Shown here one piece after another: positions 1-64,000 of a DNA stretch of 64,000 nucleotides. This stretch comes from Niabella yanshanensis (lineage in GTDB: Bacteria > Bacteroidota > Bacteroidia > Chitinophagales > Chitinophagaceae), in assembly GCF_034424215.1 (NCBI RefSeq), contig NZ_CP139960.1, forward strand, positions 4,650,001-4,714,000, given 5' to 3'. Below the pieces are notes generated by a model, which worked only from the letters and a program-made list of their open reading frames with translations, did not search any database and had not been told where the DNA came from. Made by a program: the position numbers and the translations under genes. The stretch's first letter is position 1. Each line of letters starts with the position of its first letter.

Positions 1-1
1 A

Positions 2-1792
2 CTGAAGATCAACACCGGCATTGTACCTAAAATGATAACCCGGAGCTGGTTGATGCCAACTTTCCAGGGATTTGACAGCATAATACCGTCGGTAAAGTAC
101 TCCCTGTACAAGCATCGTTTTGTACATGCGTTTCCTGCTTTCCAATTTGCCAAAGACGAGTGGAAAGAAATGACTGCCGATTTTGTAAATAAGATGACCG
201 ACTCGGTAATCGACGTGGCCATAGCGCAGCTACCGGCTTCGTCGAGGACTATCCGTGGCGCAGCGTTGGCTGCAACTATGAAAAAAAGGCGCGATCAATT
301 GCCCGCCGCAATGGACAGGTATTATAATTTTTATAACCAGGTAGTGGATCTGCGGCTTAGTGATAAAAATGAGCAGGTGCTTTTGGAAGACGCACCAGGT
401 GGTGGCTTGCACCTCATTGTCAGGAAAATTAACAAGGATGGTGAGGTGAAAGGTAAGCTGGTAGACAGGGTGTATGAACCGGAAATTACGAGAGAGATCA
501 GGCTGTATACCGGTGCAGGTACGGATACGATATCGGTTGGGCACTCCAATTCCCGTATCAAACTGCGGATGATCGGCGGAAAGGGCGATAAGCACATAGC
601 TGTAGTACAACCTGGGCCAGGTATTCGTTTTTACAGCCAATCCGGCGGAGTTACCTATTCAGGTGATGAGAGTCGCATCCGTAAAAAGATCAGTGACGAT
701 TCTTTGCAAACAGCTTTTGTTCCTGTAAATCTATATTCTAAAACCATGCCCCTGATTACCGGGGGCTTCAACCGGGATGATGGATTGATATTGGGCGGCG
801 GATTCAGGCATATTCAACAAAAGGGATTCAGAAAACTACCGTATAGCAGTTCACAGCAACTCCTGGTATCCGGGGCCTTTGCCACAGCAGCTTACCAGGT
901 CAAGCTAAAGGCCGACTGGATTGAAGTGGCCGGTAAGGCCGATATTGAACTGCAGGCCTTTACCTTTGCGCCACACAATACACATAATTTCTTCGGCATT
1001 GGTAATAATACGGTGTATGATAAAACGCATGCTATTACTTATTACCGGAGCCGTTACACCATTGCTCAGGTAGATCCTTTACTGCGCTGGCGCCTGGATA
1101 AAAACGTTACCCTCCGGCTAGGGCCTTCTTTTCAGTATTACAGCATGGAAGAGGACGATAATGAAGACCGGTTTATTCTTACACAGCCCCTGTTGAGTTA
1201 CGATAGCGCCGAGCTTACGCGTAGCAGATTATTTGCCGGTGCCTTGTTTTCCTATGAAAAAGATAGCCGTAATAGTAACCTGTTCCCAACAAAAGGCGGC
1301 TATTTTTCGTTACAGATTAGAGGTTATACCGGATTGAACCGTTATAGCCGGTCGCTGGTACAGGCCTTGCCGGTCATGGCTGTTTATATGCCACTGAATC
1401 ATCAGTCCTCCATCATACTGGCCAATAGAACAGGAGGCGGGGTGACGTTAGGTAATGCAGCTTTCTACCAGTCAATGTTCCAGGGCGGACATGATAATTT
1501 ACGGGGTTTCCGTAATTACCGGTTCGCCGGTGAGCATATGCTGTACAATAACCTGGAGCTGAGAATGCGTTTAGCGCAAATTGGCAGTTATATTCTGCCA
1601 GGTCAGTTAGGCGCTACTTTCTTCTATGATGCCGGTAAAGTATGGGCAAAAGGAGCTGATAGTGGTGAAATACACCAGGGTATCGGCGGTGGTATTTATT
1701 TTGCGCCTGCAAATATTGCAGTATTTCAATTATTGGCAGGATATTCTAAGGAAGGGTGGAACCCGCATTTCACAATGGGTTTCAGGTTTTAA
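2..1792 (+). CDS. Omp85/BamA-type outer-membrane protein, 5' truncated by window edge
   Basis: The reading frame is open from base 2, so the Met at 32 is probably internal and the gene begins outside the window. The visible ~597 residues have a mixed N-terminal part (about residues 1-230) and then a C-terminal region rich in alternating beta strands typical of the bacterial surface antigen (D15/Omp85) barrel. Near the end it contains the LRGFR sequence, which matches the conserved (V/L)RGF motif of Omp85 barrels, followed by a strand-rich tail ending in Phe (GFRF), as expected for an outer-membrane barrel. In Bacteroidota, barrels of this kind are often fused to an N-terminal calcineurin-like phosphoesterase; the part seen here is compatible with that architecture, but the phosphoesterase would lie upstream. 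The next gene begins 12 bases later and is probably co-transcribed. Substrate or client is unknown. Confidence 0.8.
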   Translation: MKINTGIVPKMITRSWLMPTFQGFDSIIPSVKYSLYKHRFVHAFPAFQFAKDEWKEMTADFVNKMTDSVIDVAIAQLPASSRTIRGAALAATMKKRRDQLPAAMDRYYNFYNQVVDLRLSDKNEQVLLEDAPGGGLHLIVRKINKDGEVKGKLVDRVYEPEITREIRLYTGAGTDTISVGHSNSRIKLRMIGGKGDKHIAVVQPGPGIRFYSQSGGVTYSGDESRIRKKISDDSLQTAFVPVNLYSKTMPLITGGFNRDDGLILGGGFRHIQQKGFRKLPYSSSQQLLVSGAFATAAYQVKLKADWIEVAGKADIELQAFTFAPHNTHNFFGIGNNTVYDKTHAITYYRSRYTIAQVDPLLRWRLDKNVTLRLGPSFQYYSMEEDDNEDRFILTQPLLSYDSAELTRSRLFAGALFSYEKDSRNSNLFPTKGGYFSLQIRGYTGLNRYSRSLVQALPVMAVYMPLNHQSSIILANRTGGGVTLGNAAFYQSMFQGGHDNLRGFRNYRFAGEHMLYNNLELRMRLAQIGSYILPGQLGATFFYDAGKVWAKGADSGEIHQGIGGGIYFAPANIAVFQLLAGYSKEGWNPHFTMGFRF

Positions 1793-1804
1793 CTAAAACA
1801 ACTC

Positions 1805-4120
1805 ATGGATACGTTTTTACATAAATATTTGGATATTACTCAAATCAATACGAGCTTTTCCTTTGCGCCGTATTACAGGTTTTTAAAAAAAAGGATAGAA
1901 GGGACAGATGAAGTGAAAAGGCAAATGTTTCAATATTTTGCTTCACGGATAGAAGAGGCAGGCGTGCAGGAGCGGGATGTGGCGGCGGACGAAATATCTG
2001 CCTATAAAGGACTGCTGGATATTTTATATGTAAGTCTTACCAATGTAACTATCGACGGGGACAAAGATCTTTGGGGTATTACAGCGCCATTTACATCTAC
2101 ATTTGCGTATGGTACCCCCTCATTATATCGCTCGTTTATAGAAAAAAATACCGGCTGGCTGAAACCCGAATTTGAAGCTAACTTTAAGGAGATTGGCCTG
2201 GCGGCTCTAAAAAATATTTACCATACCATATTAGATCAGCTCTATGGTATCGCCCATCCTTCAAAAGATGAGTTTATTTACCGGTACATCGACAGTGCAA
2301 CCGGCTTATACCGTTTTTTTAAGATCAATTTCGGCCACGATTTTATTGATATAAAATATAATAACGAACTGCCTGAGCTAAGTGAACGCATGATTACCAG
2401 TATTACCGAAGATGATGTTTTCGTGAGGTACATGTTGAGGAAATTACCGCTTACAGGGTTTTCCTTTCGTGGCTTTGGTGTGGTAACTATTGCCGATGTG
2501 ACACAACAGCAAACCATGGTATATATCAAGGAGCGGTTGTGGAAACTGAAAGATGATGTTTCCTGTATGGAGGAAGGCTTTGAAGATCTTAGGGTAGCCG
2601 TAAAATCATTGCTGGGATCTAACAAAATTGAAATTGGCGCCATGCCGTTCATCATTATGAATAACCGGATGGTAAGGAAGGCAGGAGAAGGTCTGATTGG
2701 AGGATCCGAATTGAGTGAGCAGGAGGCGCAGACTTTTTTCAAGACATTTGAAGCGGATAGCAAGCCGGTTGTGGTTGATGATATAGCCAGTTTGGGATCC
2801 CGGTTCCCACTGGTAGAAAAAATCCTAAAAGGAACGCCGTATCGGACTTACGCTGCCATGCCTATTTTTTACCAGCAGAAAGTATATGGTGTGGTTGAAT
2901 TATTTGCCACTGAGCCGGGACTGATCACAGCAGAACGCATTAAATTACTGGAGCGACTATATATAGAGCTGGCGCAACTAATGAAAGTGGGGCACGAAAT
3001 GTTTGAGAACGATATCAGGGCCGTTATATCAGACCGTTTTACAGTGATTCAGCCCTCGGTTGCCTGGAAATTTGACGATGTAGCCCTGGCTTATCTTCAA
3101 CAACAAAAGGTGCATGGTAAGGTGATTCAGAAGGTGCCGATTGTTTTTGAATCGGTATATCCTTTTTACGGGGCAGTAGACATTCGTAATTCTTCGCTGA
3201 TCAGAAATAATGCAATCAGGGCCGACTGGCAACTGCAACTGCAATGGTTACGTAAAACAGCTAATGAACTGGCGCAATTTGATTTGCCATATGTACAGCA
3301 ACTGATGCAACAGCAGATCGAATTTTTGAAAGATAATAATGTAGATCAACCCATCAGTAGCGAAACGATATCCACTTCTAATGCGTTGGATAAAGTATTG
3401 AGAAAGCTGCTGGGTACATTGAGAACCGAGCAGCCGGAAACGGCGGCGATCTGTAATGCCTACCTTAATGCAATAGATCTGGCCAATGGTTCCTGTAGTA
3501 TTAACCGCCGCAACCTCGATATGTCGATGCAACAAACCATTTCCAGCATCGATATTTTACTTGATGAAATGAATAACCGGATGCAGGAGATCTATCCGGC
3601 TTATTATAATAAGTTCCGTACCGATGGTATAGAATATGATCTCTATGCAGGGCAAACCATTAGTCCGGAAAAGCCTTTCAGCAATGATCAGCTACATGAA
3701 CTGCATATAATACAGCTGGAGTACATGCGCAAAGTAGCGCTGGCCAATGCTGCCCAGCAACATGCTCTTTTGGTGCCTTTGCAATCTACCCAGCTTATTT
3801 TCGTAAACAGCGATGTGATCGATATTACTTTCAGGGAGGATGAGAAACGCTTTGATGTGGAAGGAGCTTATAATATCCGGTACCAGATGATCAAAAAGCG
3901 GATCGATAAAGTGCATCTGCGCGGCTCGCAGGAGCGGCTTACGCAACCCGGTAAAATTGCTGTTGTTTACATCAATGAAGCGGATGTGGAAGACTATAAG
4001 ACTTTGTTACAGCAACAGGTTAAAAAAGGATTATTTGTGAACCTGGAACATCTTCAGCTCGAAGATCTGCAGGGTATCAGCGGACTAAAAGCATTGCGCG
4101 TAACCGTTAAAGAAGATTAG
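1805..4120 (+). CDS. GAF-domain protein of unknown function
   Basis: 771 residues with no signal peptide or membrane segment, so probably cytoplasmic. A GAF-like small-molecule-binding fold is recognisable at about residues 285-400: strand and helix pattern with VVVDDIA, then YAAMPIFYQQ and VYGVVELFATE, followed by a helix. The flanking regions (1-280 and 400-771) are mostly helical and I do not recognise them. There is no histidine-kinase, GGDEF or response-regulator output domain, so how any GAF signal is passed on is unclear. It starts 12 bases after the Omp85-type gene, suggesting one transcript. It ends tail-to-tail with the convergent PAP2 gene, the two stop codons overlapping by 4 bases. 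Function should be left as unknown. Confidence 0.75.
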   Translation: MDTFLHKYLDITQINTSFSFAPYYRFLKKRIEGTDEVKRQMFQYFASRIEEAGVQERDVAADEISAYKGLLDILYVSLTNVTIDGDKDLWGITAPFTSTFAYGTPSLYRSFIEKNTGWLKPEFEANFKEIGLAALKNIYHTILDQLYGIAHPSKDEFIYRYIDSATGLYRFFKINFGHDFIDIKYNNELPELSERMITSITEDDVFVRYMLRKLPLTGFSFRGFGVVTIADVTQQQTMVYIKERLWKLKDDVSCMEEGFEDLRVAVKSLLGSNKIEIGAMPFIIMNNRMVRKAGEGLIGGSELSEQEAQTFFKTFEADSKPVVVDDIASLGSRFPLVEKILKGTPYRTYAAMPIFYQQKVYGVVELFATEPGLITAERIKLLERLYIELAQLMKVGHEMFENDIRAVISDRFTVIQPSVAWKFDDVALAYLQQQKVHGKVIQKVPIVFESVYPFYGAVDIRNSSLIRNNAIRADWQLQLQWLRKTANELAQFDLPYVQQLMQQQIEFLKDNNVDQPISSETISTSNALDKVLRKLLGTLRTEQPETAAICNAYLNAIDLANGSCSINRRNLDMSMQQTISSIDILLDEMNNRMQEIYPAYYNKFRTDGIEYDLYAGQTISPEKPFSNDQLHELHIIQLEYMRKVALANAAQQHALLVPLQSTQLIFVNSDVIDITFREDEKRFDVEGAYNIRYQMIKKRIDKVHLRGSQERLTQPGKIAVVYINEADVEDYKTLLQQQVKKGLFVNLEHLQLEDLQGISGLKALRVTVKED

Positions 4121-4950
4121 TATTTAGGTACTCTCCTGGGTTTTTTCTGGCTGGCCTTCCAAACGGCTTTCGTTACAAAATGGCCCATCAGAGAGCCCAG
4201 TACCACATCGCTTGCCCAGTGCCGGTTATGGTAAATGCGGGAAGCTGCCGTAGCTGTAGCAATGGTATAAGCCAGTGGCCCTACCCATTTATGATCCTTA
4301 AATTCCAGTGCAATTAGTGTAGCCGCAGTAAAAATGGTATTGCTGTGGCCACTGGGTGATGAAGTATAACCTGGTTTTGCAAAGGGAGCAGCATAATCCC
4401 AGGACGATGAAGCGGCATCCGGGCGATTACGGCGTATCAGTTTTTTCGAAGCCGTATATATAACCGTAGAAATAGCAAGGGCCTTGGCGCCGGTAAGACC
4501 GGCAGATTCAATTTTAGGTTGTTTAGTGATAGCGCCTACTGCATACATGGCCGGGAAGAGATAAAGACCATATGTATTTCCAAAAGGTTCTACTACCCGG
4601 GCAAAACTTTCTCCAGCGTTGGAGCGGTTATGTTGCACTACATTACGGATTTCCCAGTCGGCCAGCAGCAGGGCGCCTGTTCCCGCAGCTAACAATGAAA
4701 AACGCATCCATTCTTTTTTATCCCAATGCGCCGGCCTTGAGAGGGTATAGGTGAGAGCCGGTATAAAGCTTTTAATATAATCTTTGTTCAGTTTGTAATA
4801 AGTTGCGGTATCCGTTGCGGAAATTATTGCAGAACTATCGGGCAATGCAGGATTCGGGATGGAGGAGCTATCGGTTTGTGCCTCCGCTAATTGAGTAATA
4901 AAAATGTAAATGATCAATAAACACCGTTGAAAAAGAAAGCGATCCCCCAT
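4117..4950 (-). CDS. PAP2-family phosphatase
   Basis: Type-2 phosphatidic acid phosphatase superfamily. All three signature blocks are present in order: a KKLIRRNRPD-type motif 1 (KxxxxxxRP), PSGH motif 2, and SRIYHNRHWASD as motif 3 (SRxxxxxHxxxD). These supply the catalytic His nucleophile, the proton-donating His and the Asp. Several hydrophobic helices lie around the motifs, fitting an integral membrane enzyme with the active site facing the periplasm. The likely substrate is a lipid phosphate such as undecaprenyl pyrophosphate, phosphatidic acid or phosphatidylglycerol phosphate; the sequence does not decide which. I use the ATG at 4950 because it is followed by a good signal sequence ending LAEAQ; a GTG at 4992 would add 14 residues of less convincing sequence. 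It is convergent with the GAF gene. Confidence 0.88.
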   Translation of the reverse strand: MGDRFLFQRCLLIIYIFITQLAEAQTDSSSIPNPALPDSSAIISATDTATYYKLNKDYIKSFIPALTYTLSRPAHWDKKEWMRFSLLAAGTGALLLADWEIRNVVQHNRSNAGESFARVVEPFGNTYGLYLFPAMYAVGAITKQPKIESAGLTGAKALAISTVIYTASKKLIRRNRPDAASSSWDYAAPFAKPGYTSSPSGHSNTIFTAATLIALEFKDHKWVGPLAYTIATATAASRIYHNRHWASDVVLGSLMGHFVTKAVWKASQKKPRRVPKY

Positions 4951-5134
4951 TCCTGAAAATTTCAGCTGCAAATATACAGCATGCGCCAACACGTTATACC
5001 TGAGCCATTGTTTGAGTACCGCATTGCAGTCTCAACCAGGCAAAGTTAATATATGGTTACTCTAAGTTAAATAATCAGTGGGAAGAAGCAGGTATCCCCT
5101 TTAACTTTGAGTGGTCTATAAACCAATTTGTACC

Positions 5135-6802
5135 ATGAACAGATTTTTAATGATAGCTTGCTGCCTGTTGTTTTTAAGTACAGGTTTTGCCCAAAGCGAT
5201 ACTGCTTTGATACAGGTGGATCTGGACCAGGAGCTTGGTGATAGGCAGCCATTATGGGCCTGGTTTGGTTATGATGAACCCAATTATACCTATATGAAGG
5301 ATGGTAAAAAGTTACTAAGTGAAATTGCTGCTCTAAGTCCTGTACCGGTGTACGTACGTACGCATTCGTTAATGGTAACCGGAGACGGAAAGGCTGCACT
5401 AAAATGGGGAAGCACCAATATGTATACCGAGGATGCGGCAGGCAACCCGATCTATAACTGGACCATTGTAGATAGCATATTTGATACCTATATTAGAAGA
5501 GGCATGAAGCCGCTGGCCCAGATCGGTTTTATGCCGGAAGCATTGTCAACCCATCCGCAACCTTACCGGCATTACTGGAAGCCGGGAGATAAGTACAGTG
5601 ATATCGTCACCGGTTGGGCCTATCCTCCAAAAGATTATAATAAATGGGCAGAGCTCGTATTTCAATGGGTAAAGCATTGCGTAGACCGGTATGGTAAACA
5701 AGAAGTGGAAAGTTGGTATTGGGAAGTATGGAATGAGGCAGACGGGTATTACTGGAAGGGGACAAGGGATGAGTTTTTTAAACTGTACGACTATGCCGCA
5801 GATGCCGTTAAACGCGCCTTACCAACGGCGCGTGTCGGGGGCCCAAATACAACCGGTGGAGCGATGAAGTGGCTGGATGCTTTTATAAAACACTGTCTTT
5901 ATGAAAAGAATTATGCTACGGGCAAAATCGGCGCTCCGCTAGATGCAATCCTGTTTCATGCCAAAGGATCGCCCAGGCTGGTTAATGGGGTGGTTGTGAT
6001 GAGTATCCGCAACCAGTTGCGAAATATAGAAGACAATTTCCGGGTAATTGCCAGGTATCCCGAACTGAAACATCTTCCCGTGATCCTGGGAGAAAGCGAT
6101 CCCGAAGGTTGTGCAGCCTGTGGCATGGCTACAGATCCTCAAAATGCTTACCGTAATGGTACCATGTACTCAAGTTATACGGCAGCATCATTTGCCCGGA
6201 AATATGAATTGGCTCAGCGATACAATATGAACCTGATCGGAGCGGTAACCTGGGCTTTTGAATTTGAGGACCAGCCCTGGTTTTACGGCTTTCGGGATCT
6301 GTCTACCAACGGCGTTAATAAGCCGGTGCTCAATGTTTTCAGAATGTTTGGTATGATGAAAGGAAAACAGGTAGCAGCAGAAAGCAACCGCCGTTATGCT
6401 TTACAGGAAGTGCTAGACTCCAGTATTCGCCGCGCTGCTACAGACATCGGAACACTTGCCTCTAAAGATCAGCGTTCTGCAACGGTAATGATCTGGAACT
6501 ATCACGATGCTGACGAAAAGGGTATCATGGCGCCTGTACAACTCTCTGTAGCCAACCTGCCTGTTAAGAACGTGAAGCTGACCCATTATCGTATAGATGA
6601 TGCTTACAGTAATGCCTATGAGCATTGGAAGAAAATGGGATCGCCCCAACAACCTACTGCATCCGAGGTGAGGGAACTGGAGCGGTCGGGACAGCTGCAA
6701 TCTATTGAATCTAAAAATGTCAATGTGCGGGGAGATGGAAGTATTGATACCCGTTTTGCATTACCAAGACAGGGCGTGTCATTAATAAAGCTGGAATGGT
6801 GA
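5135..6802 (+). CDS. secreted glycoside hydrolase, GH39-like (beta-xylosidase family)
   Basis: 555 residues with a clear Sec signal peptide (MNRFLMIACCLLFL...GFAQ). The catalytic domain is a TIM barrel of the GH39 type: the acid/base Glu is in WEVWNEAD (about E201) and the likely nucleophile in ILGESD (about E320). GH39 members cleave beta-xylosides, alpha-L-iduronides or arabinose-containing linkages with retention; the exact substrate cannot be read from the sequence. A beta-rich C-terminal domain follows from about residue 400. The ATG at 5135 is chosen over an in-frame GTG at 5111 because it begins the signal peptide. A TAACTTTG box (5102-5109), resembling the Bacteroidota -7 element TAnnTTTG, lies just upstream. 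It is the first of three secreted glycosidase genes on this strand. Confidence 0.75.
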   Translation: MNRFLMIACCLLFLSTGFAQSDTALIQVDLDQELGDRQPLWAWFGYDEPNYTYMKDGKKLLSEIAALSPVPVYVRTHSLMVTGDGKAALKWGSTNMYTEDAAGNPIYNWTIVDSIFDTYIRRGMKPLAQIGFMPEALSTHPQPYRHYWKPGDKYSDIVTGWAYPPKDYNKWAELVFQWVKHCVDRYGKQEVESWYWEVWNEADGYYWKGTRDEFFKLYDYAADAVKRALPTARVGGPNTTGGAMKWLDAFIKHCLYEKNYATGKIGAPLDAILFHAKGSPRLVNGVVVMSIRNQLRNIEDNFRVIARYPELKHLPVILGESDPEGCAACGMATDPQNAYRNGTMYSSYTAASFARKYELAQRYNMNLIGAVTWAFEFEDQPWFYGFRDLSTNGVNKPVLNVFRMFGMMKGKQVAAESNRRYALQEVLDSSIRRAATDIGTLASKDQRSATVMIWNYHDADEKGIMAPVQLSVANLPVKNVKLTHYRIDDAYSNAYEHWKKMGSPQQPTASEVRELERSGQLQSIESKNVNVRGDGSIDTRFALPRQGVSLIKLEW

Positions 6803-6851
6803 TAAGCAGGTTGCAAGCGGAGCCGTTGTTGGAAGAAGACCCAATTTTAAA

Positions 6852-6896
6852 GCAGGACGCAGCAGGACAATTAAAGCAAACCTGCATTTATTTTCG
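6852..6896 (+). promoter_or_regulatory. direct-repeat promoter module before GH28 (copy 1)
   Basis: Two half-sites GCAGGACGCA (6852-6861) and GCAGGACAAT (6862-6871) are spaced exactly 10 bp. A TATTTTCG box (6889-6896) resembling the Bacteroidota -7 element begins 27 bp after the second half-site starts. The same architecture occurs at 32593, 32694 and 54004. An activator site is inferred. Confidence 0.6.
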
Positions 6897-6986
6897 TAGC
6901 TGCTTCCGGGTATCATGTTGACGATGATGTGCTGTATGGCAAAGCAACTTTTTTTATTTATCCCCCGGATTTTAATATCGACGAAT

Positions 6987-8360
6987 ATGATGAAAACAAG
7001 AAGTGTCGGCGTCCTGCTCCTGTGTATATGGGTGACGTTATGTTCTTTTCAAAAGGGCAACAAAGTGCAGGTAAATGAGACAAGAGTGTCCACTCCTTTT
7101 GGACAATTAAAAATATTGACCCCCGATTTTAGTAAATGCGCTGAATTTAATATTGCAAAATTTGGCGCGGTTAAAGGCGACAAGGAACAAACTTCGGAAG
7201 CTATTGCCGAAGCTATCAACGCTGCCAGCACTGCGGGGGGAGGAATCGTAGTGGTTCCCGAAGGAGAGTGGCTGACTAAAAAGATCCATCTGAAAAGCAA
7301 TGTGAATCTGCGTATTGATAAAGGTGGGCTGTTGTTGTTTTCGGAGTCTCCTGAAGATTATTTGCCAGCTGTTCATACTACCTGGGAGGGCATGGAATGT
7401 CTGAATTATTCACCGTTGATTTATGCCTACCAATGTAAAAATGTGGCAATCAGCGGTGAAGGGGAAATTAAAGCCCAAATGGATACCTGGAAACAATGGT
7501 TCAGTCGTCCACCTGCTCACATGCAAAGTATCAAAAGATTGTATAACCTGGCGCAGGATTATACGCCCCTGAGTCAAAGAATGATGGTCAACGACAGCGC
7601 GCACCTGCGTCCGCAGTTCATCCAGTTTAACCGTTGTGAAAATGTATTGCTGGAAGGTATTACTATTACCAATAGTCCTTTTTGGACCATTCATCCTTAC
7701 CTGAGCAGAAATGTCCTGATCCGTAAGCTAAAAGTATATGCGCATGGACATAACAATGATGGGGTGGATCCCGAAATGAGTCAAAATGTATTAGTAGAAG
7801 ACTGCGAATTTGATCAGGGTGATGATGCGATCGCTATTAAATCGGGCCGAAACCCCGAAGGTTGGCGGCTTAAAACACCATCAAGAAATATCGTTATCCG
7901 TAACTGTTTCGTGAAGAACGGGCATCAGCTGGTGGCAATCGGCAGCGAATTGTCGGGCGGTATCGAAAATGTATATGTTGAAAACTGCAAAGTCGCCGAA
8001 ACTAATAAAGAGCTGATGCATTTGCTGTTTATTAAAACCAATGAGCGTATGGGGGGGTATGTGAAAAATATTTTTGTTCAAAATGTAACAGCGCATCATA
8101 TCAAAGAAGGTATCCTGGGTATCGATATGGATGTATTGTATCAATGGCGCAACCTGGTACCCACGCGTATAAAAAAACTGACACCAATACAGGATGTATA
8201 CCTCAGCCAGGTAAAAGCGCAGTCGGGTAAGTTCGTGGCTAAGATCAATGGTAGCCCGGAACTTCCTGTAAAAAATATAAGGTTACTGCAAACAGATATG
8301 GCTCAGGTTTCGGAAGAAAAAATACAGGAGAAAAATGTGTCGGGTTTCCTGTTTCAATAA
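6987..8360 (+). CDS. polygalacturonase-like glycoside hydrolase, GH28
   Basis: Right-handed beta-helix enzyme of family GH28, which hydrolyses alpha-1,4-galacturonosyl (or rhamnogalacturonan) linkages by inversion. The family motifs are present in order: NNDGVD (the NTD block), GDDAIAIKSG (the DD block), GHQLVAIGSE (the GHG block, with the second Gly replaced by Gln) and a Lys in FIKTNERMGG in place of the usual RIK. These supply the three catalytic Asp residues and the His. The N-terminal half begins with the usual FGAVKGDKEQ element. I start at ATG 6987 or 6990, where MMKTRSVGVLLLCIWVTLC makes a signal sequence; the open frame extends back to 6915 without a better start. The promoter module at 6852-6896 lies about 90 bases upstream. 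Confidence 0.88.
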   Translation: MMKTRSVGVLLLCIWVTLCSFQKGNKVQVNETRVSTPFGQLKILTPDFSKCAEFNIAKFGAVKGDKEQTSEAIAEAINAASTAGGGIVVVPEGEWLTKKIHLKSNVNLRIDKGGLLLFSESPEDYLPAVHTTWEGMECLNYSPLIYAYQCKNVAISGEGEIKAQMDTWKQWFSRPPAHMQSIKRLYNLAQDYTPLSQRMMVNDSAHLRPQFIQFNRCENVLLEGITITNSPFWTIHPYLSRNVLIRKLKVYAHGHNNDGVDPEMSQNVLVEDCEFDQGDDAIAIKSGRNPEGWRLKTPSRNIVIRNCFVKNGHQLVAIGSELSGGIENVYVENCKVAETNKELMHLLFIKTNERMGGYVKNIFVQNVTAHHIKEGILGIDMDVLYQWRNLVPTRIKKLTPIQDVYLSQVKAQSGKFVAKINGSPELPVKNIRLLQTDMAQVSEEKIQEKNVSGFLFQ

Positions 8361-8366
8361 GTGTTT

Positions 8367-8386
8367 GATGAAGTTTCATCTTTTTA
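8367..8386 (+). terminator. weak hairpin after GH28
   Basis: Short stem GATGA/TCATC (8367-8371 with 8376-8380), loop AGTT, followed by five T. It could end the GH28 transcript, but the stem is only 5 bp. Confidence 0.35.
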
Positions 8387-8510
8387 TGAGCGGGCTGAAG
8401 CTGTAAAAATTGGGGTAAGGCTAAAGATAACTGGTGACATGTCTGATTTCAGTGGCCGGGCCGGGAACAACCAACAAAAAGTAATTTAATACTAAAAATA
8501 TACAGAACAT

Positions 8511-9881
8511 ATGAACAGGAGCCATTTTACATGGAAGCTGCTGATAATAGCAGCAGTGTTGTTCTTGGTGCAGACTACACAGTCTGCCTGGTCGCAAAAG
8601 TTTAAACAATGGGCGCAAACACCTCCCATGGGGTGGAACAGTTGGGATTGTTATGGTCCTACCGTTGAGGAGCATGAAGTGAAAGCAAATGCAGATTATA
8701 TGGCCAAATATCTTAAGGCTTATGGTTGGGAATATATAGTGGTAGACATTCGCTGGTTTGTAGAAAACGATAAAGCCGGTGGATACAACCAAACCAATCC
8801 GCGTTATGTACTGGATGAGTATGGCCGTTATCAGCCCGCAGTCAATCGTTTCCCTTCAGCCGCAGGAGGTAAGGGTTTCAAAGAGCTGGCTGAATATATC
8901 CATAAAAAAGGGTTGAAGTTTGGTATTCATATTATGCGCGGTATTCCTAAAGAGGCCGTAGACAAGAAGTTGCCTGTAAAAGGTACAGCTAATATAACGG
9001 CTGACCAGGTATATACCACCGAGCTGCAATGTAAATGGCTTAAAGACAACTATACGATACTGGCTGATAAACCGGGTGCACAGGAGTATTATAATTCGAT
9101 CATGGACCTATACGCGTCCTGGGGTGTTGATTTTATCAAGATCGATGATCTGTCCCGGCCTTATCACCAGCGTGAAATAGAACTGATCCGGAAGGCGATC
9201 GATCAAACCGGCCGCCCAATCGTATTAAGCACTTCTCCCGGTGAAACACCTGTTGAAAATGCTGCGCATGTACAAGCCCATGCCAATATGTGGCGCATGG
9301 TAGATGACGTATGGGATGTGTGGAAGGATATGACCCATTTAATAAAAGTAGCGCAGGGTTGGTACCCTTATATACAACCGGGAGGCTGGCCTGATTGCGA
9401 CATGATACCTTTGGGACGTATCTCTATCAGGGGTGAACGTGGTAATGATCGCATGACGCGCCTTACAAAAGATGAACAGTATAGTTTGATGACCTTGTTT
9501 ACCATTTTTAAATCGCCATTGATGTTTGGCGGAGATCTCCCAAGTAACGATACTTTTACTTTATCCTTACTTAGCAATAAAGAGGTGCTGAAAATGCACA
9601 GGGAAGCTACCGGTGTAAGGCAGCTGTTCCAGGTTGAAGGAAAAGTCGCAATCACATCGCGGCATCCTAAGACGGGAGAGGTGTACCTGGCCTTATTCAA
9701 TGTTGGGGATGGTAAAGAGCCTGCTGAACTTAATGTGTTATTAGCTGATTTAGGCTTTGATGCTAAGGCTAAAATAGTAAACCTGTGGACGGGAAAAAAA
9801 CTGGGAGTGATTTCGGGAAATTTTAAACAGGAACTGCTGCCTCATGCTTCAGGCTTATATAAATTTACGGCCGTTCGCTAG
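8511..9881 (+). CDS. secreted alpha-galactosidase-like enzyme, GH27
   Basis: 456 residues with an N-terminal signal sequence (hydrophobic LLIIAAVLFLVQ, probable cleavage near WSQ). The GH27/GH36 clan pattern is clear: PPMGWNSWDCYG at the start of the barrel, VVDIRW, then the nucleophile Asp in FIKIDDL (about D212) and the acid/base Asp in RMVDDVWD (about D265-266). A beta-sandwich C-terminal domain ends with the usual WTGKKLG segment. Family members remove terminal alpha-galactose, alpha-N-acetylgalactosamine or beta-L-arabinopyranose from branched polysaccharides. The nucleophile is in KIDDL rather than the classical KYD, and there is an insertion (IMRGIPKEAVDKK) after strand 3, so specificity may differ from typical alpha-galactosidases. 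A strong terminator lies 125 bases downstream. Confidence 0.85.
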   Translation: MNRSHFTWKLLIIAAVLFLVQTTQSAWSQKFKQWAQTPPMGWNSWDCYGPTVEEHEVKANADYMAKYLKAYGWEYIVVDIRWFVENDKAGGYNQTNPRYVLDEYGRYQPAVNRFPSAAGGKGFKELAEYIHKKGLKFGIHIMRGIPKEAVDKKLPVKGTANITADQVYTTELQCKWLKDNYTILADKPGAQEYYNSIMDLYASWGVDFIKIDDLSRPYHQREIELIRKAIDQTGRPIVLSTSPGETPVENAAHVQAHANMWRMVDDVWDVWKDMTHLIKVAQGWYPYIQPGGWPDCDMIPLGRISIRGERGNDRMTRLTKDEQYSLMTLFTIFKSPLMFGGDLPSNDTFTLSLLSNKEVLKMHREATGVRQLFQVEGKVAITSRHPKTGEVYLALFNVGDGKEPAELNVLLADLGFDAKAKIVNLWTGKKLGVISGNFKQELLPHASGLYKFTAVR

Positions 9882-10009
9882 ATAAATCCTACCGGCATAA
9901 ATCTTACCAGTCGGGGCCTGTTAAAAAGCCCGGTAAGAACAGGTAAATCTGTTCAAACCAGGCTAGGGCTTAGGGGGGCTGCACAAAGAAATTATAAGAG
10001 GGTATTGAA

Positions 10010-10033
10010 AAAAACGGGATTTTTCCCGTTTTT
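10010..10033. terminator. intrinsic terminator, possibly bidirectional
   Basis: Perfect 10-bp stem AAAAACGGGA (10010-10019) with TCCCGTTTTT (10024-10033) and a TTTT loop. It separates the GH27 gene from the histidine kinase. The remainder of 9882-10176 shows no further gene. Confidence 0.75.
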
Positions 10034-10176
10034 GAGTATAAGTGATTCGATTATAAGATCGTTTGTATCATTAATGAAAACTTGTCCTGGTTTATCTTAT
10101 TGAGGCATGACATTTGCCTTATACCAGGAAAATGTAAGATCGCTCTGGAAGCAAAAGCCCTAAAACCGCCTTTAAT

Positions 10177-12093
10177 ATGCCTGATATCCCAACAGGAAAT
10201 GATCCATGTCCACCTTTTGCAGAGGCTGGCAAGGACCTGCTGATCGCCACCTATGTTATCTGTATTCCATCCAGAAAAATTGTTTATAACAATTATGACA
10301 TACGCATATCGCTTGGGTTTAGCGAACAGGAGTTGGCTTCTATGTCTTCCACTGAGAGTTTTTTATTGTATCATCCGGAAGACTATCCCGCGATCAGGGA
10401 TTTTTATAACAACGCAAAAGATATTAAAGAGTTATATGATCAATTTGTGTATTACCGGCACCTCGATCATTCAGGTAGCTGGGTACTCCTTCGTGCCAGC
10501 AAGAGAATTTTAAAAACAGATGAGAAGGGAAAGGTTAGCCAGGTACTGGTGACTGTCGAAAAAGTAAGCCGGCCAGAGGGGGATACAGACCAAAGGGATA
10601 CCGGAGGGACTGAACAACAAACAATCGACAAGTACCGTACCTTATTCCATAATATGGATGAAGGTTATTGTATCATCCAGATGCTATATAACAGGCAGGG
10701 GTTTTGCAATAACTGGCGCTTTCTGGAAGTGAACCCTGCATTTGAACGGCATAATGGAATCGTCAATGCAACGGGGAAAACGATCCTGGAAGTAACGCCC
10801 GGGATCGAACAGGTTTGGTTTGATATTTACGGAAGGGTGGCAGAAACCGGGGAGAGTATACGTTTTGAACAGCAGTCTGATGCTTTACAGCGAACGTTTA
10901 ATTTATATGCTTTCAGGGTGGGAAACCCGGCGGAGCGGAAGGTAGCGGTGTTGTTTACCGATATTACTGCGCAAAAAGTGTCTGGGGAGGCGTTACGAAA
11001 GAGCGAAGAGCATAACAGGGCAATTGTAAGCCAGACAAGCGTAGGGATTTTTGGCGCCGATCTTGATGGTCATATCACTTTCTTAAATGAAAAAGCTTCT
11101 CAACTTTTCGGGCTCTCGAAAAATGAAGGAATTGGCGTCAATGTACTGGATATCACGGTTCCCGAATTCAGGGAAGCTACTGTGCAAAAGTTTGGTAAAC
11201 TCATAGCTGAAGGCAGATCCTTTGAGTCGGAGAAACGCATGTTTCGTAAAGATGGCTCCGAGTTCTGGGCGAATGTAAGTGTAGCCGGTATCTTTGATCA
11301 GTTGGGAGAAATAAAGTCAGTAGTGGCCGTTGTAATTGATATTACCCAACGTAAAGCGGCTGAAACTGCTTTGCGCGAAAGTGAACAGCAGTTAAAGGAA
11401 CTGCTTCGGCTGAAAGATGATTTTATTGGTATTGCCAGTCACGAATTGAAAACCCCGGTTACCAGTATGAAAGCCTATGCTGAGATCGTTAAAGAAAGTA
11501 TGGAGCAATTAGGCGATAAGCAGAACAGCTACCTGCTTTCTCGTTTAAATCAGCAAATAGACCGCCTTACAACATTGATCAGGCATCTGCTGGATACCAG
11601 CCGGATATCGGAGGGGCAGTTGCAGCTGGCATCTGAAAATGTAGATATGAACAGTTTATTGCTTGAACGGGTAGACGAAATTAAACGAACTACCGGTCAC
11701 CAGTTTGTTTGTCACTTAGGAAAGCTTCCGGAAATACCGGGCGACCGCGAGCGTCTGGCGCAGGTAATGACCAATCTTTTGTCGAACTCAGTTAAGTATG
11801 CGCCGGCTCATACTACTATTACAGTATCCTCCGAACTGGAAGATAACGCTGTGAGGGTTACGGTGCAGGATGAGGGACCTGGTATTGCTACAGCAGATCA
11901 GGAAAAGATTTTTGAAAAATTCTTCCGCAGCGGAACCAAAGTGATGAGCACTTACCAGGGTATGGGATTGGGGCTATATATTACGGCCCAGATCATCCAA
12001 AAGCACGGCGGTGAGCTGGGCGTGCAAAGCGAATATGGCCGGGGCGCAGCTTTTTCGTTTACCCTCCCGATTAGAAAAGAAATAGTTACATAG
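10177..12093 (+). CDS. PAS-domain sensor histidine kinase (orphan)
   Basis: 638 residues, no signal peptide and no transmembrane helices, so a soluble sensor kinase. Three PAS domains are visible: about 20-130, about 145-270 (ending ITAQK) and about 280-395 (ending DITQRK, with FRKDGSEFWANVS of a typical PAS/PAC). Then come a HisKA domain with H-box IASHELKTPV (phospho-acceptor about H422) and a HATPase_c domain with N-box TNLLSNSVKYAP, G1 DEGPGIA, F-box EKFFRS and G2 GMGLGLYI. All kinase motifs look intact. No response regulator lies nearby, so the partner is elsewhere. The PAS ligand is unknown. The CsbD-like stress gene follows on the same strand 129 bases later, but a link is only possible, not shown. 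Confidence 0.92.
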   Translation: MPDIPTGNDPCPPFAEAGKDLLIATYVICIPSRKIVYNNYDIRISLGFSEQELASMSSTESFLLYHPEDYPAIRDFYNNAKDIKELYDQFVYYRHLDHSGSWVLLRASKRILKTDEKGKVSQVLVTVEKVSRPEGDTDQRDTGGTEQQTIDKYRTLFHNMDEGYCIIQMLYNRQGFCNNWRFLEVNPAFERHNGIVNATGKTILEVTPGIEQVWFDIYGRVAETGESIRFEQQSDALQRTFNLYAFRVGNPAERKVAVLFTDITAQKVSGEALRKSEEHNRAIVSQTSVGIFGADLDGHITFLNEKASQLFGLSKNEGIGVNVLDITVPEFREATVQKFGKLIAEGRSFESEKRMFRKDGSEFWANVSVAGIFDQLGEIKSVVAVVIDITQRKAAETALRESEQQLKELLRLKDDFIGIASHELKTPVTSMKAYAEIVKESMEQLGDKQNSYLLSRLNQQIDRLTTLIRHLLDTSRISEGQLQLASENVDMNSLLLERVDEIKRTTGHQFVCHLGKLPEIPGDRERLAQVMTNLLSNSVKYAPAHTTITVSSELEDNAVRVTVQDEGPGIATADQEKIFEKFFRSGTKVMSTYQGMGLGLYITAQIIQKHGGELGVQSEYGRGAAFSFTLPIRKEIVT

Positions 12094-12222
12094 GAACTCC
12101 TGGAAAGGTTCATGAAAAAAGTGTTAAAAGCCCGGGCTATAGCTTTTATGGTACAGTACTTGGCATAAAGTGGTAAAGTCTCCGTGATAAACGGATTTTA
12201 TTAACCTATAAAATTTATAACG

Positions 12223-12423
12223 ATGAGTAAATTTACAGACCAGGTAAAAGGAAATTGGAACCTTGTGAAAGGGAATCTGAAACAGAAATGGGCCGATCTC
12301 ACAGATGATGACCTCTTATATGAAGAAGGACAGGAAGACGAGGTGATTGGTCGCATTCAAAAGCGGACCGGTGAAACAAAAGAAGACATTAACCGGTTTA
12401 TCGACGATCTGAAATTTGATTAG
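12223..12423 (+). CDS. CsbD-family stress-response protein
   Basis: 66 residues, highly charged and acidic. It has the CsbD-like pattern: a short first helix FTDQVKGNWNLVKGNLKQKW, the LTDDDL turn, then a Glu/Asp-rich second helix region with GRIQKRTGETKEDINRFI. CsbD-like proteins are small, abundant general-stress proteins in many bacteria; their molecular role is not established. It has its own upstream gap of about 130 bases and is followed directly by a terminator, so it is probably a single-gene unit. Confidence 0.88.
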   Translation: MSKFTDQVKGNWNLVKGNLKQKWADLTDDDLLYEEGQEDEVIGRIQKRTGETKEDINRFIDDLKFD

Positions 12424-12450
12424 TCGTGAGTTTGATTTTTTTCTACATCG

Positions 12451-12478
12451 ATACCCCTCAAAAGCAGGGGTATTTTTA
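12451..12478 (+). terminator. intrinsic terminator after CsbD-like gene
   Basis: Stem ATACCCC (12451-12457) with GGGGTAT (12467-12473), loop of 9 bases, followed by a T-rich run. It sits in the convergent gap between the CsbD gene and the minus-strand NUDIX gene. Confidence 0.75.
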
Positions 12479-12484
12479 TAAATT

Positions 12485-12937
12485 TTATTGCCTGTTTATT
12501 AGTTCCTGGAGAAAGGGTAACTGTGCCGGATTGATTTTTTGCTGTGCCTCCTCCTGCGAAAACCACGCCCATCGGTCCACCTCCGGAACCTGTATGTGTT
12601 TGCCCGAGCGGGGTGGCCATTCTAAGCTAAAAAGGTTACTGGTGCAATCACCGGTTACAATATCTCCTTTCACAGCCCAGGCTTGCACCCACTTTCCGCT
12701 TTTTTGTCGAACAGGAGTAAGTGAAATAAAATCGCCGTCAATTTCTTTACCGGTCTCTTCCTTAAACTCTGTTCTTGCCCGTTCCAGTGCATCTTCATGT
12801 GCTTCTATTTCACCTTTGGGTATCGACCAGGCTCCCGCGTCTTTATTTTTCCAGAAAGGACCACCCGGATGTACCAGGAAAAAATAGTATTCATCTTTTT
12901 GTATTTTAAACAATAGTATGCCTGCGCTCATTTTCAT
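12485..12937 (-). CDS. NUDIX hydrolase, diadenosine-polyphosphate type
   Basis: 150 residues. The Nudix box is present: GEIEAHEDALERARTEFKEETG, matching Gx5Ex7REUxEExGU with the REF variant as T-E-F, so metal-binding Glu residues are in place. Upstream of it are GILLFKIQKD, FLVHPGGPFWKNKDAGAWSIPKG, typical of small NUDIX enzymes with the HPGGPFW element. Family members hydrolyse nucleoside diphosphates linked to another group. The substrate here is not determinable. The start could be 12937 or 12931 (both ATG). It follows the DUF4421 gene on the same strand after 6 bases, so the minus-strand order is MscS, DUF4421, NUDIX, probably one transcript. Confidence 0.85.
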   Translation of the reverse strand: MKMSAGILLFKIQKDEYYFFLVHPGGPFWKNKDAGAWSIPKGEIEAHEDALERARTEFKEETGKEIDGDFISLTPVRQKSGKWVQAWAVKGDIVTGDCTSNLFSLEWPPRSGKHIQVPEVDRWAWFSQEEAQQKINPAQLPFLQELINRQ

Positions 12938-12943
12938 GTGCTA

Positions 12944-14038
12944 TCAGTTTTTGATCCTGCTTTTAAGATACAACAATTTTTGATCCATACGAACCACAGC
13001 TTTTTTCATAGAAGAGGGCGCATTCAGGCGATATCCTATAGAAATATGGCCTGTAGTTCTATTGTCTTCTGTAACCACAGTAGTGCGTTGCTGACGGAAG
13101 GCCGTTTCAATAGTGCGAAGGTATATGGCTGAGAAAAAGCGCTTCCCATTATAGCCCAGGCCAATGCTGCCACCCAGCCTGAAAACGGGGTTATTTTGAT
13201 GGGCTTTTATTGTCCCGTCAATTGTGTTGTTTTCGGTAAGAGTATGTGCAAAGCCGGCTTGCAAACTCAGGCCCGCCGACGCATAGAATGACTTTAAATA
13301 AACAAAAGTATAGTAATAGGCTGGCCCCGCTAATAGCTCCAGGGTTTTAGATTTTTGTCTGACGGAGCCGGCAGTAAATGGCGATTGATCATCACTTATA
13401 TAGTAGCGGTAATTAAAAACAGGTATGAAGCTGCCTGCACTTTTTACTTGCCGTTCAGCATGCGTCACTAATGAGTTTACTGAAAATTGAGGATTGAAAT
13501 TGTAAGCAGTTGCCCCCTGGTATTGCTTCAACACAAGGTCGGGAAACTGAATATAAGCTTGCCCTCGTGTCCAGCCGGTGCGATAATCTGCTGTGTTTTC
13601 GAGGTAATATCCTTTGGTACGGTTGTAAGAAAAGGATTGTTGCCAGTGCCTGAAATTGAAACCTGCATTAAATCCTCTTATGGTTGTCTTCCCCATTGTG
13701 GCCATTGTGTTTTTAGCAGTAAAGAGGTGAGGCGCAATATTGAAGCCAAAAGAGAGATATCGGTAGCTGAAGCTTAGGCGATTGTTGCCTGCAGCATTAG
13801 CCGCCAGTTTTATGTCGTTTGTGCCATTTAGTACAGCAAGTCTTTCTACATCGCTGTTTTGAGTCAGTTTTATAGTAAATAAAGAATCTGTACGCTCAAT
13901 TTTGGATGGGTGAACATTTTTGCTTTGGGCCGTGCTTTCACCTGACAGGCATGTTGCCACAAGAATGAACAGGAGTTTAAGTGCAGTAATGCTTTTTTTA
14001 TTTAACCTCAGAACTGTCACTTGTTTTAGTTTCAGCAT
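12944..14038 (-). CDS. DUF4421-family protein, probable outer-membrane barrel
   Basis: 364 residues. An N-terminal hydrophobic stretch (ALKLLFILVATCLSGESTAQ) acts as a signal peptide. The rest is rich in aromatic, alternating strands (FGFNIAPHLF, FNAGFNFRHWQQSFSYN, YYYTFVYLKSFYASAGLS) as in outer-membrane beta barrels. It resembles the Bacteroidota DUF4421 family, whose function is unknown. The start at 14038 lies 41 bases inside the end of the upstream MscS gene, so translation is probably coupled. Confidence 0.7.
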   Translation of the reverse strand: MLKLKQVTVLRLNKKSITALKLLFILVATCLSGESTAQSKNVHPSKIERTDSLFTIKLTQNSDVERLAVLNGTNDIKLAANAAGNNRLSFSYRYLSFGFNIAPHLFTAKNTMATMGKTTIRGFNAGFNFRHWQQSFSYNRTKGYYLENTADYRTGWTRGQAYIQFPDLVLKQYQGATAYNFNPQFSVNSLVTHAERQVKSAGSFIPVFNYRYYISDDQSPFTAGSVRQKSKTLELLAGPAYYYTFVYLKSFYASAGLSLQAGFAHTLTENNTIDGTIKAHQNNPVFRLGGSIGLGYNGKRFFSAIYLRTIETAFRQQRTTVVTEDNRTTGHISIGYRLNAPSSMKKAVVRMDQKLLYLKSRIKN

Positions 14039-16496
14039 GCATATAAATGTCCTGCGCCGGAAGCGGTATGGTAATATTGTTGGTATTGAAAGCTTTTTCG
14101 ATCTGTATCAATACATCGCTTTTGATCTGCGACCACTCCCGTATATCGGTTGCCCAGAAATGAATCAGGAAGTCAATAGAACTTCCTGCGAAATCTTTCA
14201 CCAGCACAACAGGAGCAGGGAAGTGGGCTATTCTCTTGTCTTTAGAAACAATGCTCAACACCAGCGGTTTTATTTTTTCCAGATCGGTACCATAAGCCAC
14301 ACTTATCATAATATCTACTCTGCGCGTTGCATCGTTCAATGTCCAGTTTACCAGGTGCTCATTTAAAAGATCTCCGTTTGGAATTACTACTTCGGCTCCA
14401 TCTGACGTGGTCATAATACTGCTTCTGAAGCCAATAGACTTCATAGTCCCGGTTCGGCCCCTGATCTCTACAATATCTCCAACGTTAACCGGTTTTTCGA
14501 ATGAAATGATTAAACCGCTCACCAGGTTATTGATCAGCGTTTGTAAGCCAAATCCAATGCCCACGCTTAGGGCGCCAACTATGATAGTGATCTTATCCAG
14601 GGGGATGCCTGCCGCTGCAAATGCTAGGAATATACCTGCGCTGATAATGGCGATGCGTACTAATAATAACCAGCTTCCGATACCTCTTACCCGTTTACCT
14701 TCGTCATCATGCTTATCAGCTGCAAAAAAAGACACTACTTTAGATACAACGGTAGCAATAATCAGTATTCCAAAAAAAGTAGCAATATGGGTAATAGTAA
14801 ATGAGTAGGCACCTAAGGTTCGGGTTTTGGCCATAAAATGGATAACGGGATCCGTTATCCGGTTGAAAGCGTAAAAGTTTCTTCCGAGCAATATGACCCA
14901 GCCTATAATAAAAAAGGCCTTGAAGAGCGTAGGGGCGGTAGTGCCAACCTGTTTAAAATTAAGGTAGAACAGGTTGCGTTCGGGTGTTTTATAAAGCTCA
15001 TTGGCATATAGCAATCCTTCATTAATCAGCCGGATGGTCCAGGCAAATGATATTCCGGTTACAATATTGAAGATGCCGGTAGTGAGCAACATTTTGGAAA
15101 GGTTATACCTGCCATAAATATTGGCTATGGCAGCTCCCATCTCCAGGAGTACTGCCAGCCCTATAAAGTAAATAATCCATTTTTCCTTTAGCTCCTTCTT
15201 TTTACCGGTAATAAAAATAATCAGCATGGCAAAAAAACAGGACAGCGATACGGCCAGCATGATCCATCTTTCCGGCCGGGATGCCTGCAGTACCAGGTTA
15301 ATTCCGGATGCGATAATGAAAAAGACGAAAACGGTTAGCCATACGATCCACCAGTAACGCGTGATAAAGCCGCGGAAGATAATGGTTAACGAAATGCCCG
15401 AGCTTAACCATAAAAGGAGATTGAATATAAAAGGAGGTAGTATAAAAATGAACTGGAAAATACTGATCACAATAAGCATTGCAGAAAGAAACGGGTAGCG
15501 GAACACCAGTTGCCCGGTCATATCGCCGGACAACCGGCCATCTTCTGCCAACCGGTTCCTGAGGGAGCGGATAAAAATATAAGACATAAAGATCAAGATG
15601 AATAAAATAATGATCTTGCCTATATTATTTCCTGCATAAAAAAGCAGCGCAAGCTCTCCCTTTAAGGCAGATATAGTAATTATTTCTTTAAGAGATCGTT
15701 TAAAATGAATGGAATCGCCCAGGTTGGAAAAGTCCCTTTTGAAAGTAGTGGCGGCCAGATCCCTTTGATAATTTTCAATATTGTCTGATGTAGTTGACAA
15801 TACGTTGACCATTGAATTTACCTGCTGTTGGGTAAGCTGTACATTGTTAATAGCTTGCTTTACAATACTGTCGGCAGGAGCGATAACCCTGGCAGCTACA
15901 AGCAGTTCAGAAAAATATTGAACGGCGCCCATCGAGTCGGCCGGGGTGATAAAAAGAGCACTGTCTGTTGCGAAAGAATCGATCTTATTCCTGTAATGTA
16001 ATAATTGTTTGGTGTAGGCATCCAGTTTTAGCTTTCTGGTGTTAAGCCTTTGTTTCAGTTCATTGACCAGTATATCAGATGTGACCAGGTTCCTGTAAGT
16101 TTGCGCAGTACCCGGATTAATAAGAATGCCATCAAGGCTTACCTGGTACCAGTCGGTAATCTGTCGCAACTCCCTGGAAAGCCCTGCCGTGTCAATCCCG
16201 TTCTTTACAAAGTCTTTTGCATTAAATGTTTCATTTTTGATAGCTTCTAAGATTTCTTTTCGTCGCGTAGCTGCCAGGTCCTGCCGGAATTCAAAAAGGC
16301 TCTGCCGGATTTCCATTTCACCAAATCTCCTTGCTTTTTCTACAATAGAATTGCTATCTGTAACAGAAATCACCGAATCCTTCCGGACTGTATCTGTAGC
16401 CTGTCCCAACGCATCTACAACTATTAGCAGCAGGATCTGGGCGAAAAGAAGGTTCAGTATTAATTTGGCTTGACGATATGATAGGGCTTTTTTCAA
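13998..16496 (-). CDS. MscS-family mechanosensitive ion channel, large form
   Basis: 832 residues. An N-terminal signal peptide (LLFAQILLLIVVDALGQ) precedes a periplasmic, coiled-coil-prone region to about residue 280. About eight to ten hydrophobic segments follow (about 285-640). The conserved MscS core is at about 640-800: the pore helix VGALSVGIGFGLQTLINNLVSG has the Gly/Ala packing pattern, followed by FEKPVNVGDIVEI and the beta domain with IPNGDLLNEHLVNWT. This layout is like the large MscK/YbdG-type homologues rather than the 3-TM MscS. It would open under membrane tension during hypo-osmotic shock. The final 41 bases overlap the DUF4421 gene. Confidence 0.9.
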   Translation of the reverse strand: MKKALSYRQAKLILNLLFAQILLLIVVDALGQATDTVRKDSVISVTDSNSIVEKARRFGEMEIRQSLFEFRQDLAATRRKEILEAIKNETFNAKDFVKNGIDTAGLSRELRQITDWYQVSLDGILINPGTAQTYRNLVTSDILVNELKQRLNTRKLKLDAYTKQLLHYRNKIDSFATDSALFITPADSMGAVQYFSELLVAARVIAPADSIVKQAINNVQLTQQQVNSMVNVLSTTSDNIENYQRDLAATTFKRDFSNLGDSIHFKRSLKEIITISALKGELALLFYAGNNIGKIIILFILIFMSYIFIRSLRNRLAEDGRLSGDMTGQLVFRYPFLSAMLIVISIFQFIFILPPFIFNLLLWLSSGISLTIIFRGFITRYWWIVWLTVFVFFIIASGINLVLQASRPERWIMLAVSLSCFFAMLIIFITGKKKELKEKWIIYFIGLAVLLEMGAAIANIYGRYNLSKMLLTTGIFNIVTGISFAWTIRLINEGLLYANELYKTPERNLFYLNFKQVGTTAPTLFKAFFIIGWVILLGRNFYAFNRITDPVIHFMAKTRTLGAYSFTITHIATFFGILIIATVVSKVVSFFAADKHDDEGKRVRGIGSWLLLVRIAIISAGIFLAFAAAGIPLDKITIIVGALSVGIGFGLQTLINNLVSGLIISFEKPVNVGDIVEIRGRTGTMKSIGFRSSIMTTSDGAEVVIPNGDLLNEHLVNWTLNDATRRVDIMISVAYGTDLEKIKPLVLSIVSKDKRIAHFPAPVVLVKDFAGSSIDFLIHFWATDIREWSQIKSDVLIQIEKAFNTNNITIPLPAQDIYMHAETKTSDSSEVK

Positions 16497-16680
16497 AAAA
16501 CAGGTGGCGGTTTAGATTTATAAATGTAGCTCCAAGATGTATAACTAACAAATTATATCGAACTAAATATTGAATTTGATTGTATACTTCGATGCATCAA
16601 GATATTTTGCAGACTGTATTCTTAAGGAGGCAGGGATTTTGTATCTTCGGTTTATCATACCACTCTAAACCAAATAAGTT

Positions 16681-17495
16681 ATGAAAAAAATCCTGTTGAT
16701 GCTCGGCGCCTTTCTGTTTTCTTCACTGATTTGTATCTCTCAAAATGCCCAGAAACCCAAAAGCGATCTGGTATTGAAAATAAACGGAGATGAATTACAA
16801 GGCAAAGTGTTGGAAATAGGTGATAAGGTGAGACGCTCACCTACAAAATAAAAAAGCAGGATATTTTAAAAGTGATTTACGCGAGCGGTCGGGTAGAGTT
16901 TTTTAATAAACCTGCGCTGTCATCCGAAAAGAACACAGGCCCGGGCGCTTCAGTCAGCGGGCTGCAGGAGCACCACAACAAAGTAGCTATTCTTCCATTT
17001 GCCTATATCAAAAACAGCCAGTCTGCCAGCGATGAAATGAGTCTGAAAGCGCAGAACGATACCTACATGTTGTTAAGCAAGCATGCTGGCGGATTATCTG
17101 TTATAGATCCCCGAACCACGAATGCATTGCTGGCTAAAGCAGGGATCAGCCGCGCCAATATTACAGGTTATACCATGGAAGAAATATGTAATGTGCTGGG
17201 TGTAGAATTTGTTGTAGATGGCACCATTACCCAAAACCTGGCCTCCAATACTACCACTTCGAGTTACAGCAATGACAGTAAAGGTGACAAGGACGATAAA
17301 AAGCACAGTTCTTATGAATATGGAAGTACTGTGAACAGAAGTAATTATGAAACATCGGTAACCTTGAATATTTACACCGATAAGAATAATGCGATCTTCA
17401 ACGAGCAGCGCAAGGCCTTGCTGGTACAAAATGAAGGAGCTTATGATAGCCCCTTGCAATACTTGTTAAAGCGTTGCCCGCTGTATAAGAAATAG
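16681..17495 (+). pseudogene. frameshifted CsgG/LpoB-like secreted protein
   Basis: A signal-peptide start at 16681 (MKKILLMLGAFLFSSLICIS) runs in frame to a stop at 16849-16851. A second frame, continuous from at least 16827 to 17495, carries on the same protein: GETLTYKIKKQDILKVIYASG follows naturally after DELQGKVLEIGDK of the first frame. A one-base loss (-1 shift) near 16826-16830 explains the break. The C-terminal part (about residues 90-230 of the joined product) has KVAILPFAYIKN, SVIDPRTTNALLAKAGI and LGVEFVVDGTI, which resembles the CsgG/LpoB/FlgO-type fold of periplasmic lipoproteins; the N-terminal element resembles the short KxxG(D/K)xLEGKVLEI module common in Bacteroidota proteins. 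Either a true pseudogene or a sequence error. No slippery heptamer for programmed shifting is visible. Confidence 0.75.
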
Positions 17496-17549
17496 CCTCC
17501 ATTGCAATTATGCTTACACATTTTGATGCTGCAGAAAAGTATACATGAT

Positions 17550-17586
17550 GATCCGACGGGCGGATGGTTACATATCCGCCGGGATC
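17550..17586. repeat. interrupted palindrome in gap
   Basis: Outer GATCC/GGATC arms enclose a perfect GGCGGAT (17559-17565) with ATCCGCC (17574-17580), loop GGTTACAT. It lies between the frameshifted gene and the ATPase remnant and could be a terminator for either, though there is no T run next to it. Confidence 0.45.
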
Positions 17587-17607
17587 GCAGAAAATATATA
17601 TCCTGGT

Positions 17608-18159
17608 TTATGACTCAAAACGCATCCGCTGTATTCTTACCGCGTTTAGAATGGCCAGTAATGCAGCCCCTACATCCGCAAAAACGGCTTCCCATATAGT
17701 GGCCAGTCGGCCCGCGCCCAAGATGAGTACAATGCCTTTGACCACAAACGCCAATGTGATATTTTGCCAGACGATCTTTTTGGTCTGCCTGCCAATATTA
17801 ATGCCAATGGGAATTTTTACCCGGTTTGTCACCCTGTATTACGATATCGGCTGTTTCAATGGTAGCGTCGCTGCCAAATCCGCCCATAGCAATACCTGCA
17901 TCGCTTAATGTCACTACAGGCGCGTCATTTACCCCGTCTCCTGTAAAAGCTACTGTTTCTTTCCGGGTTTTGATCTCTTTAGCCTTATTGACTTTGTCTT
18001 CAGGCAGCAGGTCTCCAAAAGCATTGTCGATACCTAATTGCCAGGCTTCGGTGTTTTCCCATTGATCAGTTCTTTAGCGCCGGCCTTTGTATATACTTTT
18101 TGTTCCTGTGTACAGCAAATCTGCTGGCCCTGCGCATTGTATTGATGCTGAGGTTTCAT
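17608..18159 (-). pseudogene. remnant of a P1B-type heavy-metal ATPase (ZntA/CadA type)
   Basis: Three overlapping minus-strand reading frames together give the C-terminal quarter of a Zn/Cd/Co P1B ATPase. Frame A begins at 18159 (MKPQHQY...QICCTQEQK) and stops after about 42 codons. Frame B carries LGIDNAFGDLLPEDKV, the hinge motif FTGDGVNDAPV and GIAMGGFGSDATIETAD. Frame C carries KIPIGINIGRQTKKIVWQN, then the last membrane helices AFVVKGIVLILGAG and FADVGAALLAILNAVRIQRM and a stop at 17608. The phosphorylation motif DKTGT, the CPC helix and most of the N and A domains are missing, so an internal deletion of about 500 codons plus at least two frameshifts are needed. It sits just downstream of the czcA-czcB operon on the same strand, where a working metal ATPase would fit. 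The short frame A end may be the original N terminus. Confidence 0.85.
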
Positions 18160-18254
18160 AGCAATAATCTTTTAATTGTTGTTAATAGAGCCGCTCGGGG
18201 CGGCGGGTAAGTAGGGGATTGTGATGGGGAGTAACACAGTTCATCATTCTTGTT

Positions 18255-19544
18255 TTAATGTTCGTGCCCTCCGGCATTCGCCAGCTTAGCGTTAATAAAG
18301 AAGGCGCCTTTTGTAACCAGCTTCGCGTTGGCTGAGATTTCCTTTACGGGTGTTACCGCTGTATAGCCTAGTTCAGACACACCTTTAACGATCTCTACTT
18401 TTTCGAAATTCATTGTGGCGCCACGGGTTTTTAGTTTTTCTTTTGGCGCATGATCCCCGCCGGCCTCATGTTCATGCCCGTCTTCTTCCTGAGCCGGGGC
18501 TTCCGGCACTTTGTCTGTTTGGATGAATATGTAATTTTTTCCGTCAGCTTCCACAATAGCGTCATTAGGTACCGTAGTAGCAGGCACATTGTCAATGCTT
18601 ATCATGCCGGTAATATTCATGCCATCTATCAGCCCGGTTTTATTACCTGTTACCGTGCAGTGAACCGCAACGGTTTTACTTTCATTTTCGAACGAAGATC
18701 CGATATTGAAGACTTTTGCTGTATAAGTATTGGTTGGATTATTCGTTAGCGTAAAGTTGACTGACTGGCCTATTTTAATATGCGGAAGGTCTTTTTCGAA
18801 AACCTGCAGATCCAGGTGAAGCAGGCTGTTGTTAACGACTTCAACTACCGGAGATGATACATCTACATAGCTGCCGATTTTTGCAAATTCAGCACTAACG
18901 GTACCATTAACCGGGCTGGTAACTACTAATGCAGATCTTAGATTGGAAGCACTTACGGAAGAAGGGATTATCCCCATTAACTGGATCTGCCGGTACAGGG
19001 ATGCTTTGCGGGTTCGTAGGGCGTTAAGCTCGGCAGTGGCGTTCTGGAGGTTCTTCAGGGCGCCGGCATTACCTTCATTCAACTCCTTTTGTCGCTGCAT
19101 TTCCTGCCCGGCCAGCACGATCCGGCTGTCGATGGTAAGGTACTCTTCCTGCAGTTGTATAAACTGTGGATTTTCGATAGTAGCAATCACCTGACCCTTG
19201 CTTACATGGTCGCCCATTTGTACCCTAAGAGTTTTGATGACGCCTCCGTAAAGTGAGGTAGCATTGGCCTTATTATTATTGGGCACCCGCAATGCACCGT
19301 TGGCTTTAATGGTTGCGGTCAGGTTTTTGTTTTCAAAATTACCTAATATTATTCCTACAGCCTTCATTTGCTCTGCAGTGATAGTGGCTATGGAAGATGA
19401 ACCACCTTCGTCATGTTCTGCTTGAACACTGGTTGCTTGTTCTTTTGCTTCTGGCGACCTCTGGTCGCTTTGCTCTTTATTGCTGCAGCTGGTAAAAGAA
19501 GCGATGACAAGAATACTTGTTATAAATATATGGATGATCTTCAT
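18255..19544 (-). CDS. czcB: RND efflux periplasmic adaptor (CzcB/CusB type)
   Basis: 429 residues. Lipoprotein signal with lipobox ASFTSC followed by Ser-Asn-Lys. The order of elements is that of membrane-fusion proteins: a lipoyl-like half (GGVIKTLRVQMGDHVSKGQVIATIENP), a short coiled-coil hairpin (about 130-190), the second lipoyl half (VVTSPVNGTVSAEFAKIGSYV), then barrel and membrane-proximal domains. A His/Glu-rich insert (EEDGHEHEAGGDH) near residue 350 probably binds metal ions. It would link the inner-membrane pump to the outer-membrane channel, both encoded by the gene 5 bases upstream. Substrate is likely Co/Zn/Cd or Cu/Ag, not resolved. Confidence 0.92.
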   Translation of the reverse strand: MKIIHIFITSILVIASFTSCSNKEQSDQRSPEAKEQATSVQAEHDEGGSSSIATITAEQMKAVGIILGNFENKNLTATIKANGALRVPNNNKANATSLYGGVIKTLRVQMGDHVSKGQVIATIENPQFIQLQEEYLTIDSRIVLAGQEMQRQKELNEGNAGALKNLQNATAELNALRTRKASLYRQIQLMGIIPSSVSASNLRSALVVTSPVNGTVSAEFAKIGSYVDVSSPVVEVVNNSLLHLDLQVFEKDLPHIKIGQSVNFTLTNNPTNTYTAKVFNIGSSFENESKTVAVHCTVTGNKTGLIDGMNITGMISIDNVPATTVPNDAIVEADGKNYIFIQTDKVPEAPAQEEDGHEHEAGGDHAPKEKLKTRGATMNFEKVEIVKGVSELGYTAVTPVKEISANAKLVTKGAFFINAKLANAGGHEH

Positions 19545-19549
19545 TGCTG

Positions 19550-22500
19550 TTATTTGTTGTTATAGTAATTGAATTGGATAACGGATTGGTTGTATTCGTT
19601 CAATACATCCAGGTAGCTTTGCCGGATGCCTATGGCCTGGCTAAGGAACTGGCTCAACTCGGCAAAACTGATTTCTCCGGCCCGGTAGCTTAAGCCGGCT
19701 GCTTTAATAATCTCTTCCGCTTGTTTTAAACCAGAGGTTTCATAGAAGCTGACCAAAGAACGGTTTTTTTCGATAGCGGTTAATGAGATGGCTTTTTGTG
19801 TTTGTAACTGCTGTGTCTGGTAGGCAAATGATTTTTCGGCTACTTCCCTTTCGGCCTCAGCTGCTTTTACTTTGCTGCGATTGGCTCCTGTTCCAAATAA
19901 AGGGATGGCGGCACTCACAGAGAAGCCGGTAAACGGGTCTTTGGCTCCCCATACACGCTGGCTAAAAAACCTGCCGGAGAAATCGGGCCTGTTCGTATTC
20001 TTTTGAACTGCAATGTTAGAAGCAGCTATGTCTATGTTTTGCTGCTGCAGTTGAAGTAAAGGGTGTAAGCCGCCGTTTTCTGACAGGTCGGTAGATAGCT
20101 TTTCGAGCGAATGGGTAACCGGTAGCAACCATTCATTTTGATTCAGTAAGATCATCAACTGTTGCTGTTGCAAAACCATATCTTTTTTATTCTGCTCAAC
20201 AAAAGCCTGTATCTCCCGTAGTTTTGCTTCTGCCGCTATTTTGTCCAGCTTAGCTACATCGCCCGTACGCAATCTCAGGTCTGTCGCTTTCAAAAGATCG
20301 GTATAAATGCTATCTAAACTTCCATATAACGCCTGCTTGTCCTGCAAATACCATAAACTATAGTAGGCCGTTTTTACATCTTTTTTGATTACCGCATTTA
20401 AAGCCTCTGTATTGAGCTCCGCATACTTCAACTGAGATGTGAAGTAACTTTTGCGTGCCGCGTACAAACCGGGCCAGGCAATACTTTGAGATATACCGAT
20501 CTTCAATATGCCTTTATTGTCGGAAGGGCGCAGGTCTTCATTTTCTGCAAACAGGCCTGTTTTAGGAATATCGTTGGCCGTGTGCACATTGAGCATGGCA
20601 CTGCGTATTTCAGATTGGTTAATGCCTATTTGCAGATTGTTTTTTACAGCAGTTTCTACGGCCTCATTAATAGTGATGCGCTGCTGTGCATGTCCGGATG
20701 TAAATCCGGCAAGGCATATCAATAGTATAGTAGCAGGAGCTTTCATGTTGCTGTTTTTTGTAAAGCTGAGCTTTGTATTAAAAATGATGTACAGGAGCGG
20801 AAGCACAAATAAGGTCAGAAAAGTGGCTGTAGCCAGTCCGCCAATGACAACAGTTGCCAATGGTTTCTGTACCTCGGCGCCGGCGCCCGTGCTGATAGCC
20901 ATTGGTAAGAAGCCAAGCGATGCAACGGTTGCAGTCATCAATACCGGGCGCAGCCTGATTTTAGTTCCTTCTATCACCCGTTTCAATACGTCTGTCCAGC
21001 CTTCTTTTTTCAGCTGATTGAAAGTGCCGATCAATACGATACCGTTTAATACAGCCACACCGAAAAGCGCAATAAAGCCGATGCCGGCACTGATGCTAAA
21101 AGGCATGCCCCGAAGCAACAGGGCAAAAACGCCCCCGATAGCGCTCATAGGGATCGCTGTAAATATGAGTCCGGCCTGTTTAAAGGAATGGAAAGTAAAA
21201 TAGAGCAGCAGGAAAATTAACAGGAGCGATATGGGCACGGCTATACTCAGCCGGTTACTGGCTTCTTTCAGGTTTTGAAATTGTCCGCCATACGTAAAAT
21301 AATATCCCGCGGATAATTGAACCTTTGCAACCAGTTGTTTTTGTATATCCGTCACCACGCTTTCCACATCTCTGCCGGATACATTAAAGCCGACTACAAT
21401 ACGGCGTTTGCTTTCTTCACGGCTGATCTGTGCTGCTCCAAGCTTATAGCTAACTGTAGCCACCTGTGACAGAGGCACCTGTATACCTGTATTAGTGGGT
21501 ACCATTAAATTACTGACATCATCAATACTGCTACGATAGGCGCTGTCCAGCCGAACCACCAGGTCAAACCGGCGCTCATTCTCATAAATTTCCCCGGCGC
21601 TTTTTCCAGCAAAAGCAGTACTCACAATATCGTTAACACCTTGTACGGTCAATCCGTAGTTGGCAATGCGGGTACGATCATATTCAATGTTGATCTGCGG
21701 CAAACCTCCTACCTTTTCCACCTGCGGAGGGGTAGCGCCTTTCACAGTCCGGATCACTTCAGCTGTTTCTTTAGCCAGCAGGGCAAGGGTATCCATGTTC
21801 TCTCCAAAAATTTTTACGGCCACATCCTGTCTTACGCCGGTCATCAGTTCGTTAAAACGCATTTGTATGGGTTGATTTTTTTCAAAAAATACACCAGGAA
21901 TTACTTCCAGCTTTTCCATGATCGCGTCTGCGAGTTCGGTATAGCTTCTACCGGATTTCCATTCTTTAACCGGCTTTAAAATAATCACCAGGTCAGATGC
22001 TTCCGGTGGCATGGGATCGGTTGGGACTTCGGCTGCTCCCGTTTTACCTACCACCATTTTCACTTCTTCAAATTGCTTAATGATGCGCGATGCCTGCATA
22101 GAAGTCACTACACTTTGATTGAGCGAGCTGCCCTGGGGAAGAATGCAATGAAAGGCAAAATCGCCCTCCTGGAGTTGTGGGATAAACTCTCCTCCCATCC
22201 TGTTGAATAAGAAGATACATAGTATGAAGACCGCAACGGTAGCGCCTGTTAGCCAATACTTGATCTGAATGGCTTTTTTTAATAATGGCTGGTACCAGCT
22301 TTGTAAGCGGTCCATCATTTTGTCGCTGAAGGTCTTTTTAAGAGTTACCTTTTTGGGAAGGAACTGTGCACACATCATAGGGATATAGGTAAGTGATAGG
22401 ATCAATGCACCCAGGATAGCGAAGCCTACTGTTTGCGCCATGGGGCGAAACATTTTCCCCTCTATGCCTGCCAGTGTCAATATCGGTATATAGACAATCA

Positions 22501-23866
22501 GGATAATGATCTCGCCAAAAGCTGCGCTGCTCCTTATTTTGGAGGCAGATTCAAATACTTCATCATCCATTTCCTGCTGCGTGAGTTTTTGAGTTGATTT
22601 TCGCAGGCCCAGATGATGTAAAGTAGCTTCCACGATAATTACGGCACCGTCAACGATCAGTCCAAAGTCAATGGCGCCCAGGCTCATAAGATTAGCACTC
22701 ACGCCAAAGATATTCATCATGGCGAGGGCAAACAGCAATGATAAGGGAATGGCAGAAGCGACGATTAAGCCGGCACGCAGGTTGCCCAGGAAAAGAACCA
22801 GTACAAATATTACGATCAGGGCTCCTTCAATAAGATTTTTTTCTACGGTCTTAATGGCGCGGCCTACCAGGTCGGTCCGGTCTAAATAAGGCTCAATAAT
22901 TACATCAGCGGGTAGCGATTGCTGAATCGTAGGCAGCTTCGCTTTGATACGTTTCACTACTTCATTGCTGTTTTCTCCTTTAAGCATCATCACCACACCA
23001 CCCACAGCATCTACTTCGCCATTAAAGGTTAAGGCGCCATAGCGTATTGCACTGCCGTAACGGACGTCGGCAATATCTTTCACAAAAACGGGAATATTGC
23101 CGGCCGTTTTTACGGCTATGTTTTTAATGTCTTCCAGGCTGGTGGCTAAACCTATACCTCTTATGAAATAAGCATTAGGTTTTTTATCGATATAAGCTCC
23201 GCCTGTATTCTGGTTATTTTGTTCAAGCGCGGTAAATAGTTCAGGGATGCTAATACCCATCGCTTTTAACCGGTCAGGGTTTACTGCTACTTCGTATTGT
23301 TTTAACTGTCCGCCAAAGCTATTGACTTCCGCAATACCCGGCGTGCCGTATAGCTGCCGGGCAACGATCCAGTCCTGCATGGAGCGAAGGTCCCTGGCGT
23401 TGTATTTTCCTTCGCTGCCTTTTTTGGGGTGGATAATATATTGATACACTTCTCCCAGGCCTGTGCTCACAGGAGCCAACTCCGGTGTGCCAATGCCTTT
23501 TGGAATGGTCTCTTCGGCCTGCTTTAGTTTTTCATTAACGAGTTGCCTGGCGAAATAAATATCAATATTGTCTTTAAAAACAACGGTAATTACAGAGAGA
23601 CCAAAACGGGAAATACTCCTGGTTTCTTCAAGGCCGGGAATGTTCGCAATACTTCTTTCAATAGGAAAGGTAACCAGCTGCTCCACTTCCTGGCCAGCCA
23701 GCGTGGGACATACGGTGATGATCTGAACCTGGTTGTTGGTAATGTCCGGTACTGCATCAACAGGAAGTTTGGAGGCGCTCCATACTCCCCATATGATCAG
23801 CAGCAGGGTCATGATGCCAACGGCAAGTTTGTTATTTATACTGAACCTGATAATTTTATCTAGCAT
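19550..23866 (-). CDS. czcA: heavy-metal RND pump fused to a TolC-like outer-membrane factor (CzcA-CzcC fusion)
   Basis: 1438 residues. Residues 1 to about 1035 are a complete CusA/CzcA-type RND transporter: the first helix, two large periplasmic loops, the proton-relay helix GAIDFGLIVDGAVIIVEA, the GEFIPQLQEGDFAF and FNELMTGVRQDVAVKIFG segments, and twelve membrane helices ending LPLLYIIFNTK. At Met1041 a second signal-like sequence begins (MKAPATILLICLAGFTSGHAQ), followed by a TolC/CzcC-like region to the end with two coiled-coil repeats and the PLFGTGANRSKVKAAEAE element. So pump and outer-membrane channel are one polypeptide. Fused forms are known in Bacteroidota. It would export Co/Zn/Cd or Cu/Ag across both membranes with the adaptor gene 5 bases downstream. 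An 11-base word (AATAGAATGAT) 21 bases before the start is shared with the TonB-receptor upstream region. Confidence 0.93.
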   Translation of the reverse strand: MLDKIIRFSINNKLAVGIMTLLLIIWGVWSASKLPVDAVPDITNNQVQIITVCPTLAGQEVEQLVTFPIERSIANIPGLEETRSISRFGLSVITVVFKDNIDIYFARQLVNEKLKQAEETIPKGIGTPELAPVSTGLGEVYQYIIHPKKGSEGKYNARDLRSMQDWIVARQLYGTPGIAEVNSFGGQLKQYEVAVNPDRLKAMGISIPELFTALEQNNQNTGGAYIDKKPNAYFIRGIGLATSLEDIKNIAVKTAGNIPVFVKDIADVRYGSAIRYGALTFNGEVDAVGGVVMMLKGENSNEVVKRIKAKLPTIQQSLPADVIIEPYLDRTDLVGRAIKTVEKNLIEGALIVIFVLVLFLGNLRAGLIVASAIPLSLLFALAMMNIFGVSANLMSLGAIDFGLIVDGAVIIVEATLHHLGLRKSTQKLTQQEMDDEVFESASKIRSSAAFGEIIILIVYIPILTLAGIEGKMFRPMAQTVGFAILGALILSLTYIPMMCAQFLPKKVTLKKTFSDKMMDRLQSWYQPLLKKAIQIKYWLTGATVAVFILCIFLFNRMGGEFIPQLQEGDFAFHCILPQGSSLNQSVVTSMQASRIIKQFEEVKMVVGKTGAAEVPTDPMPPEASDLVIILKPVKEWKSGRSYTELADAIMEKLEVIPGVFFEKNQPIQMRFNELMTGVRQDVAVKIFGENMDTLALLAKETAEVIRTVKGATPPQVEKVGGLPQINIEYDRTRIANYGLTVQGVNDIVSTAFAGKSAGEIYENERRFDLVVRLDSAYRSSIDDVSNLMVPTNTGIQVPLSQVATVSYKLGAAQISREESKRRIVVGFNVSGRDVESVVTDIQKQLVAKVQLSAGYYFTYGGQFQNLKEASNRLSIAVPISLLLIFLLLYFTFHSFKQAGLIFTAIPMSAIGGVFALLLRGMPFSISAGIGFIALFGVAVLNGIVLIGTFNQLKKEGWTDVLKRVIEGTKIRLRPVLMTATVASLGFLPMAISTGAGAEVQKPLATVVIGGLATATFLTLFVLPLLYIIFNTKLSFTKNSNMKAPATILLICLAGFTSGHAQQRITINEAVETAVKNNLQIGINQSEIRSAMLNVHTANDIPKTGLFAENEDLRPSDNKGILKIGISQSIAWPGLYAARKSYFTSQLKYAELNTEALNAVIKKDVKTAYYSLWYLQDKQALYGSLDSIYTDLLKATDLRLRTGDVAKLDKIAAEAKLREIQAFVEQNKKDMVLQQQQLMILLNQNEWLLPVTHSLEKLSTDLSENGGLHPLLQLQQQNIDIAASNIAVQKNTNRPDFSGRFFSQRVWGAKDPFTGFSVSAAIPLFGTGANRSKVKAAEAEREVAEKSFAYQTQQLQTQKAISLTAIEKNRSLVSFYETSGLKQAEEIIKAAGLSYRAGEISFAELSQFLSQAIGIRQSYLDVLNEYNQSVIQFNYYNNK

Positions 23867-23886
23867 TTTTGAATCAATTAATACGC

Positions 23887-23897
23887 AATAGAATGAT
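23887..23897 (+). promoter_or_regulatory. possible operator half-site upstream of czcA
   Basis: AATAGAATGAT, 21 bases upstream of the czcA start. The reverse complement of the same 11-mer forms one arm region of the inverted repeat at 24798-24820 before the TonB receptor. A shared metal-responsive operator is inference. Confidence 0.3.
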
Positions 23898-24013
23898 GGG
23901 TCATCCTTTTAAAAACAAGGAAATAACCGGGTGTGCTTAACGGAAGGATATGAAACTCCCGGCTCTGATAATAATAGAGGGGAACTGTGTACCGGCACAC
24001 AAAAAATTACATA

Positions 24014-24346
24014 CTAAGCATTGATCTTAGGGGGCTGCCAGATATTGCCAAAGTAAGCGGAAATAAAAAAAGTGGAATGAACGGGATATTGTAATGTGCC
24101 CGTTAAGCCAGGCTTCAGGTCTATTGCTTTAATAGGTTGTAAAGCAAACCCGGCGATAATATTACAACAGGTGCAGGCACAAAACGGGCTGCAGATATCA
24201 TTGTGATCATTTTGATGATTATGATTGGACGCCTGTTCTACCTGAGATTGCCCTGAGCTACTGTTACACTCATTCCGCGCATCACTACAAGGCAGGAGAG
24301 AAACCACCATGAGGTACAAGCTGAATACAAGTGTAAACAATTTCAT
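24014..24346 (-). CDS. small secreted Cys/His-rich protein (DUF6660-like)
   Basis: 110 residues. An N-terminal hydrophobic segment (LFTLVFSLYLMVVSLLPC) serves as a signal or anchor. It is followed by a His/Asn/Asp-rich stretch (NHNHQNDHND) and then CSPFCACTCC, a dense Cys cluster, before a hydrophobic C-terminal half. This matches the small Bacteroidota proteins grouped as DUF6660, commonly found next to CzcA/CusA metal pumps. The Cys and His clusters suggest metal binding in the periplasm, but this is untested. It is the first gene of the minus-strand unit leading into czcA (148-base gap), and is divergent from a similar small gene at 24491. Confidence 0.7.
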   Translation of the reverse strand: MKLFTLVFSLYLMVVSLLPCSDARNECNSSSGQSQVEQASNHNHQNDHNDICSPFCACTCCNIIAGFALQPIKAIDLKPGLTGTLQYPVHSTFFISAYFGNIWQPPKINA

Positions 24347-24490
24347 TGTGGCAAAGGTATTGACATCACTTATAGGTGCAAAAAAATATATTGCATCCCT
24401 GTTTCAAAACAAAACCGAAACATAAGCGACTATTCCTCATTTGAATGAATATCGTGTATTTTTTAGATGAATTAGGTACATTTGCCAACC

Positions 24491-24799
24491 GTGAAACATT
24501 GGATGGGCTACATATTGGTTTTTTACCTGATGGCATCAGCGGTGATACCCTGTAGTGTTTTGGATAATTGTGAAGATGAGGTAAAAACAGCACATCAGTA
24601 TGGTCCGGAAGGGAAAGAGCACGAATGTAAAAATTGTTCTCCTTTTTCCATCTGTTCGCCCCTGCAGGGTTTTTACCCGGGCAGCATTAGTTATACAGCC
24701 AACTTGCATCTTACTGTTTTTGAAATTGACTATAACCACTTTATTGCAGGATTAGTATCTGATTATTATCCAACATTGCTACAGCCGCCCCGGTGTTAA
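24491..24799 (+). CDS. second small secreted Cys-rich protein, paralogous to the divergent neighbour
   Basis: About 102 residues. It has the same plan as the protein encoded at 24014-24346: a hydrophobic N terminus with YLM and PC at the end (ILVFYLMASAVIPC), a charged middle, then a CxxCSPFSICSP cluster and an aromatic C-terminal tail ending QPPRC. The CSPF element is common to both. Start is uncertain: the GTG at 24491 gives a basic N terminus (VKHWMGY) before the hydrophobic core; an ATG at 24503 and a TTG at 24482 are in frame. It precedes the TonB receptor by 45 bases and may be co-transcribed with it. A periplasmic metal-handling role is inference from context. Confidence 0.6.
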   Translation: MKHWMGYILVFYLMASAVIPCSVLDNCEDEVKTAHQYGPEGKEHECKNCSPFSICSPLQGFYPGSISYTANLHLTVFEIDYNHFIAGLVSDYYPTLLQPPRC

Positions 24800-24820
24800 T
24801 AGAATTGTGATCATTCTATT
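24798..24820. repeat. inverted repeat between Cys-rich gene and TonB receptor
   Basis: Perfect 8-bp arms AATAGAAT (24798-24805) and ATTCTATT (24813-24820) with a 7-base loop. It is AT-only in most of the stem, so an operator is as likely as a terminator. It overlaps the stop codon of the upstream gene. Confidence 0.5.
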
Positions 24821-24844
24821 ATTTAATTAACACAGCCTTTATAA

Positions 24845-27007
24845 ATGAAAAAAATATTTCTATCGGGGATAGTCATGCTATTGGCATGCATGGTCTATGC
24901 CCAACATACTTTACACCTATCCGTAAAACATAAAGACGATCATCATCCCCTCGCAGCCGCAACCATTATATTAAACCCGGGGAACCGTTCAGCGGTGGCC
25001 GACAGTAGCGGGAACGCGATTTTCGATAATCTGCCTGAAGGAGTCTATTCAGTTACCGCAAGCCATATTGGTTTTGACGCGGCTCAGGCAACGGTGGTAA
25101 TTCCCCGTACTGTTATATCGCCGCTGGAGCTCCTTTTAGATCATGATCATGGCCATGAACATGAAGAGGAAGAAGTGGTTATAAGAAGTACCCGCATCAG
25201 CAGGTCGATTGCTAATACTCCTACAAGGATTGAAGTAATCTCCGGCGAGGAGCTGGAAGAAAAAGGCAATATGAAACCAGGCGACATCAGGATGCTTCTG
25301 AATGAAAGCACAGGAATACAAACCCAGCAAACTTCCGCTACATCTTTTAATGCAGGTATTCGTATCCAGGGCCTGGATGGACGCTATACTCAAATATTGC
25401 GGGATGGTTACCCGCTTTACTCCGGATTCGCCGGTAGCCTCTCTTTATTGCAAATAGCGCCACTCGATCTCAAGCAGGTAGAAGTGATCAAAGGTTCGGC
25501 TTCGACGCTTTATGGTGGCGGCGCCATCGCTGGTTTGGTCAACCTGGTTTCTAAAACCCCGGGAGAAAACCGGGAACTTAATTTCCTGGCAAATGGAACA
25601 ACCGGCGGCGGGCTCGATCTCAGCGGGTTTTACAGCGAGCGGTATGGCAAAGCAGGAGTAACTGTATTTGCTTCCCGAAACAGTAACAAAGCTTTTGATC
25701 CGGCTGGTATCGGATTAACGGCTATCCCAAAATTTGAACGATATACCATTAATCCGCGATTGTTTTTATACGGGAAAAAAACTACGGCCGACATAGGAAT
25801 TACGTATATAACAGAAGACCGAACGGGGGGAAGCATGGACTATATCCAAAATGGGGGGACGGGCTTTTTTGAAAAGAACAATACGGACAGGATCACGGCC
25901 CAGTTTGGAATTGCACATAAAACAGGCAAGAATGCTACGCTGCAATTGAAAAACAGTTATAGCAGGTTCGACCGATTGATTGCAGCTCGGGGATATAGCT
26001 TCGATGGTTTACAGCAGTCTTCTTTTTCTGAACTTACCTGGAACCGATCGGGTGAAAAAGCCGATTGGGTTGTAGGCTCCAATGTATGGACCGAGGCCCT
26101 GAAAGAAAATGGCCAGTCTGAAAGTACTCTGCGCAACTACAATTTTAATACCTACGGTGTATTTATACAAAATGCCTGGACGGTATCTGATTTCTTTGTT
26201 GTGGAAACGGGGCTTAGAGGCGATTATAATACGGATTATGGCTTCGAATGGTTGCCAAGACTGTCGGCGATGTTCAAGGTAAGCCCAAAACTAACAACCC
26301 GTTTGGGCGGCGGATATGGTTATAAAACCCCGACAATATTTACCGAAGAAACTGAGCGAAGACAGTTCCGGAACCTGTTGCCAGTCAACATAAACCACTC
26401 CGCGAACGAACGTTCTACCGGTGGGAACTGGGATATCAACTATAAAACAGATATAGGTGAAGTCGGCCTTAGCTTTAATCATCTGTTCTTTTACACAAAG
26501 TTGAACCAGCCGCTGATACTTTCTGATGCCGGCGACGGGAATGTGGAATTGACTAATTCAGCAGGTTACCTGGATACAAAAGGCATGGAAACGAACCTGC
26601 GACTGACTTACGCCGATTTTAAATTGTTCCTGGGTTATACTTACACCGATGCCAATACCCATTTTAACGATAAAGAATGGTTGCCGTTAACGGCCAGGCA
26701 CCGTTTGAATAATGTTTTGATGTATGAGATAGAGGAGAAGCTAAAGCTGGGGCTGGAAGCATATTATTACAGTCCGCAAAAATTAAGTGACGGGGTGCGG
26801 GGCAAATCCTACTGGGTCACTGGTTTTATGGCCGAAAAGCTTTGGGAGAAATTTTCGGTATTTATCAATTTCGAAAATTTTACGAATACCCGTCAAACCC
26901 GCTTTGATACCATTTTTACAGGTACGGTCGATAACCCTGTATTCAGGGATATTTATGCACCGGTTGACGGATTTGTAGTGAACGGAGGCATTAAGATCAG
27001 GTTATAA
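24845..27007 (+). CDS. TonB-dependent receptor, metal-island type
   Basis: 720 residues. Signal peptide (IFLSGIVMLLACMVYAQ), then a carboxypeptidase-like regulatory domain at about 20-95. Next is an unusual His/Glu-rich linker (DHDHGHEHEEEE, about 98-110), a plug domain at about 115-230 (PTRIEVISGEELEEKG, LRDGYPLYSGFAG, QVEVIKGSASTLYGGGAIAGLVNL) and a 22-strand barrel to the end. It is too short and lacks the features for SusC/RagA. The His-rich stretch and its position next to the CzcA operon suggest a role in sensing or taking up a metal or metal complex, rather than a sugar. A strong terminator follows. Confidence 0.9.
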   Translation: MKKIFLSGIVMLLACMVYAQHTLHLSVKHKDDHHPLAAATIILNPGNRSAVADSSGNAIFDNLPEGVYSVTASHIGFDAAQATVVIPRTVISPLELLLDHDHGHEHEEEEVVIRSTRISRSIANTPTRIEVISGEELEEKGNMKPGDIRMLLNESTGIQTQQTSATSFNAGIRIQGLDGRYTQILRDGYPLYSGFAGSLSLLQIAPLDLKQVEVIKGSASTLYGGGAIAGLVNLVSKTPGENRELNFLANGTTGGGLDLSGFYSERYGKAGVTVFASRNSNKAFDPAGIGLTAIPKFERYTINPRLFLYGKKTTADIGITYITEDRTGGSMDYIQNGGTGFFEKNNTDRITAQFGIAHKTGKNATLQLKNSYSRFDRLIAARGYSFDGLQQSSFSELTWNRSGEKADWVVGSNVWTEALKENGQSESTLRNYNFNTYGVFIQNAWTVSDFFVVETGLRGDYNTDYGFEWLPRLSAMFKVSPKLTTRLGGGYGYKTPTIFTEETERRQFRNLLPVNINHSANERSTGGNWDINYKTDIGEVGLSFNHLFFYTKLNQPLILSDAGDGNVELTNSAGYLDTKGMETNLRLTYADFKLFLGYTYTDANTHFNDKEWLPLTARHRLNNVLMYEIEEKLKLGLEAYYYSPQKLSDGVRGKSYWVTGFMAEKLWEKFSVFINFENFTNTRQTRFDTIFTGTVDNPVFRDIYAPVDGFVVNGGIKIRL

Positions 27008-27030
27008 TAAGTACTCAGGCATATAACCTC

Positions 27031-27059
27031 AGGCTGCCCGATAACCGGGCAGCCTTTTT
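27031..27059 (+). terminator. intrinsic terminator after TonB receptor
   Basis: Perfect 10-bp stem AGGCTGCCCG (27031-27040) with CGGGCAGCCT (27046-27055), loop ATAAC, followed by a T run. It closes the metal island on the plus strand. Confidence 0.9.
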
Positions 27060-27236
27060 AGTTTACCGGATGATGCGCCGGTGACGCGCTTTTGAATAGA
27101 ACAACTTAGGCCCAAACCTTGTTCGATTGCGAATAATAAAAGGCTACTTACTAACTGTAAATACTTCCCGGCCACTTCGATAATATTTATATTTTGCGCC
27201 GGATCATCATTTTTTGAAATTAAATAGATGTTGTAA

Positions 27237-28580
27237 ATGAAATATATAACTGTGTTGTGGCTGCTGCTTATTTCGGTGTTTGCTTTGCAGGCACAACCAG
27301 GAAAAGACCTTTTCTCCATCCGGTCGTTGAAGCAATTATCGGTTTGGAGAGACAGTTTGAACGCCACACATAATACAGGTGACTTTAATCCCGGGTATGC
27401 GCAGCTCAGTCAGGCTTTATGGAATGGTATTCCGGTACATGAAGTGCGGTTCGAAAATAATGAATTGAAAATGGAGGTGCTAGCAAAGACCCCGGGTGGT
27501 GCAAAAAGGATGATTCAGGTTGTACAGGAGCAGTACGGAGATGTTGTTAAAAAAAAGGAGGCTTGGTCGGGAACTGTCTATTCGGCAAACACGCCTGAAA
27601 TAAATATTGAGCTGAGTGTAGACGCTGACAAAGACAAGCCGCTGACAGCCAATACCGGCGCTGAATTAACAATGAGTTTCAAGCCGGTTTATGAAGAGCC
27701 GTACCCTAATATTGCTAAAAAGATCATTCCCCAACCCAACGGCATGTTCTATTTTTTAAGCCTGGATTATTATGAGAACAATGTTCAGGTTTATCTGAAT
27801 GATATTTGCATTTACAATGCATTAGGCCGTAGCAGGCACATCAATGAAAGAGAAATTAATTTGAATCCGTTTATTTTAGGCAGGGAGAATATAAAATTAA
27901 AAGTATTGATAACCCCAGGCCATGATGAAAAAGGGCAACCATACGCTTCTATTCAAAAAAGCTCCTTTGCTACCGCTGAACTACGAAAAGGTTTTTTTAA
28001 GAATGAGGTTTTTGAACTGGTGGAAGCCCGTGAGGTATGCAAATTTAAAGAGTATGTAACCGACACGATCAATGATGGAGAAGTGCGTTATTCTTCCTAT
28101 ACGGGCACTTCTCAGTACGGTGGCAGACAGCTCAGTGCTGCGTATGATTTTATCGTCGATGTGAGTTATCAAACAGATGGGTGGGCTAATGGTAAAGATT
28201 TGAGGCAGGACAAAAACCTGAAGCAGAAGGTGACAGCGCTTTATGAGAAACTGGCGAAAATTATTGAGGCACGCGATGCCGCTGCCTTAAGCGCCATCAT
28301 GTATGGTGCAGGAAAGGAAGATGCAGAGGCTAATTATAATCAAAAGGCCGCGTTAATTACTGACCGGTGGACGCAGTGGATGGATATGTTGGCAAAAACC
28401 AACGTAGTAAAAATTGAAAAGGATTTTGATTTGGAAATAAGCGGGGATGGGAAACTGATTTATGCAATCCCCCGGAATCAAAAAGACATGTTACGTGCGA
28501 TCGGCAAGAATACTGTCACAGGATTTACTCTCTATATGTTTGAAGATAAAAACGATGACCAACTTAAATTTATACGATAA
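27237..28580 (+). CDS. secreted protein of unknown function, coupled to WG-repeat protein
   Basis: 447 residues with a clear Sec signal peptide (ITVLWLLLISVFALQAQ). I do not recognise a family. Most of it looks beta-rich up to about residue 300, with an amphipathic helix pair near 320-400 (VTALYEKLAKIIEARDAAALSAIMYGAGKED) that resembles the DUF/NTF2-like helices found in some secreted proteins, but not closely enough to name. The C terminus is charged. The stop codon is separated by one base from the next start (28582), so the two are translated from one message and probably act together outside the inner membrane. There is a gap of 177 bases upstream after the terminator, so this gene likely has its own promoter. 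Confidence 0.75.
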   Translation: MKYITVLWLLLISVFALQAQPGKDLFSIRSLKQLSVWRDSLNATHNTGDFNPGYAQLSQALWNGIPVHEVRFENNELKMEVLAKTPGGAKRMIQVVQEQYGDVVKKKEAWSGTVYSANTPEINIELSVDADKDKPLTANTGAELTMSFKPVYEEPYPNIAKKIIPQPNGMFYFLSLDYYENNVQVYLNDICIYNALGRSRHINEREINLNPFILGRENIKLKVLITPGHDEKGQPYASIQKSSFATAELRKGFFKNEVFELVEAREVCKFKEYVTDTINDGEVRYSSYTGTSQYGGRQLSAAYDFIVDVSYQTDGWANGKDLRQDKNLKQKVTALYEKLAKIIEARDAAALSAIMYGAGKEDAEANYNQKAALITDRWTQWMDMLAKTNVVKIEKDFDLEISGDGKLIYAIPRNQKDMLRAIGKNTVTGFTLYMFEDKNDDQLKFIR

Positions 28581-28581
28581 T

Positions 28582-30357
28582 ATGAAACAGCTGCTACTAT
28601 TAACCGCCATTCTACTTTTAAACGGTAATTGGGTACTGGCGCAGTTTAGTGTGAAGGATTATAAAGGCAAGCCCAATAGTGAGGTTTTGTTGGAACTTAA
28701 AAATGTGGTTGAGCAAATAAAAAGCATTGAGCGGTTCAGTGATGTTTTTGGCGAAAAAGAAGAAATGTTTTATGCTAAAGATGAACTCGAGCCGGCATTT
28801 AAGTTAGATACCACCATTGCGCTGCAAACTTTTTATGAATTCACAAATACAAAGTTCAAATTGTATCAGACGTTAAAAGAAGGAGGTTCTGAATTAAAAA
28901 TGGATGACGGCGACTTTCATGGAAGTTTGTCGGGTAAAACATTCACCATAAAACTGGTTCCTAAAAGATTTTATTTTTATGACGGCACTACAGCCGATGG
29001 CGTGTCGCACATAACAATGGATTTTGCATTTGCTGAAGATATTCCCTTCAGTAAAAGAATTGACAGTATTGCCTGCGATATAATACTGGATTACGTTACC
29101 TCCTTCGACAAAGTAGAAATCAGCACTGCAAAGCCCGCGGCTACTTACAAAAATAATTTCATAAAGCTTTTAAAGGCCAACAAGAATGACCTGGAATTTA
29201 TTTATAACAAAGACCTGGACTATGATTTTGTAGAAGGCCTTAATGCCAATGGTAATCCATTAGATGATAAAAGCCATAGTACAACCAATATTAAAAACAG
29301 GGGTTTTAAGATGTTTCGTGCCATAAGGGAACCTTTGGAGACAATAATAAGTGCGGCAGAAAAAGACACGGTTATGGACAGGACTGCCTTTCAGGAAAAG
29401 TATATGAGGTTGCTTGAGAAGGAATTTGTAAAGATTCCCCAAAATGATACGATGCTAAGAGTAGCTAAATATAAAGGTGCGGTAAAAGGAGCGAGGCTTT
29501 GGTTCGCTACCTCAAAAAAACAACAACAGTTAGCGCTCACCATCAAAGCTGCCGGCTTTAGTGATATCCATTTTGAAACAGGAGATACGTACGGTGTGTT
29601 ACGTGATAATAATGGAAAAGAGTTAATGAAGGTGGATAAAACGATAACCGACATTACACCCTGGTTTTACCAGGATGATCAGCGTTTCTTGTACCTGGAC
29701 CTGGCCGGTAAAAAAATGGAACCGTTGCCTTATTATTCTCTGCAAAAGCTGACTAATAATTATGTGGTTGCCAAAGAAGATGAAGAGGGGGCCGATATTT
29801 TGATTGATAAAAAAAATAAGCGCCTGGGAGCCTTTGAGGATATTGAAAGTTCAGGAGAAACTGTTATCGCCTTTAAAAAAGATGATGTGCTGATGATTAC
29901 ACCCGATGAACAGCAGGTATGGCACAAGGGTGTAGAAGAAATGTCGGAGATGGAAAACGGGTATGCAGTGATCAGGCTGAACGGTAAATATGGATTTGTA
30001 GATACTTATGGTAAAATGTCCATTCCTGCAGAATACGAGGGCGCGGTGCCCTTTGATGACATGGATGGTTACACGAAATCGGATCTGTTATTTGCTGTAA
30101 AAAAGAATGGGAAATGGGGCTTTATCAATACACTGAATAAGGTGGTTGTTCCCTTTGAATATGACGAGGTACTGCCTTTCTCTTACGGTGTGACAATGGC
30201 AATAAAAGATGGCAAGCGTGGCTTAATTAGTACATCCAATCAAATCATAGTCCCTTTTAACAATGGCTCCAGCTTCGGGCTTTCCAAAAACTTTGGCAAG
30301 CGCAGTTATTCATTGAGTACGGGCAGTTATAACTACTCCGGCAGGAAGGAGAAATAG
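28582..30357 (+). CDS. secreted WG-repeat protein
   Basis: 591 residues from ATG 28582; the longer open frame from 28462 overlaps the previous gene and is not used because the signal peptide (MKQLLLLTAILLLNGNWVLAQ) starts here. The first 400 residues are an unrecognised mixed domain. The C-terminal third has WG-type beta repeats: KYGFVDTYGKMSIPAEYEGA, KWGFINTLNKVVVPFEYDEV and KRGLISTSNQIIVPF, each with the G-(F/L)-(I/V)-(D/N/S)-T spacing. WG repeats are thought to form beta-propeller-like or solenoid surfaces for binding; no enzyme motif is seen. It starts one base after the stop of the preceding unknown gene. Confidence 0.8.
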   Translation: MKQLLLLTAILLLNGNWVLAQFSVKDYKGKPNSEVLLELKNVVEQIKSIERFSDVFGEKEEMFYAKDELEPAFKLDTTIALQTFYEFTNTKFKLYQTLKEGGSELKMDDGDFHGSLSGKTFTIKLVPKRFYFYDGTTADGVSHITMDFAFAEDIPFSKRIDSIACDIILDYVTSFDKVEISTAKPAATYKNNFIKLLKANKNDLEFIYNKDLDYDFVEGLNANGNPLDDKSHSTTNIKNRGFKMFRAIREPLETIISAAEKDTVMDRTAFQEKYMRLLEKEFVKIPQNDTMLRVAKYKGAVKGARLWFATSKKQQQLALTIKAAGFSDIHFETGDTYGVLRDNNGKELMKVDKTITDITPWFYQDDQRFLYLDLAGKKMEPLPYYSLQKLTNNYVVAKEDEEGADILIDKKNKRLGAFEDIESSGETVIAFKKDDVLMITPDEQQVWHKGVEEMSEMENGYAVIRLNGKYGFVDTYGKMSIPAEYEGAVPFDDMDGYTKSDLLFAVKKNGKWGFINTLNKVVVPFEYDEVLPFSYGVTMAIKDGKRGLISTSNQIIVPFNNGSSFGLSKNFGKRSYSLSTGSYNYSGRKEK

Positions 30358-30446
30358 GCAGGGCAAAAGTGAGTTTCAAACTTTCCTTGTTCCGATTGTT
30401 GATGCTGCGAGATATCTCCTGCCGAAAAATGTATTAATTTCCCCGC

Positions 30447-31073
30447 ATGGAAAAACTTTCTCAACCCGATTGGCTGAACTTGGTAAAAGAACTCCAGTTT
30501 ATTGCCTAGGCTGGACTTACTTATACCCGTGATGATTTTGATAAGGAACGGTTTGGACGTATAAGGGATATTGCCGCTGAAATGATGAGCACTGCTACGG
30601 GCCTGCCTTTTGAAAAAGTAAACAATTTGTTTTGTAATGAAGAGGGTTTTCAGACACCTAAGTTAGATACCCGGGCGGCCATCTTTCAGCAGGGAAAAAT
30701 TTTGTTGGTGAAAGAGCGGGACGGACGATGGTCATTGCCCGGCGGATGGGTGGATGTGCTGGAAACTATTAAGACTAATACCGAGAAGGAAGTAAAAGAA
30801 GAAGCTGGTCTGGATGTAGAAGCAGTTCGGATTATTGCAGTGCAGGACCGTAACCATCATAATGATCCGCCTTATGCCTATAATGTATGTAAAGTTTTTA
30901 TGCTTTGCGAATTGAAGGGCGGAACGTTTGTACCCAATATGGAAACTCTCGAAAGCAGTTATTTTGATTTAGAAGAATTACCGGCGCTGGCTACAGAAAA
31001 AAATAACCAGTCGCAGGTTGCCATGTGCTTTAAAGCTTACCAGGAACCGCACTGGCAGGTACTGTTTGACTAG
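30447..31073 (+). pseudogene. NUDIX hydrolase with N-terminal helical domain, interrupted by an amber codon
   Basis: The expected start is ATG 30447 (MEKLSQPDWLNLVKELQFIA), which reads 20 codons and meets TAG at 30507-30509. The same frame then continues without interruption as AGLTYTRDDFDKERFGRIRD through to the stop at 31071-31073. The full product would be a NUDIX hydrolase with the helical N-terminal domain (Nudix_hydro_N) followed by the Nudix domain: GRWSLPGGWVDVLETIKTNTEKEVKEEAGLDV has the box Glu residues. A CAG to TAG change restores a Gln that would fit IAQAGLTYT. Translation could restart at ATG 30582 (or 30585), giving a 163-residue protein with an intact Nudix domain but no N-terminal domain, so partial activity is possible. 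Confidence 0.8.
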
Positions 31074-31162
31074 TTGCCTTGTGTTTGCTCAATTTCGGTA
31101 AATATTATAGCCTCTGTGTTCTTGCAATTTCTTCGGAATGGCACCACATTGCTGAATTTTTT

Positions 31163-32458
31163 TTAGTCTTCCATTAAATGCTTTTGTATAAAGCGGATAA
31201 ATATGTCGTAATCTTCAGGCAAAATGGTATGCCCGCCCTGGTGCATATAGTATCCTAATGTATTCAGCATACTGGTATCTCCCGCTATGGGGATGTCCGT
31301 TTTGTTCAGTCCTCTTTTTTGAAATAAGTGATAAACGGGTTCAGCTGCCTGCGCGGCAAGAAATTCACCTTTGGGATCGGAGAAATAATCTTCGTTACCA
31401 GTTTGCAATAACAAAGGACGCGGTGCCATTAACGCAATCAGCATATGGCTGTCCATAGGCAAATCATTGACCCGTTTCGAGAAGCTATGATAGTTGGGTG
31501 CAAACTGGTAATAATAACGACCGGCATCGGTGATCATTTGAATGGTCTCGCCGTAATTGCGACGGCTAAGAGCAGCACCGCCTTCTCCTGAAATGCTGGC
31601 AATGATCAATGCAAACCTGGTATCCCGCGCGCCAGTCCACAAGACGGTTTTCCCTAAGCGTGAGGCGCCATTAAGCGCGATGCGTTTATTGTCTATATCC
31701 TTATCAGTTTCCAGGTAATCCATGATACGGCTTAAACCCCAACTCCATGCCGATATAGCGCCCCACTCCTCGGCAGCAAAAAATTGTTGTCCGTCTTTTA
31801 AAAATTGTTTTCTTACACCGTGCATAAGCCCCCCTTTGAAATCGGGTTCGATATCTCCATAATAAAAAGTGGCGTAGCCAATACCCGCAGCTATCAACTT
31901 TTCAACGGGTACTTTTTTAGCAGCAGAGCGCGTCTGCAGTATGCGTTGGCCTTTTTCCCAGGCGTAGCCTGGCTGAAGCGACGAATCATCCACCGCCATG
32001 GCATTAGTTACAAATGAAATCCCTAACAGCATTGGTGGGGGAGCGCTAGCTTTGGCTGGCAGGTAGTAGAGCAGGAAGGCTTTTGGGCCACTGGTGTCTT
32101 TTGAAAAATAAATCGTTACCTGTTTGCGTATAGCCTTTCCGTTGAAGGCATAACCATTAGCTTCCCTGACTTTATATGAAACGGGCTGCAGTGGTTTCGG
32201 CGACTTGCCAAATTGCAGGTTTTCGAAAAGGGAAAGAATTTCAGTTCTTCTTCGCTGCACCCATTGACTGGCCGTAGTAACGCGTTGCCCGTTTTGCATC
32301 AGTAGCGGATCCGGAAGCGTGTAGCTCCCTACTGAGTCTTCATGGTAGTTTACATGAACGCCGGCAATGGTTTGAGAATAGTTGGGCTGTTGCTGGCTTT
32401 TTGCAGCAAAAGAAACGAAGAGTAAATACCACAGGCAAAAAATGAAGGCAATTTTCAT
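31163..32458 (-). CDS. glucuronoyl methylesterase-like enzyme, CE15
   Basis: 431 residues with a signal peptide (IAFIFCLWYLLFVSFAAKS). Alpha/beta-hydrolase fold of carbohydrate esterase family 15: nucleophile motif LNGASRLGK (about S266), the GEGGAALSRR segment just after it, then LPMDSHMLIALMAPRPLLLQTG and a catalytic His in MHQGGHTI (about H410). CE15 enzymes cleave esters between 4-O-methyl-glucuronic acid of xylan and lignin alcohols. The GASRLGK nucleophile elbow differs from the canonical GCSRxGK by Cys to Ala, removing the disulfide seen in some members. I start at ATG 32458; a TTG two codons upstream is less likely. It is divergent from the FAS1/SusCD operon and fits its substrate class. 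Confidence 0.85.
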   Translation of the reverse strand: MKIAFIFCLWYLLFVSFAAKSQQQPNYSQTIAGVHVNYHEDSVGSYTLPDPLLMQNGQRVTTASQWVQRRRTEILSLFENLQFGKSPKPLQPVSYKVREANGYAFNGKAIRKQVTIYFSKDTSGPKAFLLYYLPAKASAPPPMLLGISFVTNAMAVDDSSLQPGYAWEKGQRILQTRSAAKKVPVEKLIAAGIGYATFYYGDIEPDFKGGLMHGVRKQFLKDGQQFFAAEEWGAISAWSWGLSRIMDYLETDKDIDNKRIALNGASRLGKTVLWTGARDTRFALIIASISGEGGAALSRRNYGETIQMITDAGRYYYQFAPNYHSFSKRVNDLPMDSHMLIALMAPRPLLLQTGNEDYFSDPKGEFLAAQAAEPVYHLFQKRGLNKTDIPIAGDTSMLNTLGYYMHQGGHTILPEDYDIFIRFIQKHLMED

Positions 32459-32592
32459 ACACAATCGTTAAAGGAATAAGAGATATATACCTGGATCAGG
32501 TAAACTAAAATAAGAAAAATCGGGAAAATAAGGATGGTATAACTGTACTGTCGCCGGGTTTAGTTGTTATTGTCGAACCTAGCCGATATACA

Positions 32593-32638
32593 ACAAGATA
32601 CAACAGGATGGTTGACTTTTATACAAGCATTACTTTCG
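32593..32638 (+). promoter_or_regulatory. direct-repeat promoter module before FAS1/SusCD operon (copy 2, distal)
   Basis: Half-sites ACAAGATACA (32593-32602) and ACAGGATGGT (32603-32612) at a 10-bp step, then TACTTTCG (32631-32638) 28 bp after the second half-site start. Same architecture as copies 1, 3 and 4. It lies in the 452-base divergent gap 32459-32910. Confidence 0.5.
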
Positions 32639-32693
32639 GTGCGTACGATTGGGAAAGTGATTTTTTACAGGTTTTAGTAAGATCAGCTAAAAG

Positions 32694-32739
32694 ACAGGAT
32701 GCAACAGGATAGTAAAAAATAAAGCCTTTTTTATTTTCG
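32694..32739 (+). promoter_or_regulatory. direct-repeat promoter module before FAS1/SusCD operon (copy 3, proximal)
   Basis: Half-sites ACAGGATGCA (32694-32703) and ACAGGATAGT (32704-32713) at a 10-bp step, then TATTTTCG (32732-32739) 28 bp after the second half-site start. It lies 101 bp downstream of copy 2, so the operon has two such modules in tandem. Leader to the FAS1 start at 32911 is about 170 bases. Confidence 0.6.
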
Positions 32740-32910
32740 TTATAAGACGATTAAAAATAGGAAACGATTGCAGAGAAAAACTGAGAATAACAATAAAATT
32801 TAAACAAAACAACTGGAATTAATTTCCAACCGACAAAGATTGTAGGCAGTAACAACAGCCGGTGCAATGTGCCGCGCCGTATGGTATTGCTAATGTCAAA
32901 AAACGAAAAG

Positions 32911-35139
32911 ATGAAAAAACGGATCACTAAAAGTTTTGTTGCGTGCCTGCTGCTGTTATGTTTTACGGCTTGCAGAAAATCTACCTGGGACGAGTTTTAT
33001 GGCAAGCCGGATAACCTGGCAAAGCCTATTTATACTGTTCTAAAGGAAAAGGGAAATTTCACGCATTTACTGAAAGCTATTGATAAGGCCGATTATACCC
33101 GAACACTGGACGCTGCAGGCTATTGGACATTTTTCGCACCAGACGATGCGGCTTTTTCGGAGTATTTTGCAGATAAAGGCATCAGCAGCATAGATCAGCT
33201 AAGTGCCGAAGAATGCAGGAATATTGTTACCTACTGCCTTACTTATTATGCTTATAAAAAAGAACGGATCGATGACTACCAGTCTTCTTCTGGCTGGGTA
33301 GCTGATCAGGCTTTCAGACGCCGGACAGCTAATTACAAGGGTGTATATGATGACATTGACGCTACCGGTACTACCCGCAAAGCAATTGGTAGTAACCGAA
33401 ATGGGACTCTGTATCAGGATAATGACAATAATCATAAGTATATTCCTTACTTCGTCGATAATTTCATGACGGGTAAAAGCCTTAGTGCGGCTGACTACAA
33501 CTATTTCTACCCCAATTCAAATTTCACTGGATTTAATGTAGCCAACGCAGCCGTTAAAGAAGCCGACATTACAGCGGAAAATGGTGTGATACATGTTATA
33601 GATAAAGTGATTGAAGCGCTTCCTAATCTGGAAGACTATTTACAAAACAATGATCAGTACAGTATATTTAATTCACTGTATCAGAAATACCTTGTTTCAT
33701 ATGTACCCAACCCCACAATGACTCGAACTCACCAGGTACTTAATGGAGGCAATGAACAGGTGTATACTAAATTTTATGATCCCGGATTTGCCTTCTCCCT
33801 GAACAATGAGAACTTTATTCAATCTGGCAACGATGCGCAAATCAATAGTTATAGCGTTTTCGCACCAAAAAACGATGTAATGCAGGCATATATTGATACT
33901 GCGTTGCTGAAGCACTATACTTCGCTCGATCAAATGCCCCCTTCTATTATTCAGGATTTTTTAAATGCGCATATGTGGCAGGAGGCGGTTTGGCCCAGCC
34001 AGTTCGAAAGCGCAATCAATTTTGTGGGTGAAGAGGCACGTTTTGATCCGGCTACAAATATTGTTGAAAAAAAAATACTAAGTAACGGGATGTTCTACGG
34101 GACCAACAAAGTGCAGAATGCTAATGTGTTTACGAGTGTGTATGGCAATGCCTATCTCAATCCCAACTATTCTATGATGATAACATTGCTGAACCTGGAG
34201 CTAAGAACTTCGGTATCTAATATCTATAATAACTACACCATCTTCATGATCAGTAATCAAATGTTCAATGATGCGGGTTATACGGTGGATCAGTCCATTA
34301 GTACCCTTCCCATGGATCAGTGGCGGTATACACCACCAGCTGGTTCAACCATACCAGCAAGTACGGGTGCTACTACCAGAGCTCGTTTACAACGCATATT
34401 AAATCTGCATGTGGTTCCTAATTCGGTATTAAGTAACCTTACAGGTCCTGGCATCGCTATGACCTATGGCGGCGAGTACCTCAGGTATATCAACAATACG
34501 GTTTATACAGCTGGTAATGTAGATTCTAACACAGTTGTTACTACCAATGGCTTTGAAAATGCTATTAATGGCAGAGTATATTATTCAGATCGTATCATGG
34601 AGTTTAGCGAGGAAACGGTAGGACAGGATATTGAGCTAATAGGAACACCTGAATCCTCACCTTATCATTATTTCTGGAACTTTCTCAACAACAGCACGGC
34701 TTTATGGAACAATACTACCAAACTCATCGCAGGCGTAGCTAATGGGTCCTTTTACACGGTGTTGATACCTACCAACGCTGCGATACAACAAGCGGTTAAC
34801 GATGGGGTGCTACCCGGAACTGGTACGGCTCCCGATCGAGTACCCAATTTTAATCCGGATTCAGAATTGGAAAGGCAGCAGGTGGCGAGGTTTATTCAGT
34901 ATCATATTTTGGAGCGCCGCACGATTGGTACTGATGGCGTCGAAAGCGGAGCAATACCAACAGTACTAAAAAACAATTTGGGAGAGCCCACTACCATTTT
35001 TGTAAACAATAGCGTTGGTAATATGCAGCTTACGGATATGCATAGCCGGCGGGCAAATACCATTTTGGCCAATAGTAACTACCTGGCTAACCGGGCGTTG
35101 ATTCACAGTATTGATAATTATCTGCGATACGTGTATTAA
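32911..35139 (+). CDS. FAS1 (fasciclin) domain lipoprotein, four-domain, PUL-associated
   Basis: 742 residues from ATG 32911; in-frame ATGs at 32881 and 32893 are less likely because the signal sequence MKKRITKSFVACLLLLCFTAC begins here. The lipobox ends FTAC and is followed by Arg-Lys-Ser and acidic residues. At least four FAS1-type units can be traced: about 45-230 (GYWTFFAPDDAAF ... GVIHVIDKVIEALP), about 235-430 (SVFAPKNDV ...), about 430-600 (FMISNQMFNDAGY ... NGRVYYSDRIME) and about 610-742 (YTVLIPTNAAI ... ALIHSIDNYLRYVY). FAS1 domains are adhesion or ligand-binding modules. Being first in a SusCD operon, it probably acts as a surface glycan-binding or organising lipoprotein; that role is inferred. 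Confidence 0.85.
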   Translation: MKKRITKSFVACLLLLCFTACRKSTWDEFYGKPDNLAKPIYTVLKEKGNFTHLLKAIDKADYTRTLDAAGYWTFFAPDDAAFSEYFADKGISSIDQLSAEECRNIVTYCLTYYAYKKERIDDYQSSSGWVADQAFRRRTANYKGVYDDIDATGTTRKAIGSNRNGTLYQDNDNNHKYIPYFVDNFMTGKSLSAADYNYFYPNSNFTGFNVANAAVKEADITAENGVIHVIDKVIEALPNLEDYLQNNDQYSIFNSLYQKYLVSYVPNPTMTRTHQVLNGGNEQVYTKFYDPGFAFSLNNENFIQSGNDAQINSYSVFAPKNDVMQAYIDTALLKHYTSLDQMPPSIIQDFLNAHMWQEAVWPSQFESAINFVGEEARFDPATNIVEKKILSNGMFYGTNKVQNANVFTSVYGNAYLNPNYSMMITLLNLELRTSVSNIYNNYTIFMISNQMFNDAGYTVDQSISTLPMDQWRYTPPAGSTIPASTGATTRARLQRILNLHVVPNSVLSNLTGPGIAMTYGGEYLRYINNTVYTAGNVDSNTVVTTNGFENAINGRVYYSDRIMEFSEETVGQDIELIGTPESSPYHYFWNFLNNSTALWNNTTKLIAGVANGSFYTVLIPTNAAIQQAVNDGVLPGTGTAPDRVPNFNPDSELERQQVARFIQYHILERRTIGTDGVESGAIPTVLKNNLGEPTTIFVNNSVGNMQLTDMHSRRANTILANSNYLANRALIHSIDNYLRYVY

Positions 35140-35176
35140 ATGCTGAAGATAGCGTGCAGCCCTAATTACAGGCTTT

Positions 35177-38100
35177 ATGCAGCATGTTAAGACCAAACTT
35201 AAAAAAATAAAAAAAGTACTGATGAGATTTCTTGCTAAAATTATACTTCCATTCTTTGTGTTGATGGCTTGCTGCGTCCAGGTAGCAGCACAGGACGGTG
35301 CAGTGACGGTGGTGCGTGGAAAGGTAACCGATAAACGTACCAAATTACCACTCGAAGGTGCTTCGGTTTCTGAGCAGGATAAAGAGGGGCGTATCGTAAC
35401 TTCTGCCTCAACAGATGTAGAGGGCAACTTTGTGTTACGTGTCAGCAATCGCAATGATTCTATCTCAGTAACCTATATCGGGTACAAAAGCTTCCTGGAG
35501 GCTATTCGGGGTCGCACCATTATCAACGCACAACTGGAGTCAGATGCTACCAGTCAGGAAGAAGTAGTGGTAATCAGTCAGCGTAGAACCAGCAATGGCC
35601 TCAACGATATCAATGAAAGAGACCTTACTACAGCTGTTGGCCGTATCAATGCTTCTCAGATGGAAGAAATGGCAGCGGCTTCAATCGATCAGGCTTTACA
35701 GGGGCGTTTGGCAGGTGTGGATATCACGGCTACCAGTGGAGATCCAGGTGCAGCGATGAATATTCGTATACGTGGTATATCGTCTTTAAGTGCTAACGGT
35801 AATCCCCTGATCGTGGTAGATGGGATGCCATACGAAACTGAAATACCGAGCGACTTTAATTTTGGAGCAGCTGACGAGCAGGGCTACGCAACTCTATTGA
35901 ACATTTCCCCGGCCGATATTAATGATATTACCGTATTGAAGGATGCTGCCGCCACATCGGTTTGGGGTAGCCGTGCCGCTAACGGAGTATTGGTGATTAC
36001 AACAAAAAGAGGCCGGAGAACCAAGCCTACTTTGGGATATGTGTTCCGGGGTAATACTGCATTCAGGCCTCCTGCTATACCCATGTTGAACGGTGATCAG
36101 TATTCTACGCTGATTCCGGAAGCTTTTATGAACCGGCTGGGTACTACTTTAAACCCAATTGATGTACAGGAATTTAATTATGATCCCTATAACCCTTACT
36201 GGTACCACAATTACAGCAATAATACCAATTGGGTAAATGAAATAACCCGACAGGGGTATTTGCAGGATCATACCGTGAGTTTATCTGGCGGGGGTGATAA
36301 AGCCAGGTATTTTTCTTCGATCGGGTATTTCAATCAAACCGGGTCTGTAATTGGTAATGATTTAAAAAGAATGAATGCGCGGGTGAACCTGGATTACGTG
36401 GTGTCCAATAAGCTTAAAATATTTACAAGTATTGCTTATACTTATACGGACAGAAACCGCAATTATACCTCGAACAATGAAGGGGCTATACGCAACGTGG
36501 CTTACCTTAAAATGCCCAATATGAGCGTGTTTGAATACGATGAGTTTGGCAATCTCACTACCAATTATTTTTCACCTGCTGAAAATATACAGGGGCAGTA
36601 CAGCCGTATCTACAATCCTGTGGCCATGGCCAGCCAGGCAATCTATTCGGTGTTGGGTAACAGAATCGTACCGCGTTTTCAGGCAGATTATTCCATTATT
36701 AAAGGAGTGCTTCGGGCCACTTTCGATGTGCAGTTTGATATTAATAGCACCAATAACAGCAGCTTCCTACCGCAGATCGCTACCGGCCGCCCTAATACCG
36801 AAACCGTAGTAAACCGTTCTTATAGCGGCGATATCGATGTGTTTAATGTTACTACCCGAACCAGTTTAAACTATACACCTAAATTCAAGAACAAGGATCA
36901 TGTATTTATGGCTTTCGCCAATCTGTTCACCAACGATGGATCGGCCAATACCCAAGAGGTAATGAAATCGAATGCCTTTTCGTCACTTCTGGTCGACGTT
37001 TCTGCCGGTGGTCGCACACAAAATGAGGAACTAAGGGCAGCTTCCCGGTTGACGCAAACAAGGTCGCTTGGCGCAGTTGTTCAAGCACAGTATAATTTAA
37101 AAGATAAGTATCTTGTCAATGCCAGCCTGCGTGGCGATGGTAGCTCCCGGTTTGGACCGGCATACCGCTATGGTTTTTTCCCAGGTGCTTCTATTCGCTG
37201 GCGGATATCCGGAGAAAAACCCTTACAAAAACTTGCTTTCTTAGATGATCTCAGCTTCAGGGCCAGTTATGCGCAGTCGGGTAATGCTCCGCGGACAGAT
37301 TATTCTTTTTACAATACCTATAGTACTTATCAATGGAGCTACCAGGGCCAGAGCGCTGTGTTCCCTTCTTCTATGGAACTTAAAAACCTACGCTGGGAAA
37401 CTGTACATGGTATGAATGCCGGTATCAACATCTCTTTATTTAAAGGACGCATTCGCAGCGATATCGATGTGTATCGCAACCGCACTTCCGATCTTTTCTC
37501 GCGCGGGCTACAAATTGCTTCCTATACAGGTTACAGCAGCGTGGATATGAATGTTGGGACCCTAGAAAGCAAAGGCTGGGAATTTGCCCTGTGGACGCAA
37601 CCTCTTAAAACAAAGGATTGGCTGGTTGGTTTCGATTTTAATATTTCGCAGAATGAAAATGTGATCCGCGAAATATCACCACTATACCCTTCGCAACGGG
37701 GTAATCTGACCAATAACGGAACCTATCTGGCGTTATTGCAGACAAACAACCCTTTTGGATCCTTTTACGGTTATAAACATAAGGGCGTTTATAAAGACAA
37801 AGACGCTACTATTGCGCGGGATGCGAACGGCAACCCCATTGTCGGTCCCAATGGTCAAACTATCTATATGCGCTTTAGTTATCCAACGGTAGATTACATT
37901 TTCCAGCCGGGTGATGCGATGTATCAGGATATCAACTATGATGGCAATATCGATCATAAAGATGTGGTATACCTGGGTAATAATAATCCGCGTTTCTATG
38001 GTGGTTTTGGACCCAATATCAGTTGGAAAGGAACCTGGCGTTTATCGGCCTTCTTTAGCTATCGCTACGATGTAGATGTGGTGAATGGCACTAAGATGAG

Positions 38101-38488
38101 TACCACCAGAATGAGCAATTACGATAACCAGAGCACTGCCGTGTTACGCCGTTGGCGTGCCGAGGGTGATATAACTGATATTCCCCGCGGTATGATTGGA
38201 GGAGGATACAACTGGCTGGGTAGTGACCGCTACGTTGAGGATGCCTCTTTCCTTCGATTCAGAACAATTACATTAAGGTACACAGTTCCGCCAATGCGAT
38301 TACAACGGGTAGGAATTAAATCGCTCAGCGCTTATCTCACAGGAGAAAACCTGTACACGTTTACGAACTATACCGGCCAGGATCCGGAAGTAAGCATGCC
38401 GGGCTCAGACCCGTTTAGAATAGTAACAGATAATTCCATGACCCCGCCCACCAAGAATTTCACCCTGGGTCTGGTAGTTGGATTTTAA
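35177..38488 (+). CDS. susC: SusC/RagA-family TonB-linked outer-membrane transporter (first pair)
   Basis: 1103 residues. Signal sequence (RFLAKIILPFFVLMACCVQVAAQ); start at 35177, with 35222 (MRFLAK) as an alternative. A carboxypeptidase-regulatory-like domain at about 45-125 (VRGKVTDKRTKLPLEGASVS, GYKSF) precedes the plug with the SusC signatures ALQGRLAGVDI, GNPLIVVDGMPYE and DINDITVLKDAAATSVWGSRAANGVLVITTKRG. The long barrel ends in a phenylalanine. It imports oligosaccharides released at the cell surface, using TonB energy, with the SusD partner 33 bases downstream. It differs clearly from the second SusC (43278), so the two pairs probably handle different oligosaccharides. Confidence 0.95.
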   Translation: MQHVKTKLKKIKKVLMRFLAKIILPFFVLMACCVQVAAQDGAVTVVRGKVTDKRTKLPLEGASVSEQDKEGRIVTSASTDVEGNFVLRVSNRNDSISVTYIGYKSFLEAIRGRTIINAQLESDATSQEEVVVISQRRTSNGLNDINERDLTTAVGRINASQMEEMAAASIDQALQGRLAGVDITATSGDPGAAMNIRIRGISSLSANGNPLIVVDGMPYETEIPSDFNFGAADEQGYATLLNISPADINDITVLKDAAATSVWGSRAANGVLVITTKRGRRTKPTLGYVFRGNTAFRPPAIPMLNGDQYSTLIPEAFMNRLGTTLNPIDVQEFNYDPYNPYWYHNYSNNTNWVNEITRQGYLQDHTVSLSGGGDKARYFSSIGYFNQTGSVIGNDLKRMNARVNLDYVVSNKLKIFTSIAYTYTDRNRNYTSNNEGAIRNVAYLKMPNMSVFEYDEFGNLTTNYFSPAENIQGQYSRIYNPVAMASQAIYSVLGNRIVPRFQADYSIIKGVLRATFDVQFDINSTNNSSFLPQIATGRPNTETVVNRSYSGDIDVFNVTTRTSLNYTPKFKNKDHVFMAFANLFTNDGSANTQEVMKSNAFSSLLVDVSAGGRTQNEELRAASRLTQTRSLGAVVQAQYNLKDKYLVNASLRGDGSSRFGPAYRYGFFPGASIRWRISGEKPLQKLAFLDDLSFRASYAQSGNAPRTDYSFYNTYSTYQWSYQGQSAVFPSSMELKNLRWETVHGMNAGINISLFKGRIRSDIDVYRNRTSDLFSRGLQIASYTGYSSVDMNVGTLESKGWEFALWTQPLKTKDWLVGFDFNISQNENVIREISPLYPSQRGNLTNNGTYLALLQTNNPFGSFYGYKHKGVYKDKDATIARDANGNPIVGPNGQTIYMRFSYPTVDYIFQPGDAMYQDINYDGNIDHKDVVYLGNNNPRFYGGFGPNISWKGTWRLSAFFSYRYDVDVVNGTKMSTTRMSNYDNQSTAVLRRWRAEGDITDIPRGMIGGGYNWLGSDRYVEDASFLRFRTITLRYTVPPMRLQRVGIKSLSAYLTGENLYTFTNYTGQDPEVSMPGSDPFRIVTDNSMTPPTKNFTLGLVVGF

Positions 38489-38521
38489 ATAAGATAGAAT
38501 AACTATTGAATTAATTAGGTT

Positions 38522-40024
38522 ATGCGAAAATATATTTTGATACGGTTTTTATTAGTGATTGCAGCGGTTTATAGCTTGAGTGGCTGTAAAAAATGGCTCG
38601 ATCTGAAACCCACCGATGGTATTGTCGGCAACGAATTCTGGCAAACCAAAGAGCAGGTGGATGCGGCGGTAACCGGCATTTATTCCTCCATTCTGGCCAG
38701 TACCGGTGGTAACTCAAGAGCTTTAACAGACTTTATGTTTGTATGGGGAGAAGCGCGCGCCGATATGGTGACGCCAGGCAACAGAACCAGCCAGGATGAG
38801 CAGGATATGATCAACGTAAATATGGTACCCACTAATGGGTTTGCCGACTGGTCGGGTTTTTACAAAACCATTAATTATGCGAATGTGGTGATTGAGCTGG
38901 CGCCTGGTGTACTTGCCACGGACAATACTTTTACGCAAGAGCATCTCGACAGGTCTGTAGGACAGGCAAAGGCCCTGCGGGCGTTGATGTATTTCTACCT
39001 CGTGCGTACGTTCAGAGATGTACCCTTGAAACTGGATGCAACCATTAGTGATGACAATATTACTCCGATCCCCAAAACCGGTGCAGATACCATATTAAAC
39101 CAAATTGTAGCCGATCTTAAAGAAGCAGAGCTCAAAGTGCCGCTGAGTTACGGCAATACCAGCGCCTTTGACAAAGGACGTATCACCCGCTATGCGGTAA
39201 ATGCAATTCTCGCCGATGTGTACCTTTGGATGGACGATTATACATCCGCTTCCGCAGAATGTGATAAACTCATTAATGCCAATGCATTCACATTGGTACC
39301 GGGCATTAGCTTTTTAGATGATTTGTTTATAACAGGGGCCGCAACCGAAACAATTTTTGAAATACAATATGATGAACAGATACTGAATCCCTTCTTCAAT
39401 ATGCATACGCCATCGCAAAAACGATATGGAGCGGCACTGCACCTTCCTGAAGAAGTATTCGGAATCGATCTGGTAAATGCCGAGCCGCAATTGGACTACC
39501 GTGGCGAGGATGCTGCGTTCAGGGGTTCTGATTTTGGCATCTGGAAATATGTAGGGGCCGATCAAAATGGTAATAACTACAGGGCAATCGATCAGTCTTT
39601 TGCTCCCTGGATTTTTTACCGTTATGCAGACGCATTGCTGATGAAAGCGGAAGCTATCAATGAACTTGGGCAACCACTCGAAGCCTCGCGCCTGGTAAAA
39701 ACCATTCGCGAACGCGCCAGAGCCCTGGAAATGGTACCGTTGGATAGTACCAATCAATCGGGTATGGCAACTGCGATACTGGAAGAGCGACAAAGAGAGT
39801 TTGCTTTTGAAGGCAAGCGCTGGTTTGATCTGCTACGTTTTGCCAAAAGAAACAATTACGCTGGATTGGATCTCATATTGAATGCCGCATCCATCAGTGT
39901 CCCTGTAACATTGCAGCAGGCGGCCTTCAATAAATTGCGCGATCACAACAGTCATTATATGCCGGTTTTTCTGTACGAAATGCAAACCAACCCACTGTTG
40001 GAGCAAAATCCGTATTACAGATAG
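38522..40024 (+). CDS. susD: SusD/RagB-family glycan-binding lipoprotein (first pair)
   Basis: 500 residues. Lipoprotein signal with lipobox SLSGC followed by Lys-Lys-Trp and the typical LDLKPTDG. The helical TPR-like scaffold is recognisable: QTKEQVDAAVTGIYSSI, GQAKALRALMYFYLVRTFRDVPL, the KGRITRYAVNAILADVYLWMDDY helix pair, and the C-terminal block REFAFEGKRWFDLLRFAKRN. SusD proteins cap the SusC barrel like a lid and bind the oligosaccharide. It directly follows its SusC partner. A gap of 160 bases containing a hairpin then separates it from the next FAS1 gene. Confidence 0.95.
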   Translation: MRKYILIRFLLVIAAVYSLSGCKKWLDLKPTDGIVGNEFWQTKEQVDAAVTGIYSSILASTGGNSRALTDFMFVWGEARADMVTPGNRTSQDEQDMINVNMVPTNGFADWSGFYKTINYANVVIELAPGVLATDNTFTQEHLDRSVGQAKALRALMYFYLVRTFRDVPLKLDATISDDNITPIPKTGADTILNQIVADLKEAELKVPLSYGNTSAFDKGRITRYAVNAILADVYLWMDDYTSASAECDKLINANAFTLVPGISFLDDLFITGAATETIFEIQYDEQILNPFFNMHTPSQKRYGAALHLPEEVFGIDLVNAEPQLDYRGEDAAFRGSDFGIWKYVGADQNGNNYRAIDQSFAPWIFYRYADALLMKAEAINELGQPLEASRLVKTIRERARALEMVPLDSTNQSGMATAILEERQREFAFEGKRWFDLLRFAKRNNYAGLDLILNAASISVPVTLQQAAFNKLRDHNSHYMPVFLYEMQTNPLLEQNPYYR

Positions 40025-40129
40025 CGATGCGTCGCAAACAGCCCGTTTTCACCAGGCTGTAAAAAACTATAGAGATGAAATGAGCCATAAACATTACATA
40101 CACGAACGGAATGATAGTTGGGCGAAATC

Positions 40130-40150
40130 CCTGTCTGCCGAACAGGCAGG
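40130..40150. repeat. REP-like palindrome inside the SusCD operon
   Basis: CCTGTCTG (40130-40137) pairs with CAGGCAGG (40143-40150) with one G-T wobble around a CCGAA loop. It could be an mRNA stabiliser or attenuator after susD, or a dispersed repetitive element. No T run follows. Confidence 0.5.
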
Positions 40151-40184
40151 CGTCCGACCCCAATAAAAATTAAAACATATACGG

Positions 40185-41858
40185 ATGAAAAAGTATAATA
40201 TTATTTTACAATTTTCGTTAGTGCTGTCTCTGATCAGCCTATGGCTTACCAATTGTAAAAAAACCGATTACCCATCGGCCACAACCACAGAGGTAAACAT
40301 CACCGGGTTATTAGATGCCCAGCCAGACTCTTTTTCCCTTTTCAGAGAAATACTCGAAGTAACGGGAACGGCATCTTTTCTGAATGCCTATGGAGCCTAC
40401 ACGGCTTTTATAGTTACCAATCAGGGCGTACAGCGCTGGATGGACTCAACCGGTGTATCATCAATAGGTTCGGCGGATGTAAACCATTTAAAAAACCTGG
40501 TAAGATTCCATTTGCTCGAGGATACGATTACCACCGGCGCCTTTACCGACGGTAAGCTTAAAACTGCAACAATGTACGGCCAGTATCTCATTACCGGTGC
40601 AGGAATTGTAAACGGCGCGGCTTCTTACACTGTAAATCGCCAGGCCAATATCATTAGTTCCAACCGGCGTATGGGCAATGGCATTGTGCATGTGATCGAC
40701 CGGATGCTGTTACCTGCAGCACGCACACTGGCTCAGGAGCTGGAGTCCAATGCTGATTTTTCCATTTTCGTTCAGGCCCTGAAAGAAACCGGTTACTATG
40801 ATACCTTAAATAAAGTGGAGACGGACACTTCCAAACTTTGGAAAACGGTAATTGCGGAATCGAATCAGGCCCTGGCTGATAGCGGTTATAATTCTTATGC
40901 CGATTTAAAAGCCAAATACAGTCAAACCGGAAACCCTTCCAGCCCTGGCGATAGTCTGAATATGTACATTGCCTACCATATTATGAGGGGCCTGCATTAC
41001 CTGGGCGATATCATCAATTTTACCACACAGCTTACATTGTTACCTGAAGAAGTAATTAGTATAGACTTACAGGATCAGGATATCGTGCTTAATGAAAGTG
41101 AGTTTAACGGAGCGCTGGAGCGGGGGGTTAAGTTAATCCGTTCAGAAAGCGATAATTCAGCTACCAATGGGGTATGGCATAGTGTTAATGCGCATACTAT
41201 GGCTAAATATCGCAGACCTCAGGCCCTTTACTGGGATGTAGCCACATTCCCGGAAATCATGAATCAGCCGGCCTATTTCCGCCGGGCCTGGTTGGGGTTT
41301 AACCGGGCGGCGGAGTCCGACAAGCCGGTAGCGAGTATTGACTGGGAATATATTTCGGCTTCCCGCACACTGAACTATGAATATGGCACTTCCGGATCTA
41401 TAAATACCAACAGCGTATTTGGGGATCATGTGATGTTGCAATTTGGAAACAATCGTGCTAAATGGTGGCAGTTTACTACACCAGCTATCATCAAAGGAAG
41501 ATACAAAGTATGGATCTGTTATGTAGCACAACACAGTGTAGGGGCTAATGTTTTAATAAATGGAATTCAAATGCAGCGCCCCATCAACTTCAACGAGTTT
41601 ATGCCAGCCGGTACTCCCGAAGAACTGGAATCTATTGGGTGGAAAAGTTATATCACGGCCAGTGATCGCTGGCGTCATAACTCAAGGTTGGTAGGAATCG
41701 TGGATATAGCTACTACCGGAAACCAGCAGGTACGATTTGAGTGGAACGGTAGCGGGGGGCGCGAGTGCCGGATCGATATGATTCATTTCATACCGGTAGA
41801 TGATAACCAGATTCTGCCCCGGTTTAACAGGGATGGATCCATGTCATTTGAGCCTTAA
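40185..41858 (+). CDS. FAS1-domain lipoprotein with C-terminal ligand-binding-like module
   Basis: 557 residues. Lipoprotein signal with lipobox WLTNC then Lys-Lys. The first FAS1 domain spans about 45-180 (AYTAFIVTNQGVQRWM ... NGIVHVIDRMLLP). A second, more divergent one spans about 185-345. From about 350 a beta-sandwich-like region follows (GRYKVWICYVAQHS, VLINGIQMQRPINF, NQQVRFEWNG, CRIDMIHFIPVD), resembling carbohydrate-binding or fasciclin-associated domains of Bacteroidota surface lipoproteins. In a SusCD operon this suggests an outer-membrane glycan-binding protein. The translation start region shares an exact 20-base word with that of the second susD (46691). Confidence 0.8.
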   Translation: MKKYNIILQFSLVLSLISLWLTNCKKTDYPSATTTEVNITGLLDAQPDSFSLFREILEVTGTASFLNAYGAYTAFIVTNQGVQRWMDSTGVSSIGSADVNHLKNLVRFHLLEDTITTGAFTDGKLKTATMYGQYLITGAGIVNGAASYTVNRQANIISSNRRMGNGIVHVIDRMLLPAARTLAQELESNADFSIFVQALKETGYYDTLNKVETDTSKLWKTVIAESNQALADSGYNSYADLKAKYSQTGNPSSPGDSLNMYIAYHIMRGLHYLGDIINFTTQLTLLPEEVISIDLQDQDIVLNESEFNGALERGVKLIRSESDNSATNGVWHSVNAHTMAKYRRPQALYWDVATFPEIMNQPAYFRRAWLGFNRAAESDKPVASIDWEYISASRTLNYEYGTSGSINTNSVFGDHVMLQFGNNRAKWWQFTTPAIIKGRYKVWICYVAQHSVGANVLINGIQMQRPINFNEFMPAGTPEELESIGWKSYITASDRWRHNSRLVGIVDIATTGNQQVRFEWNGSGGRECRIDMIHFIPVDDNQILPRFNRDGSMSFEP

Positions 41859-41896
41859 AAAGTGAGCATCTACAAACTAAATTGAAAAAATAATTC

Positions 41897-43252
41897 ATGT
41901 ACAGGAAAATAATACAAATATTGTTCGTGGTTACAGGGTCGGCATTACTGCTGGCAGGATGTAAAAAATGGGACGATCATAATGCGTTAACCGATGACGG
42001 ACTTACCATGAATCTTGCGGAGCGTATAGCAAATAATACGGACTTGAGCAGATTTATGGAGCTTTTGCGTCAATCGGGCTATGCGGATACATTGGAGACA
42101 TCCAAAATGTTTACGGTGTTTGCGCCTACGAATGCAGCGCTTGCTAATCTTTTACCTGCGATTGAAAATGATGCGGCAGCTTTAAAGCAGTTCGTAGGTA
42201 GCCATATTTCCAGCCAGGCCTACTACACTTCAGACATGGATGTTATGGCGCGTATTCCCATGTTGAACGGCAAGTACCATAACCTTACAGCTGAAAATGT
42301 AGATGGAGTGGCTATTGCCGGAAAGGATCAGCTGGCCAAAAATGGGGTATTACAGATTATCAGTGAAGCGCTGCCGGCTTTACCCAATATACAACAATTT
42401 ATTGCATCTGATGAACGCATGCCTGGGAAACAAAAAGCTGCACTACTCTCTGTAGATTCTCTCTTTTCATCGAGGGTACATGATGCGGGTGTTGAGGCTA
42501 AAAATCATACACTATTTGTTTTAAGAGATGCCGCCTGGCAGGCAGAAGTGGATAAATTAATACCCTATAGCACCGTACCAGGCAATAACGATAGCACTGC
42601 AAAAGTGGCAGGATGGTTGGTTGCTAAGGATTTACTGGTGGATACCTTGTACAGTTCAGCTGCTGCTATTCCCGATACCATCGTTTCAAAGTTTGGTGTT
42701 CGGGTAGGAATAAATAAAACTGCTATTGCCGAAGCCATTACGACCAGCAACGGTGTAGTATATGTACTGAATCAACTGGATGTGCCCTTACACAACAAAT
42801 TTCCGGTCGTTGTTATTGAGGCAGAAAATTATACATCAGCCAGTCATAACCGGGTGGCCAATACTTTTATAAGAGATAAAAGAGACTCCGCAACGGGTGG
42901 TATATTCAGGGATGTGCTGGTGTACAATCACGGGGTGGCTCAGTTCAATCTCCGTTACCGGCTTACCGATATTCCAGCGCTTACTTATCGTGCTTACTGG
43001 ATGGCATTGAACGATAACATTAACGGTATGACGGCGCCATTTACACAAAAAATAGGAGTAGATTCTTTCAACTCTCCTTTGCCCGCATATGCTACTGTAG
43101 AAATGAACCGGTATGCCGAGCAACTGGCAGGTGAGTTTACTTTAACCAGTTATAAGCCTGTATTTAATTTGTATTTAACTGCCGCTAACAGTACCGCCAC
43201 TAATAGCAATGCACTGGTATGTAACTATATCAGGCTGGTTCCGGTGTTCTAA
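41897..43252 (+). CDS. FAS1-domain lipoprotein with C-terminal sandwich module
   Basis: 451 residues, 38 bases after the previous FAS1 gene. Lipobox LLAGC followed by Lys-Lys-Trp-Asp-Asp, fitting the Bacteroidota surface-lipoprotein export signal. FAS1 domain one is at about 30-165 (KMFTVFAPTNAALANLLP, NGVLQIISEALPALP). A second covers about 170-295 with NGVVYVLNQLDVP. The C-terminal 150 residues begin VIEAENYTS, similar to the opening strand of family-6-like carbohydrate-binding modules, and end LVCNYIRLVPVF. The layout matches the neighbour at 40185 with a different sequence, so the two are probably ancient duplicates. Likely on the cell surface, holding or recognising glycan. Confidence 0.82.
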   Translation: MYRKIIQILFVVTGSALLLAGCKKWDDHNALTDDGLTMNLAERIANNTDLSRFMELLRQSGYADTLETSKMFTVFAPTNAALANLLPAIENDAAALKQFVGSHISSQAYYTSDMDVMARIPMLNGKYHNLTAENVDGVAIAGKDQLAKNGVLQIISEALPALPNIQQFIASDERMPGKQKAALLSVDSLFSSRVHDAGVEAKNHTLFVLRDAAWQAEVDKLIPYSTVPGNNDSTAKVAGWLVAKDLLVDTLYSSAAAIPDTIVSKFGVRVGINKTAIAEAITTSNGVVYVLNQLDVPLHNKFPVVVIEAENYTSASHNRVANTFIRDKRDSATGGIFRDVLVYNHGVAQFNLRYRLTDIPALTYRAYWMALNDNINGMTAPFTQKIGVDSFNSPLPAYATVEMNRYAEQLAGEFTLTSYKPVFNLYLTAANSTATNSNALVCNYIRLVPVF

Positions 43253-43277
43253 CTCGTTTATTTAGAATAAAAAGATT

Positions 43278-46200
43278 ATGATGTATAAAAGTTTTAAGCC
43301 TGTATTAACTGTAGCGATGACTTTGTTACTGTTTGCCACAGGTAGCGCTCAGACTACAGATTCCCTAAATCAGAAAAAAGTGCCTGTAGCGCTGGAGGAA
43401 AGGGTGGTAACGGGCGTGGTAAGGGATGCCGCTACCCGATGGGGCATCAACGGCGCCCGCCTGCAGGTGCAGGGCTTTTCAGCGACCATTGCGGACAGCG
43501 TAGGACAGTACACTATAAAAGTGCCCGCACCCACTGCTATCATTTTAGTAGAGGCAGATGGCTATGATCCGCAAGTGGTTTCGGTTAAACACAGAGATCA
43601 AATTGAAGTAGTGCTGCTGTCGCGAAGCACAAAGTCTTTTAATGAAACGATGGTGACCCCAACTGGCCGGCTGGTTCGAAAATTTATAACTTCAAATGCA
43701 GAGCAGGTAATGGCCAAAGGCTGGCAGCAGCCGATGGAAACAGTGGACGCGATGTTGCAGGGCGAGGTAGCTGGTTTAAATTCCATCCGCCGCTCAGGGG
43801 GACAGGGCGCAGGCGCTAATTTGTTTTTGAACGGCATCAATTCGCTGTATGCTACCAACAGGCCGCTTATTATTGTAGACGGTATGCCTTTTGAAGCCAA
43901 CGATTACGGGCAAAGCCTTGTTGCGAATAATTATACAAATCCGCTCAGTATAATCGATGTGAAAGATATCGATCGCATTACCGTATTGAAGGATGCGGCA
44001 GGTATTTATGGCGCTAAAGGATCAAACGGCACTATCATCATCACAACTGTAAGTGCCGAAGGCCGGCAGGCTACTCAAATTGATGCAGGTGTTTTTGCGA
44101 GCTTCAATGTCGCACCCCAAAACCTACCCTTATTAAATGTAAGTGATTATCGTTCGCATCTTAGCCGCATGTTGGCTACCAGTGGCATGACAGCAGAAGA
44201 AATTGCCGCTCAGCCCTTTATGGTCGACAATGTTTCTAGCCCGGACTATTACAAATATCACAATAATACCGATTGGCAACGTAAGGTTTTCAATAATAGC
44301 ATGAATCAAAACGGTTATGTACGCATCACCGGCGGTGATAATATTGCCACCTACGGTCTTACCGTCGGTTATCTGAAAAACACAGGCATTATTAAAAATA
44401 CCGAACTGGAGCGCTACCACACGCGCTTCAACGCCGATTTCAATTTCACAGAGAAACTGACCGGGAAAGTGAACCTTTCTTTTTCTTACAACGAACAAAA
44501 CCTGAAGGACCAGGGTATCGCCGATAAAACGGGACCTTTATTTAATGCTTTAGTGAAATCACCTTTCCTTGCAGATCGGGAACGTGCCGCAGATGGCACC
44601 GAATCACCCAACCTGGAAGCCGTAGATATACTGGGCTTAAGCAACCCAGTGGTATTGACGGATCTGCTTCAGGCTTCGAATAAATATTACCGTTTTTTTG
44701 GATCTTACGGCTTCAAGTTTGAAATCAATAAATACATGGCAGCCAGCACCCTGATCGGGATTCAATTTGATAAGGTGCGCGAAACTTTTTTCGTCCCCAG
44801 CGAGGGTGTGGTGCGGGATACTCTTTGGAATGCCGTTGCCAACAATCGTATGGGATCGCAGGTAAAGCAACTGTTTTCCCTTTTTAATGACACGAAGCTC
44901 GAGTATAACAGGAACTTTAATTATAATCACTCAGTTACAGCGAGGCTGGGTATACGATACCAAAATAACCGGGCAAACCAGATAAGCGTAACTACCGCCA
45001 ATTCTGCAACAGATGATCTCGTTTCTGTTCAGAATGGTTTGGCAGCTTTGCGTTTGGTTACGGGAGATATGGGCGAGTGGAACTGGATGAATGCATATCT
45101 GGGTGCTGATTACGGGTTTAAAAATAAGATATTCCTGAGCCTTAATATGGCCATGGATGGATCTTCAAGGTTTGGAGTAAAGGCTGCAAACGGTCTCTCA
45201 ATAGCGGGTCGGCAGTTTCCGTTGTTTCCTTCTTTGGGGGCTGCCTGGTTGCTTTCCTCAGAAAAATTCATGTCAGCGTCTGATATTAATCTCCTTAAGT
45301 TAAGAGCTTCATACGGTATTGCAGGTAACGATGATATTGGAAACTACACCGGGCTGTTTTTATATACCGGTCAGAATTTGCTGGGTGCGCAAGGATTCGT
45401 GAGGAAAGGGATTGCCAACCCATCGCTGCAATGGGAAACTGTGCATAAGCTCAATGGTGGGGTAGATCTTGCTTTCTGGAATGAAAGAGTAACCTTTAGC
45501 CTGGATGCCTTCAGCAACCGTACTACTAATATGCTGGTGTACCGGCCTTTGCAGAGCCCTGCCGGATTTAGCACAGTGCTCACCAACGATGGCGAATTGA
45601 AAAACAACGGAGTGGAAGGAAGTTTTAATGTGCGCGTAGTGAATACGAAGGATGTGAAATGGGATTTTGGCGCTAACATTGCTACTTATAAAAACAAGAT
45701 CGTAAGCGTTCCCGGTGGAGAGATTTTTACAGAGTTTGCCGGTGCTACAATTCGTACAGCGGCCGGCCAGCCAGCGAACCAGTTTTACGGTTACCAAACA
45801 AATGGTATTTTTAGCTCAAACGCCGAAGCAACATCAGCTGGCCTGTCAATGGTGAACGAAAAGGGTGGCACAACGGCATTTAAAGGCGGCGATGTGCGCT
45901 TCGTGGATATGAATGGCGATAAGCTCATCGATGAGAACGATCGTACGGTTATCGGCGATGCCAATCCGGACTTTTTTGGAGGAATCAGCAATCGACTTAT
46001 ATACCGCGGTTTTGAGTTAAGTGCTTTGATTACGTATTCAGTAGGCAGCGAAGTGTTTAATTATTTACGTTATCGCCTGGAATCTCAAAGTGGACCGGAA
46101 AACCAGTTACAAAGTGTATTGAATAGCTGGCGTACTGACGGGCAGCAAACTAATATGCCCAGGGCCAATTGGGGCGATCCCATGGGCAACAATCGCTTTA

Positions 46201-46457
46201 GCGATCGTTGGATAGAAGATGGTTCTTATCTGCGCCTGCGTTCGTTAAATCTTACGTACAATTTCAAAATGAAGCCCGGCGCACCGTTTAAAAGTATCGC
46301 TGTATCGGCTACAGGCAACAACCTGTTTACTGTTACCAAATATTTAGGGTACGATCCTGAGTTCAGTCCCTTCCCCAGTCCGCTGGCACAGGGTATTGAT
46401 ACGGGCATGGATCCCGTTTTCAAAAATGTGGTGCTGGGTGTAAGGTTAGGGCTGTAA
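43278..46457 (+). CDS. susC: SusC/RagA-family transporter (second pair)
   Basis: 1059 residues. Signal peptide ending GSAQ; start 43278 or 43281 (ATGATG). The N-terminal regulatory-like domain is at about 40-115 (RVVTGVVRDAATRWGINGARLQV). The plug has AMLQGEVAGLNSIRRSGGQG, NRPLIIVDGMPFE and DIDRITVLKDAAGIYGAKGSNGTIIITT, followed by the barrel with FSLDAFSNRTTNM and GNNLFTVTKYLGYDPEF near the end. It is 25 bases after the FAS1 gene, so in the same transcript. In the plug, the usual ALQGRVAG is AMLQGEVAG (Arg to Glu) and GSRGANG is GAKGSNG, so it is a divergent branch compared with the first SusC. Confidence 0.94.
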   Translation: MMYKSFKPVLTVAMTLLLFATGSAQTTDSLNQKKVPVALEERVVTGVVRDAATRWGINGARLQVQGFSATIADSVGQYTIKVPAPTAIILVEADGYDPQVVSVKHRDQIEVVLLSRSTKSFNETMVTPTGRLVRKFITSNAEQVMAKGWQQPMETVDAMLQGEVAGLNSIRRSGGQGAGANLFLNGINSLYATNRPLIIVDGMPFEANDYGQSLVANNYTNPLSIIDVKDIDRITVLKDAAGIYGAKGSNGTIIITTVSAEGRQATQIDAGVFASFNVAPQNLPLLNVSDYRSHLSRMLATSGMTAEEIAAQPFMVDNVSSPDYYKYHNNTDWQRKVFNNSMNQNGYVRITGGDNIATYGLTVGYLKNTGIIKNTELERYHTRFNADFNFTEKLTGKVNLSFSYNEQNLKDQGIADKTGPLFNALVKSPFLADRERAADGTESPNLEAVDILGLSNPVVLTDLLQASNKYYRFFGSYGFKFEINKYMAASTLIGIQFDKVRETFFVPSEGVVRDTLWNAVANNRMGSQVKQLFSLFNDTKLEYNRNFNYNHSVTARLGIRYQNNRANQISVTTANSATDDLVSVQNGLAALRLVTGDMGEWNWMNAYLGADYGFKNKIFLSLNMAMDGSSRFGVKAANGLSIAGRQFPLFPSLGAAWLLSSEKFMSASDINLLKLRASYGIAGNDDIGNYTGLFLYTGQNLLGAQGFVRKGIANPSLQWETVHKLNGGVDLAFWNERVTFSLDAFSNRTTNMLVYRPLQSPAGFSTVLTNDGELKNNGVEGSFNVRVVNTKDVKWDFGANIATYKNKIVSVPGGEIFTEFAGATIRTAAGQPANQFYGYQTNGIFSSNAEATSAGLSMVNEKGGTTAFKGGDVRFVDMNGDKLIDENDRTVIGDANPDFFGGISNRLIYRGFELSALITYSVGSEVFNYLRYRLESQSGPENQLQSVLNSWRTDGQQTNMPRANWGDPMGNNRFSDRWIEDGSYLRLRSLNLTYNFKMKPGAPFKSIAVSATGNNLFTVTKYLGYDPEFSPFPSPLAQGIDTGMDPVFKNVVLGVRLGL

Positions 46458-46690
46458 TTAGTGTGGATAATGGAGCATTTGTGTCAGTCGCGCGGGACAG
46501 GCCTTGAAAAAAATAACGGCTAAAAAAAATGATTGTATGAAGCTGTTAAAAAGCTGCTTAAGGAAAAGGTGGATGAATAAGTTAAAATAAAAAGCTCGCT
46601 GTCTGTGAGCGGTAAGTAGTTGACAGGAAGATCAGTGTTGGCAACCCTGACCAAGAATATAAATTGAATCGTGTTTAAAAACATATACGG

Positions 46691-48475
46691 ATGAAAAGAT
46701 TTTTTTTAAAAACAGTAGTGGTGGCGATTGCGGCGATAAACCTGTTGACGGGCTGCAAGAAAATGTTCGAAAAGCTACCCACCAACGAGCTGGAAGCTGA
46801 AAAGGCCTATGAAAATGTGTTCGATGCGGACGCCGCGGTAATGGGTATTTACGGTAAATTTATGGGCCTTGCCGAGCAGTACATTGTGTTGAACGAACTG
46901 CGCGGCGACCTATTGAATTATACGCAGAATGCCGATAAATGGTTACGCCAGGTAAGTAATCATACGGTTGAGGCAGACAATCCTTATGCAGATCCCCGGC
47001 CTTTTTATGAGCTGATCATTAATTGTAATGATGTTTTGTACAACATGAACCTGATGTACCGCGACAAAAAGCTGAGTGAGATGAACTACAACGAGCGTTA
47101 CTCCGATATTGCCTGCCTGCGCAGCTTTTTATACCTGCAGTTAGGCATTCATTATGGCGATGAAGTGCGTTACGTTACCAGCCCGCTGGCAACTATAGAA
47201 GACGCAACCAACCCCGCATTGTTTCCTAAAGTACCCTTCGATGCTTTGCTGGATTCACTGATCGCGTTTACCGAACCTATTCCTTACAAAGCGCAATATT
47301 CTTCCGGTTCGAGCCTTGACATCATATTGGATGGGTATCCTACTGCCGCATTCTTCATCAACAAAAAAGTATTGCTGGGTGATTTGTATTTATGGAAAGG
47401 TAAGTTTAACATGGCAGCGACTTATTACAGAGAAGCTATGGAGGTTGCAACACCCCAAGGTGCCACTGAGAATGGCTATTCTCAATATAAAATGGGTTGG
47501 TTTGGAGGTTCGGATCCCTGGACCGATAACCGGGTTACCTTTACTTCACGTGCCAAAGAGGGAGATATGAACTCTCTGTTGTATAATTCCGGATGGCCCA
47601 CTATGTTCACAGCAACTGCCGCTAGCGAGAATTATACCCGGGAGTGGGTTTGGGCTCTGCCCTTTGACAATAAATTTGCACCTGCCAACCCTTTTATAAA
47701 ACTGTTCTCTCCAGTGGGTGGCGATTATCTGTTAAAGCCCTCAAAACAGGTAACGGATCTTTGGGCCAGCCAGCAAATAGGCCCAAGGGGTATTCCCGGC
47801 GCCGGCGCTCCTTACGATCCCCGTGGACTGTATAGTGTTATTAATATAAGTGGCCAACCCGTTGCCATGAAGTTTATATCCAAATACCTCAACAGAGACA
47901 GCCAGTTGCCGGTAGATGTTTTAGTAAAGAACGGAGACTGGTACCTGTTTCGTCAGACGCAATTGGTGATGCGTTTTGCTGAAGCCGCTAACCGGGCAGG
48001 CTGGCATCGTTTGGCTTATGCATTCATTAGTAACGGAATTGGTGGGGTTTTCAATAATCCTGAGAATCCGAATGTTCCGGACAAAACTCCGTGGCAAAAT
48101 ACACTGACGTACCCCGCTCCTTACAATTTCGATGCAAGGAACGGAGAAATACCTCGGTATCGGGGAGACTGGTACCGTCATATGGGCGTAAGAAGCCGCG
48201 CTTATATAATGCCTTTAGAAATTACGGCTACCAATGTAGCAGATAGCTTAATACAGGTTGAAGACGGGCTACTACAGGAAACCGCTTTGGAAAATGCTTT
48301 TGAAGGCACCCGCTGGGCCGACCTGCTGCGCATTGCCCGTCACCGAAATGACCCGTCGATTATTGCTGATAGAGTGTATCAGAAATTATTAAAGGATGGC
48401 GATCCGAATGCGGGAGCCGCAAGAGCTAAGCTGATGAATAGGGAGGGATGGTATTTGCCGTTTAAACTGGATTAG
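46691..48475 (+). CDS. susD: SusD/RagB-family lipoprotein (second pair)
   Basis: 594 residues. Lipobox LLTGC followed by Lys-Lys. SusD signatures: the LPTNELEAEKAYENVFDADAAVMGIY opening, RYSDIACLRSFLYLQLGIHYGD, INKKVLLGDLYLWKGKFNMAATYYREAME, and near the C terminus ALENAFEGTRWADLLRIARHRNDPS with YLPFKLD at the end. It is about 95 residues longer than the first SusD, with an insertion in the middle region. It sits 233 bases after its SusC, a longer gap than usual; the gap holds no gene. The start region shares a 20-base word with the 40185 FAS1 gene. Confidence 0.94.
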   Translation: MKRFFLKTVVVAIAAINLLTGCKKMFEKLPTNELEAEKAYENVFDADAAVMGIYGKFMGLAEQYIVLNELRGDLLNYTQNADKWLRQVSNHTVEADNPYADPRPFYELIINCNDVLYNMNLMYRDKKLSEMNYNERYSDIACLRSFLYLQLGIHYGDEVRYVTSPLATIEDATNPALFPKVPFDALLDSLIAFTEPIPYKAQYSSGSSLDIILDGYPTAAFFINKKVLLGDLYLWKGKFNMAATYYREAMEVATPQGATENGYSQYKMGWFGGSDPWTDNRVTFTSRAKEGDMNSLLYNSGWPTMFTATAASENYTREWVWALPFDNKFAPANPFIKLFSPVGGDYLLKPSKQVTDLWASQQIGPRGIPGAGAPYDPRGLYSVINISGQPVAMKFISKYLNRDSQLPVDVLVKNGDWYLFRQTQLVMRFAEAANRAGWHRLAYAFISNGIGGVFNNPENPNVPDKTPWQNTLTYPAPYNFDARNGEIPRYRGDWYRHMGVRSRAYIMPLEITATNVADSLIQVEDGLLQETALENAFEGTRWADLLRIARHRNDPSIIADRVYQKLLKDGDPNAGAARAKLMNREGWYLPFKLD

Positions 48476-48608
48476 GAAAGATGACAGGCAACAGGTTCCG
48501 AAAGATGTTCATAATGGACCGGATGGGAAGCTTTTTATTCCTGCAGTTGCGGCTTATCATCTTAACTATTGTTTTATACTAAAACGAACTGCTTATTTTT
48601 GACCGATT

Positions 48609-49934
48609 ATGATGAATAAAAGTATAAAACTGTTTGTTGTATTATTAATGGCTTTTAGTGCTCAGCTAACAGCCCAGGACCTTTTTCCCGATGGTACGCC
48701 CATCCCTGACTGGTTCAGGAAAAATGAATTGACTGATTTTAAAAAACTAGGTAAGCAGTATCGAATTACTGCCTATGGTGTTAAAGCAGACAGCAACCTG
48801 GTGCAAACCCAGGCTATACAGGCGGTAATTGATAAAGCTGCCGCAGCCGGCGGCGGTGTTATCATTATTCCAAAGGGAGTTTTTTTAAGTGGCAACCTGT
48901 TTTTTAAACCAGGCACGCACCTGCACCTGGAAGAGGCCGCTACGCTGAAAGCCAGTGATGATATCAGTGATTTTAAAGTGTTGACTACTCGCATTGAAGG
49001 CGAAACCTGTAAATATTTCCCGGCGCTCGTTAATGCAGATGGTGTCAACGGATTTACTATTTCCGGCAAAGGAACGCTGAATGGCAATGGCCTGCGCTAT
49101 TGGAAAGCATTCTGGTTGCGTCGTAGCTGGAATCCCAAATGCACCAATAAAGATGAAATGAGGCCGCGCCTTCTGTATATATCCAATAGTAAAGATGTAC
49201 AGGTATCTGGCATACGGCTGATCAATTCTCCCTTCTGGACCTCTCACTATTACAAATGCGAAAACCTGAAATTGCTAAACCTTTACATCTATGCGCCTGC
49301 TGCACCGGTTAAAGCGCCGAGCTCCGATGCCATCGATTTAGATGTCTGCAAAAATGTATTGATCAAAAATTGCTACATGTCGGTGAATGATGATGCCGTA
49401 GCGCTAAAAGGTGGTAAAGGCCCGCAGGCAGATAAAGACCCTGAGAACGGTGGTAATTTTAATGTAATTATTGAAGACAATGTTTTTGGTTTCTGTCATG
49501 GCGCACTTACCTTCGGCAGCGAATCTGTTCATAACCGCAATATCATTTTACGTCGCATCAAAATAGATCACGCGCAAAGATTATTATGGTTGAAAATGCG
49601 CCCGGACACACCGCAGCTGTATGAATATGTAACGGTGGAGGATATCAAAGGTAGTGTAACCAATATGCTTTATATCCAGCCCTGGACTCAGTTCTTCGAT
49701 CTGAAAGGGGAGAAGGATATCAAAATGTCTTACGCCCATCATATCACTATGAAGAACCTGAAGCTGGATTGTGATAATGTATTTAATGTGAGCAACTCAG
49801 AGCAATATAAACTGACCAATTTTTCATTTAAAGTTTGGAAGGTAAAAGCAGCTAAAAATCCTGCCATACACCAAAACTATATCGATACCTTCACCCTGGA
49901 AAATGTGGTGGTGAACGGCAAAAATGTTCAGTAA
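48609..49934 (+). CDS. GH28-family pectinase-like enzyme of the PUL
   Basis: 441 residues. Signal peptide (IKLFVVLLMAFSAQLTAQ). Parallel beta-helix of GH28: the opening AYGVKADSNLVQTQAIQAVID, then SSDAIDLDV (NTD block equivalent), VNDDAVALKGG (DD block), CHGALTFGSE (GHG block with first Gly to Cys) and LLWLKMRPDT where the RIK motif would be. The catalytic Asp positions are kept. It differs clearly from the GH28 at 6987, so the two probably cleave different galacturonan or rhamnogalacturonan bonds. It is the last gene of the FAS1/SusCD block, 133 bases after SusD. The gap 49935-50228 after it shows no gene. Confidence 0.85.
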   Translation: MMNKSIKLFVVLLMAFSAQLTAQDLFPDGTPIPDWFRKNELTDFKKLGKQYRITAYGVKADSNLVQTQAIQAVIDKAAAAGGGVIIIPKGVFLSGNLFFKPGTHLHLEEAATLKASDDISDFKVLTTRIEGETCKYFPALVNADGVNGFTISGKGTLNGNGLRYWKAFWLRRSWNPKCTNKDEMRPRLLYISNSKDVQVSGIRLINSPFWTSHYYKCENLKLLNLYIYAPAAPVKAPSSDAIDLDVCKNVLIKNCYMSVNDDAVALKGGKGPQADKDPENGGNFNVIIEDNVFGFCHGALTFGSESVHNRNIILRRIKIDHAQRLLWLKMRPDTPQLYEYVTVEDIKGSVTNMLYIQPWTQFFDLKGEKDIKMSYAHHITMKNLKLDCDNVFNVSNSEQYKLTNFSFKVWKVKAAKNPAIHQNYIDTFTLENVVVNGKNVQ

Positions 49935-50228
49935 ATTTTTTGTTGACGAAGATATACTGCTGATAATCGATTGTTCTATGACTAGGTTGATGCCGATGCG
50001 ATCATTAGGTAATATTATTAAAATAGCCAGACTAATCACAAAGTTGGCGACCTGGCATATTTACTGCTACCTAAAGTAGTGAGCGTGTCCGGTTGTTGCT
50101 GCTCTTGCCGCTGTTTTTCATGTACAAAATAGAAGTATCGGAGAGATATTATTTATTGCATATTTAGCATAATCCGGATTTTACATCTGTCGGCAAGTAT
50201 AGATATTTGCATTATAAAAGACAGGAAT

Positions 50229-51086
50229 ATGGACACACAGGCTAATATCAACTTTAAAAGAATAGCGGACGCAATCGATTATATTAAGGCCAATTTCAAG
50301 TCGCAACCTAATTTGGATGAAGTCGCAAAAAGTATCCACTTAAGTCCGGCGCATTTTCAAAGGCTGTTTACAGAATGGGCGGGCACCAGTCCGAAAAAGT
50401 TCTTACAATATATCAGTATTGAGCATGCCAAGAAAATGCTTCAACAAGACCAGGTAAGTTTGTTCGACGCAGCCTTCGAAACGGGGTTGTCCAGCACCAG
50501 CCGCTTACACGATCTTTTTGTGAATATAGAAGGGATGACACCTGCTGAATATAAAAACGGTGGAAAGAGTCTGCACATCTTGTACAGTTTTGCAGAAAGC
50601 CCTTTTGGTCCTTTAATTGTGGCCTCAACACCCAAAGGTGTTTGTTATATGGCATTCGAAAATGATGAAGAAAAAGCATTAAGGGATCTCGTTGCAAAAT
50701 TTCCTAATGCGGTTTTTGAAAGAAAATTAGACCTGCTGCAACAAAATGCCTTATTCATTTTCCAGGATGACTGGAGCAAACTTAGCCAGGTTAAATTGCA
50801 CCTGAAAGGAACGGCTTTTCAAATAAAAGTCTGGGAAAGTTTATTAAAGATCCCAATGGGAAGACTGTCCACCTACGGTAGCCTTGCGGCTGCGATGGGT
50901 AGCCCGAATGCTTCAAGAGCGGTAGGTACTGCAATAGGAAGTAATCCTGTAGCTTTTTTAATTCCCTGTCATCGCGTCATTCAGTCAACCGGTACTTTTG
51001 GTGGCTATATGTGGGGGCCAACGCGAAAAGCTGCCATTATCGGCTGGGAAGGTGCACACACTCAATCCAATATTGCAACACTATGA
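50229..51086 (+). CDS. ada: AraC-type HTH fused to O6-methylguanine-DNA methyltransferase (Ada lacking the zinc domain)
   Basis: 285 residues. Residues about 10-110 are an AraC-family DNA-binding domain (IDYIKANFKSQPNLDEVAKS ... FDAAFETGLSSTSRLHDLFV ... GMTPAEYK). Residues about 115-280 are an MGMT/Ogt domain: IKVWESLLKIPMGRLSTYGSL, then the active-site IPCHRVIQ (acceptor about C247) and GGYMWGPTRKAAII. This is Ada without its N-terminal Cys4 methylphosphotriester domain; a separate short gene in the same operon carries that domain. It would both repair alkylated guanine and control the operon. The stop overlaps the next start by 4 bases (ATGA). Confidence 0.92.
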   Translation: MDTQANINFKRIADAIDYIKANFKSQPNLDEVAKSIHLSPAHFQRLFTEWAGTSPKKFLQYISIEHAKKMLQQDQVSLFDAAFETGLSSTSRLHDLFVNIEGMTPAEYKNGGKSLHILYSFAESPFGPLIVASTPKGVCYMAFENDEEKALRDLVAKFPNAVFERKLDLLQQNALFIFQDDWSKLSQVKLHLKGTAFQIKVWESLLKIPMGRLSTYGSLAAAMGSPNASRAVGTAIGSNPVAFLIPCHRVIQSTGTFGGYMWGPTRKAAIIGWEGAHTQSNIATL

Positions 51087-51796
51087 AAACAATTGAGCAG
51101 AAAATAGCAGCGACGGAATGGCCGGCGGTTACAGAAGCCATGCATCACAAGGGGTATTCGATCATTCCCAGGCTGTTGTCGGATGAGCAATGTGAGGAGT
51201 TGAAAGCCAGCTACGATCGCCCTGATCTGTATCGCAAAACGGTGGTGATGGAACGTTATCGTTTTGGACTGGGTGAGTATAAGTATTTTAACTACCCGTT
51301 GCCCGGGTTGATTGAGACAATAAGAACAACCATTTATCCTCATTTGGCAACAATTGCCAATTCATGGTTTAAGGCTTTGAATATGGATATACAGTTTCCG
51401 TTACAGCATGTTGAACTATTGAAGCAATGCCATATCAACAACCAGGAAAAGGCCACTGTTTTAATTTTAAAGTATGGCGCAGGCGGTTTTAACACGCTGC
51501 ATCAGGATCTGTACAGCGATATCTATTTTCCCATACAGGTGGTTTTGATGCTGAACGAGCCTGGAACTGATTTTACCGGTGGTGAATTGGTATTAACACA
51601 GCAGGTTCCAAGAGCGCAGTCCAAAGCAATCGTTCTTCAGCCGGGAAAAGGCGATGCAGTGATCTTTACCACTAATTTTAAACCAGAGAAAGGGGCAAAG
51701 GGCTATTACCGGGTGAATATGAAACATGGTGTAAGCGAAGTGAAATCCGGGAAAAGGCATACGCTGGGTATTATTTTTCATGATGCATCAAGTTAA
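51083..51796 (+). CDS. 2-oxoglutarate/Fe(II) oxygenase of the alkylation-repair operon
   Basis: 237 residues from ATG 51083, chosen because it overlaps the upstream TGA by 4 bases; the longer frame from 51011 runs inside the MGMT gene. The double-stranded beta-helix fold is marked by the Fe(II) triad: HxD in TLHQDLYSD (about H140, D142) and a distal His in MKHGVSEV (about H215), with the 2-oxoglutarate-binding Arg in KRHTLGIIF about ten residues later. GGELVLTQQ and KGDAVIFTTN are typical of the P4H-like/Fe-2OG superfamily. It is distinct from AlkB, encoded two genes later. Its place between MGMT and the Ada zinc domain suggests alkylation repair or an Ada-regulated function. Confidence 0.87.
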   Translation: MKTIEQKIAATEWPAVTEAMHHKGYSIIPRLLSDEQCEELKASYDRPDLYRKTVVMERYRFGLGEYKYFNYPLPGLIETIRTTIYPHLATIANSWFKALNMDIQFPLQHVELLKQCHINNQEKATVLILKYGAGGFNTLHQDLYSDIYFPIQVVLMLNEPGTDFTGGELVLTQQVPRAQSKAIVLQPGKGDAVIFTTNFKPEKGAKGYYRVNMKHGVSEVKSGKRHTLGIIFHDASS

Positions 51797-51799
51797 GGT

Positions 51800-52045
51800 A
51801 TGATACGGCATGCAGCCATTTCAGATAGTGCCCTGAGAAGCTGGATACGCAGTGGAAAGATAAGCTGGGGCGGCCATCAGCAACTGAAAATATATGGTGT
51901 ATTAAACTGTACTACCGGCAAAAAAATGAAAAGAACGAACAGGGTATTCTTTGCATCTGAACAGGAAGCCCTGCGAAATGGTTACCGGCCCTGCGGACAT
52001 TGCATGAGAGCGGCCTACAAAAAATGGAAATATGGATCTCTTTAA
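51800..52045 (+). CDS. stand-alone Ada-type metal-binding domain
   Basis: 81 residues. The C-terminal two thirds match the N-terminal zinc domain of Ada: IYGVLNC corresponds to the segment with the methyl-accepting Cys, VFFASEQEALRNGYRPCGHC to its FYANASEALAAGFRPCKRC region. Three Cys are seen; a second Cys in the first pair (as in the CRPSC segment of E. coli Ada) is absent, so the ligand set may be three Cys or use another residue. In Ada this domain removes methyl groups from phosphotriesters and switches on the AraC half. Here it is separate from the AraC-MGMT gene two genes upstream. It begins 3 bases after the oxygenase stop and its end overlaps the AlkB start by 14 bases. Confidence 0.72.
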   Translation: MIRHAAISDSALRSWIRSGKISWGGHQQLKIYGVLNCTTGKKMKRTNRVFFASEQEALRNGYRPCGHCMRAAYKKWKYGSL

Positions 52046-52646
52046 TCAAACAACCAATAAGGATAAGAACTGGCTTCCGTTCGATGGAACGGTTAATTAT
52101 TATGGAAAACTATTGTCGAAAATAGAGGCAGATTTTTACCTGGAAAGGCTGTTAAATACCATTGAATGGCGAAACGATGAAGCCGTTATTTTTGGCAAAA
52201 AGATTATCACCAAAAGAAAAGTGGCCTGGTATGGCAACAAACCCTACGAGTATACCTACTCTAATACAACCAAGCGGGCCTTGCCCTGGACCGAAGAGTT
52301 GATGGCATTAAAAGCTTTGATTGAAAAAGAAACCGGCGAAACTTTTAATTCCTGCCTGCTCAATTTGTATCATAACGGAGAGGAAGGAATGGCCTGGCAC
52401 AGCGATGCAGAAACGGATCTGAAAAAGGATGGCGCCATAGCATCCTTTAGTTTGGGGGCAGAAAGAAAATTTGCTTTCAAGCATAAACAAACCAAAGAGA
52501 AAATAGAAATGGTGTTAGAGCATGGCAGCTTGTTGATCATGAAAGATACCACGCAAACCTTTTGGTGGCACCGCTTGCCACCCAGTAAAAAAATAACCAG
52601 GCCCCGGGTTAATCTCACATTCAGAACCATTGTAAGCAGTGAATAA
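52032..52646 (+). CDS. alkB: alpha-ketoglutarate-dependent DNA dealkylase AlkB
   Basis: 204 residues. AlkB-family fold of the ALKBH2/3-like type: NLYHNGEEGMAWHSDAE has the HxD pair (about H123, D125), FSLGAERKFAFKHK is the conserved central strand, GSLLIMKDTTQTFWWHRLPP carries the distal His (about H180) and RVNLTFR the 2OG-binding Arg and adjacent Arg. These enzymes oxidatively remove 1-methyladenine and 3-methylcytosine lesions. It is the last gene of the operon and overlaps the Ada zinc-domain gene by 14 bases, so co-translation is likely. Confidence 0.93.
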   Translation: MDLFNQTTNKDKNWLPFDGTVNYYGKLLSKIEADFYLERLLNTIEWRNDEAVIFGKKIITKRKVAWYGNKPYEYTYSNTTKRALPWTEELMALKALIEKETGETFNSCLLNLYHNGEEGMAWHSDAETDLKKDGAIASFSLGAERKFAFKHKQTKEKIEMVLEHGSLLIMKDTTQTFWWHRLPPSKKITRPRVNLTFRTIVSSE

Positions 52647-52732
52647 AAGCTATCAGATCAGTACTCAGTAAATAATTTTAAATATGATTTAATTTTTGTA
52701 TGTTTATTCGGTTTGAGTAAACTAATGGAAAT

Positions 52733-53542
52733 ATGAAATCTGTTTATTATTGTTTGTTGTTATCGTTAGTGGTTCTCGCAGCTTGTTCCGATACTTCCGC
52801 CCAGCCGGATCCTGTACCGGTGCATGAGACCTTTTTTATAGAATCAAAAAATGTAAAAGAAAAAAGAACCATCAATGTATGGACACCGCCCGGCTATTCG
52901 GTGGTAACTGACTCTTTCGCTGTTGTATACATGCCCGATGGCGGAGTGAAAGAAGACTTCCCACATATAGCAAATACACTGGCCGAATTGATTGCTGCCC
53001 AAAAAATTCCGGCAGTGATACTGGTCGGTATAGAAAACACACAACGCCGCAGAGATATGTCGGGACCTACACAGATAAAAAAGGATAAAGAGATCGCTCC
53101 CGTAGTCGGAGGTTCGGCCGCATTCAGAACTTTCGTAAAAGACGAACTTTTTCGGGAAGTTGATAAACGATATCGTACTACCGGCAAAAAAACTATTATA
53201 GGGGAGTCTTTGGCCGGGCTATTTGTTGTGGAAACCTTTTTTCAGCATCCCGAACTATTTGATGGATATATAGCAATAGATCCATCCTTGTGGTGGAATG
53301 ATCATCAGTTGGTAAAAAATGCAAAGAACTATTTGTCAACCATGCCCGAAAGTAAGCGGCTTTGGTTTGCCGGATCACAGGCAAAAGATATTTCCCGTTA
53401 TACCCAACAGCTATCAGGCATATTGGAAACCACCGGGGTTAAGGATCTTCAATGGCACTATTCAGATGAGCCAAAAGAACAGCATCAGACCATCTTTAGG
53501 GCGGTTAAAGAAAAAGCGTTGATATGGACCCTGAGTAAATGA
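52733..53542 (+). CDS. secreted esterase of the alpha/beta-hydrolase fold (esterase D/enterochelin-esterase-like)
   Basis: 269 residues. Lipoprotein signal (LVVLAAC). The fold is that of the putative esterase family (Fes/esterase-D group): KEKRTINVWTPPGYS, FAVVYMPDGG, PAVILVGIENTQRRRDM, nucleophile elbow GESLAG, then FDGYIAIDPSLWWND and a C-terminal His in KEQHQTIFRAV. These enzymes cleave acyl or siderophore esters; in a sugar-utilising context an acetyl- or feruloyl-esterase role is possible but not shown. It lies 86 bases after AlkB with its own AT-rich upstream region, so it is probably a separate unit. Confidence 0.8.
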   Translation: MKSVYYCLLLSLVVLAACSDTSAQPDPVPVHETFFIESKNVKEKRTINVWTPPGYSVVTDSFAVVYMPDGGVKEDFPHIANTLAELIAAQKIPAVILVGIENTQRRRDMSGPTQIKKDKEIAPVVGGSAAFRTFVKDELFREVDKRYRTTGKKTIIGESLAGLFVVETFFQHPELFDGYIAIDPSLWWNDHQLVKNAKNYLSTMPESKRLWFAGSQAKDISRYTQQLSGILETTGVKDLQWHYSDEPKEQHQTIFRAVKEKALIWTLSK

Positions 53543-53551
53543 TCGAACGTA

Positions 53552-53808
53552 GGGGAGATATCTTATGAACAGCAAACCGAAGATATTACAATTGCAGTTG
53601 AGCAGCATGAAGCTTTAGAGAAACCTGTTTTTACAAGTAGATTTTACTTCAATACCGACGAGCTAGACGCCTTGTTGCAATCTTTAAAAGACAAGGTGAA
53701 AGTATGCTACCCTATTGACGATTTCGAGTGGGAATGCGCGAATCGGCATTTTATGATAATAATGATTACCTGCGGCAATCTGGACAGGGTATCGCTACCT
53801 TAAAATAG
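53552..53808 (+). pseudogene. decayed glyoxalase/VOC-family gene fragment
   Basis: Directly after the esterase stop, in the same frame, GEISYEQQTEDITIAVEQHE continues through VFTSRFYFNTDELDALLQSL, KDKVKVCYPIDDFEWE. This is the C-terminal half of a glyoxalase/bleomycin-resistance (VOC) domain. The expected ending then appears in another frame from 53734 (MRESAFYDNNDYLRQSGQ) to a stop at 53806-53808, so a frameshift lies near 53730. The N-terminal half is missing. No start codon or ribosome site fits the fragment. The remaining gap to 54099 holds the promoter module at 54004 and otherwise nothing I can identify. Confidence 0.65.
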
Positions 53809-54003
53809 TTTCGCATCTTGCCAGGTAGCAATTATTTAAAGTTGAAGGTTTCCTGATCTCCTCCCTGTCCGCTATTTACTTTAAGATCTGTATCAATTGC
53901 TTATTTCCGGTTAAAATGTATCGTTCAAACTAATGATTTCAAACGATTGAAAATACAAGTCGATTGAAGAATCGGATAAAAAGGGGAGTAGGAGCAGGTA
54001 AGG

Positions 54004-54048
54004 ACAGGATGCAGCAGGATAATAAATAATCAAACTCTTCTATTTTCG
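54004..54048 (+). promoter_or_regulatory. direct-repeat promoter module before GH2 (copy 4)
   Basis: Half-sites ACAGGATGCA (54004-54013) and GCAGGATAAT (54014-54023) at a 10-bp step, then TATTTTCG (54041-54048) 27 bp after the second half-site start. The GH2 start at 54100 follows 59 bases after the box begins. Same architecture as the modules at 6852, 32593 and 32694. Confidence 0.6.
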
Positions 54049-54099
54049 TTTCAGTCATTATAAAGGCAACCAATACAAAAAACGATTGAAACGAATAGT

Positions 54100-57000
54100 A
54101 TGAAAGTCTTACACTCCAAGAGACGGAACCTGGAAATAATATTCAGTAGTGTTTTCTGTTTAATGCTGATGCTGTGCAGTAATGCTGTCATGGCAAAGGA
54201 CCCGGTACCACAACGTAAATACAATTTCAATAGCGACTGGCTTTTCAAATTGGGAGATACTCCTGAAGCCAAAGAGACGAGCTATAAAGATGAAGAGTGG
54301 AAACGGGTTACACTGCCGGCTGCCTGGAATGAAGATGATGCTTTTAAAAAGGATATTGTGGACCTGTCAACAGGTATCGTTTGGTACCGAAAACATTTTA
54401 AATTGCCGGTTTCGGCGAAAGGACTAAAAATCTTTATTGAGTTTGAAGGTATACGCCAGGCTGGCGACTTCTTTGTAAACGGCAAGGCTGTTGGCTTTCA
54501 TGAGAATGGGGTAACTGCTTTTGGTTTTGATATCACCGACCTGGTGCATTTTGATGGACAGGATAATATCATTGCAGCGCGTATTGATAATGACTGGAAC
54601 TATCGCGAAAGAGCTACCAACAGTAAGTACCAGTGGGAGGACAGGAATTTTAATGCCAACTACGGGGGTATTATCCGTAATGTGTTCCTGCACGTTACAC
54701 CCCGATTGTATCAAACCTTATCACTCTATTCCAATCTCAAAACAACGGGTGTTTATATTTATGCCAATGACTTTGACATCAAAGAAAAAGCGGCAACCAT
54801 CAATGCTTCTTCAGAAGTTAAAAATGAAACACAACAGGCACAGCAGGTAGGGTATAAGGTAGAGTTGTTTGACCTGGATGGGAAATTAGTTAAATCCTTT
54901 ACGGGTGACAGGACAGCTATACAGCCGGGTGAAACCAAAACCCTGGGCGCTAAGGCTCGTGTAGCAGGACTTAACTTCTGGAGCTGGGGATACGGCTATT
55001 TGTATGAAGTGAAAACATCCTTACTGATCAACGATCAGCCGGTAGATGTAGTAACTACTAAAACAGGTTTCCGGAAAACTGCTTTTAAAGATGGCATGAT
55101 CTATCTCAATGACCGGGTGATAATGGTGCATGGCTATGCGCAAAGAACTTCCAACGAATGGCCTGCTTTAGGTACTTCTGTTCCTGCCTGGATGAGCGAT
55201 TATAGTAACGGGCTAATGGTTGAAAGTGGTGGAAACCTGGTACGCTGGATGCATATTTCACCTTCCAAACAAGACGTGGAAAGCTGCGACAGGGTGGGGC
55301 TGATACAGGCTATGCCTGCGGGCGATGCGGAAAAAGATGTGGAAGGTACGCGATGGGATCAGCGCGTGGCGGTTATGCATGATGCTATTATTTACAATCG
55401 TAATAACCCGAGTATTATTTTTTACGAATGTGGTAATGAAAGCATCAGCGAGCCACACATGGCGCAAATGAAAGCGCTGCGTGATCGCCTGGATCCTTTT
55501 GGTGGCAGAGCTATTGGCAGTCGTGAAATGCTGGATAGCAAGGTTGCCGAATATGGCGGTGAAATGTTATATACCAACAAAAGTGCGCATATACCCATGT
55601 GGGCGATGGAGTATTCCCGTGATGAAGGCTCCCGTAAATACTGGGACGAATGGACGCCGCCTTTTCATAAGGATGGCGAAGGGCCCTTACATAACGGACA
55701 AAGTGCTGCCACTTACAACAGGAATATGGAGAGCCATGCCCTGGAAAATGTAAAACGCTGGTACGAGTTCTGGAAAGAACGTCCGGGTACGGGTAAAAGA
55801 GTTAGCAGCGGGGGCGTTAACATTGTTTGGTCAGAGACCAACACGCATCATCGTGGGGAGGAGAACTATCGGCGCAGTGGTGAAGTAGATGCTATGCGTA
55901 TTAAAAAGCAAAACTATTATGCACATGAAGTGATGTGGGATGGCTGGGTAGTGCCTGAAAGCTATCGTGCGCATATTGTAGGGCATTGGAATTACAAGCC
56001 GGGAATAACCAAAGATATGTACGTAATTTCCTCCGCAGCAAAGGTTGAACTGAAGGTGAACGGTAAATCATTAGGTTATGGCACATTGAGCGATGGATTC
56101 ATTTTTACTTTTAAAAATGTAGAATGGAAACCGGGGATCATTACGGCAATAGGATACGATAAGAATAATAAACAGGTATGTACCACACAAATAGAAACTG
56201 CCGGTGCACCGGTAGCCTTAAAGCTCACAGAAATAAGGCGCCCCACGCCCTTCCTGGCTGATGGTAATGACGTTTCTATTGTTGAAGTAGAAGTAGTAGA
56301 TGCTAAGGGCAGACGTTGTCCGACAGCTTTGAACATGATTCATTATACATTAGATGGCCCGGGTGAATGGCGTGGCGGTATGGCTATGGGACCAGATAAT
56401 TATGTATTAGCTAAAACTTTCCCGGTAGAAGGGGGTGTGAACCGGTTTATGATCCGCTCTACCACTACTCCGGGAGCTATCAGGGTAAAAGCCAAAGCGG
56501 ATGGATTGAAAGAGGCTTCTATACAATTAACAACCCGTTCCGTGAAAACAGAAAATGGATTGAGTCAAATAATACCCGGGGCCGGATTGCCATCTGTGCT
56601 CACCCGCGGCGCTACGCCTGCTACACCTTCTTATGCGGTGAGCCGTAAGGCATTGAGTGTGAAATCGGCAATTGCAGGTGCTAACACTGAAAAAGCTGGC
56701 CAGAGCTATGATGATAATGAATTAAGTGATTGGGTAAACGATGGTAAGCTGTCCACTGCCTGGATCGAGTATGAACTCGAGCAAGCGGCAATAGTAGATG
56801 AGATCGCATTGAAATTAAATAATTTCCGTTCCAGAACCTACCCTTTAATTATTACAGTTGATGGAAAAGAAGCGTTCAATGGTACTACTAGGCCTACACT
56901 CGGATACTACACCATCCATTGTAAGCCGGTTAAAGGTAAAAAGATCCGCATCGGGCTGTCTACCAACGCGGCTACTGGTCTGGGCTTCGGCGAAGTGGAA

Positions 57001-57102
57001 GTAGGCGGTAAAAAGCTGGATGATGGCGTAGCCCGGGACGATGCCAAAGCCAAAGGAGCTTTGAGTATTATTGAAGCAGAATTTTATGAGCGTATCAAAT
57101 AA
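54100..57102 (+). CDS. glycoside hydrolase family 2 (beta-galactosidase/glucuronidase-like), multidomain
   Basis: 1000 residues with a signal sequence (LEIIFSSVFCLMLMLCSNAVMA). GH2 domains in order: sugar-binding jelly roll (about 40-215; YNFNSDWLFKLGD, IFIEFEGIRQAGDFFVNGK), immunoglobulin-like (about 215-325), TIM barrel with acid/base Glu in FYECGNES (about E447) and probable nucleophile in WAMEYS (about E504), then a DUF4982-like and a beta-sandwich domain (about 640-820). The last ~140 residues (LSDWVNDGKLSTAWIEYELE) look like a discoidin/F5-8-type C carbohydrate-binding module. GH2 covers beta-galactosidase, beta-glucuronidase and related activities; specificity is not readable here. It opens a second sugar block that continues to the right edge. 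Confidence 0.88.
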   Translation: MKVLHSKRRNLEIIFSSVFCLMLMLCSNAVMAKDPVPQRKYNFNSDWLFKLGDTPEAKETSYKDEEWKRVTLPAAWNEDDAFKKDIVDLSTGIVWYRKHFKLPVSAKGLKIFIEFEGIRQAGDFFVNGKAVGFHENGVTAFGFDITDLVHFDGQDNIIAARIDNDWNYRERATNSKYQWEDRNFNANYGGIIRNVFLHVTPRLYQTLSLYSNLKTTGVYIYANDFDIKEKAATINASSEVKNETQQAQQVGYKVELFDLDGKLVKSFTGDRTAIQPGETKTLGAKARVAGLNFWSWGYGYLYEVKTSLLINDQPVDVVTTKTGFRKTAFKDGMIYLNDRVIMVHGYAQRTSNEWPALGTSVPAWMSDYSNGLMVESGGNLVRWMHISPSKQDVESCDRVGLIQAMPAGDAEKDVEGTRWDQRVAVMHDAIIYNRNNPSIIFYECGNESISEPHMAQMKALRDRLDPFGGRAIGSREMLDSKVAEYGGEMLYTNKSAHIPMWAMEYSRDEGSRKYWDEWTPPFHKDGEGPLHNGQSAATYNRNMESHALENVKRWYEFWKERPGTGKRVSSGGVNIVWSETNTHHRGEENYRRSGEVDAMRIKKQNYYAHEVMWDGWVVPESYRAHIVGHWNYKPGITKDMYVISSAAKVELKVNGKSLGYGTLSDGFIFTFKNVEWKPGIITAIGYDKNNKQVCTTQIETAGAPVALKLTEIRRPTPFLADGNDVSIVEVEVVDAKGRRCPTALNMIHYTLDGPGEWRGGMAMGPDNYVLAKTFPVEGGVNRFMIRSTTTPGAIRVKAKADGLKEASIQLTTRSVKTENGLSQIIPGAGLPSVLTRGATPATPSYAVSRKALSVKSAIAGANTEKAGQSYDDNELSDWVNDGKLSTAWIEYELEQAAIVDEIALKLNNFRSRTYPLIITVDGKEAFNGTTRPTLGYYTIHCKPVKGKKIRIGLSTNAATGLGFGEVEVGGKKLDDGVARDDAKAKGALSIIEAEFYERIK

Positions 57103-57118
57103 CGAACTTTAACAGATC

Positions 57119-59488
57119 ATGAAATTGCCGATAAAAAAACTGGTGGTGTTTTTTACATCCCTCATAGTGGGTTGCCTTCAGGCACATGCAGATTTTGTTT
57201 TTCAGCAGAATAGAAATCTATCTGTGTCACTCGATAAGCAGGAAGCCACGGTAGTTCATACAGCTTTGGGTATACTGAAGAAAGATTATACCAAAGTTTT
57301 CGGCGGCAAAATCGTAGAAGTTGCCAGCCCGCCTATTTTTATAGGCACTTTGGGCCGAAACAGTGTAGCTGAAAAGCATGTCTCCGCTAAACTGCTGAGT
57401 GATCTGCGTTTGCATAACGAAGGCTTTATTATAGAGGTGAAAAATGACAGGTTATATATAGTTGGTTCTGATAAAAGGGGGACGGCTTACGGCATATTAG
57501 AACTATCGAGGATAATCGGCGTTTCGCCCTGGGAATGGTGGGCCGATTCACCGGTAGCTCAAAAGAATATATTGAGTTTGAAAAACGGGTATAATCGCCT
57601 GGAATATCCATCGGTAAAATACCGGGGCATCTTCTTTAACGATGAAGACTGGGGCTTGTTACCCTGGAGCAGTACCAACTTTGAACCAGGTCTTCCCAGG
57701 GTAGGAAAAACTAAAGGTGCTATTGGTCCCAAAACATACGCGAAGGTTTTTGAATTATTATTGCGATTAAGGGCCAATACGATCTGGCCGGCCATGCATG
57801 AGGTAACTGTTCCTTTTTATTTTATCAAAGGGAACAAAGAGGTGGCCGATCAATATGGAATTATTATCGGTACTTCCCATTGCGAACCCCTGATGAGAAA
57901 TAGTGTGAACGAATGGGACATAGCAGGTAAAGGTGATTATAACTATGTGACAAACAAGGATGCGATGTTGGCCTATTGGACAGAAAGACTAAAAGAGCTG
58001 AAGGGGGCAGACAATATCTATACCATCGGTTTAAGGGGTAAGCACGACGGCATGATGCAGGGAGTAAAGACTTTGATAGAGCATAAAAGGGTACTGTCAC
58101 AGGTGATTAAAGATGAAAGAGATCTTTTGAAAACTTATGTAAATCCGGATCTGAAAAAAGTACCGCAGGTGTTTATACCTTATAAAGAAGTGTTAGATGT
58201 ATATAATGATGGGATGGAAGTGCCTGAAGATGTAACACTGATCTGGTGTGATGATAATTATGGATACCTGAAACATTTTCCGACGGAAAAAGAAAGAGCC
58301 CGTAAAGGTGGTAATGGCGTGTATTATCATATATCTTATTGGGGACGCCCGCATGATTATCTCTGGCTGGCTACTAACCATCCGGCCCAGTTATATACTC
58401 AAATGCAACAGGCGTATGACAAAGGTGCTAAAGATATATGGATCTTAAATGTGGGCGATTTAAAGCCCGGCGAATATTTAACAGAATTGTTTTTAGATAT
58501 GGCCTGGAATATCAACGCAATAAAGAATGATATCAACGGGCTGGATCAGCACCTGAAAAACTGGTTAAGCCGGGAGTTTGGATCTGTTCATGCCAAAGCC
58601 CTGCTGGATGTAATGAATGAATATTATCGCCTGGCTTATATTCGCAAGCCGGAGTTTGTGGGTGGAACCCGCACAGAAGAGAAGGATCCGAAATATAAAA
58701 TAGTAGCAGATCTGCCCTGGAGCGAGACAGAGATCCTCGAGCGATTAAATGCCTATAAAGCGCTTTCTGCAAAGGTTGTAGCGCTTTCAGGGAAGATATC
58801 CATAACTCAAAAAGATGCCTGGTTTCAGTTGGTAGAGTATCCCGTGCTGGCCGTTGCTGAAATGAACAAAAAAATATTGTATGGACAATTAGCCAGGCAT
58901 GGTAAATTAGATTGGACAGAGAGCGATAAGGCTTATGCTCGGATAGAACAGCTTACTCAACAATATAACGCAGTGAGTAATGGAAAGTGGAAGGGGATGA
59001 TGGATTTTAAACCCCGTAACCTCGCTGTTTTTGAGAGGCTGCCTCATACCAAAGCTGAAGCTGGTCTGGCATCTCATAATCCCCCTAAATTTTTGTGGAA
59101 CGGAATAGCTTATACTTCTTATTCGGGCAATAAACCGGTTGCTCATGGTTTAGGCTACCAGCGGGGCGCGGTTACAGTGCCTGTGGGCACAACGCTAAGC
59201 TATGGTTTTGATGCTGGTGATACAGATTCGTTAAGCATTCAAATGGCATTAGCACCTAATCATCCAGTTGAAGGAAAGGCTATTCGTTATGCGATACGCG
59301 TTAATGACGGACCGGAGCAAATAGTCAACTACGCCACTGAAGGCCGAAGCGAAGAATGGAAAGAGAATGTATTGCGTAACCAGGCAATCCGCAACACCAG
59401 TCATCTATTGAACAAAAAAGGGAAACAAACGATATACATCAGGGCTTTGGATGAAGGAGTTATAGTGGATCAGGTAAAGGTTTGGTGA
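57119..59488 (+). CDS. xylan alpha-1,2-glucuronidase-type enzyme, GH115
   Basis: 789 residues. Signal peptide (LVVFFTSLIVGCLQAHA). Family GH115 is recognisable from long conserved stretches: GSDKRGTAYGILELSRIIGVSPWEWWAD, then PSVKYRGIFFNDEDWGL, LRLRANTIWPAMHE, IIIGTSHCEPLMRN, IYTIGLRGKHDG, WCDDNYGYLKHFP and YYHISYWGRPHDYLW. GH115 enzymes remove 4-O-methyl-glucuronic acid from internal and terminal xylose of xylan; a few act on other glucuronate-bearing polymers. A C-terminal sandwich domain (about 640-789) completes it. It starts 16 bases after GH2 and complements the CE15 enzyme at 31163. Confidence 0.92.
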   Translation: MKLPIKKLVVFFTSLIVGCLQAHADFVFQQNRNLSVSLDKQEATVVHTALGILKKDYTKVFGGKIVEVASPPIFIGTLGRNSVAEKHVSAKLLSDLRLHNEGFIIEVKNDRLYIVGSDKRGTAYGILELSRIIGVSPWEWWADSPVAQKNILSLKNGYNRLEYPSVKYRGIFFNDEDWGLLPWSSTNFEPGLPRVGKTKGAIGPKTYAKVFELLLRLRANTIWPAMHEVTVPFYFIKGNKEVADQYGIIIGTSHCEPLMRNSVNEWDIAGKGDYNYVTNKDAMLAYWTERLKELKGADNIYTIGLRGKHDGMMQGVKTLIEHKRVLSQVIKDERDLLKTYVNPDLKKVPQVFIPYKEVLDVYNDGMEVPEDVTLIWCDDNYGYLKHFPTEKERARKGGNGVYYHISYWGRPHDYLWLATNHPAQLYTQMQQAYDKGAKDIWILNVGDLKPGEYLTELFLDMAWNINAIKNDINGLDQHLKNWLSREFGSVHAKALLDVMNEYYRLAYIRKPEFVGGTRTEEKDPKYKIVADLPWSETEILERLNAYKALSAKVVALSGKISITQKDAWFQLVEYPVLAVAEMNKKILYGQLARHGKLDWTESDKAYARIEQLTQQYNAVSNGKWKGMMDFKPRNLAVFERLPHTKAEAGLASHNPPKFLWNGIAYTSYSGNKPVAHGLGYQRGAVTVPVGTTLSYGFDAGDTDSLSIQMALAPNHPVEGKAIRYAIRVNDGPEQIVNYATEGRSEEWKENVLRNQAIRNTSHLLNKKGKQTIYIRALDEGVIVDQVKVW

Positions 59489-59506
59489 AGAGAATGATAT
59501 TCATTG

Positions 59507-59583
59507 TTAATGTCTCAAAATGCCTCAATATTTTATAACAAAGAATTTGAAGAGGGGAACCATTAAGTAGTTAAGGTAATTAA
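59507..59583. repeat. palindromic intergenic repeat, unit 1
   Basis: Begins TTAATGTCTC and contains TTTTATAA and GGAACCATTAAG in the same order as the second unit at 59617. The ends are roughly complementary, so each unit could fold into a hairpin. It lies between GH115 and the oxidoreductase gene. Confidence 0.6.
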
Positions 59584-59616
59584 AATCGGGTAATCTGAAG
59601 TTGTTAACTGTAAACC

Positions 59617-59697
59617 TTAATGTCTCTAAATGTCTTAATGTTTTATAATATGAATCTTGAGAAGAAAGTGGAACCATTAAGAAGCTAAGAGTATTAA
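59617..59697. repeat. palindromic intergenic repeat, unit 2
   Basis: Begins TTAATGTCTC; the 5' arm (59615-59640) is imperfectly complementary to the 3' arm (59675-59697), sharing CATTAAGA at its inner end. It is a second copy of unit 1 about 110 bases downstream. A dispersed non-coding repeat or a relic mobile hairpin element is likely. Confidence 0.6.
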
Positions 59698-59744
59698 TAC
59701 GTTGAGTAGTTTTGTGAAATTATTAATGATTTTAAAAACAAAAA

Positions 59745-60734
59745 ATGACACAACAAATAAAATGGGGAATCATAGGTTGCGGTGATGTTACCGAAGTAAA
59801 GAGCGGACCGGCATTCAATAAAGTACCTGATTCTAAGCTGGTAGCTGTGATGCGCCGCAATGCAGACAAAGCTGCAGATTATGCACGCAGGCATGGTGTG
59901 CCTAAATGGTATGCCGATGCTGATGAACTCATTAATGATCCTGATGTAAATGCGATATATATTGCTACGCCACCGAGTACCCATGCAGGCTATACATTAG
60001 CAGCTTTGCAGGCCGGAAAACCCGTATATGTAGAAAAGCCAATGGCGCTGAATGCGGCTGAAGCGAGGCAAATGTTTGACTATGCAACGGAGAAGAATGT
60101 AAAACTTTGCGTGGCACATTATCGTCGCCTGCAACCGATGTTCTTAAAAATAAAATCGTTGATTGATACTAAGGTGATCGGCGACATACGTTTTGTACAA
60201 TTGCAACTTTTGCAAAGTTCCTCGGCCAAACTTATAGCCCGTTCAGAAGAGAACTGGCGAACCGATCCCGCTTTATCGGGAGGCGGTCTTTTTCATGATC
60301 TCGCTCCTCACCAGATTGATTTGATGCTATACCTGTTTGGAGCAATAGAACAATATAGAGGGGAGGCGTTTAATCAAGCCAATGTTTCAGCGGCTGATGA
60401 CCTGGTTAATGGCTCCCTGCTTTTTGCCAACGGCGTAGTGTTTAATGGCCTGTGGTGCTTTACCGTGAATGAATCGGATACTGCGGATATATGCACTATC
60501 TATGGCTCCGAAGGAAATATAAGTTTCGGCTTTTTCGGCCAAAATGTTTCGGTAACCATCAACGGTCAAACCGAACTATTAGAGTTCCCGCCCCTGCAGC
60601 ATGTAGAGCAGCCTATGATCGAAAAGGTGGTGACCTACTTTCTTGGCCATAGCGAAAATCCCTGCGACGGAGCTGTGGGCACCGAAGTTATGGAGATCAT
60701 AGACGCTTTTGCCGGAACAACGACCTCTGGATAA
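59745..60734 (+). CDS. Gfo/Idh/MocA-family NAD(P)-dependent oxidoreductase
   Basis: 329 residues, cytoplasmic (no signal). N-terminal Rossmann fold: IIGCGDVTEVKSGP with the GxGx pattern, AIYIATPPSTHAGYTL and VEKPMALN (the conserved Glu-Lys-Pro with its catalytic Lys). The C-terminal alpha/beta domain has GGGLFHDLAPHQIDLMLYLFG, with the active-site His of the family (Asp-x-x-x-His). These enzymes oxidise or reduce hydroxyls of sugars, inositols or sugar acids. Within a secreted-glycosidase cluster it would handle an imported monosaccharide or uronate. The start ATG at 59745 follows the repeat region. Confidence 0.88.
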   Translation: MTQQIKWGIIGCGDVTEVKSGPAFNKVPDSKLVAVMRRNADKAADYARRHGVPKWYADADELINDPDVNAIYIATPPSTHAGYTLAALQAGKPVYVEKPMALNAAEARQMFDYATEKNVKLCVAHYRRLQPMFLKIKSLIDTKVIGDIRFVQLQLLQSSSAKLIARSEENWRTDPALSGGGLFHDLAPHQIDLMLYLFGAIEQYRGEAFNQANVSAADDLVNGSLLFANGVVFNGLWCFTVNESDTADICTIYGSEGNISFGFFGQNVSVTINGQTELLEFPPLQHVEQPMIEKVVTYFLGHSENPCDGAVGTEVMEIIDAFAGTTTSG

Positions 60735-60764
60735 AACAGTTTTATAGGAGTTTAAAAAATACAT

Positions 60765-63179
60765 ATGTACAGGAAATCTTTGTGGGCACTCTGCATAGCT
60801 TTAGTCTGCAGCCTGCCTCTTATTGCCCGGGAAAATACTTCAGAACCCCGTTTGAAGCAGTTATTTAATTTTGGATGGAAATTTCATCTGGGTGATATAA
60901 CCGAAGCGCAGGTTGCGGCTTTTAATGATGCACAATGGCAGGAGCTTGATTTGCCGCACGATTTTCAAATTAATCAACCCTGGCTGGAATCAGGCGGTGG
61001 GGCCCGCGGATTTAAAGCGATGGGCATTGGCTGGTATCGTAAAACCTTCAAAGCAGATCCGGCCTGGAAAGGGAAAAAAGTGTTAATCGATTTTGAGGGC
61101 ATTATGGTTACGGGCGATGTATGGTTGAATGGCGAGAAGATCGGTGGAACAGATTATGGCTACCTGGGCTTTGAGTCAGATATCAGTAAGTTGTTAAAAT
61201 ACGATGCGGATAATGTCATAGCGGTTCGCGCCTCTACGGGTGATAAAGGCGGCTCCCGCTGGTATACAGGTGGGGGATTGTTCAGAGATGTTCATCTTAT
61301 TGTCAAAAATGAGGTTTCGGTTGCCCGGCATGGCGTATTCGTCACTACTCCTCAAATTACAGAGCAGTCTGCCCGGGTAAAAGTGCAGGTAGAGCTGGAA
61401 GGTATTCGCAATAAAGAATATCAACTGGAGATTCAAACAGCTATTCTTTCTCCCGACGGAAAACAGGTTGCTACAACCAAAACATCAGCTCCGCAACGCA
61501 ACAAATTGAAAACAGTTGAAGTACCCCTTCCGGTTATGAGCATCGCTACTCCTCAGTTATGGTCCTGCGAAACCCCTCATTTGTACACGGCCGTTGTTAC
61601 GCTGGTTATGAATGGTAAGCCGGTAGATCGTATTGCTGAAAAATTTGGTATTCGTACGGTTGAGTTTGATAAGGCCTATGGCTTTAAGCTAAATGGTAAA
61701 AAAGTATTCCTGAAAGGTATTGCAAATCACCACGACCTGGGTGCGGTGGGTGCTGCTGCTCATGAAACCGCTATTGCCCGCCAGATGGATCTTTTAAAGA
61801 AGTTTGGATACAACCATATCCGAACTTCCCATAATCCATATTCAGAGGCGTTTTTAAGACTGGCTGATGAGAAGGGGATTTTAATAGTGGATGAACTCTA
61901 CGATAAATGGAGCAATAAAGATTACTGGCCGGGACGCAAACCCTGGACAGAGCTCTGGCCGGGCAACCTGACAGAATGGATCAAACGTGATCGCAATCAT
62001 CCTTCAGTGATTCTCTGGTCTTTCGGTAACGAACTGCAAATGCGCGAAGACCTTGCCGGGTACCCTACAGGCGACTGGGGCGTAACTACCTACCGCATGA
62101 TGAATGTCTTGGCTAGACGTTACGACTCCACTAGGAAAACAACGGTAGCTATGTTCCCGGCCAGGGCTGGCGGCGTTGGCAAAAATGATAAGGATTTTAA
62201 TACGAATATCGTTCCGCCGGAACTGGCAACTGTAACCGATGTGGCCAGCTTCAATTACCGTTGGTATAACTATGCCGACTACCTGAAGCATGCGCCTGAC
62301 ATGAATATTTACCAAAGTGAAGCCACTACTAATGAGCTGCTGGCACCCTATTTTGGTATGAACAGGGATAAAATGGTAGGATTAGCATATTGGGGCGCTA
62401 TTGAATATTGGGGAGAATCTAACGGGTGGCCGAAGAAGGGCTGGGCATATTCATTTTTTAATCATGCCCTGGAACCCTTACCACAAGCCTATCTGGTTAA
62501 ATCTGCATTCAGCGAAGATCCACAGGTGTATATCGGCGTAATGGACAGTGAAAAAGAAAATATCGAATGGAATGATATTACAGTGGGGCATCTGCCGCTA
62601 TCTGCTCATTGGAATCGTGCTGCCGGCAGCAAGCAAAACCTGTTTACGTTTACCAATGCCGAGGAAGTGGAGTTATTGCTAAACGGGAAGTCGTTGGGCG
62701 TTCAGAAAAATGATACCAGTGATGTTGCTAAACGGAATATGATCTATTGGCAGCAAGTGCCATACCAGGCTGGTAAAATAATTGCTATTGCACGCACCAA
62801 TGGAAAAGAGATCGCCCGCCATGAGCTTGTCACGACAGGCGCTGCAGTAGCTTTAAAAATCGAAACAGAGAACGCAAGCTGGAAGGCAGACGGAATGGAT
62901 TTGCAGTATGTAAAAGTATATGCCATTGACAGTAAAGGGCGGCAGGTACCAACCCTAAGCGGCCCTGAAGTGAGCTTTCAGTTGAGCGGTGCTGCCAATC
63001 TGGTTGCGGTGGACAACGGGGATCATCATAGCGATGAACTATTTAATACTAATAAAAGAAAATTACATAATGGTTTTGCCCAGGGTATTCTCCGGTCGCA
63101 ACAAACTGCTGGTGAGGTAACGATCAAAGTTGCGACTCCCGGGTTAAATCCTGCTGCATTAAAGATCATAACCAGGTAG
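60765..63179 (+). CDS. glycoside hydrolase family 2, beta-galactosidase-type
   Basis: 804 residues. Signal peptide (LWALCIALVCSLPLIA). GH2 layout: sugar-binding domain (about 30-200; FNFGWKFHLGD, DLPHDFQIN, GIGWYRKTF), Ig-like domain (about 200-305), TIM barrel with FKLNGKKVFLKGIANHHD, YNHIRTSHNPYS, acid/base Glu in SFGNELQM (about E423) and nucleophile in YQSEATTNE (about E519), then a DUF4982-like domain (about 610-700) and a C-terminal Ig-like domain. It differs from the GH2 at 54100 and lacks the extra discoidin-like module. It starts 30 bases after the oxidoreductase stop and is followed 26 bases later by the GH27 gene. Confidence 0.9.
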   Translation: MYRKSLWALCIALVCSLPLIARENTSEPRLKQLFNFGWKFHLGDITEAQVAAFNDAQWQELDLPHDFQINQPWLESGGGARGFKAMGIGWYRKTFKADPAWKGKKVLIDFEGIMVTGDVWLNGEKIGGTDYGYLGFESDISKLLKYDADNVIAVRASTGDKGGSRWYTGGGLFRDVHLIVKNEVSVARHGVFVTTPQITEQSARVKVQVELEGIRNKEYQLEIQTAILSPDGKQVATTKTSAPQRNKLKTVEVPLPVMSIATPQLWSCETPHLYTAVVTLVMNGKPVDRIAEKFGIRTVEFDKAYGFKLNGKKVFLKGIANHHDLGAVGAAAHETAIARQMDLLKKFGYNHIRTSHNPYSEAFLRLADEKGILIVDELYDKWSNKDYWPGRKPWTELWPGNLTEWIKRDRNHPSVILWSFGNELQMREDLAGYPTGDWGVTTYRMMNVLARRYDSTRKTTVAMFPARAGGVGKNDKDFNTNIVPPELATVTDVASFNYRWYNYADYLKHAPDMNIYQSEATTNELLAPYFGMNRDKMVGLAYWGAIEYWGESNGWPKKGWAYSFFNHALEPLPQAYLVKSAFSEDPQVYIGVMDSEKENIEWNDITVGHLPLSAHWNRAAGSKQNLFTFTNAEEVELLLNGKSLGVQKNDTSDVAKRNMIYWQQVPYQAGKIIAIARTNGKEIARHELVTTGAAVALKIETENASWKADGMDLQYVKVYAIDSKGRQVPTLSGPEVSFQLSGAANLVAVDNGDHHSDELFNTNKRKLHNGFAQGILRSQQTAGEVTIKVATPGLNPAALKIITR

Positions 63180-63205
63180 GTCTTATCCCATTAATTCAAA
63201 AGTGT

Positions 63206-64000
63206 ATGAAATACTTTTTTTCTTTTCTGCTGGCTATGGGAATGGTAGCTGGCTATGCGCAACCACAGCCCCCTATCATGGGCTGGAGCAGCTGGAATCA
63301 TTTTCATATCAACATTGATGAAAAAATGATCCGGCAACAGGCTGATGCGATGAAATCCTCTGGTTTGTACAAAGCCGGCTATCGCTTTATTAACATAGAC
63401 GACGGTTATTTTGGTGGCCGCGATGCTTCAGGTAAATTGTTGGAAGATAAGAAGAAATTTCCTTCAGGTATGGGCGCTTTGGCGGCCTATATCCACAGCA
63501 AAGGTTTGAAGGCGGGTATTTATACAGATGCGGGAAAGAATACCTGTGGTTCTATTTATGATAAAGACCCCAATGGCTTTGGGGTGGGTATCTACGGCTA
63601 TGTGAAAGAAGATTGTGACCTGTTCTTTAAAGAATGGAAATATGATTTTTTAAAAGTTGACTGGTGCGGAGGCGAACGGATGAAACTGGTTGAGGAGACG
63701 GAGTATACAAAGATCATCAATGCCGTAAAAGCTATCAATAAGGAGATAGTTTTTAACGTATGCCGTTGGAAATTTCCCGGAGAATGGGCCATGCAAAAAG
63801 CAAACTCATGGAGGATCTCGGGCGATATCAGACCCCACTTCTCTTCCATCTTAAAGATCATTGATATGAATGCGGATCTTTGGAAATACGCGTCAGCAGG
63901 TCATTACAACGATATGGATATGTTGCAGGTAGGGCGCGGGATGAGCTACGAAGAAGATAAGGCGCATTTTTCAATGTGGTGCATGATGAATTCTCCATTG
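63206..64000 (+). CDS. GH27 alpha-galactosidase-like enzyme, 3' truncated by window edge
   Basis: 265 codons are visible from ATG 63206 and the frame runs off the right edge. Signal peptide (FFSFLLAMGMVAGYAQ). GH27 catalytic barrel: PPIMGWSSWNHFH, FINIDDGYFGGRD, LKAGIYTDAGKNTCG, the nucleophile Asp in FLKVDWCGG (about D152) and the acid/base Asp in RISGDIRP (about D207). This is the classical KVDWCGG form, unlike the KIDDL variant in the GH27 at 8511. Expected activity is removal of terminal alpha-galactose or a related sugar. It begins 26 bases after GH2, so it belongs to the same transcript. Confidence 0.88.
   Translation, partial: MKYFFSFLLAMGMVAGYAQPQPPIMGWSSWNHFHINIDEKMIRQQADAMKSSGLYKAGYRFINIDDGYFGGRDASGKLLEDKKKFPSGMGALAAYIHSKGLKAGIYTDAGKNTCGSIYDKDPNGFGVGIYGYVKEDCDLFFKEWKYDFLKVDWCGGERMKLVEETEYTKIINAVKAINKEIVFNVCRWKFPGEWAMQKANSWRISGDIRPHFSSILKIIDMNADLWKYASAGHYNDMDMLQVGRGMSYEEDKAHFSMWCMMNSPL

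Follow-up and report, generated by a model that had tools for sequence, protein, structure and literature searches.

Tandem repeats upstream of polysaccharide-degrading genes

In the window (the whole 64-kb stretch of DNA analysed here), a GH28 gene at 6915..8360 on the plus strand (Pfam PF00295, E=4.9e-28; these are the bounds of the listed open reading frame, and the actual start is possibly a later Met) is followed on the same strand by an alpha-galactosidase-like gene at 8511..9881 (Pfam Melibiase_2), which may be co-transcribed with it. A presumed plus-strand operon of the order FAS1-SusC-SusD-FAS1-FAS1-SusC-SusD spans 32869..48475 (Pfam, with the second SusD below the Pfam cut-off), and this block ends with a second plus-strand GH28 gene at 48609..49934 (PF00295). 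Further along, a GH2 gene at 54100..57102 heads the plus-strand series GH2-GH115-GFO/IDH-GH2, in which GH115, a GFO/IDH/MocA oxidoreductase, and the second GH2 occupy 57119..63179 (all by Pfam).

The initial annotation had described four plus-strand sites with the same parts at the same distances, lying before GH28, before the FAS1/SusCD operon (twice), and before GH2, and both the sites and the gene assignments were confirmed. RCARGAY-N3-RCARGAY followed by TANNTTCG matches exactly at 6852, 32593, 32694, and 54004, with TANNTTCG offset from the start of the second half-site by 27, 28, 28, and 27 bp, respectively, and Pfam identifies the downstream genes as annotated. These are the sole matches to the repeat on either strand of the window; in a first-order Markov simulation of 100 windows, 0.02 repeats and 0 full modules were obtained per window. 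A genome-wide search for the repeat returned 8 exact matches in the 5.54-Mb genome, against 3 for a reversed-pattern control. Half of the eight lie inside the window (the probability that at least 4 of 8 fall within 64 kb is ~1e-6), and these alone carry TANNTTCG at 27-28 bp; one of the four outside is internal to a 2.3-kb open frame.

Consensus and promoter geometry

Comparison with related genomes (referred to here by G numbers) redefines the element as tandem octamers, CAGGAYRS-N2-CAGGAYRS, with a 10-bp step, and TANNTTCG as one form of a general -7 box, TANNTTNG, which lies at a fixed distance. In 17 Niabella genomes, the CAGGAY element occurs 86 times, against 5 for the reversed-pattern control. 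With none of the 86 sites dropped, the -7 box is found at offset 35-38 in 45 of them, the other 41 having no exact box there. For the sequence logo, 10 contexts were set aside (some ORF-internal, others without a clear downstream target in our judgement) and a further 15 were dropped as near-identical; of the 61 sites that remained, 34 have the box at 36 or 37 (0.13 expected). The logo is a direct repeat with a 10-bp step and shows no signal at 21 bp. Relative to the predicted start, the element is centred at about -40.5, and the -33 region is occupied by the operator itself. An alternative-sigma promoter was considered and rejected, as the box varies as TANNTTNG at a constant position and is close to what has been published as the sigma-A -7 consensus.

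Each putative operator was also scored with a module model (R1) trained on 7 rhaT sites together with 26 CAGGAY sites whose box is at 37, two further listed sites being omitted as near-duplicates. Operator 1 (GCAGGACGCAGCAGGAC plus 2 bp, 6852..6870), upstream of GH28 with its -7 box TATTTTCG at 6889 and a predicted start at ~6901, has E=0.011 in its own genome as a site outside the training set, and its module recurs before a related GH28 gene in G012 (L116:3642). Operators 2 (ACAAGATACAACAGGAT plus 2 bp, 32593..32611) and 3 (ACAGGATGCAACAGGAT plus 2 bp, 32694..32712) form a pair that is found again in G003 and, with the modules 101 bp apart as here, in G012. Operator 2, the upstream member (-7 box TACTTTCG at 32631, predicted start ~32643), reaches E=2e-4 and was not a training site; operator 3 (-7 box TATTTTCG at 32732, predicted start ~32744) reaches E=5.9e-7 but belonged to the training set, and it is conserved upstream of FAS1 orthologues in G001, G003, and G012. 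Operator 4 (ACAGGATGCAGCAGGAT plus 2 bp, 54004..54022; -7 box TATTTTCG at 54041, predicted start ~54053), again not a training site, has E=0.002 and a weaker third copy, GCAGGTA, 10 bp upstream; it is conserved upstream of GH2 orthologues in G001 (80% protein identity), G003, and G012.

Distribution of the element and its link to rhamnose genes

The genes after 65 of the 86 Niabella sites fall into GH88/105, GH106, SusC, FAS1, GH2, GH127, GH28, and rhaM clusters, and PL11 and PL22 genes are also found downstream of some sites. In 15 of the 16 readable Niabella genomes, the rha operon is preceded by a CATGAYRS version of the element with unchanged geometry (box at 37). The two forms intermingle: mixed CAGG/CATG sites are located upstream of PL11 in the genome studied here and in G029, and the rha operon itself is preceded by the CAGGAY form in G034 and G030, giving a general consensus of tandem CAKGAYRS octamers (CA(G/T)GAYRS-N2-CA(G/T)GAYRS). 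In G020, the window gene order FAS1a-SusC1-SusD1-FAS1b-FAS1c-SusC2-SusD2-GH2 recurs adjoining the rha operon, so that a regulator gene, RhaR, rhaT-EW-M-I-K, and FAS1-SusC-SusD-FAS1-FAS1-SusC-SusD-GH2 are contiguous, each operon being preceded by the module. Taken together, these comparisons make it likely that the four window sites serve as operators in a single regulon that spans the genome and governs the degradation of rhamnose and rhamnose-containing (rhamnogalacturonan-type) pectin, and that they are bound by the AraR-like RhaR. The common regulator and its position just upstream of the promoter, as first interpreted, are thereby supported, and a role in degrading an acidic (rhamnose- and uronate-containing) plant polysaccharide fits well; the consensus, the box, and the reach of the regulon have changed, and the regulator family and the regulon reach are new.

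Candidate regulator RhaR

The window itself was said to encode no AraC, LacI, or hybrid two-component regulator for the locus. This agrees with our scan of 34 of its 76 listed ORFs of at least 90 aa, which revealed no obvious locus regulator because the sole AraC domain lies within an Ada-type repair protein and the sole histidine kinase is a PAS kinase; the same 34 ORFs include no HTCS gene within the locus or next to it. The RhaR gene is located far from the window, on the minus strand at 2.014 Mb, approximately positions 2014181-2015212, and its product of 343 aa combines an N-terminal GntR winged-helix domain (PF00392) with a C-terminal LacI-type domain (PF13377), both over the Pfam cut-off. 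Among eight homologues scanned from other genera, PF00392 was over the cut-off in all eight and PF13377 was matched at E<=0.001 in seven, four of them over the cut-off.

RhaR and the element travel together. The orthologue is present in 16 of the 17 Niabella genomes and missing only from G006, which has no site. In 20 non-Niabella genomes, the regulator (counted at >=44% identity) was found in 10 of 11 with rhaEW vs 0 of 9 without (Fisher 6e-5), and R1 gave 32 module matches in the 10 regulator-positive vs 3 in the 10 regulator-negative genomes (Mann-Whitney 0.004). Of the 11 non-Niabella Chitinophagaceae having rhaEW, 9 encode a GntR-type regulator no more than 10 kb from it, and among regulator-like genes near the rha operon this is the type that recurs (8 GntR and 1 AraC among the nine such ORFs scanned). 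G011, G020, and G030 have 8, 7, and 5 module matches, respectively, with RhaR as the sole homologue at the thresholds used. The correspondence has exceptions: G018 and G028 (72% complete) each have one module match without a close RhaR homologue, and G032 has a rhaT site with no RhaR homologue at E<=1e-30. Upstream of rhaT, the regulator-positive G022 and G024 have no tandem site, showing instead one half-site and an ambiguous inverted repeat, possibly a terminator, respectively; degenerate tandem sites occur there in G019 and G023, where the regulator is present. No R1 match at E<=0.1 was obtained in G013, G022, or G031, despite an exact tandem site by pattern in G031. AraR-like RhaR is the well-supported best candidate for the protein reading the element, and it is probably a rhamnose-responsive activator.

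Alternative regulators and modes of control

RhaR could instead be a repressor released by rhamnose. Its domain architecture is that of AraR, an arabinose repressor as described in PMC4494728 (PDB match 4egy), and a repeat covering the -33 region could block polymerase. However, 34 of the 61 kept sites have the box at a constant spacing of 36/37, which a repressor does not require, and the operator itself fills the -33 region; we therefore regard repression as unlikely.

Less probable still is a division of labour in which CAGGAY is recognised by a GntR paralogue or by a regulator of another family (e.g., a DeoR-type RhaR) and RhaR binds only CATGAY. Elsewhere, the direct repeats of DeoR-type RhaR motifs are described as having a period of 10-11 bp (PMC3870299), our genome encodes four further GntR-type homologues (one adjoining an alpha-L-rhamnosidase gene), and G008 has RhaR and a CATGAY site but no CAGGAY match. 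Against this stand the mixed sites, the CAGGAY form upstream of the G034 and G030 rha operons, and G011, which keeps CAGGAY sites with RhaR as its only homologue at the threshold used. DeoR-type RhaR likewise combines a rhamnose operon with 10-11 bp direct repeats but belongs to another protein family, and the loci read around the rha operon contained no protein recognised as DeoR-type.

It is very improbable that the repeats are bound by an unlinked regulator of the AraC or hybrid two-component type that senses an acidic oligosaccharide, although such systems are described for many Bacteroides polysaccharide loci (PMC3878776), a split pair (Reg_prop kinase and AraC-type response regulator) lies ~22 kb past the window end beside another locus, and in G023 the rha operon has an AraC-type gene nearby. 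The sites of HTCS motifs are on average 21 bp apart (PMC3878776), a spacing at which our logo is blank, and an HTCS/AraC dimer site was rejected for lack of a 21-bp repeat; in the part of the rha neighbours scanned, moreover, the recurrent type is GntR. No box-bearing module was found in the stretch with the split pair and its adjacent locus, and the LacI and split two-component genes past the window end, which adjoin that locus, were rejected. Two other proteins were considered. An ORF of 1263 aa at a paralogous FAS1 locus (5.03 Mb), suspected of being a regulator, was rejected since it carries FGAM-synthetase domains, and a ~715-aa protein between outward-facing sites in G005, G007, G016, and G001 gave no Pfam match for any of its three scanned copies (those of G001, G005, and G007) and is therefore not an evident regulator.

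It is hardly credible that the sites resemble each other by chance or through some general property of promoters: the -7 box is common to AT-rich promoters, but 86 matches against 5 in the control, just 8 exact copies per 5.54 Mb, and conservation of the element in diverged promoters speak against it.

Proposed activation by RhaR and comparison with known systems

We propose that RhaR would bind the two tandem CA(G/T)GAYRS boxes centred at about -40.5 with each box taking one winged helix in a head-to-tail arrangement on the same helix face, and would thereby be brought up against the RNA polymerase that occupies the fixed -7 box. The signal may be L-rhamnose or a derivative; pectin-breakdown products would therefore switch on rhamnose catabolism and, together with it, the scattered loci for polysaccharides. 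Judged from sequence comparison, the balance tips slightly towards a broader reading, in which a single cytoplasmic AraR-type rhamnose sensor would be the master activator of scattered pectin PULs, genus-wide and beyond, via head-to-tail tandem boxes with a 10-bp step at about -40.5. Polysaccharide loci of Bacteroides are run largely by local membrane sensors. If the broader reading is true, monosaccharide catabolism would be coupled to many polysaccharide loci, instead of each locus having its own membrane sensor, and a subfamily known for repression would have a direct-repeat-binding activator branch. A regulon shared across the genus, served by a single unlinked sugar sensor and readable from sequence, would also allow pectin genes to be predicted, including the unexplained FAS1-domain proteins, and would open a way to testing by what means a protein of GntR plus LacI-type architecture could act as an activator. 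A full-text literature search, with subscription papers mostly outside its coverage, returned no description of a RhaR tandem-box regulon.

The operators of AraR are palindromic. No such palindrome was found here, the logo being a direct repeat and the inverted case in G024 ambiguous. As described for Firmicutes, AraR is a GntR plus LacI-type protein governing a sugar pathway and the polysaccharides yielding that sugar (PMC4494728). RhaR shares with it the GntR winged helix, the LacI/GalR-type domain, and, probably, the pairing of a sugar pathway with its source polysaccharides, but AraR is a repressor responding to arabinose, whereas RhaR apparently responds to rhamnose and its putative operators are direct repeats in tandem, fixed in position relative to the promoter. 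MocR-type GntR regulators are described as often direct-repeat binders, several of them activators, with CTGGACYTAA as the TauR consensus (PMC5320631). RhaR would resemble TauR, GabR, and PdxR in placing a GntR winged helix on direct repeats, as in MocR-type activation, and its winged helix has MocR-like PdxR as best NCBIfam match, far under the cut-off of that model. However, the sensor domain is aminotransferase-like in those proteins and LacI-type in RhaR: MocR-type NCBIfam models match only its winged helix, and Pfam detected no aminotransferase-like domain in RhaR or the scanned homologues.

The RhaR of Bacteroides thetaiotaomicron, likewise a rhamnose-operon regulator, is described as an AraC-family protein with 21-bp periodicity (PMC3870299), which is absent here, and with a single target operon (PMC3878776). 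Bacteroides HTCS and SusR regulons likewise have direct-repeat operators before SusCD loci, but with spacings of 21 bp on average for HTCS and 67/77 bp for SusR and with regulators often linked (PMC3878776), in contrast to the 10-bp step and, in Niabella, the unlinked regulator. FucR and ManR are described as Bacteroides GntR sugar regulators, and the ManR regulon includes a SusCD polysaccharide operon (PMC3878776); their sugars are fucose and mannose, whereas that of RhaR is apparently rhamnose.

A tandem promoter module in the window and in Niabella

The initial annotation described four plus-strand sites with paired half-sites 10 bp apart and a downstream promoter box, and all four (6852 before GH28, 32593 and 32694 before the FAS1/SusCD operon, and 54004 before GH2) proved exact, with no others within the window. 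First-order Markov simulations yielded 0.02 chance repeats per 64 kb; none of the 100 simulated windows contained a full module. The whole genome (one contig, 5,543,186 bp, with the window at 4650001-4714000) held eight exact repeats versus three for the control; four of the eight lie inside the window, and these alone carry TANNTTCG at 27-28 bp. The suspicion that the repeat might be equally frequent inside genes was not borne out, as one of the eight falls in a long open frame.

A refined pattern, CAGGAYRNNNCAGGAYR, searched in 17 Niabella (Chitinophagaceae) genomes with the reversed pattern as control, gave 86 matches versus 5 (11 versus 1 in the window's own genome) and none in G006 and G008. 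Counting all sites, TANNTTNG stood at offset 35-38 in 45 of the 86 and was absent from that position in 41. After 10 sites were set aside and 15 near-duplicates removed, the logo of the remaining 61 read CAGGAYRS-NN-CAGGAYRS-TT, with no repeat signal at 21 bp, and the box lay at offset 36 or 37 in 34 of them versus 0.13 expected. Because part of every half-site is already set by the search pattern, the independent findings are limited to the S, the TT, and the box. A LacI-type palindrome, GCAANCGNTTGC (≤1 mismatch), also occurs <200 bp from 15 of the 61 sites (e.g., upstream of L152:10068 and L153:3832), starting exactly at −31 from the first C in 8 of the 15 (background ~0.02 per 400 bp), and is likely the site of a second regulator phased with the module.

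Genes downstream of the module

When the genes downstream of the 86 sites were sorted into similarity clusters, the largest were GH88/105 (16 sites, with rhaM as the first gene in some), GH106 (12), SusC-like (11), FAS1 (10), and GH2-type (9, one locus counted twice), followed by GH127 (3), GH28 (2), and rhaM-type (2). These clusters cover 65 of the 86 sites; the others occur singly, some of them lacking a plausible target, and two have no gene downstream. Pfam families were obtained for 8 of 10 scanned representatives: GH88 (two), GH106, GH2, GH127, rhaM, PL22, and RGL11. Outside the window, sites in the same genome precede a GH106-like gene (4717802), PL11 (606578), rhaM with a GH88-like gene, three SusC-like genes, a GH2-type gene, rhaT, a FAS1 paralogue, and GH88. 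In G034, ~96 kb holding GH106, rha genes, PL11, FAS1/SusCD, GH2, and GH115 contains 10 modules (≤1 mismatch). In several Niabella, a conserved-looking protein of ~715 aa without a Pfam match lies between outward-facing modules (L154:1431-3566, L150:8649-10796, L152:7206-9422).

Before the GH2 orthologue of G001 (protein 80% identical), GCAGGACACAACAGGATAATAAA...TATTTTCG is still in place though the promoter has diverged, and the module is also retained there in G003 and G012. In the stretches read from G006, G007, G010, G016, G020, G030, and G034, no module was seen immediately before GH2; further reading of G020 and G034 placed GH2 after other genes of the same locus. FAS1 orthologues with versions of the module were found in G001, G003, G012, G007, G016, and G010; G003 has two modules there as well, and the spacing of the pair is 101 bp in both the window and G012. 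Before FAS1 in L355 (G030:C2 near 2404613), four half-sites follow one another in 10-bp steps, with another module ~80 bp upstream.

A one-base variant of the module before the rhamnose operon

All 17 Niabella encode rhaEW, 16 above the model cut-off. In the window's own genome, rhaT and rhaEW passed NCBIfam cut-offs, the isomerase and kinase matched rhamnose models below cut-off, and rhaT is preceded by TCATGACAGTGCATGACAGTT with the box at 37. A site of this type with the box at 37 was present in 15 of 16 readable Niabella upstream regions, the exception being G006 (in G013, outside the 16, the contig stops at rhaT). Its half-site, CATGAY, differs from CAGGAY by one base. Given mixed sites before PL11 in the window's own genome (CAGGAT/CATGAC) and in G029, and the CAGGAY form before the rha operon in G034 and G030, a single protein reading both forms would be the simplest interpretation.

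Beyond Niabella, an exact tandem CAKGAY site with the box precedes the operon in 6 of 11 genomes with rhaEW (G020, G025, G030, G031, G032, and G034), and in G029 such a site precedes the cluster's first gene. Upstream of the operon, the tandem sites of G019 and G023 are degenerate, and G022 has a single half-site. In G024 (L251), an inverted repeat, CAGGACAGTT...AACTGTCCTG, directly upstream of rhaT occupies the tandem site's expected place; it may represent a terminator or else an operator in inverted form.

A candidate regulator

A protein of ~345 aa (RhaR; own copy at ~2.01 Mb) is encoded <10 kb from rhaEW in 9 of the 11 non-Niabella genomes with rhaEW. PF00392 (GntR) was over cut-off in 8 of 8 scanned proteins and PF13377 (LacI-type) was matched in 7, four over cut-off; RhaR of the window's own genome is over cut-off for both. 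In G034, the regulator is unlinked to the operon and present in two copies; none was found in G032 at E≤1e-30. Orthologues (56-61% identity to the query) occur in 16 of 17 Niabella, G006 alone lacking one, and that of G003 is split in two pieces with in-frame stops. None of 9 genomes without rhaEW has the regulator at ≥44% identity, and G018 has only a 27% homologue, which groups with other paralogues. In the five Niabella read (G000, G001, G007, G008, and G016; gene names by eye), RhaR adjoins engB-like and lies near ubiE-like genes. In G019, engB and rhaT flank the same regulator and ubiE follows the operon; therefore, the rha operon seems to have been relocated away from its regulator in Niabella.

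Besides RhaR, the window's own genome encodes at 51606-52619 (L309:9603-10643) a further GntR-type homologue (53% to the query). It is in divergent orientation to a class II aldolase gene, with an alpha-L-rhamnosidase gene further along; no tandem site with box was seen near it.

The occurrence of module and regulator was compared with R1, a model trained on 33 Niabella modules and run against 37 genomes with a cut-off of E≤0.1. The 16 regulator-positive Niabella gave 14, 11, 5, 11, 5, 9, 8, 3, 5, 13, 8, 17, 0, 6, 12, and 8 matches (135, partly circular for the training genus), and regulator-negative G006 gave none. Among genomes of other genera, the 10 that have the regulator gave 1, 7, 0, 3, 1, 2, 2, 5, 0, and 11 (32), versus 0, 1, 0, 0, 0, 1, 1, 0, 0, and 0 (3; G018, G028, and G032) in 10 regulator-negative ones (Mann-Whitney p 0.004). 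G020 has, consecutively, the regulator, rhaT-EW-M-I-K, FAS1-SusC-SusD-FAS1-FAS1-SusC-SusD, and GH2, with one module preceding the rha operon and another preceding FAS1.

Possible mode of action

Judging from sequence, RhaR likely binds the module. Given a −7 box at −12 to −5, as placed in PMC9723704, the repeat would span ~−49 to −32, with its centre at −40.5. The closest known system by domains, AraR (PDB 4egy match), represses, as described in sections of PMC4494728. A plain repressor is disfavoured here because the spacing to the box is fixed. Two winged helices arranged head-to-tail on the same DNA face and centred near −40.5 would be consistent with an activator, so that activation by RhaR is plausible, less surely than binding. 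According to portions of PMC5320631, direct repeats are frequent targets of the GntR-type MocR proteins, several of which (GabR, TauR) act as activators; for the winged helix of RhaR, PdxR was the top family match, at a score far under the cut-off. From the operon, we infer that rhamnose is the signal.

According to excerpts of PMC3870299 and PMC3878776, Bacteroides rhamnose regulators are of the AraC type, show 21-bp periodicity, and have one operon as their only target, and DeoR-type RhaR proteins work with repeats of 10-11 bp. The article text returned by a full-text literature search described neither the present module nor a RhaR that combines GntR with a LacI-type domain.

Other genes in and beside the window

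Amid the polysaccharide locus, window positions 50229-52646 hold an Ada-type AraC/methyltransferase gene and two DNA-repair-type 2OG-Fe(II) oxygenase genes. A 1438-aa ORF at 19550-23866 fuses an AcrB-type efflux pump with an outer-membrane efflux (OEP) domain. About 22 kb past the window's end (L098:1434-6458), a LacI gene is found together with a two-component system split into separate genes for a Reg_prop kinase and an AraC-type response regulator.
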